DNA of 64,000 nt from Hippasteria phrygiana (Eukaryota; Echinodermata; Asteroidea; Valvatida; Goniasteridae). Below are positions 1 through 64,000 of the stretch, piece after piece. The stretch is taken from positions 434,001 to 498,000 of the forward strand of contig JAZGUH010000183.1 in the NCBI GenBank assembly GCA_037893225.1, written 5' to 3'. The position numbers were made by a program, and so were the translations under genes. The number at the start of each line of letters is the position of its first letter. The first letter of the stretch is position 1. The notes beneath the pieces were generated by a model. The model worked only from the letters and a program-made list of their open reading frames with translations. It had not been told where the DNA came from and did not search any database.

Positions 1-20
1 ATTATCGGCGGCTTCTTAGA

Positions 21-26
21 GTTAAC
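21..26. other. GTTAAC site, polymorphic between subtypes
   Basis: GTTAAC at p21-p26 is present in monomers with C26 and lost in those with A26 (GTTAAA), about 55 of 276 by my count: C, C2 and the C-left chimeras. It therefore reports the higher-order phase of the array. Confidence 0.88.
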
Positions 27-67
27 ACTTGTGGAGAAAATTCAAACCTCGCAATGTTTATTTTCTT

Positions 68-98
68 CCCGGCCACCATCTGTGTGCAGATTACCTTT
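68..98. other. Variable segment of the monomer (p68-p98)
   Basis: About 14 of 31 positions here vary among monomers (p68, 70, 72, 74, 76, 84, 86, 87, 89, 90, 94, 96, 97, 98), against about 22 of 201 elsewhere. Most subtype-defining alleles lie in it. The flanking stretch p99-p115 showed no variant in my reading. Confidence 0.8.
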
Positions 99-193
99 TA
101 TTTATTGCTCCATGCATGTCAAATTCCCTGGGGTATGGACTTGCTTTACTCATTCATAATTGCATGAAATATCAACCAAATTCAGTAATTTTG

Positions 194-228
194 ACATGTA
201 TGGATAGCTTAGATCTGGGGCTACATGT
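194..228. other. Cluster of three 6-bp palindromes per monomer
   Basis: ACATGT at 194-199, AGATCT at 211-216 and ACATGT at 223-228, the two ACATGT centres 29 bp apart. The AGATCT core is also flanked by TAGC and GCTA, giving an imperfect dyad of about 19 bp. The elements recur in the monomers I read. A protein-binding role is only a possibility. Confidence 0.75.
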
Positions 229-232
229 TGCA

Positions 233-464
233 ATTATCGGCGGCTTCTTAGAGTTAACACTTGTGGAGAAAATTCAAACCTCGCAATGTTTATTTTCTTC
301 CCGGCCACCATCTGTGTGAAGATTACCTTTTATTTATTGCTCCATGCCTGTCAAAATCCCTGGGGTATGGACTTGCTTTACTCATTCATAATTGCATGAA
401 ATATCAACCAAATTCAGTAATTTTGACATGTATGGATAGCTTAGATCTGGCGCTACATGTTGCA
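233..464. repeat. Subtype X monomer (left-domain specific)
   Basis: A-like unit with C87A (GTGTGAAG in place of GTGTGCAG), CATGCCTG at p111-p118 and T124A (CAAAATCCC). Five copies, all in the left domain: 233, 4174, 4870, 8811 and 11362. It is followed by an E-form, which at three of the five sites carries G at p190. The C87A change makes a TGA that cuts one incidental reading frame, showing that no selection keeps that frame open. Confidence 0.93.
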
Positions 465-696
465 ATTATCGGCGGCTTCTTAGAGTTAACACTTGTGGAG
501 AAAATTCAAACCTCGCAATGTTTATTTTCTTTCCGGCCAACATCTGTGTACATGTTACCGTCTATTTATTGCTCCATGCATGTCAAATTCCCTGGGGTAT
601 GGACTTGCTTTACTCATTCATAATTGCATGAAATATCAACCAAATTCAGTAATGTTGACATGTATGGATAGCTTAGATCTGGCGCTACATGTTGCA
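465..696. repeat. Subtype E variant with G at p190
   Basis: E-type unit (TTTCCGG at p66-p72, GTACATGTTACCGTC at p84-p98) carrying T190G, seen as CAGTAATGTTGAC. The same change is at 654, 4595, 5523, 9232 and 12015, always in the 1-12.3 kb domain. It is followed by a B-type unit with T42C (AAAATCCAAAC) at 697, 4638, 5566 and 9275; at the fifth site (12058) a crossover has removed that neighbour. Confidence 0.92.
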
Positions 697-928
697 ATTA
701 TCGGCGGCTTCTTAGAGTTAACACTTGTGGAGAAAATCCAAACCTCGCAATGTTTATTTTCTTCCCGGCCACCATCTGTGTGCAGATTACCTTTTATTTA
801 TTGCTCCATGCATGTCAAATTCCCTGGGGTATGGTCTTGCTTTACTCATTCATAATTGCATGAAATATCAACCAAATTCAGTAATTTTGACATGTATGGA
901 TAGCTTAGATCTGGCGCTACATGTTGCA
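697..928. repeat. Subtype B variant with C at p42
   Basis: B-type unit (CCCGG, CAGATTACCTTTTA, ATGGTC at p135-p140) with AAAATCC in place of AAAATTC. The p42 C allele is at 738, 4679, 5607 and 9316 only, always directly after the E unit with G at p190. This linkage across a monomer boundary shows that blocks longer than one unit were copied together. The copy at 4638 has the A-type ending (GGAC, G219) and is therefore a B/A chimera. Confidence 0.92.
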
Positions 929-1160
929 ATTATCTGCGGCTTCTTAGAGTTAAAACTTGTGGAGAAAATTCAAACCTCGCAATGTTTATTTTCTTCCTGG
1001 CCACCATCTGTGTGCAGATTACCGCCTATTTATTGCTCCATGCATGTCAAATTCCCTGGGGTATGGACTTGCTTTACTCATTCATAATTGCATGAAATAT
1101 CAACCAAATTCAGTAATTTTGACATGTATGGATAGCTTAGATCTGGCGCTACATGTTGCA
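929..1160. repeat. D-type monomer with C-type left end
   Basis: T at p7 and A at p26 are C-type alleles; CCTGG at p68-p72 and CAGATTACCGCCTA at p87-p100 are D-type. It therefore looks like a C-left/D-right recombinant. The same chimera recurs at 9507-9738 inside the duplicated block 8579-10107, so it formed before that duplication. Confidence 0.88.
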
Positions 1161-1392
1161 ATTATCTGCGGCTTCTTAGAGTTAAAACTTGTGGAGAAAA
1201 TTCAAACCTCGCAATGTTTATTTTCTTCCCGGCCAACATCTGTGTACATGTTACCGTCTATTTATTGCTCCATGCATGTCAAATTCCCTGGGGTATGGAC
1301 TTGCTTTACTCATTCATAATTGCATGAAATATCAACCAAATTCAGTAATTTTGACATGTATGGATAGCTTAGATCTGGCGCTACATGTTGCA
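1161..1392. repeat. E-type monomer with C-type left end and CCCGG
   Basis: T7 and A26 (C-type), CCCGG at p68-p72 followed by CCAAC (A/B-like at p68, E/C-like at p76), then the E-type block GTACATGTTACCGTC. The duplicate is at 9739-9970. The mixed allele state implies at least one short exchange or a reversion T68C. Confidence 0.85.
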
Positions 1393-1623
1393 ATTATCGG
1401 CGGCTTCTTAGAGTTAACACTTGTGGAGAAAATTCAAACCTCGCAATGTTTATTTTCTTCCCGGCCACCATCTGTGTGCAGATTACCTTTTATTTATTGC
1501 TCCATGCATGTCAAATTCCCTGGGGTATGACTTGCTTTACTCATTCATAATTGCATGAAATATCAACCAAATTCAGTAATTTTGACATGTATGGATAGCT
1601 TAGATCTGGCGCTACATGTTGCA
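1393..1623. repeat. Subtype R monomer (231 bp, A/B-left with C-type deletion)
   Basis: The left and centre are A/B-type (CCCGG, CAGATTACCTTTTA, ATGCATG), but the unit carries the C-type one-base deletion (GGGGTATGACTTGC) and, like C, is followed by D. This fits an exchange between p117 and p136. Other R units are at 29907, 37790, 50078 and 57497; the last four belong to the super-repeat. Confidence 0.9.
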
Positions 1624-1855
1624 ATTATCGGCGGCTTCTTAGAGTTAACACTTGTGGAGAAAATTCAAACCTCGCAATGTTTATTTTCTTCCTGGCCACC
1701 ATCTGTGTGCAGATTACCGCCTATTTATTGCTCCATGCATGTCAAATTCCCTGGGGTATGGACTTGCTTTACTCATTCATAATTGCATGAAATATCAACC
1801 AAATTCAGTAATTTTGACATGTATGGATAGCTTAGATCTGGCGCTACATGTTGCA
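1624..1855. repeat. Subtype D monomer
   Basis: Defined by C70T (CCTGG in place of CCCGG) and ACCGCCTA at p93-p100, with G7, C26, ATGCAT and ATGGAC. D usually opens each HOR block, directly after a C, C2 or R unit, and is often doubled (D-D) in the super-repeats. The copies at 17850, 19241, 21328, 41731 and 61438 carry G at p219 and are followed by B rather than by E, F or D. Confidence 0.95.
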
Positions 1856-2087
1856 ATTATCGGCGGCTTCTTAGAGTTAACACTTGTGGAGAAAATTCAA
1901 ACCTCGCAATGTTTATTTTCTTCCCGGCCACCATCTGTGTGCAGATTACCTTTTATTTATTGCTCCATGCATGTCAAATTCCCTGGGGTATGGACTTGCT
2001 TTACTCATTCATAATTGCATGAAATATCAACCAAATTCAGTAATTTTGACATGTATGGATAGCTTAGATCTGGGGCTACATGTTGCA

Positions 2088-2319
2088 ATTATCGGCGGCT
2101 TCTTAGAGTTAACACTTGTGGAGAAAATTCAAACCTCGCAATGTTTATTTTCTTCCCGGCCACCATCTGTGTGCAGATTACCTTTTATTTATTGCTCCAT
2201 GCATGTCAAATTCCCTGGGGTATGGTCTTGCTTTACTCATTCATAATTGCATGAAATATCAACCAAATTCAGTAATTTTGACATGTATGGATAGCTTAGA
2301 TCTGGCGCTACATGTTGCA
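2088..2319. repeat. Subtype B monomer
   Basis: Same as A up to p138, then A139T (ATGGTCTTGC) and C at p219. B normally lies between A, or a D with G219, and C, giving the A-B-C or D-B-C2 order. Variants: G84T (CTGTTTGC) at 3098, 7735 and 10286, and G133T (CTGGGTTATGG) at 24243, 28184, 34908, 48355 and 54615. Confidence 0.95.
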
Positions 2320-2551
2320 ATTATCTGCGGCTTCTTAGAGTTAAAACTTGTGGAGAAAATTCAAACCTCGCAATGTTTATTTTCTTTCCGGCCAACATCT
2401 GTGTGCATATTACCTTCTATTTATTGCTCCATGCCTGTAAAAATTCCCTGGGGTATGACTTGCTTTACTCATTCATAATTGCATGAAATATCAACCAAAT
2501 TCAGTAATTTTGACATGTATGGATAGCTTAGATCTGGCGCTACATGTTGCA
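2320..2551. repeat. Subtype C2 monomer (C with a compensating insertion)
   Basis: C-type alleles with the same G deletion, but one extra base after p119 (CTGTAAAAATTCCC), which restores 232 bp. Nine C2 units were counted: 2320, 6957, 13217, 16691, 18314, 19705, 21792, 42195 and 61902. The last two read CTGTACAAATTCCC, that is, the insertion without the neighbouring C-to-A change. Confidence 0.93.
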
Positions 2552-2783
2552 ATTATCGGCGGCTTCTTAGAGTTAACACTTGTGGAGAAAATTCAAACCT
2601 CGCAATGTTTATTTTCTTCCCGGCCACCATCTGTGTGCAGATTACCTTTTATTTATTGCTCCATGCATGTCAAATTCCCTGGGGTATGGTCTTGCTTTAC
2701 TCATTCATAATTGCATGAAATATCAACCAAATTCAGTAATTTTGACATGTATGGATAGCTTAGATCTGGCGCTACATGTTGCA

Positions 2784-3014
2784 ATTATCTGCGGCTTCTT
2801 AGAGTTAAAACTTGTGGAGAAAATTCAAACCTCGCAATGTTTATTTTCTTTCCGGCCAACATCTGTGTGCATATTACCTTCTATTTATTGCTCCATGCCT
2901 GTCAAATTCCCTGGGGTATGACTTGCTTTACTCATTCATAATTGCATGAAATATCAACCAAATTCAGTAATTTTGACATGTATGGATAGCTTAGATCTGG
3001 CGCTACATGTTGCA
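2784..3014. repeat. Subtype C monomer (231 bp)
   Basis: T7 (ATTATCTGCGG), A26 (GTTAAAAC, which destroys GTTAAC), TTTCCGG, CATATTACCTTCTA at p87-p100, CATGCCTG at p111-p118, and loss of one G (GGGGTATGACTTGC). C closes the HOR and is followed by D in most of the window. The missing G explains most of the 231-bp units. Confidence 0.95.
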
Positions 3015-3709
3015 ATTATCGGCGGCTTCTTAGAGTTAACACTTGTGGAGAAAATTCAAACCTCGCAATGTTTATTTTCTTCCCGGCCACCATCTGTTTG
3101 CAGATTACCTTTTATTTATTGCTCCATGCATGTCAAATTCCCTGGGGTATGGTCTTGCTTTACTCATTCATAATTGCATGAAATATCAACCAAATTCAGT
3201 AATTTTGACATGTATGGATAGCTTAGATCTGGCGCTACATGTTGCAATTATCTGCGGCTTCTTAGAGTTAAAACTTGTGGAGAAAATTCAAACCTCGCAA
3301 TGTTTATTTTCTTTCCGGCCAACATCTGTGTGCATATTACCTTCTATTTATTGCTCCATGCCTGTCAAATTCCCTGGGGTATGACTTGCTTTACTCATTC
3401 ATAATTGCATGAAATATCAACCAAATTCAGTAATTTTGACATGTATGGATTGCTTAGATCTGGCGCTACATGTTGCAATTATCGGCGGCTTCTTAGAGTT
3501 AACACTTGTGGAGAAAATTCAAACCTCGCAATGTTTATTTTCTTCCCGGCCACCATCTGTGTGCAGATTACCTTTTATTTATTGCTCCATGCATGTCAAA
3601 TTCCCTGGGGTATGGTCTTGCTTTACTCATTCATAATTGCATGAAATATCAACCAAATTCAGTAATTTTGACATGTATGGATAGCTTAGATCTGGCGCTA
3701 CATGTTGCA

Positions 3710-3941
3710 ATTATCTGCGGCTTCCTAGAGTTAAAACTTGTGGAGAAAATTCAAACCTCGCAATGTTTATTTTCTTTCCGGCCAACATCTGTGTACATGT
3801 TACCGTCTATTTATTGCTCCATGCATGTCAAATTCCCTGGGGTATGGACTTGCTTTACTCATTCATAATTGCATGAAATATCAACCAAATTCAGTAATTT
3901 TGACATGTATGGATAACTTAGATCTGGCGCTACATGTTGCA
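3710..3941. repeat. E-type monomer with C-type left end, C16 and A207
   Basis: T7 and A26 (C-type), T16C (CTTCCTAGAG), the E-type centre, and G207A (GGATAACTTAG). Identical units are at 8347-8578 and 10898-11129. The preceding C units share A206T (GGATTGC at 3451, 8088 and 10639). These three copies mark a block that was amplified three times in the left domain. Confidence 0.9.
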
Positions 3942-4637
3942 ATTATCGGCGGCTTCTTAGAGTTAACACTTGTGGAGAAAATTCAAACCTCGCAATGTTT
4001 ATTTTCTTCCCGGCCACCATCTGTGTGCAGATTACCTTTTATTTATTGCTCCATGCATGTCAAATTCCCTGGGGTATGGACTTGCTTTACTCATTCATAA
4101 TTGCATGAAATATCAACCAAATTCAGTAATTTTGACATGTATGGATAGCTTAGATCTGGGGCTACATGTTGCAATTATCGGCGGCTTCTTAGAGTTAACA
4201 CTTGTGGAGAAAATTCAAACCTCGCAATGTTTATTTTCTTCCCGGCCACCATCTGTGTGAAGATTACCTTTTATTTATTGCTCCATGCCTGTCAAAATCC
4301 CTGGGGTATGGACTTGCTTTACTCATTCATAATTGCATGAAATATCAACCAAATTCAGTAATTTTGACATGTATGGATAGCTTAGATCTGGCGCTACATG
4401 TTGCAATTATCGGCGGCTTCTTAGAGTTAACACTTGTGGAGAAAATTCAAACCTCGCAATGTTTATTTTCTTTCCGGCCAACATCTGTGTACATGTTACC
4501 GTCTATTTATTGCTCCATGCATGTCAAATTCCCTGGGGTATGGACTTGCTTTACTCATTCATAATTGCATGAAATATCAACCAAATTCAGTAATGTTGAC
4601 ATGTATGGATAGCTTAGATCTGGCGCTACATGTTGCA

Positions 4638-6260
4638 ATTATCGGCGGCTTCTTAGAGTTAACACTTGTGGAGAAAATCCAAACCTCGCAATGTTTATTT
4701 TCTTCCCGGCCACCATCTGTGTGCAGATTACCTTTTATTTATTGCTCCATGCATGTCAAATTCCCTGGGGTATGGACTTGCTTTACTCATTCATAATTGC
4801 ATGAAATATCAACCAAATTCAGTAATTTTGACATGTATGGATAGCTTAGATCTGGGGCTACATGTTGCAATTATCGGCGGCTTCTTAGAGTTAACACTTG
4901 TGGAGAAAATTCAAACCTCGCAATGTTTATTTTCTTCCCGGCCACCATCTGTGTGAAGATTACCTTTTATTTATTGCTCCATGCCTGTCAAAATCCCTGG
5001 GGTATGGACTTGCTTTACTCATTCATAATTGCATGAAATATCAACCAAATTCAGTAATTTTGACATGTATGGATAGCTTAGATCTGGCGCTACATGTTGC
5101 AATTATCGGCGGCTTCCTAGAGTTAAAACTTGTGGAGAAAATTCAAACCTCGCAATGTTTATTTTCTTTCCGGCCAACATCTGTGTACATGTTACCGTCT
5201 ATTTATTGCTCCATGCATGTCAAATTCCCTGGAGTATGGACTTGCTTTACTCATTCATAATTGCATGAAATATCAACCAAATTCAGTAATTTTGACATGT
5301 ATGGATAGCTTAGATCTGGCGCTACATGTTGCAATTATCGGCGGCTTCTTAGAGTTAACACTTGTGGAGAAAATTCAAACCTCGCAATGTTTATTTTCTT
5401 TCCGGCCAACATCTGTGTACATGTTACCGTCTATTTATTGCTCCATGCATGTCAAATTCCCTGGGGTATGGACTTGCTTTACTCATTCATAATTGCATGA
5501 AATATCAACCAAATTCAGTAATGTTGACATGTATGGATAGCTTAGATCTGGCGCTACATGTTGCAATTATCGGCGGCTTCTTAGAGTTAACACTTGTGGA
5601 GAAAATCCAAACCTCGCAATGTTTATTTTCTTCCCGGCCACCATCTGTGTGCAGATTACCTTTTATTTATTGCTCCATGCATGTCAAATTCCCTGGGGTA
5701 TGGTCTTGCTTTACTCATTCATAATTGCATGAAATATCAACCAAATTCAGTAATTTTGACATGTATGGATAGCTTAGATCTGGCGCTACATGTTGCAATT
5801 ATCTGCGGCTTCTTAGAGTTAAAACTTGTGGAGAAAATTCAAACCTCGCAATGTTTATTTTCTTTCCGGCCAACATCTGTGTGCATATTACCTTTTATTT
5901 ATTGCTCCATGCATGTCAAATTCCCTGGGGTATGGTCTTGCTTTACTCATTCATAATTGCATGAAATATCAACCAAATTCAGTAATTTTGACATGTATGG
6001 ATAGCTTAGATCTGGCGCTACATGTTGCAATTATCTGCGGCTTCTTAGAGTTAAAACTTGTGGAGAAAATTCAAACCTCGCAATGTTTATTTTCTTTCCG
6101 GCCAACATCTGTGTGCATATTACCTTCTATTTATTGCTCCATGCCTGTCAAATTCCCTGGGGTATGACTTGCTTTACTCATTCATAATTGCATGAAATAT
6201 CAACCAAATTCAGTAATTTTGACATGTATGGATAGCTTAGATCTGGCGCTACATGTTGCA
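4638..6260. repeat. Monomers 21-27 between the two 3.27-kb copies
   Basis: The order is B/A chimera, X, E(C16/A26), E(G190), B(C42), C/B chimera, C. The unit at 5102 has G132A (CTGGAGTATGG at 5233). The segment from the X unit at 4870 onward is repeated at 11362 with an offset of 6,492 bp. Confidence 0.87.
5798..6029. repeat. C-left/B-right chimeric monomer
   Basis: T7, A26, TTTCCGG and CATATTACC (C-type up to p89), then TTTTA at p96-p100, ATGCATG and ATGGTC (B-type). The switch lies between p90 and p97, a window of under 10 bp. The right part recurs in the unit at 12058. Confidence 0.88.
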
Positions 6261-9200
6261 ATTATCGGCGGCTTCTTAGAGTTAACACTTGTGGAGAAAA
6301 TTCAAACCTCGCAATGTTTATTTTCTTCCTGGCCACCATCTGTGTGCAGATTACCGCCTATTTATTGCTCCATGCATGTCAAATTCCCTGGGGTATGGAC
6401 TTGCTTTACTCATTCATAATTGCATGAAATATCAACCAAATTCAGTAATTTTGACATGTATGGATAGCTTAGATCTGGCGCTACATGTTGCAATTATCGG
6501 CGGCTTCTTAGAGTTAACACTTGTGGAGAAAATTCAAACCTCGCAATGTTTATTTTCTTCCCGGCCACCATCTGTGTGCAGATTACCTTTTATTTATTGC
6601 TCCATGCATGTCAAATTCCCTGGGGTATGGACTTGCTTTACTCATTCATAATTGCATGAAATATCAACCAAATTCAGTAATTTTGACATGTATGGATAGC
6701 TTAGATCTGGGGCTACATGTTGCAATTATCGGCGGCTTCTTAGAGTTAACACTTGTGGAGAAAATTCAAACCTCGCAATGTTTATTTTCTTCCCGGCCAC
6801 CATCTGTGTGCAGATTACCTTTTATTTATTGCTCCATGCATGTCAAATTCCCTGGGGTATGGTCTTGCTTTACTCATTCATAATTGCATGAAATATCAAC
6901 CAAATTCAGTAATTTTGACATGTATGGATAGCTTAGATCTGGCGCTACATGTTGCAATTATCTGCGGCTTCTTAGAGTTAAAACTTGTGGAGAAAATTCA
7001 AACCTCGCAATGTTTATTTTCTTTCCGGCCAACATCTGTGTGCATATTACCTTCTATTTATTGCTCCATGCCTGTAAAAATTCCCTGGGGTATGACTTGC
7101 TTTACTCATTCATAATTGCATGAAATATCAACCAAATTCAGTAATTTTGACATGTATGGATAGCTTAGATCTGGCGCTACATGTTGCAATTATCGGCGGC
7201 TTCTTAGAGTTAACACTTGTGGAGAAAATTCAAACCTCGCAATGTTTATTTTCTTCCCGGCCACCATCTGTGTGCAGATTACCTTTTATTTATTGCTCCA
7301 TGCATGTCAAATTCCCTGGGGTATGGTCTTGCTTTACTCATTCATAATTGCATGAAATATCAACCAAATTCAGTAATTTTGACATGTATGGATAGCTTAG
7401 ATCTGGCGCTACATGTTGCAATTATCTGCGGCTTCTTAGAGTTAAAACTTGTGGAGAAAATTCAAACCTCGCAATGTTTATTTTCTTTCCGGCCAACATC
7501 TGTGTGCATATTACCTTCTATTTATTGCTCCATGCCTGTCAAATTCCCTGGGGTATGACTTGCTTTACTCATTCATAATTGCATGAAATATCAACCAAAT
7601 TCAGTAATTTTGACATGTATGGATAGCTTAGATCTGGCGCTACATGTTGCAATTATCGGCGGCTTCTTAGAGTTAACACTTGTGGAGAAAATTCAAACCT
7701 CGCAATGTTTATTTTCTTCCCGGCCACCATCTGTTTGCAGATTACCTTTTATTTATTGCTCCATGCATGTCAAATTCCCTGGGGTATGGTCTTGCTTTAC
7801 TCATTCATAATTGCATGAAATATCAACCAAATTCAGTAATTTTGACATGTATGGATAGCTTAGATCTGGCGCTACATGTTGCAATTATCTGCGGCTTCTT
7901 AGAGTTAAAACTTGTGGAGAAAATTCAAACCTCGCAATGTTTATTTTCTTTCCGGCCAACATCTGTGTGCATATTACCTTCTATTTATTGCTCCATGCCT
8001 GTCAAATTCCCTGGGGTATGACTTGCTTTACTCATTCATAATTGCATGAAATATCAACCAAATTCAGTAATTTTGACATGTATGGATTGCTTAGATCTGG
8101 CGCTACATGTTGCAATTATCGGCGGCTTCTTAGAGTTAACACTTGTGGAGAAAATTCAAACCTCGCAATGTTTATTTTCTTCCCGGCCACCATCTGTGTG
8201 CAGATTACCTTTTATTTATTGCTCCATGCATGTCAAATTCCCTGGGGTATGGTCTTGCTTTACTCATTCATAATTGCATGAAATATCAACCAAATTCAGT
8301 AATTTTGACATGTATGGATAGCTTAGATCTGGCGCTACATGTTGCAATTATCTGCGGCTTCCTAGAGTTAAAACTTGTGGAGAAAATTCAAACCTCGCAA
8401 TGTTTATTTTCTTTCCGGCCAACATCTGTGTACATGTTACCGTCTATTTATTGCTCCATGCATGTCAAATTCCCTGGGGTATGGACTTGCTTTACTCATT
8501 CATAATTGCATGAAATATCAACCAAATTCAGTAATTTTGACATGTATGGATAACTTAGATCTGGCGCTACATGTTGCAATTATCGGCGGCTTCTTAGAGT
8601 TAACACTTGTGGAGAAAATTCAAACCTCGCAATGTTTATTTTCTTCCCGGCCACCATCTGTGTGCAGATTACCTTTTATTTATTGCTCCATGCATGTCAA
8701 ATTCCCTGGGGTATGGACTTGCTTTACTCATTCATAATTGCATGAAATATCAACCAAATTCAGTAATTTTGACATGTATGGATAGCTTAGATCTGGGGCT
8801 ACATGTTGCAATTATCGGCGGCTTCTTAGAGTTAACACTTGTGGAGAAAATTCAAACCTCGCAATGTTTATTTTCTTCCCGGCCACCATCTGTGTGAAGA
8901 TTACCTTTTATTTATTGCTCCATGCCTGTCAAAATCCCTGGGGTATGGACTTGCTTTACTCATTCATAATTGCATGAAATATCAACCAAATTCAGTAATT
9001 TTGACATGTATGGATAGCTTAGATCTGGCGCTACATGTTGCAATTATCGGCGGCTTCTTAGAGTTAACACTTGTGGAGAAAATTCAAACCTCGCAATGTT
9101 TATTTTCTTTCCGGCCAACATCTGTGTACATGTTACCGTCTATTTATTGCTCCATGCATGTCAAATTCCCTGGGGTATGGACTTGCTTTACTCATTCATA

Positions 9201-9412
9201 ATTGCATGAAATATCAACCAAATTCAGTAATGTTGACATGTATGGATAGCTTAGATCTGGCGCTACATGTTGCAATTATCGGCGGCTTCTTAGAGTTAAC
9301 ACTTGTGGAGAAAATCCAAACCTCGCAATGTTTATTTTCTTCCCGGCCACCATCTGTGTGCAGATTACCTTTTATTTATTGCTCCATGCATGTCAAATTC
9401 CCTGGGGTATGG
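6146..9412. repeat. 3.27-kb segmental duplication, copy 2 (monomers 28-40 and flanks)
   Basis: Counterpart of 1509-4775 at +4,637 bp with the same order and the same rare alleles (T84 at 7735, T206 at 8088, A207 at 8553, A87 in the X unit at 8811). The next unit (9275) has the B ending, as at 697, so the right flank joins the block that duplicates 1-1529. Confidence 0.9.
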
Positions 9413-10107
9413 TCTTGCTTTACTCATTCATAATTGCATGAAATATCAACCAAATTCAGTAATTTTGACATGTATGGATAGCTTAGATCTGGCGCTACAT
9501 GTTGCAATTATCTGCGGCTTCTTAGAGTTAAAACTTGTGGAGAAAATTCAAACCTCGCAATGTTTATTTTCTTCCTGGCCACCATCTGTGTGCAGATTAC
9601 CGCCTATTTATTGCTCCATGCATGTCAAATTCCCTGGGGTATGGACTTGCTTTACTCATTCATAATTGCATGAAATATCAACCAAATTCAGTAATTTTGA
9701 CATGTATGGATAGCTTAGATCTGGCGCTACATGTTGCAATTATCTGCGGCTTCTTAGAGTTAAAACTTGTGGAGAAAATTCAAACCTCGCAATGTTTATT
9801 TTCTTCCCGGCCAACATCTGTGTACATGTTACCGTCTATTTATTGCTCCATGCATGTCAAATTCCCTGGGGTATGGACTTGCTTTACTCATTCATAATTG
9901 CATGAAATATCAACCAAATTCAGTAATTTTGACATGTATGGATAGCTTAGATCTGGCGCTACATGTTGCAATTATCGGCGGCTTCTTAGAGTTAACACTT
10001 GTGGAGAAAATTCAAACCTCGCAATGTTTATTTTCTTCCCGGCCACCATCTGTGTGCAGATTACCTTTTATTTATTGCTCCATGCATGTCAAATTCCCTG
10101 GGGTATG
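8579..10107. repeat. 1.53-kb duplicate of the window start (monomers 38-44)
   Basis: Matches 1-1529 at an offset of 8,578 bp, including the D and E chimeras with C-type left ends. The first part (to 9412) also belongs to the 3.27-kb duplication, so the two duplications overlap and at least one rearranged the other. Confidence 0.88.
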
Positions 10108-10189
10108 GACTTGCTTTACTCATTCATAATTGCATGAAATATCAACCAAATTCAGTAATTTTGACATGTATGGATAGCTTAGATCTGGG

Positions 10190-11608
10190 GCTACATGTTG
10201 CAATTATCGGCGGCTTCTTAGAGTTAACACTTGTGGAGAAAATTCAAACCTCGCAATGTTTATTTTCTTCCCGGCCACCATCTGTTTGCAGATTACCTTT
10301 TATTTATTGCTCCATGCATGTCAAATTCCCTGGGGTATGGTCTTGCTTTACTCATTCATAATTGCATGAAATATCAACCAAATTCAGTAATTTTGACATG
10401 TATGGATAGCTTAGATCTGGCGCTACATGTTGCAATTATCTGCGGCTTCTTAGAGTTAAAACTTGTGGAGAAAATTCAAACCTCGCAATGTTTATTTTCT
10501 TTCCGGCCAACATCTGTGTGCATATTACCTTCTATTTATTGCTCCATGCCTGTCAAATTCCCTGGGGTATGACTTGCTTTACTCATTCATAATTGCATGA
10601 AATATCAACCAAATTCAGTAATTTTGACATGTATGGATTGCTTAGATCTGGCGCTACATGTTGCAATTATCGGCGGCTTCTTAGAGTTAACACTTGTGGA
10701 GAAAATTCAAACCTCGCAATGTTTATTTTCTTCCCGGCCACCATCTGTGTGCAGATTACCTTTTATTTATTGCTCCATGCATGTCAAATTCCCTGGGGTA
10801 TGGTCTTGCTTTACTCATTCATAATTGCATGAAATATCAACCAAATTCAGTAATTTTGACATGTATGGATAGCTTAGATCTGGCGCTACATGTTGCAATT
10901 ATCTGCGGCTTCCTAGAGTTAAAACTTGTGGAGAAAATTCAAACCTCGCAATGTTTATTTTCTTTCCGGCCAACATCTGTGTACATGTTACCGTCTATTT
11001 ATTGCTCCATGCATGTCAAATTCCCTGGGGTATGGACTTGCTTTACTCATTCATAATTGCATGAAATATCAACCAAATTCAGTAATTTTGACATGTATGG
11101 ATAACTTAGATCTGGCGCTACATGTTGCAATTATCGGCGGCTTCTTAGAGTTAACACTTGTGGAGAAAATTCAAACCTCGCAATGTTTATTTTCTTCCCG
11201 GCCACCATCTGTGTGCAGATTACCTTTTATTTATTGCTCCATGCATGTCAAATTCCCTGGGGTATGGACTTGCTTTACTCATTCATAATTGCATGAAATA
11301 TCAACCAAATTCAGTAATTTTGACATGTATGGATAGCTTAGATCTGGGGCTACATGTTGCAATTATCGGCGGCTTCTTAGAGTTAACACTTGTGGAGAAA
11401 ATTCAAACCTCGCAATGTTTATTTTCTTCCCGGCCACCATCTGTGTGAAGATTACCTTTTATTTATTGCTCCATGCCTGTCAAAATCCCTGGGGTATGGA
11501 CTTGCTTTACTCATTCATAATTGCATGAAATATCAACCAAATTCAGTAATTTTGACATGTATGGATAGCTTAGATCTGGCGCTACATGTTGCAATTATCG
11601 GCGGCTTC
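10190..11608. repeat. Third copy of the T84/T206/A207 block (monomers 45-50)
   Basis: The order B(T84), C(T206), B, E(C16/A26/A207), A, X matches 3015-4405 (offset 7,188) and 7652-9042 (offset 2,551). The left limit is the p219 site of the preceding A unit (G here, C in the other copies); the right limit is p16 of the unit at 11594. Confidence 0.88.
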
Positions 11609-13911
11609 CTAGAGTTAAAACTTGTGGAGAAAATTCAAACCTCGCAATGTTTATTTTCTTTCCGGCCAACATCTGTGTACATGTTACCGTCTATTTATTG
11701 CTCCATGCATGTCAAATTCCCTGGAGTATGGACTTGCTTTACTCATTCATAATTGCATGAAATATCAACCAAATTCAGTAATTTTGACATGTATGGATAG
11801 CTTAGATCTGGCGCTACATGTTGCAATTATCGGCGGCTTCTTAGAGTTAACACCTGTGGAGAAAATTCAAACCTCGCAATGTTTATTTTCTTTCCGGCCA
11901 ACATCTGTGTACATGTTACCGTCTATTTATTGCTCCATGCATGTCAAATTCCCTGGGGTATGGACTTGCTTTACTCATTCATAATTGCATGAAATATCAA
12001 CCAAATTCAGTAATGTTGACATGTATGGATAGCTTAGATCTGGCGCTACATGTTGCAATTATCGGCGGCTTCTTAGAGTTAACACTTGTGGAGAAAATTC
12101 AAACCTCGCAATGTTTATTTTCTTTCCGGCCAACATCTGTGTGCATATTACCTTTTATTTATTGCTCCATGCATGTCAAATTCCCTGGGGTATGGTCTTG
12201 CTTTACTCATTCATAATTGCATGAAATATCAACCAAATTCAGTAATTTTGACATGTATGGATAGCTTAGATCTGGCGCTACATGTTGCAATTATCTGCGG
12301 CTTCTTAGAGTTAAAACTTGTGGAGAAAATTCAAACCTCGCAATGTTTATTTTCTTTCCGGCCAACATCTGTGTGCATATTACCTTCTATTTATTGCTCC
12401 ATGCCTGTCAAATTCCCTGGGGTATGACTTGCTTTACTCATTCATAATTGCATGAAATATCAACCAAATTCAGTAATTTTGACATGTATGGATAGCTTAG
12501 ATCTGGCGCTACATGTTGCAATTATCGGCGGCTTCTTAGAGTTAACACTTGTGGAGAAAATTCAAACCTCGCAATGTTTATTTTCTTCCTGGCCACCATC
12601 TGTGTGCAGATTACCGCCTATTTATTGCTCCATGCATGTCAAATTCCCTGGGGTATGGACTTGCTTTACTCATTCATAATTGCATGAAATATCAACCAAA
12701 TTCAGTAATTTTGACATGTATGGATAGCTTAGATCTGGCGCTACATGTTGCAATTATCGGCGGCTTCTTAGAGTTAACACTTGTGGAGAAAATTCAAACC
12801 TCGCAATGTTTATTTTCTTCCCGGCCACCATCTGTGTGCAGATTACCTTTTATTTATTGCTCCATGCATGTCAAATTCCCTGGGGTATGGACTTGCTTTA
12901 CTCATTCATAATTGCATGAAATATCAACCAAATTCAGTAATTTTGACATGTATGGATAGCTTAGATCTGGGGCTACATGTTGCAATTATCGGCGGCTTCT
13001 TAGAGTTAACACTTGTGGAGAAAATTCAAACCTCGCAATGTTTATTTTCTTCCCGGCCACCATCTGTGTGCAGATTACCTTTTATTTATTGCTCCATGCA
13101 TGTCAAATTCCCTGGGGTATGGTCTTGCTTTACTCATTCATAATTGCATGAAATATCAACCAAATTCAGTAATTTTGACATGTATGGATAGCTTAGATCT
13201 GGCGCTACATGTTGCAATTATCTGCGGCTTCTTAGAGTTAAAACTTGTGGAGAAAATTCAAACCTCGCAATGTTTATTTTCTTTCCGGCCAACATCTGTG
13301 TGCATATTACCTTCTATTTATTGCTCCATGCCTGTAAAAATTCCCTGGGGTATGACTTGCTTTACTCATTCATAATTGCATGAAATATCAACCAAATTCA
13401 GTAATTTTGACATGTATGGATAGCTTAGATCTGGCGCTACATGTTGCAATTATCGGCGGCTTCTTAGAGTTAACACTTGTGGAGAAAATTCAAACCTCGC
13501 AATGTTTATTTTCTTCCCGGCCACCATCTGTGTGCAGATTACCTTTTATTTATTGCTCCATGCATGTCAAATTCCCTGGGGTATGGTCTTGCTTTACTCA
13601 TTCATAATTGCATGAAATATCAACCAAATTCAGTAATTTTGACATGTATGGATAGCTTAGATCTGGCGCTACATGTTGCAATTATCTGCGGCTTCTTAGA
13701 GTTAAAACTTGTGGAGAAAATTCAAACCTCGCAATGTTTATTTTCTTTCCGGCCAACATCTGTGTGCATATTACCTTCTATTTATTGCTCCATGCCTGTC
13801 AAATTCCCTGGGGTATGACTTGCTTTACTCATTCATAATTGCATGAAATATCAACCAAATTCAGTAATTTTGACATGTATGGATAGCTTAGATCTGGCGC
13901 TACATGTTGCA
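11362..13911. repeat. 2.5-kb duplicate of 4870-7651 with one monomer deleted (monomers 50-60)
   Basis: From the X unit at 11362 the order copies 4870 onward (offset 6,492). After 12058 the offset falls to 6,260, exactly 232 bp less. G132A recurs at 11725. A private change T29C (CACCTGTGG) is at 11854. The right end is the C unit at 13681; beyond it the two copies differ in order. Confidence 0.88.
12058..12289. repeat. Deletion-junction monomer
   Basis: The left end (G7, C26) matches the unit at 5566; from p42 on (AAAATTC, TTTCCGG, CATATTACC, TTTTA, ATGGTC) it matches the unit at 5798. The junction therefore lies at p27-p41, about 12084-12098, and removes exactly one 232-bp unit relative to 4870-7651. 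This is an in-register unequal exchange or slippage product. Confidence 0.88.
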
Positions 13912-15067
13912 ATTATCGGCGGCTTCTTAGAGTTAAAACTTGTGGAGAAAATTCAAACCTCGCAATGTTTATTTTCTTTCCGGCCAACATCTGTGTGCAT
14001 ATTACCTTCTATTTATTGCTCCATGCATGTCAAATTCCCTAGGGTATGACTTGCTTTACTCAATCATAATTGCATGAAATATCAACCAAATTCAGTAATT
14101 TTGACATGTATGGATAGCTTAGATCTGGCGCTACATGTTGCAATTATCTGCGGCTTCTTAGAGTTAAAACTTGTGGAGAAAATTCAAACCTCGCAATGTT
14201 TATTTTCTTTCCGGCCAACATCTGTGTGCATATTACCTTCTATTTATTGCTCCATGCCTGTCAAATTCCCTGGGGTATGACTTGCTTTACTCATTCATAA
14301 TTGCATGAAATATCAACCAAATTCAGTAATTTTGACATGTATGGATAGCTTAGATCTGGCGCTACATGTTGCAATTATCGGCGGCTTCTTAGAGTTAAAA
14401 CTTGTGGAGAAAATTCAAACCTCGCAATGTTTATTTTCTTTCCGGCCAACATCTGTGTACATGTTACCGTCTATTTATTGCTCCATGCATGTCAAATTCC
14501 CTGGGGTATGGACTTGCTTTACTCATTCATAATTGCATGAAATATCAACAAAATTCAGTAATTTTGACATGTATGGATAGCTTAGATCTGGCGCTACATG
14601 TTGCAATTATCGGCGGCTTCTTAGAGTTAAAACTTGTGGAGAAAATTCAAACCTCGCAATGTTTATTTTCTTTCCGGCCAACATCTGTGTGCATATTACC
14701 TTCTATTTATTGCTCCATGCATGTCAAATTCCCTAGGGTATGACTTGCTTTACTCAATCATAATTGCATGAAATATCAACCAAATTCAGTAATTTTGACA
14801 TGTATGGATAGCTTAGATCTGGCGCTACATGTTGCAATTATCTGCGGCTTCTTAGAGTTAAAACTTGTGGAGAAAATTCAAACCTCGCAATGTTTATTTT
14901 CTTTCCGGCCAACATCTGTGTGCATATTACCTTCTATTTATTGCTCCATGCCTGTCAAATTCCCTGGGGTATGACTTGCTTTACTCATTCATAATTGCAT
15001 GAAATATCAACCAAATTCAGTAATTTTGACATGTATGGATAGCTTAGATCTGGCGCTACATGTTGCA
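13912..15067. repeat. Five-monomer segment, all with A at p26
   Basis: Monomers 61-65 (231, 231, 232, 231, 231 bp). The first and fourth carry G130A (CCTAGGG) and T153A (CTCAATCAT, at 14063 and 14757) on a C-type centre with ATGCATG and G7. The second and fifth are standard C. The third is E-type with A26 and C177A at 14550. The 694-bp spacing of the paired units shows a three-monomer tandem duplication. These alleles are seen nowhere else in the window. Confidence 0.9.
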
Positions 15068-16922
15068 ATTATCGGCGGCTTCTTAGAGTTAACACTTGTG
15101 GAGAAAATTCAAACCTCGCAATGTTTATTTTCTTCCTGGCCACCATCTGTGTGCAGATTACCGCCTATTTATTGCTCCATGCATGTCAAATTCCCTGGGG
15201 TATGGACTTGCTTTACTCATTCATAATTGCATGAAATATCAACCAAATTCAGTAATTTTGACATGTATGGATAGCTTAGATCTGGCGCTACATGTTGCAA
15301 TTATCGGCGGCTTCTTAGAGTTAACACTTGTGGAGAAAATTCAAACCTCGCAATGTTTATTTTCTTCCCGGCCACCATCTGTGTGCAGATTACCTTTTAT
15401 TTATTGCTCCATGCATGTCAAATTCCCTGGGGTATGGACTTGCTTTACTCATTCATAATTGCATGAAATATCAACCAAATTCAGTAATTTTGACATGTAT
15501 GGATAGCTTAGATCTGGGGCTACATGTTGCAATTATCGGCGGCTTCTTAGAGTTAACACTTGTGGAGAAAATTCAAACCTCGCAATGTTTATTTTCTTCC
15601 CGGCCACCATCTGTGTGCAGATTACCTTTTATTTATTGCTCCATGCATGTCAAATTCCCTGGGGTATGGTCTTGCTTTACTCATTCATAATTGCATGAAA
15701 TATCAACCAAATTCAGTAATTTTGACATGTATGGATAGCTTAGATCTGGCGCTACATGTTGCAATTATCTGCGGCTTCTTAGAGTTAAAACTTGTGGAGA
15801 AAATTCAAACCTCGCAATGTTTATTTTCTTTCCGGCCAACATCTGTGTGCATATTACCTTCTATTTATTGCTCCATGCCTGTCAAATTCCCTGGGGTATG
15901 ACTTGCTTTACTCATTCATAATTGCATGAAATATCAACCAAATTCAGTAATTTTGACATGTATGGATAGCTTAGATCTGGCGCTACATGTTGCAATTATC
16001 GGCGGCTTCTTAGAGTTAACACTTGTGGAGAAAATTCAAACCTCGCAATGTTTATTTTCTTCCTGGCCACCATCTGTGTGCAGATTACCGCCTATTTATT
16101 GCTCCATGCATGTCAAATTCCCTGGGGTATGGACTTGCTTTACTCATTCATAATTGCATGAAATATCAACCAAATTCAGTAATTTTGACATGTATGGATA
16201 GCTTAGATCTGGCGCTACATGTTGCAATTATCGGCGGCTTCTTAGAGTTAACACTTGTGGAGAAAATTCAAACCTCGCAATGTTTATTTTCTTCCCGGCC
16301 ACCATCTGTGTGCAGATTACCTTTTATTTATTGCTCCATGCATGTCAAATTCCCTGGGGTATGGACTTGCTTTACTCATTCATAATTGCATGAAATATCA
16401 ACCAAATTCAGTAATTTTGACATGTATGGATAGCTTAGATCTGGGGCTACATGTTGCAATTATCGGCGGCTTCTTAGAGTTAACACTTGTGGAGAAAATT
16501 CAAACCTCGCAATGTTTATTTTCTTCCCGACCACCATCTGTGTGCAGATTACCTTTTATTTATTGCTCCATGCATGTCAAATTCCCTGGGGTATGGTCTT
16601 GCTTTACTCATTCATAATTGCATGAAATATCAACCAAATTCAGTAATTTTGACATGTATGGATAGCTTAGATCTGGCGCTACATGTTGCAATTATCTGCG
16701 GCTTCTTAGAGTTAAAACTTGTGGAGAAAATTCAAACCTCGCAATGTTTATTTTCTTTCCGGCCAACATCTGTGTGCATATTACCTTCTATTTATTGCTC
16801 CATGCCTGTAAAAATTCCCTGGGGTATGACTTGCTTTACTCATTCATAATTGCATGAAATATCAACCAAATTCAGTAATTTTGACATGTATGGATAGCTT
16901 AGATCTGGCGCTACATGTTGCA
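15068..16922. repeat. Tandem pair of D-A-B-C(C2) HORs, 927-bp period
   Basis: D-A-B-C at 15068-15994 is repeated as D-A-B-C2 at 15995-16922. The second B has a private G72A (CCCGACC, at 16530). C2 in place of C adds one base to the second unit. Confidence 0.92.
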
Positions 16923-17849
16923 ATTATCGGCGGCTTCTTAGAGTTAACACTTGTGGAGAAAATTCAAACCTCGCAATGTTTATTTTCTTCCTGGCCACCA
17001 TCTGTGTGCAGATTACCGCCTATTTATTGCTCCATGCATGTCAAATTCCCTGGGGTATGGACTTGCTTTACTCATTCATAATTGCATGAAATATCAACCA
17101 AATTCAGTAATTTTGACATGTATGGATAGCTTAGATCTGGCGCTACATGTTGCAATTATCGGCGGCTTCTTAGAGTTAACACTTGTGGAGAAAATTCAAA
17201 CCTCGCAATGTTTATTTTCTTTCCGGCCAACATCTGTGTACATGTTACCGTCTATTTATTGCTCCATGCATGTCAAATTCCCTGGGGTATGGACTTGCTT
17301 TACTCATTCATAATTGCATGAAATATCAACCAAATTCAGTAATTTTGACATGTATGGATAGCTTAGATCTGGCGCTACATGTTGCAATTATCGGCGGCTT
17401 CTTAGAGTTAACACTTGTGGAGAAAATTCAAACCTCGCAATGTTTATTTTCTTCCCGGCCACCATCTGTGTGCAGATTACCTTTTATTTATTGCTCCATG
17501 CATGTCAAATTCCCTGGGGTATGGACTTGCTTTACTCATTCATAATTGCATGAAATATCAACCAAATTCAGTAATTTTGACATGTATGGATAGCTTAGAT
17601 CTGGGGCTACATGTTGCAATTATCGGCGGCTTCTTAGAGTTAAAACTTGTGGAGAAAATTCAAACCTCGCAATGTTTATTTTCTTTCCGGCCAACATCTG
17701 TGTGCATATTACCTTCTATTTATTGCTCCATGCCTGTCAAATTCCCTGGGGTATGACTTGCTTTACTCATTCATAATTGCATGAAATATCAACCAAATTC
17801 AGTAATTTTGACATGTATGGATAGCTTAGATCTGGCGCTACATGTTGCA
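16923..17849. repeat. D-E-A-C HOR with a B/C fusion monomer
   Basis: Order D, E, A, then a C-type 231-bp unit whose left end is B-type: G at p7 but A at p26 (17619-17849). The preceding A ends in G219, which normally leads into B, so the unit looks like a B-left/C-right fusion at 17626-17643 that removed one monomer from a D-E-A-B-C block. Confidence 0.88.
17155..17386. repeat. Subtype E monomer
   Basis: G7, C26, TTTCCGG with CCAAC, then GTACATGTTACCGTC at p84-p98, ATGCAT, ATGGAC and C219. The block at p86-p92 creates an extra ACATGT palindrome that other subtypes lack. E follows D or F and precedes A, or R, in most HORs right of 23.6 kb. Confidence 0.95.
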
Positions 17850-20400
17850 ATTATCGGCGGCTTCTTAGAGTTAACACTTGTGGAGAAAATTCAAACCTCG
17901 CAATGTTTATTTTCTTCCTGGCCACCATCTGTGTGCAGATTACCGCCTATTTATTGCTCCATGCATGTCAAATTCCCTGGGGTATGGACTTGCTTTACTC
18001 ATTCATAATTGCATGAAATATCAACCAAATTCAGTAATTTTGACATGTATGGATAGCTTAGATCTGGGGCTACATGTTGCAATTATCGGCGGCTTCTTAG
18101 AGTTAACACTTGTGGAGAAAATTCAAACCTCGCAATGTTTATTTTCTTCCCGGCCACCATCTGTGTGCAGATTACCTTTTATTTATTGCTCCATGCATGT
18201 CAAATTCCCTGGGGTATGGTCTTGCTTTACTCATTCATAATTGCATGAAATATCAACCACATTCAGTAATTTTGACATGTATGGATAGCTTAGATCTGGC
18301 GCTACATGTTGCAATTATCTGCGGCTTCTTAGAGTTAAAACTTGTGGAGAAAATTCAAACCTCGCAATGTTTATTTTCTTTCCGGCCAACATCTGTGTGC
18401 ATATTACCTTCTATTTATTGCTCCATGCCTGTAAAAATTCCCTGGGGTATGACTTGCTTTACTCATTCATAATTGCATGAAATATCAACCAAATTCAGTA
18501 ATTTTGACATGTATGGATAGCTTAGATCTGGCGCTACATGTTGCAATTATCGGCGGCTTCTTAGAGTTAACACTTGTGGAGAAAATTCAAACCTCGCAAT
18601 GTTTATTTTCTTCCTGGCCACCATCTGTGTGCAGATTACCGCCTATTTATTGCTCCATGCATGTCAAATTCCCTGGGGTATGGACTTGCTTTACTCATTC
18701 ATAATTGCATGAAATATCAACCAAATTCAGTAATTTTGACATGTATGGATAGCTTAGATCTGGCGCTACATGTTGCAATTATCGGCGGCTTCTTAGAGTT
18801 AACACTTGTGGAGAAAATTCAAACCTCGCAATGTTTATTTTCTTTCCGGCCAACATCTGTGTCCATGTTACCGTCTATTTATTGCTCCATGCATGTCAAA
18901 TTCCCTGGGGTATGGACTTGCTTTACTCATTCATAATTGCATGAAATATCAACCAAATTCAGTAATTTTGACATGTATGGATAGCTTAGATCTGGGGCTA
19001 CATGTTGCAATTATCGGCGGCTTCTTAGAGTTAAAACTTGTGGAGAAAATTCAAACCTCGCAATGTTTATTTTCTTTCCGGCCAACATCTGTGTGCATAT
19101 TACCTTCTATTTATTGCTCCATGCCTGTCAAATTCCCTGGGGTATGACTTGCTTTACTCATTCATAATTGCATGAAATATCAACCAAATTCAGTAATTTT
19201 GACATGTATGGATAGCTTAGATCTGGCGCTACATGTTGCAATTATCGGCGGCTTCTTAGAGTTAACACTTGTGGAGAAAATTCAAACCTCGCAATGTTTA
19301 TTTTCTTCCTGGCCACCATCTGTGTGCAGATTACCGCCTATTTATTGCTCCATGCATGTCAAATTCCCTGGGGTATGGACTTGCTTTACTCATTCATAAT
19401 TGCATGAAATATCAACCAAATTCAGTAATTTTGACATGTATGGATAGCTTAGATCTGGGGCTACATGTTGCAATTATCGGCGGCTTCTTAGAGTTAACAC
19501 TTGTGGAGAAAATTCAAACCTCGCAATGTTTATTTTCTTCCCGGCCACCATCTGTGTGCAGATTACCTTTTATTTATTGCTCCATGCATGTCAAATTCCC
19601 TGGGGTATGGTCTTGCTTTACTCATTCATAATTGCATGAAATATCAACCACATTCAGTAATTTTGACATGTATGGATAGCTTAGATCTGGCGCTACATGT
19701 TGCAATTATCTGCGGCTTCTTAGAGTTAAAACTTGTGGAGAAAATTCAAACCTCGCAATATTTATTTTCTTTCCGGCCAACATCTGTGTGCATATTACCT
19801 TCTATTTATTGCTCCATGCCTGTAAAAATTCCCTGGGGTATGACTTGCTTTACTCATTCATAATTGCATGAAATATCAACCAAATTCAGTAATTTTGACA
19901 TGTATGGATAGCTTAGATCTGGCGCTACATGTTGCAATTATCGGCGGCTTCTTAGAGTTAACACTTGTGGAGAAAATTCAAACCTCGCAATGTTTATTTT
20001 CTTCCTGGCCACCATCTGTGTGCAGATTACCGCCTATTTATTGCTCCATGCATGTCAAATTCCCTGGGGTATGGACTTGCTTTACTCATTCATAATTGCA
20101 TGAAATATCAACCAAATTCAGTAATTTTGACATGTATGGATAGCTTAGATCTGGCGCTACATGTTGCAATTATCGGCGGCTTCTTAGAGTTAACACTTGT
20201 GGAGAAAATTCAAACCTCGCAATGTTTATTTTCTTTCCGGCCAACATCTGTGTCCATGTTACCGTCTATTTATTGCTCCATGCATGTCAAATTCCCTGGG
20301 GTATGGACTTGCTTTACTCATTCATAATTGCATGAAATATCAACCAAATTCAGTAATTTTGACATGTATGGATAGCTTAGATCTGGCGCTACATGTTGCA
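17850..20400. repeat. 1,391-bp six-monomer tandem duplication (D-B-C2-D-F-...)
   Basis: Units 17850-19240 (D with G219, B, C2, D, F with G219, B/C fusion) repeat from 19241 as D with G219, B, C2, D, F. Both B units carry a private A179C (ACCACATTC at 18260 and 19651), and the C2 of the second copy has a further private G56A (CAATATTT at 19760). The second copy leaves the pattern at 20401, where the super-repeat begins. Confidence 0.92.
18778..19009. repeat. Subtype F monomer (first occurrence in the window)
   Basis: Differs from E by one base: GTCCATGTTACCG with C at p86 in place of A. Fourteen copies counted: 18778, 20169, 22256, 26429, 29443, 32457, 37326, 40340, 42659, 49614, 52628, 57033, 60047 and 62366; none lies to the left. 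F always follows D. Its restriction to the right side suggests that it arose after the left domain had stopped exchanging with the rest. Confidence 0.94.
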
Positions 20401-23400
20401 ATTATCGGCGGCTTCTTAGAGTTAACACTTGTGGAGAAAATTCAAACCTCGCAATGTTTATTTTCTTCCCGGCCACCATCTGTGTGCAGATTACCTTTTA
20501 TTTATTGCTCCATGCATGTCAAATTCCCTGGGGTATGGACTTGCTTTACTCATTCATAATTGCATGAAATATCAACCAAATTCAGTAATTTTGACATGTA
20601 TGGATAGCTTAGATCTGGGGCTACATGTTGCAATTATCGGCGGCTTCTTAGAGTTAACACTTGTGGAGAAAATTCAAACCTCGCAATGTTTATTTTCTTC
20701 CCGGCCACCATCTGTGTGCAGATTACCTTTTATTTATTGCTCCATGCATGTCAAATTCCCTGGGGTATGGTCTTGCTTTACTCATTCATAATTGCATGAA
20801 ATATCAACCAAATTCAGTAATTTTGACATGTATGGATAGCTTAGATCTGGCGCTACATGTTGCAATTATCTGCGGCTTCTTAGAGTTAAAACTTGTGGAG
20901 AAAATTCAAACCTCGCAATGTTTATTTTCTTTCCGGCCAACATCTGTGTGCATATTACCTTCTATTTATTGCTCCATGCCTGTCAAATTCCCTGGGGTAT
21001 GACTTGCTTTACTCATTCATAATTGCATGAAATATCAACCAAATTCAGTAATTTTGACATGTATGGATAGCTTAGATCTGGCGCTACATGTTGCAATTAT
21101 CGGCGGCTTCTTAGAGTTAACACTTGTGGAGAAAATTCAAACCTCGCAATGTTTATTTTCTTCCTGGCCACCATCTGTGTGCAGATTACCGCCTATTTAT
21201 TGCTCCATGCATGTCAAATTCCCTGGGGTATGGACTTGCTTTACTCATTCATAATTGCATGAAATATCAACCAAATTCAGTAATTTTGACATGTATGGAT
21301 AGCTTAGATCTGGCGCTACATGTTGCAATTATCGGCGGCTTCTTAGAGTTAACACTTGTGGAGAAAATTCAAACCTCGCAATGTTTATTTTCTTCCTGGC
21401 CACCATCTGTGTGCAGATTACCGCCTATTTATTGCTCCATGCATGTCAAATTCCCTGGGGTATGGACTTGCTTTACTCATTCATAATTGCATGAAATATC
21501 AACCAAATTCAGTAATTTTGACATGTATGGATAGCTTAGATCTGGGGCTACATGTTGCAATTATCGGCGGCTTCTTAGAGTTAACACTTGTGGAGAAAAT
21601 TCAAACCTCGCAATGTTTATTTTCTTCCCGGCCACCATCTGTGTGCAGATTACCTTTTATTTATTGCTCCATGCATGTCAAATTCCCTGGGGTATGGTCT
21701 TGCTTTACTCATTCATAATTGCATGAAATATCAACCAAATTCAGTAATTTTGACATGTATGGATAGCTTAGATCTGGCGCTACATGTTGCAATTATCTGC
21801 GGCTTCTTAGAGTTAAAACTTGTGGAGAAAATTCAAACCTCGCAATGTTTATTTTCTTTCCGGCCAACATCTGTGTGCATATTACCTTCTATTTATTGCT
21901 CCATGCCTGTAAAAATTCCCTGGGGTATGACTTGCTTTACTCATTCATAATTGCATGAAATATCAACCAAATTCAGTAATTTTGACATGTATGGATAGCT
22001 TAGATCTGGCGCTACATGTTGCAATTATCGGCGGCTTCTTAGAGTTAACACTTGTGGAGAAAATTCAAACCTCGCAATGTTTATTTTCTTCCTGGCCACC
22101 ATCTGTGTGCAGATTACCGCCTATTTATTGCTCCATGCATGTCAAATTCCCTGGGGTATGGACTTGCTTTACTCATTCATAATTGCATGAAATATCAACC
22201 AAATTCAGTAATTTTGACATGTATGGATAGCTTAGATCTGGCGCTACATGTTGCAATTATCGGCGGCTTCTTAGAGTTAACACTTGTGGAGAAAATTCAA
22301 ACCTCGCAATGTTTATTTTCTTTCCGGCCAACATCTGTGTCCATGTTACCGTCTATTTATTGCTCCATGCATGTCAAATTCCCTGGGGTATGGACTTGCT
22401 TTACTCATTCATAATTGCATGAAATATCAACCAAATTCAGTAATTTTGACATGTATGGATAGCTTAGATCTGGCGCTACATGTTGCAATTATCGGCGGCT
22501 TCTTAGAGTTAACACTTGTGGAGAAAATTCAAACCTCGCAATGTTTATTTTCTTCCCGGCCACCATCTGTGTGCAGATTACCTTTTATTTATTGCTCCAT
22601 GCATGTCAAATTCCCTGGGGTATGGACTTGCTTTACTCATTCATAATTGCATGAAATATCAACCAAATTCAGTAATTTTGACATGTATGGATAGCTTAGA
22701 TCTGGGGCTACATGTTGCAATTATCGGCGGCTTCTTAGAGTTAACACTTGTGGAGAAAATTCAAACCTCGCAATGTTTATTTTCTTCCCGGCCACCATCT
22801 GTGTGCAGATTACCTTTTATTTATTGCTCCATGCATGTCAAATTCCCTGGGGTATGGTCTTGCTTTACTCATTCATAATTGCATGAAATATCAACCAAAT
22901 TCAGTAATTTTGACATGTATGGATAGCTTAGATCTGGCGCTACATGTTGCAATTATCTGCGGCTTCTTAGAGTTAAAACTTGTGGAGAAAATTCAAACCT
23001 CGCAATGTTTATTTTCTTTCCGGCCAACATCTGTGTGCATATTACCTTCTATTTATTGCTCCATGCCTGTCAAATTCCCTGGGGTATGACTTGCTTTACT
23101 CATTCATAATTGCATGAAATATCAACCAAATTCAGTAATTTTGACATGTATGGATAGCTTAGATCTGGCGCTACATGTTGCAATTATCGGCGGCTTCTTA
23201 GAGTTAACACTTGTGGAGAAAATTCAAACCTCGCAATGTTTATTTTCTTCCTGGCCACCATCTGTGTGCAGATTACCGCCTATTTATTGCTCCATGCATG
23301 TCAAATTCCCTGGGGTATGGACTTGCTTTACTCATTCATAATTGCATGAAATATCAACCAAATTCAGTAATTTTGACATGTATGGATAGCTTAGATCTGG

Positions 23401-25732
23401 CGCTACATGTTGCAATTATCGGCGGCTTCTTAGAGTTAACACTTGTGGAGAAAATTCAAACCTCGCAATGTTTATTTTCTTCCTGGCCACCATCTGTGTG
23501 CAGATTACCGCCTATTTATTGCTCCATGCATGTCAAATTCCCTGGGGTATGGACTTGCTTTACTCATTCATAATTGCATGAAATATCAACCAAATTCAGT
23601 AATTTTGACATGTATGGATAGCTTAGATCTGGCGCTACATGTTGCAATTATCGGCGGCTTCTTAGAGTTAACACTTGTGGAGAAAATTCAAACCTCGCAA
23701 TGTTTATTTTCTTTCCGGCCAACATCTGTGTACATGTTACCGTCTATTTATTGCTCCATGCATGTCAAATTCCCTGGGGTATGGACTTGCTTTACTCATT
23801 CATAATTGCATGAAATATCAACCAAATTCAGTAATTTTGACATGTATGGATAGCTTAGATCTGGCGCTACATGTTGCAATTATCGGCGGCTTCTTAGAGT
23901 TAACACTTGTGGAGAAAATTCAAACCTCGCAATGTTTATTTTCTTCCCGGCCACCATCTGTGTGCAGATTACCTTTTATTTATTGCTCCATGCATGTCAA
24001 ATTCCCTGGGGTATGGACTTGCTTTACTCATTCATAATTGCATGAAATATCAACCAAATTCAGTAATTTTGACATGTATGGATAGCTTAGATCTGGGGCT
24101 ACATGTTGCAATTATCGGCGGCTTCTTAGAGTTAACACTTGTGGAGAAAATTCAAACCTCGCAATGTTTATTTTCTTCCCGGCCACCATCTGTGTGCAGA
24201 TTACCTTTTATTTATTGCTCCATGCATGTCAAATTCCCTGGGTTATGGTCTTGCTTTACTCATTCATAATTGCATGAAATATCAACCAAATTCAGTAATT
24301 TTGACATGTATGGATAGCTTAGATCTGGCGCTACATGTTGCAATTATCTGCGGCTTCTTAGAGTTAAAACTTGTGGAGAAAATTCAAACCTCGCAATGTT
24401 TATTTTCTTTCCGGCCAACATCTGTGTGCATATTACCTTCTATTTATTGCTCCATGCCTGTCAAATTCCCTGGGGTATGACTTGCTTTACTCATTCATAA
24501 TTGCATGAAATATCAACCAAATTCAGTAATTTTGACATGTATGGATAGCTTAGATCTGGCGCTACATGTTGCAATTATCGGCGGCTTCTTAGAGTTAACA
24601 CTTGTGGAGAAAATTCAAACCTCGCAATGTTTATTTTCTTCCTGGCCACCATCTGTGTGCAGATTACCGCCTATTTATTGCTCCATGCATGTCAAATTCC
24701 CTGGGGTATGGACTTGCTTTACTCATTCATAATTGCATGAAATATCAACCAAATTCAGTAATTTTGACATGTATGGATAGCTTAGATCTGGCGCTACATG
24801 TTGCAATTATCGGCGGCTTCTTAGAGTTAACACTTGTGGAGAAAATTCAAACCTCGCAATGTTTATTTTCTTTCCGGCCAACATCTGTGTACATGTTACC
24901 GTCTATTTATTGCTCCATGCATGTCAAATTCCCTGGGGTATGGACTTGCTTTACTCATTCATAATTGCATGAAATATCAACCAAATTCAGTAATTTTGAC
25001 ATGTATGGATAGCTTAGATCTGGCGCTACATGTTGCAATTATCGGCGGCTTCTTAGAGTTAACACTTGTGGAGAAAATTCAAACCTCGCAATGTTTATTT
25101 TCTTCCCGGCCACCATCTGTGTGCAGATTACCTTTTATTTATTGCTCCATGCATGTCAAATTCCCTGGGGTATGGACTTGCTTTACTCATTCATAATTGC
25201 ATGAAATATCAACCAAATTCAGTAATTTTGACATGTATGGATAGCTTAGATCTGGGGCTACATGTTGCAATTATCGGCGGCTTCTTAGAGTTAACACTTG
25301 TGGAGAAAATTCAAACCTCGCAATGTTTATTTTCTTCCCGGCCACCATCTGTGTGCAGATTACCTTTTATTTATTGCTCCATGCATGTCAAATTCCCTGG
25401 GGTATGGTCTTGCTTTACTCATTCATAATTGCATGAAATATCAACCAAATTCAGTAATTTTGACATGTATGGATAGCTTAGATCTGGCGCTACATGTTGC
25501 AATTATCTGCGGCTTCTTAGAGTTAAAACTTGTGGAGAAAATTCAAACCTCGCAATGTTTATTTTCTTTCCGGCCAACATCTGTGTGCATATTACCTTCT
25601 ATTTATTGCTCCATGCCTGTCAAATTCCCTGGGGTATGACTTGCTTTACTCATTCATAATTGCATGAAATATCAACCAAATTCAGTAATTTTGACATGTA
25701 TGGATAGCTTAGATCTGGCGCTACATGTTGCA

Positions 25733-25964
25733 ATTATCGGCGGCTTCTTAGAGTTAACACTTGTGGAGAAAATTCAAACCTCGCAATGTTTATTTTCTTC
25801 CTGGCCACCATCTGTGTGCAGATTACCTTTTATTTATTGCTCCATGCATGTCAAATTCCCTGGGGTATGGACTTGCTTTACTCATTCATAATTGCATGAA
25901 ATATCAACCAAATTCAGTAATTTTGACATGTATGGATAGCTTAGATCTGGCGCTACATGTTGCA
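25733..25964. repeat. D-left/A'-right chimeric monomer (unique)
   Basis: CCTGG at p68-p72 is D-type (T at 25802); CAGATTACCTTTTA at p87-p100 is A-type (T at 25828), with C219 at the end. The unit follows C, as D does, and precedes D-D-F-E, as A' does. The switch lies at 25803-25827. Only one copy exists in the window; the corresponding place in super-repeat copy 2 (46136) is an ordinary D. Confidence 0.9.
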
Positions 25965-27124
25965 ATTATCGGCGGCTTCTTAGAGTTAACACTTGTGGAG
26001 AAAATTCAAACCTCGCAATGTTTATTTTCTTCCTGGCCACCATCTGTGTGCAGATTACCGCCTATTTATTGCTCCATGCATGTCAAATTCCCTGGGGTAT
26101 GGACTTGCTTTACTCATTCATAATTGCATGAAATATCAACCAAATTCAGTAATTTTGACATGTATGGATAGCTTAGATCTGGCGCTACATGTTGCAATTA
26201 TCGGCGGCTTCTTAGAGTTAACACTTGTGGAGAAAATTCAAACCTCGCAATGTTTATTTTCTTCCTGGCCACCATCTGTGTGCAGATTACCGCCTATTTA
26301 TTGCTCCATGCATGTCAAATTCCCTGGGGTATGGACTTGCTTTACTCATTCATAATTGCATGAAATATCAACCAAATTCAGTAATTTTGACATGTATGGA
26401 TAGCTTAGATCTGGCGCTACATGTTGCAATTATCGGCGGCTTCTTAGAGTTAACACTTGTGGAGAAAATTCAAACCTCGCAATGTTTATTTTCTTTCCGG
26501 CCAACATCTGTGTCCATGTTACCGTCTATTTATTGCTCCATGCATGTCAAATTCCCTGGGGTATGGACTTGCTTTACTCATTCATAATTGCATGAAATAT
26601 CAACCAAATTCAGTAATTTTGACATGTATGGATAGCTTAGATCTGGCGCTACATGTTGCAATTATCGGCGGCTTCTTAGAGTTAACACTTGTGGAGAAAA
26701 TTCAAACCTCGCAATGTTTATTTTCTTTCCGGCCAACATCTGTGTACATGTTACCGTCTATTTATTGCTCCATGCATGTCAAATTCCCTGGGGTATGGAC
26801 TTGCTTTACTCATTCATAATTGCATGAAATATCAACCAAATTCAGTAATTTTGACATGTATGGATAGCTTAGATCTGGCGCTACATGTTGCAATTATCGG
26901 CGGCTTCTTAGAGTTAACACTTGTGGAGAAAATTCAAACCTCGCAATGTTTATTTTCTTCCCGGCCACCATCTGTGTGCAGATTACCTTTTATTTATTGC
27001 TCCATGCATGTCAAATTCCCTGGGGTATGGACTTGCTTTACTCATTCATAATTGCATGAAATATCAACCAAATTCAGTAATTTTGACATGTATGGATAGC
27101 TTAGATCTGGGGCTACATGTTGCA

Positions 27125-27355
27125 ATTATCTGCGGCTTCTTAGAGTTAACACTTGTGGAGAAAATTCAAACCTCGCAATGTTTATTTTCTTTCCGGCCAA
27201 CATCTGTGTGCATATTACCTTCTATTTATTGCTCCATGCCTGTCAAATTCCCTGGGGTATGACTTGCTTTACTCATTCATAATTGCATGAAATATCAACC
27301 AAATTCAGTAATTTTGACATGTATGGATAGCTTAGATCTGGCGCTACATGTTGCA
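27125..27355. repeat. C-type monomer with T7/C26
   Basis: 231-bp C unit that has T at p7 but C at p26 (GTTAAC kept), following an A that ends in G219. Recurs at 33617, 47296 and 53324. It stands where B-C would be expected, so it probably marks an old one-monomer loss. The T7/C26 pair is a third combination, besides G7/A26 in the fusion at 17619. Confidence 0.87.
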
Positions 27356-29210
27356 ATTATCGGCGGCTTCTTAGAGTTAACACTTGTGGAGAAAATTCAA
27401 ACCTCGCAATGTTTATTTTCTTCCTGGCCACCATCTGTGTGCAGATTACCGCCTATTTATTGCTCCATGCATGTCAAATTCCCTGGGGTATGGACTTGCT
27501 TTACTCATTCATAATTGCATGAAATATCAACCAAATTCAGTAATTTTGACATGTATGGATAGCTTAGATCTGGCGCTACATGTTGCAATTATCGGCGGCT
27601 TCTTAGAGTTAACACTTGTGGAGAAAATTCAAACCTCGCAATGTTTATTTTCTTCCTGGCCACCATCTGTGTGCAGATTACCGCCTATTTATTGCTCCAT
27701 GCATGTCAAATTCCCTGGGGTATGGACTTGCTTTACTCATTCATAATTGCATGAAATATCAACCAAATTCAGTAATTTTGACATGTATGGATAGCTTAGA
27801 TCTGGCGCTACATGTTGCAATTATCGGCGGCTTCTTAGAGTTAACACTTGTGGAGAAAATTCAAACCTCGCAATGTTTATTTTCTTTCCGGCCAACATCT
27901 GTGTACATGTTACCGTCTATTTATTGCTCCATGCATGTCAAATTCCCTGGGGTATGGACTTGCTTTACTCATTCATAATTGCATGAAATATCAACCAAAT
28001 TCAGTAATTTTGACATGTATGGATAGCTTAGATCTGGCGCTACATGTTGCAATTATCGGCGGCTTCTTAGAGTTAACACTTGTGGAGAAAATTCAAACCT
28101 CGCAATGTTTATTTTCTTCCCGGCCACCATCTGTGTGCAGATTACCTTTTATTTATTGCTCCATGCATGTCAAATTCCCTGGGTTATGGTCTTGCTTTAC
28201 TCATTCATAATTGCATGAAATATCAACCAAATTCAGTAATTTTGACATGTATGGATAGCTTAGATCTGGCGCTACATGTTGCAATTATCTGCGGCTTCTT
28301 AGAGTTAAAACTTGTGGAGAAAATTCAAACCTCGCAATGTTTATTTTCTTTCCGGCCAACATCTGTGTGCATATTACCTTCTATTTATTGCTCCATGCCT
28401 GTCAAATTCCCTGGGGTATGACTTGCTTTACTCATTCATAATTGCATGAAATATCAACCAAATTCAGTAATTTTGACATGTATGGATAGCTTAGATCTGG
28501 CGCTACATGTTGCAATTATCGGCGGCTTCTTAGAGTTAACACTTGTGGAGAAAATTCAAACCTCGCAATGTTTATTTTCTTCCTGGCCACCATCTGTGTG
28601 CAGATTACCGCCTATTTATTGCTCCATGCATGTCAAATTCCCTGGGGTATGGACTTGCTTTACTCATTCATAATTGCATGAAATATCAACCAAATTCAGT
28701 AATTTTGACATGTATGGATAGCTTAGATCTGGCGCTACATGTTGCAATTATCGGCGGCTTCTTAGAGTTAACACTTGTGGAGAAAATTCAAACCTCGCAA
28801 TGTTTATTTTCTTTCCGGCCAACATCTGTGTACATGTTACCGTCTATTTATTGCTCCATGCATGTCAAATTCCCTGGGGTATGGACTTGCTTTACTCATT
28901 CATAATTGCATGAAATATCAACCAAATTCAGTAATTTTGACATGTATGGATAGCTTAGATCTGGCGCTACATGTTGCAATTATCGGCGGCTTCTTAGAGT
29001 TAACACTTGTGGAGAAAATTCAAACCTCGCAATGTTTATTTTCTTCCCGGCCACCATCTGTGTGCAGATTACCTTTTATTTATTGCTCCATGCATGTCAA
29101 ATTCCCTGGGGTATGGACTTGCTTTACTCATTCATAATTGCATGAAATATCAACCAAATTCAGTAATTTTGACATGTATGGATAGCTTAGATCTGGGGCT
29201 ACATGTTGCA

Positions 29211-29442
29211 ATTATCGGCGGCTTCTTAGAGTTAACACTTGTGGAGAAAATTCAAACCTCGCAATGTTTATTTTCTTCCCGGCCACCATCTGTGTGCAGA
29301 TTACCGCCTATTTATTGCTCCATGCATGTCAAATTCCCTGGGGTATGGACTTGCTTTACTCATTCATAATTGCATGAAATATCAACCAAATTCAGTAATT
29401 TTGACATGTATGGATAGCTTAGATCTGGCGCTACATGTTGCA
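29211..29442. repeat. B-left/D-right chimeric monomer (duplication junction)
   Basis: CCCGG at p68-p72 (C at 29280) with ACCGCCTA at p93-p100 (G at 29306). It follows A with G219, as B does, and precedes F, as D does. Its right half is where the match with 37164 onward begins. The copy in the recent tract is at 49382-49613. Confidence 0.9.
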
Positions 29443-32400
29443 ATTATCGGCGGCTTCTTAGAGTTAACACTTGTGGAGAAAATTCAAACCTCGCAATGTT
29501 TATTTTCTTTCCGGCCAACATCTGTGTCCATGTTACCGTCTATTTATTGCTCCATGCATGTCAAATTCCCTGGGGTATGGACTTGCTTTACTCATTCATA
29601 ATTGCATGAAATATCAACCAAATTCAGTAATTTTGACATGTATGGATAGCTTAGATCTGGCGCTACATGTTGCAATTATCGGCGGCTTCTTAGAGTTAAC
29701 ACTTGTGGAGAAAATTCAAACCTCGCAATGTTTATTTTCTTTCCGGCCAACATCTGTGTACATGTTACCGTCTATTTATTGCTCCATGCATGTCAAATTC
29801 CCTGGGGTATGGACTTGCTTTACTCATTCATAATTGCATGAAATATCAACCAAATTCAGTAATTTTGACATGTATGGATAGCTTAGATCTGGCGCTACAT
29901 GTTGCAATTATCGGCGGCTTCTTAGAGTTAACACTTGTGGAGAAAATTCAAACCTCGCAATGTTTATTTTCTTCCCGGCCACCATCTGTGTGCAGATTAC
30001 CTTTTATTTATTGCTCCATGCATGTCAAATTCCCTGGGGTATGACTTGCTTTACTCATTCATAATTGCATGAAATATCAACCAAATTCAGTAATTTTGAC
30101 ATGTATGGATAGCTTAGATCTGGCGCTACATGTTGCAATTATCGGCGGCTTCTTAGAGTTAACACTTGTGGAGAAAATTCAAACCTCGCAATGTTTATTT
30201 TCTTCCTGGCCACCATCTGTGTGCAGATTACCGCCTATTTATTGCTCCATGCATGTCAAATTCCCTGGGGTATGGACTTGCTTTACTCATTCATAATTGC
30301 ATGAAATATCAACCAAATTCAGTAATTTTGACATGTATGGATAGCTTAGATCTGGCGCTACATGTTGCAATTATCGGCGGCTTCTTAGAGTTAACACTTG
30401 TGGAGAAAATTCAAACCTCGCAATGTTTATTTTCTTTCCGGCCAACATCTGTGTACATGTTACCGTCTATTTATTGCTCCATGCATGTCAAATTCCCTGG
30501 GGTATGGACTTGCTTTACTCATTCATAATTGCATGAAATATCAACCAAATTCAGTAATTTTGACATGTATGGATAGCTTAGATCTGGCGCTACATGTTGC
30601 AATTATCGGCGGCTTCTTAGAGTTAACACTTGTGGAGAAAATTCAAACCTCGCAATGTTTATTTTCTTCCCGGCCACCATCTGTGTGCAGATTATCTTTT
30701 ATTTATTGCTCCATGCATGTCAAATTCCCTGGGGTATGGACTTGCTTTACTCATTCATAATTGCATGAAATATCAACCAAATTCAGTAATTTTGACATGT
30801 ATGGATAGCTTAGATCTGGGGCTACATGTTGCAATTATCGGCGGCTTCTTAGAGTTAACACTTGTGGAGAAAATTCAAACCTCGCAATGTTTATTTTCTT
30901 CCCGGCCACCATCTGTGTGCAGATTACCTTTTATTTATTGCTCCATGCATGTCAAATTCCCTGGGGTATGGTCTTGCTTTACTCATTCATAATTGCATGA
31001 AATATCAACCAAATTCAGTAATTTTGACATGTATGGATAGCTTAGATCTGGCGCTACATGTTGCAATTATCTGCGGCTTCTTAGAGTTAAAACTTGTGGA
31101 GAAAATTCAAACCTCGCAATGTTTATTTTCTTTCCGGCCAACATCTGTGTGCATATTACCTTCTATTTATTGCTCCATGCCTGTCAAATTCCCTGGGGTA
31201 TGACTTGCTTTACTCATTCATAATTGCATGAAATATCAACCAAATTCAGTAATTTTGACATGTATGGATAGCTTAGATCTGGCGCTACATGTTGCAATTA
31301 TCGGCGGCTTCTTAGAGTTAACACTTGTGGAGAAAATTCAAACCTCGCAATGTTTATTTTCTTCCTGGCCACCATCTGTGTGCAGATTACCGCCTATTTA
31401 TTGCTCCATGCATGTCAAATTCCCTGGGGTATGGACTTGCTTTACTCATTCATAATTGCATGAAATATCAACCAAATTCAGTAATTTTGACATGTATGGA
31501 TAGCTTAGATCTGGCGCTACATGTTGCAATTATCGGCGGCTTCTTAGAGTTAACACTTGTGGAGAAAATTCAAACCTCGCAATGTTTATTTTCTTTCCGG
31601 CCAACATCTGTGTACATGTTACCGTCTATTTATTGCTCCATGCATGTCAAATTCCCTGGGGTATGGACTTGCTTTACTCATTCATAATTGCATGAAATAT
31701 CAACCAAATTCAGTAATTTTGACATGTATGGATAGCTTAGATCTGGCGCTACATGTTGCAATTATCGGCGGCTTCTTAGAGTTAACACTTGTGGAGAAAA
31801 TTCAAACCTCGCAATGTTTATTTTCTTCCCGGCCACCATCTGTGTGCAGATTACCTTTTATTTATTGCTCCATGCATGTCAAATTCCCTGGGGTATGGAC
31901 TTGCTTTACTCATTCATAATTGCATGAAATATCAACCAAATTCAGTAATTTTGACATGTATGGATAGCTTAGATCTGGCGCTACATGTTGCAATTATCGG
32001 CGGCTTCTTAGAGTTAACACTTGTGGAGAAAATTCAAACCTCGCAATGTTTATTTTCTTCCTGGCCACCATCTGTGTGCAGATTACCGCCTATTTATTGC
32101 TCCATGCATGTCAAATTCCCTGGGGTATGGACTTGCTTGACTCATTCATAATTGCATGAAATATCAACCAAATTCAGTAATTTTGACATGTATGGATAGC
32201 TTAGATCTGGCGCTACATGTTGCAATTATCGGCGGCTTCTTAGAGTTAACACTTGTGGAGAAAATTCAAACCTCGCAATGTTTATTTTCTTCCTGGCCAC
32301 CATCTGTGTGCAGATTACCGCCTATTTATTGCTCCATGCATGTCAAATTCCCTGGGGTATGGACTTGCTTTACTCATTCATAATTGCATGAAATATCAAC

Positions 32401-32989
32401 CAAATTCAGTAATTTTGACATGTATGGATAGCTTAGATCTGGCGCTACATGTTGCAATTATCGGCGGCTTCTTAGAGTTAACACTTGTGGAGAAAATTCA
32501 AACCTCGCAATGTTTATTTTCTTTCCGGCCAACATCTGTGTCCATGTTACCGTCTATTTATTGCTCCATGCATGTCAAATTCCCTGGGGTATGGACTTGC
32601 TTTACTCATTCATAATTGCATGAAATATCAACCAAATTCAGTAATTTTGACATGTATGGATAGCTTAGATCTGGCGCTACATGTTGCAATTATCGGCGGC
32701 TTCTTAGAGTTAACACTTGTGGAGAAAATTCAAACCTCGCAATGTTTATTTTCTTTCCGGCCAACATCTGTGTACATGTTACCGTCTATTTATTGCTCCA
32801 TGCATGTCAAATTCCCTGGGGTATGGACTTGCTTTACTCATTCATAATTGCATGAAATATCAACCAAATTCAGTAATTTTGACATGTATGGATAGCTTAG
32901 ATCTGGCGCTACATGTTGCAATTATCGGCGGCTTCTTAGAGTTAACACTTGTGGAGAAAATTCAAACCTCGCAATGTTTATTTTCTTCC
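29281..32989. repeat. 3.7-kb internal duplication of the super-repeat, copy 1
   Basis: Chimera right half, then F-E-R / D-E-A-B-C / D-E-A'-D-D-F-E matches 37164-40872 at an offset of 7,883 bp. Three base differences were seen: T vs C at 30695/38578, G vs T at 32139/40022, and T vs C at 31133/39016. The same pair is repeated in super-repeat copy 2 (from about 49452 and 56871). Confidence 0.88.
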
Positions 32990-33384
32990 TGGCCACCATC
33001 TGTGTGCAGATTACCTCCTATTTATTGCTCCATGCCTGTCAAAATCCCTGGGGTATGGACTTGCTTTACTCATTCATAATTGCATGAAATATCAACCAAA
33101 TTCAGTAATTTTGACATGTATGGATAGCTTAGATCTGGCGCTACATGTTGCAATTATCGGCGGCTTCTTAGAGTTAACACTTGTGGAGAAAATTCAAACC
33201 TCGCAATGTTTATTTTCTTTCCGGCCAACATCTGTGTACATGTTACCGTCTATTTATTGCTCCATGCATGTCAAATTCCCTGGGGTATGGACTTGCTTTA
33301 CTCATTCATAATTGCATGAAATATCAACCAAATTCAGTAATTTTGACATGTATGGATAGCTTAGATCTGGCGCTACATGTTGCA
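32921..33384. repeat. Two-monomer (464 bp) segment absent from super-repeat copy 2
   Basis: The unit at 32921-33152 has CCTGG (D-type), ACCTCCTA at p93-p100 (seen only here), CATGCCTG and CAAAATCCC (X-type) and ATGGAC; the unit at 33153 is a standard E. In the partner tract E (52860) leads directly to A (53092). Because E flanks the odd unit on both sides, the exact indel edge cannot be fixed. Confidence 0.9.
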
Positions 33385-36300
33385 ATTATCGGCGGCTTCT
33401 TAGAGTTAACACTTGTGGAGAAAATTCAAACCTCGCAATGTTTATTTTCTTCCCGGCCACCATCTGTGTGCAGATTACCTTTTATTTATTGCTCCATGCA
33501 TGTCAAATTCCCTGGGGTATGGACTTGCTTTACTCATTCATAATTGCATGAAATATCAACCAAATTCAGTAATTTTGACATGTATGGATAGCTTAGATCT
33601 GGGGCTACATGTTGCAATTATCTGCGGCTTCTTAGAGTTAACACTTGTGGAGAAAATTCAAACCTCGCAATGTTTATTTTCTTTCCGGCCAACATCTGTG
33701 TGCATATTACCTTCTATTTATTGCTCCATGCCTGTCAAATTCCCTGGGGTATGACTTGCTTTACTCATTCATAATTGCATGAAATATCAACCAAATTCAG
33801 TAATTTTGACATGTATGGATAGCTTAGATCTGGCGCTACATGTTGCAATTATCGGCGGCTTCTTAGAGTTAACACTTGTGGAGAAAATTCAAACCTCGCA
33901 ATGTTTATTTTCTTCCTGGCCACCATCTGTGTGCAGATTACCGCCTATTTATTGCTCCATGCATGTCAAATTCCCTGGGGTATGGACTTGCTTTACTCAT
34001 TCATAATTGCATGAAATATCAACCAAATTCAGTAATTTTGACATGTATGGATAGCTTAGATCTGGCGCTACATGTTGCAATTATCGGCGGCTTCTTAGAG
34101 TTAACACTTGTGGAGAAAATTCAAACCTCGCAATGTTTATTTTCTTCCTGGCCACCATCTGTGTGCAGATTACCGCCTATTTATTGCTCCATGCATGTCA
34201 AATTCCCTGGGGTATGGACTTGCTTTACTCATTCATAATTGCATGAAATATCAACCAAATTCAGTAATTTTGACATGTATGGATAGCTTAGATCTGGCGC
34301 TACATGTTGCAATTATCGGCGGCTTCTTAGAGTTAACACTTGTGGAGAAAATTCAAACCTCGCAATGTTTATTTTCTTTCCGGCCAACATCTGTGTACAT
34401 GTTACCGTCTATTTATTGCTCCATGCATGTCAAATTCCCTGGGGTATGGACTTGCTTTACTCATTCATAATTGCATGAAATATCAACCAAATTCAGTAAT
34501 TTTGACATGTATGGATAGCTTAGATCTGGCGCTACATGTTGCAATTATCGGCGGCTTCTTAGAGTTAACACTTGTGGAGAAAATTCAAACCTCGCAATGT
34601 TTATTTTCTTCCCGGCCACCATCTGTGTGCAGATTACCTTTTATTTATTGCTCCATGCATGTCAAATTCCCTGGGGTATGGACTTGCTTTACTCATTCAT
34701 AATTGCATGAAATATCAACCAAATTCAGTAATTTTGACATGTATGGATAGCTTAGATCTGGGGCTACATGTTGCAATTATCGGCGGCTTCTTAGAGTTAA
34801 CACTTGTGGAGAAAATTCAAACCTCGCAATGTTTATTTTCTTCCCGGCCACCATCTGTGTGCAGATTACCTTTTATTTATTGCTCCATGCATGTCAAATT
34901 CCCTGGGTTATGGTCTTGCTTTACTCATTCATAATTGCATGAAATATCAACCAAATTCAGTAATTTTGACATGTATGGATAGCTTAGATCTGGCGCTACA
35001 TGTTGCAATTATCTGCGGCTTCTTAGAGTTAAAACTTGTGGAGAAAATTCAAACCTCGCAATGTTTATTTTCTTTCCGGCCAACATCTGTGTGCATATTA
35101 CCTTCTATTTATTGCTCCATGCCTGTCAAATTCCCTGGGGTATGACTTGCTTTACTCATTCATAATTGCATGAAATATCAACCAAATTCAGTAATTTTGA
35201 CATGTATGGATAGCTTAGATCTGGCGCTACATGTTGCAATTATCGGCGGCTTCTTAGAGTTAACACTTGTGGAGAAAATTCAAACCTCGCAATGTTTATT
35301 TTCTTCCTGGCCACCATCTGTGTGCAGATTACCGCCTATTTATTGCTCCATGCATGTCAAATTCCCTGGGGTATGGACTTGCTTTACTCATTCATAATTG
35401 CATGAAATATCAACCAAATTCAGTAATTTTGACATGTATGGATAGCTTAGATCTGGCGCTACATGTTGCAATTATCGGCGGCTTCTTAGAGTTAACACTT
35501 GTGGAGAAAATTCAAACCTCGCAATGTTTATTTTCTTTCCGGCCAACATCTGTGTACATGTTACCGTCTATTTATTGCTCCATGCATGTCAAATTCCCTG
35601 GGGTATGGACTTGCTTTACTCATTCATAATTGCATGAAATATCAACCAAATTCAGTAATTTTGACATGTATGGATAGCTTAGATCTGGCGCTACATGTTG
35701 CAATTATCGGCGGCTTCTTAGAGTTAACACTTGTGGAGAAAATTCAAACCTCGCAATGTTTATTTTCTTCCCGGCCACCATCTGTGTGCAGATTACCTTT
35801 TATTTATTGCTCCATGCATGTCAAATTCCCTGGGGTATGGACTTGCTTTACTCATTCATAATTGCATGAAATATCAACCAAATTCAGTAATTTTGACATG
35901 TATGGATAGCTTAGATCTGGGGCTACATGTTGCAATTATCGGCGGCTTCTTAGAGTTAACACTTGTGGAGAAAATTCAAACCTCGCAATGTTTATTTTCT
36001 TCCCGGCCACCATCTGTGTGCAGATTACCTTTTATTTATTGCTCCATGCATGTCAAATTCCCTGGGGTATGGTCTTGCTTTACTCATTCATAATTGCATG
36101 AAATATCAACCAAATTCAGTAATTTTGACATGTATGGATAGCTTAGATCTGGCGCTACATGTTGCAATTATCTGCGGCTTCTTAGAGTTAAAACTTGTGG
36201 AGAAAATTCAAACCTCGCAATGTTTATTTTCTTTCCGGCCAACATCTGTGTGCATATTACCTTCTATTTATTGCTCCATGCCTGTCAAATTCCCTGGGGT

Positions 36301-37163
36301 ATGACTTGCTTTACTCATTCATAATTGCATGAAATATCAACCAAATTCAGTAATTTTGACATGTATGGATAGCTTAGATCTGGCGCTACATGTTGCAATT
36401 ATCGGCGGCTTCTTAGAGTTAACACTTGTGGAGAAAATTCAAACCTCGCAATGTTTATTTTCTTTCCGGCCAACATCTGTGTACATGTTACCGTCTATTT
36501 ATTGCTCCATGCATGTCAAATTCCCTGGGGTATGGACTTGCTTTACTCATTCATAATTGCATGAAATATCAACCAAATTCAGTAATTTTGACATGTATGG
36601 ATAGCTTAGATCTGGCGCTACATGTTGCAATTATCGGCGGCTTCTTAGAGTTAACACTTGTGGAGAAAATTCAAACCTCGCAATGTTTATTTTCTTCCCG
36701 GCCACCATCTGTGTGCAGATTACCTTTTATTTATTGCTCCATGCATGTCAAATTCCCTGGGGTATGGACTTGCTTTACTCATTCATAATTGCATGAAATA
36801 TCAACCAAATTCAGTAATTTTGACATGTATGGATAGCTTAGATCTGGCGCTACATGTTGCAATTATCGGCGGCTTCTTAGAGTTAACACTTGTGGAGAAA
36901 ATTCAAACCTCGCAATGTTTATTTTCTTCCTGGCCACCATCTGTGTGCAGATTACCGCCTATTTATTGCTCCATGCATGTCAAATTCCCTGGGGTATGGA
37001 CTTGCTTTACTCATTCATAATTGCATGAAATATCAACCAAATTCAGTAATTTTGACATGTATGGATAGCTTAGATCTGGCGCTACATGTTGCAATTATCG
37101 GCGGCTTCTTAGAGTTAACACTTGTGGAGAAAATTCAAACCTCGCAATGTTTATTTTCTTCCT

Positions 37164-40100
37164 GGCCACCATCTGTGTGCAGATTACCGCCTATTTATTG
37201 CTCCATGCATGTCAAATTCCCTGGGGTATGGACTTGCTTTACTCATTCATAATTGCATGAAATATCAACCAAATTCAGTAATTTTGACATGTATGGATAG
37301 CTTAGATCTGGCGCTACATGTTGCAATTATCGGCGGCTTCTTAGAGTTAACACTTGTGGAGAAAATTCAAACCTCGCAATGTTTATTTTCTTTCCGGCCA
37401 ACATCTGTGTCCATGTTACCGTCTATTTATTGCTCCATGCATGTCAAATTCCCTGGGGTATGGACTTGCTTTACTCATTCATAATTGCATGAAATATCAA
37501 CCAAATTCAGTAATTTTGACATGTATGGATAGCTTAGATCTGGCGCTACATGTTGCAATTATCGGCGGCTTCTTAGAGTTAACACTTGTGGAGAAAATTC
37601 AAACCTCGCAATGTTTATTTTCTTTCCGGCCAACATCTGTGTACATGTTACCGTCTATTTATTGCTCCATGCATGTCAAATTCCCTGGGGTATGGACTTG
37701 CTTTACTCATTCATAATTGCATGAAATATCAACCAAATTCAGTAATTTTGACATGTATGGATAGCTTAGATCTGGCGCTACATGTTGCAATTATCGGCGG
37801 CTTCTTAGAGTTAACACTTGTGGAGAAAATTCAAACCTCGCAATGTTTATTTTCTTCCCGGCCACCATCTGTGTGCAGATTACCTTTTATTTATTGCTCC
37901 ATGCATGTCAAATTCCCTGGGGTATGACTTGCTTTACTCATTCATAATTGCATGAAATATCAACCAAATTCAGTAATTTTGACATGTATGGATAGCTTAG
38001 ATCTGGCGCTACATGTTGCAATTATCGGCGGCTTCTTAGAGTTAACACTTGTGGAGAAAATTCAAACCTCGCAATGTTTATTTTCTTCCTGGCCACCATC
38101 TGTGTGCAGATTACCGCCTATTTATTGCTCCATGCATGTCAAATTCCCTGGGGTATGGACTTGCTTTACTCATTCATAATTGCATGAAATATCAACCAAA
38201 TTCAGTAATTTTGACATGTATGGATAGCTTAGATCTGGCGCTACATGTTGCAATTATCGGCGGCTTCTTAGAGTTAACACTTGTGGAGAAAATTCAAACC
38301 TCGCAATGTTTATTTTCTTTCCGGCCAACATCTGTGTACATGTTACCGTCTATTTATTGCTCCATGCATGTCAAATTCCCTGGGGTATGGACTTGCTTTA
38401 CTCATTCATAATTGCATGAAATATCAACCAAATTCAGTAATTTTGACATGTATGGATAGCTTAGATCTGGCGCTACATGTTGCAATTATCGGCGGCTTCT
38501 TAGAGTTAACACTTGTGGAGAAAATTCAAACCTCGCAATGTTTATTTTCTTCCCGGCCACCATCTGTGTGCAGATTACCTTTTATTTATTGCTCCATGCA
38601 TGTCAAATTCCCTGGGGTATGGACTTGCTTTACTCATTCATAATTGCATGAAATATCAACCAAATTCAGTAATTTTGACATGTATGGATAGCTTAGATCT
38701 GGGGCTACATGTTGCAATTATCGGCGGCTTCTTAGAGTTAACACTTGTGGAGAAAATTCAAACCTCGCAATGTTTATTTTCTTCCCGGCCACCATCTGTG
38801 TGCAGATTACCTTTTATTTATTGCTCCATGCATGTCAAATTCCCTGGGGTATGGTCTTGCTTTACTCATTCATAATTGCATGAAATATCAACCAAATTCA
38901 GTAATTTTGACATGTATGGATAGCTTAGATCTGGCGCTACATGTTGCAATTATCTGCGGCTTCTTAGAGTTAAAACTTGTGGAGAAAATTCAAACCTCGC
39001 AATGTTTATTTTCTTCCCGGCCAACATCTGTGTGCATATTACCTTCTATTTATTGCTCCATGCCTGTCAAATTCCCTGGGGTATGACTTGCTTTACTCAT
39101 TCATAATTGCATGAAATATCAACCAAATTCAGTAATTTTGACATGTATGGATAGCTTAGATCTGGCGCTACATGTTGCAATTATCGGCGGCTTCTTAGAG
39201 TTAACACTTGTGGAGAAAATTCAAACCTCGCAATGTTTATTTTCTTCCTGGCCACCATCTGTGTGCAGATTACCGCCTATTTATTGCTCCATGCATGTCA
39301 AATTCCCTGGGGTATGGACTTGCTTTACTCATTCATAATTGCATGAAATATCAACCAAATTCAGTAATTTTGACATGTATGGATAGCTTAGATCTGGCGC
39401 TACATGTTGCAATTATCGGCGGCTTCTTAGAGTTAACACTTGTGGAGAAAATTCAAACCTCGCAATGTTTATTTTCTTTCCGGCCAACATCTGTGTACAT
39501 GTTACCGTCTATTTATTGCTCCATGCATGTCAAATTCCCTGGGGTATGGACTTGCTTTACTCATTCATAATTGCATGAAATATCAACCAAATTCAGTAAT
39601 TTTGACATGTATGGATAGCTTAGATCTGGCGCTACATGTTGCAATTATCGGCGGCTTCTTAGAGTTAACACTTGTGGAGAAAATTCAAACCTCGCAATGT
39701 TTATTTTCTTCCCGGCCACCATCTGTGTGCAGATTACCTTTTATTTATTGCTCCATGCATGTCAAATTCCCTGGGGTATGGACTTGCTTTACTCATTCAT
39801 AATTGCATGAAATATCAACCAAATTCAGTAATTTTGACATGTATGGATAGCTTAGATCTGGCGCTACATGTTGCAATTATCGGCGGCTTCTTAGAGTTAA
39901 CACTTGTGGAGAAAATTCAAACCTCGCAATGTTTATTTTCTTCCTGGCCACCATCTGTGTGCAGATTACCGCCTATTTATTGCTCCATGCATGTCAAATT
40001 CCCTGGGGTATGGACTTGCTTTACTCATTCATAATTGCATGAAATATCAACCAAATTCAGTAATTTTGACATGTATGGATAGCTTAGATCTGGCGCTACA

Positions 40101-40872
40101 TGTTGCAATTATCGGCGGCTTCTTAGAGTTAACACTTGTGGAGAAAATTCAAACCTCGCAATGTTTATTTTCTTCCTGGCCACCATCTGTGTGCAGATTA
40201 CCGCCTATTTATTGCTCCATGCATGTCAAATTCCCTGGGGTATGGACTTGCTTTACTCATTCATAATTGCATGAAATATCAACCAAATTCAGTAATTTTG
40301 ACATGTATGGATAGCTTAGATCTGGCGCTACATGTTGCAATTATCGGCGGCTTCTTAGAGTTAACACTTGTGGAGAAAATTCAAACCTCGCAATGTTTAT
40401 TTTCTTTCCGGCCAACATCTGTGTCCATGTTACCGTCTATTTATTGCTCCATGCATGTCAAATTCCCTGGGGTATGGACTTGCTTTACTCATTCATAATT
40501 GCATGAAATATCAACCAAATTCAGTAATTTTGACATGTATGGATAGCTTAGATCTGGCGCTACATGTTGCAATTATCGGCGGCTTCTTAGAGTTAACACT
40601 TGTGGAGAAAATTCAAACCTCGCAATGTTTATTTTCTTTCCGGCCAACATCTGTGTACATGTTACCGTCTATTTATTGCTCCATGCATGTCAAATTCCCT
40701 GGGGTATGGACTTGCTTTACTCATTCATAATTGCATGAAATATCAACCAAATTCAGTAATTTTGACATGTATGGATAGCTTAGATCTGGCGCTACATGTT
40801 GCAATTATCGGCGGCTTCTTAGAGTTAACACTTGTGGAGAAAATTCAAACCTCGCAATGTTTATTTTCTTCC
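37164..40872. repeat. 3.7-kb internal duplication of the super-repeat, copy 2
   Basis: Partner of 29281-32989. On its left it continues into an ordinary D unit (37094), whereas the partner switches to an A/B-type left half; on its right it runs into the A unit at 40804, whereas the partner runs into the chimera at 32921. Confidence 0.88.
38949..39179. repeat. C monomer with C at p68
   Basis: 231-bp C unit with CCCGG in place of TCCGG (C at 39016) while keeping CCAAC and CATATTACC. Found only here and at 58656-58886, its partner in the recent duplication. A useful private marker for typing the two copies. Confidence 0.9.
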
Positions 40873-43800
40873 CGGCCACCATCTGTGTGCAGATTACCTT
40901 TTATTTATTGCTCCATGCATGTCAAATTCCCTGGGGTATGGACTTGCTTTACTCATTCATAATTGCATGAAATATCAACCAAATTCAGTAATTTTGACAT
41001 GTATGGATAGCTTAGATCTGGGGCTACATGTTGCAATTATCGGCGGCTTCTTAGAGTTAACACTTGTGGAGAAAATTCAAACCTCGCAATGTTTATTTTC
41101 TTCCCGGCCACCATCTGTGTGCAGATTACCTTTTATTTATTGCTCCATGCATGTCAAATTCCCTGGGGTATGGTCTTGCTTTACTCATTCATAATTGCAT
41201 GAAATATCAACCAAATTCAGTAATTTTGACATGTATGGATAGCTTAGATCTGGCGCTACATGTTGCAATTATCTGCGGCTTCTTAGAGTTAAAACTTGTG
41301 GAGAAAATTCAAACCTCGCAATGTTTATTTTCTTTCCGGCCAACATCTGTGTGCATATTACCTTCTATTTATTGCTCCATGCCTGTCAAATTCCCTGGGG
41401 TATGACTTGCTTTACTCATTCATAATTGCATGAAATATCAACCAAATTCAGTAATTTTGACATGTATGGATAGCTTAGATCTGGCGCTACATGTTGCAAT
41501 TATCGGCGGCTTCTTAGAGTTAACACTTGTGGAGAAAATTCAAACCTCGCAATGTTTATTTTCTTCCTGGCCACCATCTGTGTGCAGATTACCGCCTATT
41601 TATTGCTCCATGCATGTCAAATTCCCTGGGGTATGGACTTGCTTTACTCATTCATAATTGCATGAAATATCAACCAAATTCAGTAATTTTGACATGTATG
41701 GATAGCTTAGATCTGGCGCTACATGTTGCAATTATCGGCGGCTTCTTAGAGTTAACACTTGTGGAGAAAATTCAAACCTCGCAATGTTTATTTTCTTCCT
41801 GGCCACCATCTGTGTGCAGATTACCGCCTATTTATTGCTCCATGCATGTCAAATTCCCTGGGGTATGGACTTGCTTTACTCATTCATAATTGCATGAAAT
41901 ATCAACCAAATTCAGTAATTTTGACATGTATGGATAGCTTAGATCTGGGGCTACATGTTGCAATTATCGGCGGCTTCTTAGAGTTAACACTTGTGGAGAA
42001 AATTCAAACCTCGCAATGTTTATTTTCTTCCCGGCCACCATCTGTGTGCAGATTACCTTTTATTTATTGCTCCATGCATGTCAAATTCCCTGGGGTATGG
42101 TCTTGCTTTACTCATTCATAATTGCATGAAATATCAACCAAATTCAGTAATTTTGACATGTATGGATAGCTTAGATCTGGCGCTACATGTTGCAATTATC
42201 TGCGGCTTCTTAGAGTTAAAACTTGTGGAGAAAATTCAAACCTCGCAATGTTTATTTTCTTTCCGGCCAACATCTGTGTGCATATTACCTTCTATTTATT
42301 GCTCCATGCCTGTACAAATTCCCTGGGGTATGACTTGCTTTACTCATTCATAATTGCATGAAATATCAACCAAATTCAGTAATTTTGACATGTATGGATA
42401 GCTTAGATCTGGCGCTACATGTTGCAATTATCGGCGGCTTCTTAGAGTTAACACTTGTGGAGAAAATTCAAACCTCGCAATGTTTATTTTCTTCCTGGCC
42501 ACCATCTGTGTGCAGATTACCGCCTATTTATTGCTCCATGCATGTCAAATTCCCTGGGGTATGGACTTGCTTTACTCATTCATAATTGCATGAAATATCA
42601 ACCAAATTCAGTAATTTTGACATGTATGGATAGCTTAGATCTGGCGCTACATGTTGCAATTATCGGCGGCTTCTTAGAGTTAACACTTGTGGAGAAAATT
42701 CAAACCTCGCAATGTTTATTTTCTTTCCGGCCAACATCTGTGTCCATGTTACCGTCTATTTATTGCTCCATGCATGTCAAATTCCCTGGGGTATGGACTT
42801 GCTTTACTCATTCATAATTGCATGAAATATCAACCAAATTCAGTAATTTTGACATGTATGGATAGCTTAGATCTGGCGCTACATGTTGCAATTATCGGCG
42901 GCTTCTTAGAGTTAACACTTGTGGAGAAAATTCAAACCTCGCAATGTTTATTTTCTTCCCGGCCACCATCTGTGTGCAGATTACCTTTTATTTATTGCTC
43001 CATGCATGTCAAATTCCCTGGGGTATGGACTTGCTTTACTCATTCATAATTGCATGAAATATCAACCAAATTCAGTAATTTTGACATGTATGGATAGCTT
43101 AGATCTGGGGCTACATGTTGCAATTATCGGCGGCTTCTTAGAGTTAACACTTGTGGAGAAAATTCAAACCTCGCAATGTTTATTTTCTTCCCGGCCACCA
43201 TCTGTGTGCAGATTACCTTTTATTTATTGCTCCATGCATGTCAAATTCCCTGGGGTATGGTCTTGCTTTACTCATTCATAATTGCATGAAATATCAACCA
43301 AATTCAGTAATTTTGACATGTATGGATAGCTTAGATCTGGCGCTACATGTTGCAATTATCTGCGGCTTCTTAGAGTTAAAACTTGTGGAGAAAATTCAAA
43401 CCTCGCAATGTTTATTTTCTTTCCGGCCAACATCTGTGTGCATATTACCTTCTATTTATTGCTCCATGCCTGTCAAATTCCCTGGGGTATGACTTGCTTT
43501 ACTCATTCATAATTGCATGAAATATCAACCAAATTCAGTAATTTTGACATGTATGGATAGCTTAGATCTGGCGCTACATGTTGCAATTATCGGCGGCTTC
43601 TTAGAGTTAACACTTGTGGAGAAAATTCAAACCTCGCAATGTTTATTTTCTTCCTGGCCACCATCTGTGTGCAGATTACCGCCTATTTATTGCTCCATGC
43701 ATGTCAAATTCCCTGGGGTATGGACTTGCTTTACTCATTCATAATTGCATGAAATATCAACCAAATTCAGTAATTTTGACATGTATGGATAGCTTAGATC

Positions 43801-46800
43801 TGGCGCTACATGTTGCAATTATCGGCGGCTTCTTAGAGTTAACACTTGTGGAGAAAATTCAAACCTCGCAATGTTTATTTTCTTCCTGGCCACCATCTGT
43901 GTGCAGATTACCGCCTATTTATTGCTCCATGCATGTCAAATTCCCTGGGGTATGGACTTGCTTTACTCATTCATAATTGCATGAAATATCAACCAAATTC
44001 AGTAATTTTGACATGTATGGATAGCTTAGATCTGGCGCTACATGTTGCAATTATCGGCGGCTTCTTAGAGTTAACACTTGTGGAGAAAATTCAAACCTCG
44101 CAATGTTTATTTTCTTTCCGGCCAACATCTGTGTACATGTTACCGTCTATTTATTGCTCCATGCATGTCAAATTCCCTGGGGTATGGACTTGCTTTACTC
44201 ATTCATAATTGCATGAAATATCAACCAAATTCAGTAATTTTGACATGTATGGATAGCTTAGATCTGGCGCTACATGTTGCAATTATCGGCGGCTTCTTAG
44301 AGTTAACACTTGTGGAGAAAATTCAAACCTCGCAATGTTTATTTTCTTCCCGGCCACCATCTGTGTGCAGATTACCTTTTATTTATTGCTCCATGCATGT
44401 CAAATTCCCTGGGGTATGGACTTGCTTTACTCATTCATAATTGCATGAAATATCAACCAAATTCAGTAATTTTGACATGTATGGATAGCTTAGATCTGGG
44501 GCTACATGTTGCAATTATCGGCGGCTTCTTAGAGTTAACACTTGTGGAGAAAATTCAAACCTCGCAATGTTTATTTTCTTCCCGGCCACCATCTGTGTGC
44601 AGATTACCTTTTATTTATTGCTCCATGCATGTCAAATTCCCTGGGGTATGGTCTTGCTTTACTCATTCATAATTGCATGAAATATCAACCAAATTCAGTA
44701 ATTTTGACATGTATGGATAGCTTAGATCTGGCGCTACATGTTGCAATTATCTGCGGCTTCTTAGAGTTAAAACTTGTGGAGAAAATTCAAACCTCGCAAT
44801 GTTTATTTTCTTTCCGGCCAACATCTGTGTGCATATTACCTTCTATTTATTGCTCCATGCCTGTCAAATTCCCTGGGGTATGACTTGCTTTACTCATTCA
44901 TAATTGCATGAAATATCAACCAAATTCAGTAATTTTGACATGTATGGATAGCTTAGATCTGGCGCTACATGTTGCAATTATCGGCGGCTTCTTAGAGTTA
45001 ACACTTGTGGAGAAAATTCAAACCTCGCAATGTTTATTTTCTTCCTGGCCACCATCTGTGTGCAGATTACCGCCTATTTATTGCTCCATGCATGTCAAAT
45101 TCCCTGGGGTATGGACTTGCTTTACTCATTCATAATTGCATGAAATATCAACCAAATTCAGTAATTTTGACATGTATGGATAGCTTAGATCTGGCGCTAC
45201 ATGTTGCAATTATCGGCGGCTTCTTAGAGTTAACACTTGTGGAGAAAATTCAAACCTCGCAATGTTTATTTTCTTTCCGGCCAACATCTGTGTACATGTT
45301 ACCGTCTATTTATTGCTCCATGCATGTCAAATTCCCTGGGGTATGGACTTGCTTTACTCATTCATAATTGCATGAAATATCAACCAAATTCAGTAATTTT
45401 GACATGTATGGATAGCTTAGATCTGGCGCTACATGTTGCAATTATCGGCGGCTTCTTAGAGTTAACACTTGTGGAGAAAATTCAAACCTCGCAATGTTTA
45501 TTTTCTTCCCGGCCACCATCTGTGTGCAGATTACCTTTTATTTATTGCTCCATGCATGTCAAATTCCCTGGGGTATGGACTTGCTTTACTCATTCATAAT
45601 TGCATGAAATATCAACCAAATTCAGTAATTTTGACATGTATGGATAGCTTAGATCTGGGGCTACATGTTGCAATTATCGGCGGCTTCTTAGAGTTAACAC
45701 TTGTGGAGAAAATTCAAACCTCGCAATGTTTATTTTCTTCCCGGCCACCATCTGTGTGCAGATTACCTTTTATTTATTGCTCCATGCATGTCAAATTCCC
45801 TGGGGTATGGTCTTGCTTTACTCATTCATAATTGCATGAAATATCAACCAAATTCAGTAATTTTGACATGTATGGATAGCTTAGATCTGGCGCTACATGT
45901 TGCAATTATCTGCGGCTTCTTAGAGTTAAAACTTGTGGAGAAAATTCAAACCTCGCAATGTTTATTTTCTTTCCGGCTAACATCTGTGTGCATATTACCT
46001 TCTATTTATTGCTCCATGCCTGTCAAATTCCCTGGGGTATGACTTGCTTTACTCATTCATAATTGCATGAAATATCAACCAAATTCAGTAATTTTGACAT
46101 GTATGGATAGCTTAGATCTGGCGCTACATGTTGCAATTATCGGCGGCTTCTTAGAGTTAACACTTGTGGAGAAAATTCAAACCTCGCAATGTTTATTTTC
46201 TTCCTGGCCACCATCTGTGTGCAGATTACCGCCTATTTATTGCTCCATGCATGTCAAATTCCCTGGGGTATGGACTTGCTTTACTCATTCATAATTGCAT
46301 GAAATATCAACCAAATTCAGTAATTTTGACATGTATGGATAGCTTAGATCTGGCGCTACATGTTGCAATTATCGGCGGCTTCTTAGAGTTAACACTTGTG
46401 GAGAAAATTCAAACCTCGCAATGTTTATTTTCTTCCTGGCCACCATCTGTGTGCAGATTACCGCCTATTTATTGCTCCATGCATGTCAAATTCCCTGGGG
46501 TATGGACTTGCTTTACTCATTCATAATTGCATGAAATATCAACCAAATTCAGTAATTTTGACATGTATGGATAGCTTAGATCTGGCGCTACATGTTGCAA
46601 TTATCGGCGGCTTCTTAGAGTTAACACTTGTGGAGAAAATTCAAACCTCGCAATGTTTATTTTCTTTCCGGCCAACATCTGTGTACATGTTACCGTCTAT
46701 TTATTGCTCCATGCATGTCAAATTCCCTGGGGTATGGACTTGCTTTACTCATTCATAATTGCATGAAATATCAACCAAATTCAGTAATTTTGACATGTAT

Positions 46801-49800
46801 GGATAGCTTAGATCTGGCGCTACATGTTGCAATTATCGGCGGCTTCTTAGAGTTAACACTTGTGGAGAAAATTCAAACCTCGCAATGTTTATTTTCTTCC
46901 CGGCCACCATCTGTGTGCAGATTACCTTTTATTTATTGCTCCATGCATGTCAAATTCCCTGGGGTATGGACTTGCTTTACTCATTCATAATTGCATGAAA
47001 TATCAACCAAATTCAGTAATTTTGACATGTATGGATAGCTTAGATCTGGGGCTACATGTTGCAATTATCGGCGGCTTCTTAGAGTTAACACTTGTGGAGA
47101 AAATTCAAACCTCGCAATGTTTATTTTCTTCCCGGCCACCATCTGTGTGCAGATTACCTTTTATTTATTGCTCCATGCATGTCAAATTCCCTGGGGTATG
47201 GACTTGCTTTACTCATTCATAATTGCATGAAATATCAACCAAATTCAGTAATTTTGACATGTATGGATAGCTTAGATCTGGGGCTACATGTTGCAATTAT
47301 CTGCGGCTTCTTAGAGTTAACACTTGTGGAGAAAATTCAAACCTCGCAATGTTTATTTTCTTTCCGGCCAACATCTGTGTGCATATTACCTTCTATTTAT
47401 TGCTCCATGCCTGTCAAATTCCCTGGGGTATGACTTGCTTTACTCATTCATAATTGCATGAAATATCAACCAAATTCAGTAATTTTGACATGTATGGATA
47501 GCTTAGATCTGGCGCTACATGTTGCAATTATCGGCGGCTTCTTAGAGTTAACACTTGTGGAGAAAATTCAAACCTCGCAATGTTTATTTTCTTCCTGGCC
47601 ACCATCTGTGTGCAGATTACCGCCTATTTATTGCTCCATGCATGTCAAATTCCCTGGGGTATGGACTTGCTTTACTCATTCATAATTGCATGAAATATCA
47701 ACCAAATTCAGTAATTTTGACATGTATGGATAGCTTAGATCTGGCGCTACATGTTGCAATTATCGGCGGCTTCTTAGAGTTAACACTTGTGGAGAAAATT
47801 CAAACCTCGCAATGTTTATTTTCTTCCTGGCCACCATCTGTGTGCAGATTACCGCCTATTTATTGCTCCATGCATGTCAAATTCCCTGGGGTATGGACTT
47901 GCTTTACTCATTCATAATTGCATGAAATATCAACCAAATTCAGTAATTTTGACATGTATGGATAGCTTAGATCTGGCGCTACATGTTGCAATTATCGGCG
48001 GCTTCTTAGAGTTAACACTTGTGGAGAAAATTCAAACCTCGCAATGTTTATTTTCTTTCCGGCCAACATCTGTGTACATGTTACCGTCTATTTATTGCTC
48101 CATGCATGTCAAATTCCCTGGGGTATGGACTTGCTTTACTCATTCATAATTGCATGAAATATCAACCAAATTCAGTAATTTTGACATGTATGGATAGCTT
48201 AGATCTGGCGCTACATGTTGCAATTATCGGCGGCTTCTTAGAGTTAACACTTGTGGAGAAAATTCAAACCTCGCAATGTTTATTTTCTTCCCGGCCACCA
48301 TCTGTGTGCAGATTACCTTTTATTTATTGCTCCATGCATGTCAAATTCCCTGGGTTATGGTCTTGCTTTACTCATTCATAATTGCATGAAATATCAACCA
48401 AATTCAGTAATTTTGACATGTATGGATAGCTTAGATCTGGCGCTACATGTTGCAATTATCTGCGGCTTCTTAGAGTTAAAACTTGTGGAGAAAATTCAAA
48501 CCTCGCAATGTTTATTTTCTTTCCGGCCAACATCTGTGTGCATATTACCTTCTATTTATTGCTCCATGCCTGTCAAATTCCCTGGGGTATGACTTGCTTT
48601 ACTCATTCATAATTGCATGAAATATCAACCAAATTCAGTAATTTTGACATGTATGGATAGCTTAGATCTGGCGCTACATGTTGCAATTATCGGCGGCTTC
48701 TTAGAGTTAACACTTGTGGAGAAAATTCAAACCTCGCAATGTTTATTTTCTTCCTGGCCACCATCTGTGTGCAGATTACCGCCTATTTATTGCTCCATGC
48801 ATGTCAAATTCCCTGGGGTATGGACTTGCTTTACTCATTCATAATTGCATGAAATATCAACCAAATTCAGTAATTTTGACATGTATGGATAGCTTAGATC
48901 TGGCGCTACATGTTGCAATTATCGGCGGCTTCTTAGAGTTAACACTTGTGGAGAAAATTCAAACCTCGCAATGTTTATTTTCTTTCCGGCCAACATCTGT
49001 GTACATGTTACCGTCTATTTATTGCTCCATGCATGTCAAATTCCCTGGGGTATGGACTTGCTTTACTCATTCATAATTGCATGAAATATCAACCAAATTC
49101 AGTAATTTTGACATGTATGGATAGCTTAGATCTGGCGCTACATGTTGCAATTATCGGCGGCTTCTTAGAGTTAACACTTGTGGAGAAAATTCAAACCTCG
49201 CAATGTTTATTTTCTTCCCGGCCACCATCTGTGTGCAGATTACCTTTTATTTATTGCTCCATGCATGTCAAATTCCCTGGGGTATGGACTTGCTTTACTC
49301 ATTCATAATTGCATGAAATATCAACCAAATTCAGTAATTTTGACATGTATGGATAGCTTAGATCTGGGGCTACATGTTGCAATTATCGGCGGCTTCTTAG
49401 AGTTAACACTTGTGGAGAAAATTCAAACCTCGCAATGTTTATTTTCTTCCCGGCCACCATCTGTGTGCAGATTACCGCCTATTTATTGCTCCATGCATGT
49501 CAAATTCCCTGGGGTATGGACTTGCTTTACTCATTCATAATTGCATGAAATATCAACCAAATTCAGTAATTTTGACATGTATGGATAGCTTAGATCTGGC
49601 GCTACATGTTGCAATTATCGGCGGCTTCTTAGAGTTAACACTTGTGGAGAAAATTCAAACCTCGCAATGTTTATTTTCTTTCCGGCCAACATCTGTGTCC
49701 ATGTTACCGTCTATTTATTGCTCCATGCATGTCAAATTCCCTGGGGTATGGACTTGCTTTACTCATTCATAATTGCATGAAATATCAACCAAATTCAGTA

Positions 49801-52800
49801 ATTTTGACATGTATGGATAGCTTAGATCTGGCGCTACATGTTGCAATTATCGGCGGCTTCTTAGAGTTAACACTTGTGGAGAAAATTCAAACCTCGCAAT
49901 GTTTATTTTCTTTCCGGCCAACATCTGTGTACATGTTACCGTCTATTTATTGCTCCATGCATGTCAAATTCCCTGGGGTATGGACTTGCTTTACTCATTC
50001 ATAATTGCATGAAATATCAACCAAATTCAGTAATTTTGACATGTATGGATAGCTTAGATCTGGCGCTACATGTTGCAATTATCGGCGGCTTCTTAGAGTT
50101 AACACTTGTGGAGAAAATTCAAACCTCGCAATGTTTATTTTCTTCCCGGCCACCATCTGTGTGCAGATTACCTTTTATTTATTGCTCCATGCATGTCAAA
50201 TTCCCTGGGGTATGACTTGCTTTACTCATTCATAATTGCATGAAATATCAACCAAATTCAGTAATTTTGACATGTATGGATAGCTTAGATCTGGCGCTAC
50301 ATGTTGCAATTATCGGCGGCTTCTTAGAGTTAACACTTGTGGAGAAAATTCAAACCTCGCAATGTTTATTTTCTTCCTGGCCACCATCTGTGTGCAGATT
50401 ACCGCCTATTTATTGCTCCATGCATGTCAAATTCCCTGGGGTATGGACTTGCTTTACTCATTCATAATTGCATGAAATATCAACCAAATTCAGTAATTTT
50501 GACATGTATGGATAGCTTAGATCTGGCGCTACATGTTGCAATTATCGGCGGCTTCTTAGAGTTAACACTTGTGGAGAAAATTCAAACCTCGCAATGTTTA
50601 TTTTCTTTCCGGCCAACATCTGTGTACATGTTACCGTCTATTTATTGCTCCATGCATGTCAAATTCCCTGGGGTATGGACTTGCTTTACTCATTCATAAT
50701 TGCATGAAATATCAACCAAATTCAGTAATTTTGACATGTATGGATAGCTTAGATCTGGCGCTACATGTTGCAATTATCGGCGGCTTCTTAGAGTTAACAC
50801 TTGTGGAGAAAATTCAAACCTCGCAATGTTTATTTTCTTCCCGGCCACCATCTGTGTGCAGATTATCTTTTATTTATTGCTCCATGCATGTCAAATTCCC
50901 TGGGGTATGGACTTGCTTTACTCATTCATAATTGCATGAAATATCAACCAAATTCAGTAATTTTGACATGTATGGATAGCTTAGATCTGGGGCTACATGT
51001 TGCAATTATCGGCGGCTTCTTAGAGTTAACACTTGTGGAGAAAATTCAAACCTCGCAATGTTTATTTTCTTCCCGGCCACCATCTGTGTGCAGATTACCT
51101 TTTATTTATTGCTCCATGCATGTCAAATTCCCTGGGGTATGGTCTTGCTTTACTCATTCATAATTGCATGAAATATCAACCAAATTCAGTAATTTTGACA
51201 TGTATGGATAGCTTAGATCTGGCGCTACATGTTGCAATTATCTGCGGCTTCTTAGAGTTAAAACTTGTGGAGAAAATTCAAACCTCGCAATGTTTATTTT
51301 CTTTCCGGCCAACATCTGTGTGCATATTACCTTCTATTTATTGCTCCATGCCTGTCAAATTCCCTGGGGTATGACTTGCTTTACTCATTCATAATTGCAT
51401 GAAATATCAACCAAATTCAGTAATTTTGACATGTATGGATAGCTTAGATCTGGCGCTACATGTTGCAATTATCGGCGGCTTCTTAGAGTTAACACTTGTG
51501 GAGAAAATTCAAACCTCGCAATGTTTATTTTCTTCCTGGCCACCATCTGTGTGCAGATTACCGCCTATTTATTGCTCCATGCATGTCAAATTCCCTGGGG
51601 TATGGACTTGCTTTACTCATTCATAATTGCATGAAATATCAACCAAATTCAGTAATTTTGACATGTATGGATAGCTTAGATCTGGCGCTACATGTTGCAA
51701 TTATCGGCGGCTTCTTAGAGTTAACACTTGTGGAGAAAATTCAAACCTCGCAATGTTTATTTTCTTTCCGGCCAACATCTGTGTACATGTTACCGTCTAT
51801 TTATTGCTCCATGCATGTCAAATTCCCTGGGGTATGGACTTGCTTTACTCATTCATAATTGCATGAAATATCAACCAAATTCAGTAATTTTGACATGTAT
51901 GGATAGCTTAGATCTGGCGCTACATGTTGCAATTATCGGCGGCTTCTTAGAGTTAACACTTGTGGAGAAAATTCAAACCTCGCAATGTTTATTTTCTTCC
52001 CGGCCACCATCTGTGTGCAGATTACCTTTTATTTATTGCTCCATGCATGTCAAATTCCCTGGGGTATGGACTTGCTTTACTCATTCATAATTGCATGAAA
52101 TATCAACCAAATTCAGTAATTTTGACATGTATGGATAGCTTAGATCTGGCGCTACATGTTGCAATTATCGGCGGCTTCTTAGAGTTAACACTTGTGGAGA
52201 AAATTCAAACCTCGCAATGTTTATTTTCTTCCTGGCCACCATCTGTGTGCAGATTACCGCCTATTTATTGCTCCATGCATGTCAAATTCCCTGGGGTATG
52301 GACTTGCTTGACTCATTCATAATTGCATGAAATATCAACCAAATTCAGTAATTTTGACATGTATGGATAGCTTAGATCTGGCGCTACATGTTGCAATTAT
52401 CGGCGGCTTCTTAGAGTTAACACTTGTGGAGAAAATTCAAACCTCGCAATGTTTATTTTCTTCCTGGCCACCATCTGTGTGCAGATTACCGCCTATTTAT
52501 TGCTCCATGCATGTCAAATTCCCTGGGGTATGGACTTGCTTTACTCATTCATAATTGCATGAAATATCAACCAAATTCAGTAATTTTGACATGTATGGAT
52601 AGCTTAGATCTGGCGCTACATGTTGCAATTATCGGCGGCTTCTTAGAGTTAACACTTGTGGAGAAAATTCAAACCTCGCAATGTTTATTTTCTTTCCGGC
52701 CAACATCTGTGTCCATGTTACCGTCTATTTATTGCTCCATGCATGTCAAATTCCCTGGGGTATGGACTTGCTTTACTCATTCATAATTGCATGAAATATC

Positions 52801-55800
52801 AACCAAATTCAGTAATTTTGACATGTATGGATAGCTTAGATCTGGCGCTACATGTTGCAATTATCGGCGGCTTCTTAGAGTTAACACTTGTGGAGAAAAT
52901 TCAAACCTCGCAATGTTTATTTTCTTTCCGGCCAACATCTGTGTACATGTTACCGTCTATTTATTGCTCCATGCATGTCAAATTCCCTGGGGTATGGACT
53001 TGCTTTACTCATTCATAATTGCATGAAATATCAACCAAATTCAGTAATTTTGACATGTATGGATAGCTTAGATCTGGCGCTACATGTTGCAATTATCGGC
53101 GGCTTCTTAGAGTTAACACTTGTGGAGAAAATTCAAACCTCGCAATGTTTATTTTCTTCCCGGCCACCATCTGTGTGCAGATTACCTTTTATTTATTGCT
53201 CCATGCATGTCAAATTCCCTGGGGTATGGACTTGCTTTACTCATTCATAATTGCATGAAATATCAACCAAATTCAGTAATTTTGACATGTATGGATAGCT
53301 TAGATCTGGGGCTACATGTTGCAATTATCTGCGGCTTCTTAGAGTTAACACTTGTGGAGAAAATTCAAACCTCGCAATGTTTATTTTCTTTCCGGCCAAC
53401 ATCTGTGTGCATATTACCTTCTATTTATTGCTCCATGCCTGTCAAATTCCCTGGGGTATGACTTGCTTTACTCATTCATAATTGCATGAAATATCAACCA
53501 AATTCAGTAATTTTGACATGTATGGATAGCTTAGATCTGGCGCTACATGTTGCAATTATCGGCGGCTTCTTAGAGTTAACACTTGTGGAGAAAATTCAAA
53601 CCTCGCAATGTTTATTTTCTTCCTGGCCACCATCTGTGTGCAGATTACCGCCTATTTATTGCTCCATGCATGTCAAATTCCCTGGGGTATGGACTTGCTT
53701 TACTCATTCATAATTGCATGAAATATCAACCAAATTCAGTAATTTTGACATGTATGGATAGCTTAGATCTGGCGCTACATGTTGCAATTATCGGCGGCTT
53801 CTTAGAGTTAACACTTGTGGAGAAAATTCAAACCTCGCAATGTTTATTTTCTTCCTGGCCACCATCTGTGTGCAGATTACCGCCTATTTATTGCTCCATG
53901 CATGTCAAATTCCCTGGGGTATGGACTTGCTTTACTCATTCATAATTGCATGAAATATCAACCAAATTCAGTAATTTTGACATGTATGGATAGCTTAGAT
54001 CTGGCGCTACATGTTGCAATTATCGGCGGCTTCTTAGAGTTAACACTTGTGGAGAAAATTCAAACCTCGCAATGTTTATTTTCTTTCCGGCCAACATCTG
54101 TGTACATGTTACCGTCTATTTATTGCTCCATGCATGTCAAATTCCCTGGGGTATGGACTTGCTTTACTCATTCATAATTGCATGAAATATCAACCAAATT
54201 CAGTAATTTTGACATGTATGGATAGCTTAGATCTGGCGCTACATGTTGCAATTATCGGCGGCTTCTTAGAGTTAACACTTGTGGAGAAAATTCAAACCTC
54301 GCAATGTTTATTTTCTTCCCGGCCACCATCTGTGTGCAGATTACCTTTTATTTATTGCTCCATGCATGTCAAATTCCCTGGGGTATGGACTTGCTTTACT
54401 CATTCATAATTGCATGAAATATCAACCAAATTCAGTAATTTTGACATGTATGGATAGCTTAGATCTGGGGCTACATGTTGCAATTATCGGCGGCTTCTTA
54501 GAGTTAACACTTGTGGAGAAAATTCAAACCTCGCAATGTTTATTTTCTTCCCGGCCACCATCTGTGTGCAGATTACCTTTTATTTATTGCTCCATGCATG
54601 TCAAATTCCCTGGGTTATGGTCTTGCTTTACTCATTCATAATTGCATGAAATATCAACCAAATTCAGTAATTTTGACATGTATGGATAGCTTAGATCTGG
54701 CGCTACATGTTGCAATTATCTGCGGCTTCTTAGAGTTAAAACTTGTGGAGAAAATTCAAACCTCGCAATGTTTATTTTCTTTCCGGCCAACATCTGTGTG
54801 CATATTACCTTCTATTTATTGCTCCATGCCTGTCAAATTCCCTGGGGTATGACTTGCTTTACTCATTCATAATTGCATGAAATATCAACCAAATTCAGTA
54901 ATTTTGACATGTATGGATAGCTTAGATCTGGCGCTACATGTTGCAATTATCGGCGGCTTCTTAGAGTTAACACTTGTGGAGAAAATTCAAACCTCGCAAT
55001 GTTTATTTTCTTCCTGGCCACCATCTGTGTGCAGATTACCGCCTATTTATTGCTCCATGCATGTCAAATTCCCTGGGGTATGGACTTGCTTTACTCATTC
55101 ATAATTGCATGAAATATCAACCAAATTCAGTAATTTTGACATGTATGGATAGCTTAGATCTGGCGCTACATGTTGCAATTATCGGCGGCTTCTTAGAGTT
55201 AACACTTGTGGAGAAAATTCAAACCTCGCAATGTTTATTTTCTTTCCGGCCAACATCTGTGTACATGTTACCGTCTATTTATTGCTCCATGCATGTCAAA
55301 TTCCCTGGGGTATGGACTTGCTTTACTCATTCATAATTGCATGAAATATCAACCAAATTCAGTAATTTTGACATGTATGGATAGCTTAGATCTGGCGCTA
55401 CATGTTGCAATTATCGGCGGCTTCTTAGAGTTAACACTTGTGGAGAAAATTCAAACCTCGCAATGTTTATTTTCTTCCCGGCCACCATCTGTGTGCAGAT
55501 TACCTTTTATTTATTGCTCCATGCATGTCAAATTCCCTGGGGTATGGACTTGCTTTACTCATTCATAATTGCATGAAATATCAACCAAATTCAGTAATTT
55601 TGACATGTATGGATAGCTTAGATCTGGGGCTACATGTTGCAATTATCGGCGGCTTCTTAGAGTTAACACTTGTGGAGAAAATTCAAACCTCGCAATGTTT
55701 ATTTTCTTCCCGGCCACCATCTGTGTGCAGATTACCTTTTATTTATTGCTCCATGCATGTCAAATTCCCTGGGGTATGGTCTTGCTTTACTCATTCATAA

Positions 55801-58800
55801 TTGCATGAAATATCAACCAAATTCAGTAATTTTGACATGTATGGATAGCTTAGATCTGGCGCTACATGTTGCAATTATCTGCGGCTTCTTAGAGTTAAAA
55901 CTTGTGGAGAAAATTCAAACCTCGCAATGTTTATTTTCTTTCCGGCCAACATCTGTGTGCATATTACCTTCTATTTATTGCTCCATGCCTGTCAAATTCC
56001 CTGGGGTATGACTTGCTTTACTCATTCATAATTGCATGAAATATCAACCAAATTCAGTAATTTTGACATGTATGGATAGCTTAGATCTGGCGCTACATGT
56101 TGCAATTATCGGCGGCTTCTTAGAGTTAACACTTGTGGAGAAAATTCAAACCTCGCAATGTTTATTTTCTTTCCGGCCAACATCTGTGTACATGTTACCG
56201 TCTATTTATTGCTCCATGCATGTCAAATTCCCTGGGGTATGGACTTGCTTTACTCATTCATAATTGCATGAAATATCAACCAAATTCAGTAATTTTGACA
56301 TGTATGGATAGCTTAGATCTGGCGCTACATGTTGCAATTATCGGCGGCTTCTTAGAGTTAACACTTGTGGAGAAAATTCAAACCTCGCAATGTTTATTTT
56401 CTTCCCGGCCACCATCTGTGTGCAGATTACCTTTTATTTATTGCTCCATGCATGTCAAATTCCCTGGGGTATGGACTTGCTTTACTCATTCATAATTGCA
56501 TGAAATATCAACCAAATTCAGTAATTTTGACATGTATGGATAGCTTAGATCTGGCGCTACATGTTGCAATTATCGGCGGCTTCTTAGAGTTAACACTTGT
56601 GGAGAAAATTCAAACCTCGCAATGTTTATTTTCTTCCTGGCCACCATCTGTGTGCAGATTACCGCCTATTTATTGCTCCATGCATGTCAAATTCCCTGGG
56701 GTATGGACTTGCTTTACTCATTCATAATTGCATGAAATATCAACCAAATTCAGTAATTTTGACATGTATGGATAGCTTAGATCTGGCGCTACATGTTGCA
56801 ATTATCGGCGGCTTCTTAGAGTTAACACTTGTGGAGAAAATTCAAACCTCGCAATGTTTATTTTCTTCCTGGCCACCATCTGTGTGCAGATTACCGCCTA
56901 TTTATTGCTCCATGCATGTCAAATTCCCTGGGGTATGGACTTGCTTTACTCATTCATAATTGCATGAAATATCAACCAAATTCAGTAATTTTGACATGTA
57001 TGGATAGCTTAGATCTGGCGCTACATGTTGCAATTATCGGCGGCTTCTTAGAGTTAACACTTGTGGAGAAAATTCAAACCTCGCAATGTTTATTTTCTTT
57101 CCGGCCAACATCTGTGTCCATGTTACCGTCTATTTATTGCTCCATGCATGTCAAATTCCCTGGGGTATGGACTTGCTTTACTCATTCATAATTGCATGAA
57201 ATATCAACCAAATTCAGTAATTTTGACATGTATGGATAGCTTAGATCTGGCGCTACATGTTGCAATTATCGGCGGCTTCTTAGAGTTAACACTTGTGGAG
57301 AAAATTCAAACCTCGCAATGTTTATTTTCTTTCCGGCCAACATCTGTGTACATGTTACCGTCTATTTATTGCTCCATGCATGTCAAATTCCCTGGGGTAT
57401 GGACTTGCTTTACTCATTCATAATTGCATGAAATATCAACCAAATTCAGTAATTTTGACATGTATGGATAGCTTAGATCTGGCGCTACATGTTGCAATTA
57501 TCGGCGGCTTCTTAGAGTTAACACTTGTGGAGAAAATTCAAACCTCGCAATGTTTATTTTCTTCCCGGCCACCATCTGTGTGCAGATTACCTTTTATTTA
57601 TTGCTCCATGCATGTCAAATTCCCTGGGGTATGACTTGCTTTACTCATTCATAATTGCATGAAATATCAACCAAATTCAGTAATTTTGACATGTATGGAT
57701 AGCTTAGATCTGGCGCTACATGTTGCAATTATCGGCGGCTTCTTAGAGTTAACACTTGTGGAGAAAATTCAAACCTCGCAATGTTTATTTTCTTCCTGGC
57801 CACCATCTGTGTGCAGATTACCGCCTATTTATTGCTCCATGCATGTCAAATTCCCTGGGGTATGGACTTGCTTTACTCATTCATAATTGCATGAAATATC
57901 AACCAAATTCAGTAATTTTGACATGTATGGATAGCTTAGATCTGGCGCTACATGTTGCAATTATCGGCGGCTTCTTAGAGTTAACACTTGTGGAGAAAAT
58001 TCAAACCTCGCAATGTTTATTTTCTTTCCGGCCAACATCTGTGTACATGTTACCGTCTATTTATTGCTCCATGCATGTCAAATTCCCTGGGGTATGGACT
58101 TGCTTTACTCATTCATAATTGCATGAAATATCAACCAAATTCAGTAATTTTGACATGTATGGATAGCTTAGATCTGGCGCTACATGTTGCAATTATCGGC
58201 GGCTTCTTAGAGTTAACACTTGTGGAGAAAATTCAAACCTCGCAATGTTTATTTTCTTCCCGGCCACCATCTGTGTGCAGATTACCTTTTATTTATTGCT
58301 CCATGCATGTCAAATTCCCTGGGGTATGGACTTGCTTTACTCATTCATAATTGCATGAAATATCAACCAAATTCAGTAATTTTGACATGTATGGATAGCT
58401 TAGATCTGGGGCTACATGTTGCAATTATCGGCGGCTTCTTAGAGTTAACACTTGTGGAGAAAATTCAAACCTCGCAATGTTTATTTTCTTCCCGGCCACC
58501 ATCTGTGTGCAGATTACCTTTTATTTATTGCTCCATGCATGTCAAATTCCCTGGGGTATGGTCTTGCTTTACTCATTCATAATTGCATGAAATATCAACC
58601 AAATTCAGTAATTTTGACATGTATGGATAGCTTAGATCTGGCGCTACATGTTGCAATTATCTGCGGCTTCTTAGAGTTAAAACTTGTGGAGAAAATTCAA
58701 ACCTCGCAATGTTTATTTTCTTCCCGGCCAACATCTGTGTGCATATTACCTTCTATTTATTGCTCCATGCCTGTCAAATTCCCTGGGGTATGACTTGCTT

Positions 58801-60510
58801 TACTCATTCATAATTGCATGAAATATCAACCAAATTCAGTAATTTTGACATGTATGGATAGCTTAGATCTGGCGCTACATGTTGCAATTATCGGCGGCTT
58901 CTTAGAGTTAACACTTGTGGAGAAAATTCAAACCTCGCAATGTTTATTTTCTTCCTGGCCACCATCTGTGTGCAGATTACCGCCTATTTATTGCTCCATG
59001 CATGTCAAATTCCCTGGGGTATGGACTTGCTTTACTCATTCATAATTGCATGAAATATCAACCAAATTCAGTAATTTTGACATGTATGGATAGCTTAGAT
59101 CTGGCGCTACATGTTGCAATTATCGGCGGCTTCTTAGAGTTAACACTTGTGGAGAAAATTCAAACCTCGCAATGTTTATTTTCTTTCCGGCCAACATCTG
59201 TGTACATGTTACCGTCTATTTATTGCTCCATGCATGTCAAATTCCCTGGGGTATGGACTTGCTTTACTCATTCATAATTGCATGAAATATCAACCAAATT
59301 CAGTAATTTTGACATGTATGGATAGCTTAGATCTGGCGCTACATGTTGCAATTATCGGCGGCTTCTTAGAGTTAACACTTGTGGAGAAAATTCAAACCTC
59401 GCAATGTTTATTTTCTTCCCGGCCACCATCTGTGTGCAGATTACCTTTTATTTATTGCTCCATGCATGTCAAATTCCCTGGGGTATGGACTTGCTTTACT
59501 CATTCATAATTGCATGAAATATCAACCAAATTCAGTAATTTTGACATGTATGGATAGCTTAGATCTGGCGCTACATGTTGCAATTATCGGCGGCTTCTTA
59601 GAGTTAACACTTGTGGAGAAAATTCAAACCTCGCAATGTTTATTTTCTTCCTGGCCACCATCTGTGTGCAGATTACCGCCTATTTATTGCTCCATGCATG
59701 TCAAATTCCCTGGGGTATGGACTTGCTTTACTCATTCATAATTGCATGAAATATCAACCAAATTCAGTAATTTTGACATGTATGGATAGCTTAGATCTGG
59801 CGCTACATGTTGCAATTATCGGCGGCTTCTTAGAGTTAACACTTGTGGAGAAAATTCAAACCTCGCAATGTTTATTTTCTTCCTGGCCACCATCTGTGTG
59901 CAGATTACCGCCTATTTATTGCTCCATGCATGTCAAATTCCCTGGGGTATGGACTTGCTTTACTCATTCATAATTGCATGAAATATCAACCAAATTCAGT
60001 AATTTTGACATGTATGGATAGCTTAGATCTGGCGCTACATGTTGCAATTATCGGCGGCTTCTTAGAGTTAACACTTGTGGAGAAAATTCAAACCTCGCAA
60101 TGTTTATTTTCTTTCCGGCCAACATCTGTGTCCATGTTACCGTCTATTTATTGCTCCATGCATGTCAAATTCCCTGGGGTATGGACTTGCTTTACTCATT
60201 CATAATTGCATGAAATATCAACCAAATTCAGTAATTTTGACATGTATGGATAGCTTAGATCTGGCGCTACATGTTGCAATTATCGGCGGCTTCTTAGAGT
60301 TAACACTTGTGGAGAAAATTCAAACCTCGCAATGTTTATTTTCTTTCCGGCCAACATCTGTGTACATGTTACCGTCTATTTATTGCTCCATGCATGTCAA
60401 ATTCCCTGGGGTATGGACTTGCTTTACTCATTCATAATTGCATGAAATATCAACCAAATTCAGTAATTTTGACATGTATGGATAGCTTAGATCTGGCGCT
60501 ACATGTTGCA
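40804..60510. repeat. Super-repeat copy 2: 85 monomers, 19,707 bp
   Basis: Same block order as 20401-40803, with two length changes. After the C unit at 45905 it reads D-D-E-A-A-C, where copy 1 has chimera-D-D-F-E-A-C (one monomer fewer). Near 53091 it lacks a two-monomer chimera-E pair (464 bp). 85 x 232 minus 13 = 19,707. Against the first 5.3 kb of copy 1 I found three base differences: C at 42315 vs A at 21912, G at 44646 vs T at 24243, and T at 45978 vs C at 25575. Confidence 0.9.
42195..42426. repeat. C2 monomer with the insertion only (CTGTACAAATT)
   Basis: Carries the extra A after p119 but keeps the following C, unlike the other seven C2 units (CTGTAAAAATT). Shared with 61902-62133. 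It is either the intermediate from which the A-rich form arose or a later A-to-C change. Confidence 0.88.
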
Positions 60511-63500
60511 ATTATCGGCGGCTTCTTAGAGTTAACACTTGTGGAGAAAATTCAAACCTCGCAATGTTTATTTTCTTCCCGGCCACCATCTGTGTGCAGA
60601 TTACCTTTTATTTATTGCTCCATGCATGTCAAATTCCCTGGGGTATGGACTTGCTTTACTCATTCATAATTGCATGAAATATCAACCAAATTCAGTAATT
60701 TTGACATGTATGGATAGCTTAGATCTGGGGCTACATGTTGCAATTATCGGCGGCTTCTTAGAGTTAACACTTGTGGAGAAAATTCAAACCTCGCAATGTT
60801 TATTTTCTTCCCGGCCACCATCTGTGTGCAGATTACCTTTTATTTATTGCTCCATGCATGTCAAATTCCCTGGGGTATGGTCTTGCTTTACTCATTCATA
60901 ATTGCATGAAATATCAACCAAATTCAGTAATTTTGACATGTATGGATAGCTTAGATCTGGCGCTACATGTTGCAATTATCTGCGGCTTCTTAGAGTTAAA
61001 ACTTGTGGAGAAAATTCAAACCTCGCAATGTTTATTTTCTTTCCGGCCAACATCTGTGTGCATATTACCTTCTATTTATTGCTCCATGCCTGTCAAATTC
61101 CCTGGGGTATGACTTGCTTTACTCATTCATAATTGCATGAAATATCAACCAAATTCAGTAATTTTGACATGTATGGATAGCTTAGATCTGGCGCTACATG
61201 TTGCAATTATCGGCGGCTTCTTAGAGTTAACACTTGTGGAGAAAATTCAAACCTCGCAATGTTTATTTTCTTCCTGGCCACCATCTGTGTGCAGATTACC
61301 GCCTATTTATTGCTCCATGCATGTCAAATTCCCTGGGGTATGGACTTGCTTTACTCATTCATAATTGCATGAAATATCAACCAAATTCAGTAATTTTGAC
61401 ATGTATGGATAGCTTAGATCTGGCGCTACATGTTGCAATTATCGGCGGCTTCTTAGAGTTAACACTTGTGGAGAAAATTCAAACCTCGCAATGTTTATTT
61501 TCTTCCTGGCCACCATCTGTGTGCAGATTACCGCCTATTTATTGCTCCATGCATGTCAAATTCCCTGGGGTATGGACTTGCTTTACTCATTCATAATTGC
61601 ATGAAATATCAACCAAATTCAGTAATTTTGACATGTATGGATAGCTTAGATCTGGGGCTACATGTTGCAATTATCGGCGGCTTCTTAGAGTTAACACTTG
61701 TGGAGAAAATTCAAACCTCGCAATGTTTATTTTCTTCCCGGCCACCATCTGTGTGCAGATTACCTTTTATTTATTGCTCCATGCATGTCAAATTCCCTGG
61801 GGTATGGTCTTGCTTTACTCATTCATAATTGCATGAAATATCAACCAAATTCAGTAATTTTGACATGTATGGATAGCTTAGATCTGGCGCTACATGTTGC
61901 AATTATCTGCGGCTTCTTAGAGTTAAAACTTGTGGAGAAAATTCAAACCTCGCAATGTTTATTTTCTTTCCGGCCAACATCTGTGTGCATATTACCTTCT
62001 ATTTATTGCTCCATGCCTGTACAAATTCCCTGGGGTATGACTTGCTTTACTCATTCATAATTGCATGAAATATCAACCAAATTCAGTAATTTTGACATGT
62101 ATGGATAGCTTAGATCTGGCGCTACATGTTGCAATTATCGGCGGCTTCTTAGAGTTAACACTTGTGGAGAAAATTCAAACCTCGCAATGTTTATTTTCTT
62201 CCTGGCCACCATCTGTGTGCAGATTACCGCCTATTTATTGCTCCATGCATGTCAAATTCCCTGGGGTATGGACTTGCTTTACTCATTCATAATTGCATGA
62301 AATATCAACCAAATTCAGTAATTTTGACATGTATGGATAGCTTAGATCTGGCGCTACATGTTGCAATTATCGGCGGCTTCTTAGAGTTAACACTTGTGGA
62401 GAAAATTCAAACCTCGCAATGTTTATTTTCTTTCCGGCCAACATCTGTGTCCATGTTACCGTCTATTTATTGCTCCATGCATGTCAAATTCCCTGGGGTA
62501 TGGACTTGCTTTACTCATTCATAATTGCATGAAATATCAACCAAATTCAGTAATTTTGACATGTATGGATAGCTTAGATCTGGCGCTACATGTTGCAATT
62601 ATCGGCGGCTTCTTAGAGTTAACACTTGTGGAGAAAATTCAAACCTCGCAATGTTTATTTTCTTCCCGGCCACCATCTGTGTGCAGATTACCTTTTATTT
62701 ATTGCTCCATGCATGTCAAATTCCCTGGGGTATGGACTTGCTTTACTCATTCATAATTGCATGAAATATCAACCAAATTCAGTAATTTTGACATGTATGG
62801 ATAGCTTAGATCTGGGGCTACATGTTGCAATTATCGGCGGCTTCTTAGAGTTAACACTTGTGGAGAAAATTCAAACCTCGCAATGTTTATTTTCTTCCCG
62901 GCCACCATCTGTGTGCAGATTACCTTTTATTTATTGCTCCATGCATGTCAAATTCCCTGGGGTATGGTCTTGCTTTACTCATTCATAATTGCATGAAATA
63001 TCAACCAAATTCAGTAATTTTGACATGTATGGATAGCTTAGATCTGGCGCTACATGTTGCAATTATCTGCGGCTTCTTAGAGTTAAAACTTGTGGAGAAA
63101 ATTCAAACCTCGCAATGTTTATTTTCTTTCCGGCCAACATCTGTGTGCATATTACCTTCTATTTATTGCTCCATGCCTGTCAAATTCCCTGGGGTATGAC
63201 TTGCTTTACTCATTCATAATTGCATGAAATATCAACCAAATTCAGTAATTTTGACATGTATGGATAGCTTAGATCTGGCGCTACATGTTGCAATTATCGG
63301 CGGCTTCTTAGAGTTAACACTTGTGGAGAAAATTCAAACCTCGCAATGTTTATTTTCTTCCTGGCCACCATCTGTGTGCAGATTACCGCCTATTTATTGC
63401 TCCATGCATGTCAAATTCCCTGGGGTATGGACTTGCTTTACTCATTCATAATTGCATGAAATATCAACCAAATTCAGTAATTTTGACATGTATGGATAGC

Positions 63501-64000
63501 TTAGATCTGGCGCTACATGTTGCAATTATCGGCGGCTTCTTAGAGTTAACACTTGTGGAGAAAATTCAAACCTCGCAATGTTTATTTTCTTCCTGGCCAC
63601 CATCTGTGTGCAGATTACCGCCTATTTATTGCTCCATGCATGTCAAATTCCCTGGGGTATGGACTTGCTTTACTCATTCATAATTGCATGAAATATCAAC
63701 CAAATTCAGTAATTTTGACATGTATGGATAGCTTAGATCTGGCGCTACATGTTGCAATTATCGGCGGCTTCTTAGAGTTAACACTTGTGGAGAAAATTCA
63801 AACCTCGCAATGTTTATTTTCTTTCCGGCCAACATCTGTGTACATGTTACCGTCTATTTATTGCTCCATGCATGTCAAATTCCCTGGGGTATGGACTTGC
63901 TTTACTCATTCATAATTGCATGAAATATCAACCAAATTCAGTAATTTTGACATGTATGGATAGCTTAGATCTGGCGCTACATGTTGCAATTATCGGCGGC
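60511..64000. repeat. Super-repeat copy 3, truncated by the window end
   Basis: A-B-C / D-D-B-C2 / D-F-A-B-C / D-D-E matches 40804-44281 at an offset of 19,707 bp and 20401-23878 at 40,110 bp. It shares the C2 form with C after the insertion (CTGTACAAATT, around 62020) with copy 2 and not with copy 1, so it is a sibling of copy 2. A 12-base partial monomer ends the window. Confidence 0.9.
63989..64000. repeat. Partial monomer at the window end
   Basis: The first 12 bases of the 277th unit, ATTATCGGCGGC, with G at p7. The array continues beyond the window. Confidence 0.97.

What the first reader, a model, noticed from the sequence alone, without database searches (positions are those of the whole stretch)
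20401..64000. Super-repeat of about 20 kb built from a 232-bp satellite
The order of more than 80 monomer subtypes repeats with offsets of 20,403 and 19,707 bp, giving two full copies and the start of a third. This is a third level of organisation: monomer 232 bp, HOR of 4-7 units, super-repeat of 85-88 units. Known HORs in other satellites are often shorter, so a 20-kb unit amplified in tandem stands out.
Basis: seen in the sequence. Interest (0 to 1): 0.75.

Follow-up and report, generated by a model that had tools for sequence, protein, structure and literature searches.

The report
Twenty-kilobase super-repeat in satellite DNA
A stretch of highly repetitive satellite DNA contains a block of about 20,000 letters copied in tandem almost without error, which shows how such arrays grow by copying large blocks; the pattern is real but of a kind already described in apes.

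Summary
The window is one satellite array: 276 monomers (232 of 232 bp, 44 of 231 bp) with only 40 distinct sequences. From 20,401 an 88-monomer block (20,403 bp) is followed by an 85-monomer copy (19,707 bp) and the first 15 monomers of a third. Copies 1 and 2 match at 19,695 of 19,707 aligned bases, apart from indels of one and two monomers; copies 2 and 3 at 3,478 of 3,478. Other alignments within the array are far worse (cost 73 against 8). Bases 1-20,400 form a different subtype domain without this repeat. Corrections: each copy holds 17-18 monomer types, not over 80, and the levels are not cleanly three. Seven rare types are exact crossover hybrids, and their neighbours fit in-register exchange in 10 of 11 contexts. 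I read this as stepwise amplification by out-of-register recombination, most recently of a 20-kb block. The closest known kind is the cascading superHOR of orangutan alpha satellite (58, 59 and a preliminary 84 monomers). Copy number beyond the window, organism, centromere function and assembly correctness could not be tested.

The parts
1..64000 (+). satellite array, 276 monomers of 232 or 231 bp plus 12 bases; strand as given, transcription unknown
1..20400 (.). left subtype domain, 88 monomers of 29 types, 20 of them absent on the right; no copy of the super-repeat
20401..40803 (+). super-repeat copy 1, 88 monomers, 20,403 bp, 18 distinct types (homology to copy 2 begins at 20,255, inside monomer 87)
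40804..60510 (+). super-repeat copy 2, 85 monomers, 19,707 bp, 17 distinct types
60511..64000 (+). start of super-repeat copy 3: 15 monomers identical to the start of copy 2, cut by the window edge
20401..26892 (+). first 28 monomers of copy 1: all 12 mismatches to copy 2 and a one-monomer indel
32921..33384 (+). two monomers (m, B) present in copy 1 and absent in copy 2 (464 bp; exact placement of the gap is ambiguous by whole-monomer similarity)

Best explanation
This is a higher-order repeat array of a 232-bp satellite (eukaryotic nuclear origin is inferred) in which a block of 85-88 monomers, about 20 kb, has been amplified in tandem by homologous, out-of-register recombination: unequal exchange between sister chromatids or break-induced replication. 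The array diversified into five main monomer classes in a loose A-B-C-D-E order and was reshuffled by crossovers inside monomers that kept the 232-bp register; blocks were then duplicated at several sizes, most recently the 20-kb block, in at least two events. Shown here: the copies and their identity, in-register hybrids with fitting neighbours, and the left limit of the super-repeat domain. Inferred: the enzyme pathway, the order of events, recency, and that more copies lie to the right.
For: Copies 1 and 2 have 12 mismatches in 19,707 aligned bp (0.06%) against a mean monomer-to-monomer divergence of 2.6%. All 276 monomers are 231 or 232 bp, and the two indels between the copies are 232 and 464 bp. 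Seven of 35 minor types are exact single-crossover hybrids of classes A-E (null mean 2.6, maximum 7 in 200 runs). In 10 of 11 distinct contexts the hybrid's two neighbours are those predicted by an in-register exchange (null mean 1.1, maximum 5 in 5,000). The homologous span of 103 monomers exceeds the unit of 85-88, so at least two events or three copies are needed. Precedent: a germline 56-kb tandem duplication in a human chromosome 9 alpha-satellite array (PMC12746033, passages).
Against: About 2.17 copies are visible, so a regular long array is not shown. All 12 mismatches lie in the first 28 monomers of copy 1 and none in the rest, so the copies are not of one age or were partly converted; eight of the 12 are in one monomer (115) and are probably one exchange, so the Fisher p of 1.5e-7, which treats them as independent, overstates the contrast. 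The exact-hybrid count touches its null maximum, and the wider count of types brought nearer by a hybrid reading (14) lies inside its null range (mean 8.5, maximum 15). Context A-K-D (3 occurrences) fails, and contexts C-W-K, j-W-K and W-K-X share monomers, so the 11 are not fully independent. No reads or flanks were available.
Confidence: 0.8

Rival explanations
1. A local, short-lived block duplication: the 20-kb segment was doubled or tripled once or twice and is not a standing unit of the array; no third level of organisation exists.
For: Only about 2.17 copies are seen; the left 20.4 kb show no such period; repeats of other sizes occur (20 monomers on the left, a suggested 26-32 inside the unit); a single germline event of 56 kb is known in a human array.
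Against: The homologous span (103 monomers) is longer than one unit, and the third start is in phase. The first 28 monomers of copy 1 are more diverged at the same period, which suggests that the period is older than the last event.
Confidence: 0.4
2. Assembly artefact: an overlap between contigs or haplotypes was laid down twice.
For: Exact identity over 11,249 bp that runs to the window edge, with one two-monomer difference nearby, is what an unmerged haplotype overlap could give; reads were not available.
Against: A third in-phase start exists, and copy 1 differs from copy 2 by 12 bases and a one-monomer indel in its first 28 monomers. These are arguments, not a test.
Confidence: 0.1
3. Chance resemblance of any two stretches of a homogeneous 5-monomer HOR array.
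For: Monomers are 97.4% alike on average; an order-3 Markov chain reaches a 48-monomer run in 9 of 500.
Against: Order-1 and order-2 chains do not in 500 runs each; other offsets and gapped placements are far worse; 16,925 aligned bases (116-190 against 203-275) are identical apart from the two missing monomers.
Confidence: 0.01

Closest known systems
Cascading superHORs of orangutan alpha satellite: 58mer on Y, 59mer on chromosome 13, preliminary 84mer on chromosome 5 (PMC12428378 abstract and passages; PMC11276891 abstract)
   Same: Very long unit in monomer count; monomer types recur within the unit (44 types in 58 there, 17-18 in 85-88 here); copy divergence far below monomer divergence (0.25% there among canonical copies, 0.06% here for copy 1 against copy 2).
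   Different: Monomer of 232 bp; unit of about 20 kb (an 84mer of about 171-bp monomers would be about 14 kb, my arithmetic); about 2.17 copies seen here against 67 (abstract) or 310 (body) for the Y 58mer; no CENP-B box here.
Germline tandem duplication in a human alpha-satellite array (chromosome 9, 56 kb, 69 HORs; PMC12746033, passages)
   Same: Tens of kb of a satellite array duplicated in tandem.
   Different: One new event in one pedigree; here the homologous span needs at least two events of one period.
Unequal-exchange (Smith 1976) and break-induced-replication models of satellite evolution, as reviewed in PMC8997354 (passages)
   Same: Both predict in-register expansion; the review says that nested HOR structures are harder to explain by unequal exchange and credits break-induced replication with explaining them.
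   Different: The present sequence does not decide between the models.

Membership tests
Higher-order repeat (HOR) array of a satellite | head-to-tail monomers of one family | tested here: met
   276 monomers; Tandem Repeats Finder reports 97% matches
Higher-order repeat (HOR) array of a satellite | copies of a multi-monomer unit far more alike than the monomers within it | tested here: met
   0.06% against a mean of 2.6%
Higher-order repeat (HOR) array of a satellite | many tandem copies of the unit | tested here: inconclusive
   two copies and 15 monomers of a third; the window ends there
Cascading superHOR (usage of PMC12428378) | monomer types recur within a very long unit | tested here: met
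   18 types in 88 monomers, 17 in 85
Alpha satellite | about 171-bp monomer | tested here: not met
   232 or 231 bp
Alpha satellite | CENP-B box, carried by a subset of monomers (motif recalled) | tested here: not met
   0 exact matches in the 64,000 bases, both strands
Centromeric satellite | occupied by the centromeric histone | not testable with these tools
   no chromatin data, organism unknown

The most novel reading that the evidence does not exclude
A standing, many-copy 20-kb super-repeat in a satellite that is not alpha satellite, among the longest satellite units in bases; the window catches its left edge, where the first copy is diverged and the inner copies are identical, so that expansion from inside the array could be read directly.
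Probability: 0.35. Interest if true: 0.5.

Novelty: new member of a known kind. Interest (0 to 1): 0.33.

Why it matters
It adds a clear case, readable at base level, of a satellite array growing by duplication of a block of about 20 kb, and it carries internal evidence (hybrid monomers with fitting neighbours) that rearrangement is homologous and in register. If the flanks hold more copies, the diverged first copy beside identical later ones would test whether arrays expand from the inside and age at the edge.

Tried and rejected
A 27-base conserved word has no exact match in viral contigs or genome contigs, and a 696-base query (three monomers) has no match in plasmids or phages at E 1e-5. 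This fits a eukaryotic nuclear satellite; the organism stays unidentified. Rfam on the first 1,000 bases gave 4 matches, all far below gathering scores, taken as chance.

Paper searches gave no named family. Six '232-bp satellite/repeat/monomer' phrases: 0 papers. Six conserved words in both orientations: 3 papers, each with one 12-base word, on unrelated subjects by title, not opened. 'Satellite' with '232 bp', 'higher-order repeat' and 'monomer': 2 papers; passages show that one mentions a 232-bp unit among mouse minor-satellite arrays (PMC3218096; sequence not compared) and the other a 2,232-bp deletion (PMC13174521). The single hit (PMC12286863) uses '20-kb' for SNP windows (passages). 'super-HOR' with a hyphen: 0 papers; 'superHOR' found the orangutan papers. 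The lists were seen as listings only, apart from PMC8997354, PMC12746033 and PMC11276891.

An intermediate level inside the unit was tested: blocks 116-141 and 144-175 align with score 39 against a null mean of 24.9 (sd 4.3, maximum 39.5 in 300 runs); the first block (88-115) does not join them significantly (31 and 20; 95% point 33). I call it suggestive only. The longest gap between variable columns of the monomer (51 bp) is not unusual (p about 0.10), so a protected segment is not claimed. The order-1 and order-2 nulls (300 runs each, maximum 16 and 40) were trained on the duplicated string itself and were replaced.

Full report
What is in the window. The 64,000 bases are one uninterrupted tandem array of a 232-bp satellite. 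An invariant word cuts it into 276 monomers, 232 of 232 bp and 44 of 231 bp, plus 12 bases; mean pairwise identity is 97.4%, the lowest 94.0%. There are only 40 distinct monomer sequences; the five commonest (A 56, B 35, C 34, D 28, E 25) make up 178 of 276. By nearest class the usual order is A-B-C-D-E (A to B 40, B to C 41, C to D 24, D to E 38, E to A 33 transitions), with frequent departures such as A to A 18 and C to A 14. Monomers are numbered from 0 below.

The super-repeat. From monomer 88 (base 20,401) the string of types runs for 88 monomers and starts again at monomer 176 (40,804) and at monomer 261 (60,511). Copies 1 and 2 align with 19,695 matches, 12 mismatches and two gaps, 232 and 464 bp. 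From monomer 116 to the end of copy 1 there is no mismatch in 13,447 aligned bases. Copy 2 and the 15 monomers of copy 3 agree at 3,478 of 3,478. Taking the longest exact run at each monomer offset, the two longest, 11,249 and 6,110 bp, belong to the super-repeat; the next is 3,267 bp, in the left part at offset 4,637 (20 monomers).

Is it more than chance? Order-1 and order-2 Markov strings of types trained on monomers 0-202 never reach the observed run of 48 (maximum 19 and 37 in 500 each); an order-3 chain does so in 9 of 500, because with so few words it replays its source. More telling is the comparison with other offsets. In 15-monomer windows only offsets of 85, 87, 88 and 173 monomers reach 99.97%; the best multiple of 5 other than 85 reaches 99.74%, and the median of the per-offset maxima is 98.3%. 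With gaps allowed, monomers 203-260 have one good partner (116-175, cost 8, which equals the price of the two missing monomers); the next placement with a different start costs 73. The first 15 monomers of copy 2 have two partners (cost 0 in copy 3, 1 in copy 1); the next costs 17.

The 85-88 positions hold 17-18 distinct sequences, not more than 80. The spacing between E-type monomers (a set chosen by hand) is 4 to 7 in 26 of 30 cases on the right and 2 to 4 in 18 of 24 on the left, so the short HOR is not uniform. The left 20.4 kb use 29 types, 20 of them not seen on the right, and contain no copy of the super-repeat (best placements of monomers 0-39 and 40-87 cost 83 and 122). Inside the unit a 26-32-monomer duplication is suggested but not firm. 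The structure is a nest of block duplications of several sizes more than three clean levels.

How it arose. A single tandem duplication gives a homologous span equal to its unit. Here the span is at least 103 monomers (88-190 onto 176-275) for a unit of 85-88, so at least two events or three copies with one period are needed. All 12 mismatches and the one-monomer indel lie in the first 28 monomers of copy 1, next to the left domain; eight of the 12 are in monomer 115 and look like one exchange. This fits an edge copy that escaped the latest round of homogenisation, but conversion would do as well.

Evidence on mechanism. Seven of 35 minor types (H, J, K, S, W, Y, e) are exact single-crossover hybrids of two main classes; the null gives 2.6 on average and 7 at most in 200 runs. 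Counting all types brought nearer by a hybrid reading gives 14, inside the null range (mean 8.5, maximum 15). The neighbour test is stronger: if a hybrid X/Y arose by exchange in register, its left neighbour should be of the class before X and its right neighbour of the class after Y. This holds in 10 of 11 distinct contexts (20 of 23 occurrences), the exception being A-K-D; random contexts give 1.1 on average and 5 at most in 5,000. Three of the contexts share monomers, so they are not fully independent. The result supports homologous, in-register rearrangement. Whether by unequal exchange or break-induced replication (both reviewed in PMC8997354, passages) the sequence cannot say.

Known kinds. 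Orangutan alpha satellite has cascading superHORs of 58 monomers (Y; 67 copies in the abstract, 310 in the body) and 59 (chromosome 13), with a preliminary 84mer on chromosome 5 (PMC12428378 abstract and passages; PMC11276891 abstract). A 56-kb germline tandem duplication in a human chromosome 9 array is reported in PMC12746033 (passages). The present unit is comparable in monomer count and longer in bases than an 84mer of about 171 bp (my arithmetic). It is not alpha satellite: 232-bp monomer and no exact CENP-B box in the window. I did not find the family named in print (searches; passages), and there was no match in viral contigs, prokaryote genomes, plasmids or phages with the queries.

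Limits. No flanks, reads, species name or chromatin data were available. A false join by the assembler seems unlikely because of the third in-phase start and the differences in copy 1, but it is not excluded.

Noticed in passing
1-20400: A second subtype domain of the same satellite with 20 private monomer types and its own 20-monomer repeat (1,509-4,775 recurs exactly 4,637 bp further on).
   Followed up: partly
1-64000, monomer alignment columns 68-98: 9 of the 15 common polymorphic columns of the monomer lie in a 31-bp stretch while much of the rest hardly varies; the reason is unknown, and the largest gap between variable columns is not significant.
   Followed up: partly
1-64000: Some rare monomer types are crossover hybrids between main classes with neighbours as predicted for in-register exchange; they could serve as markers for a history of the array.
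   Followed up: yes
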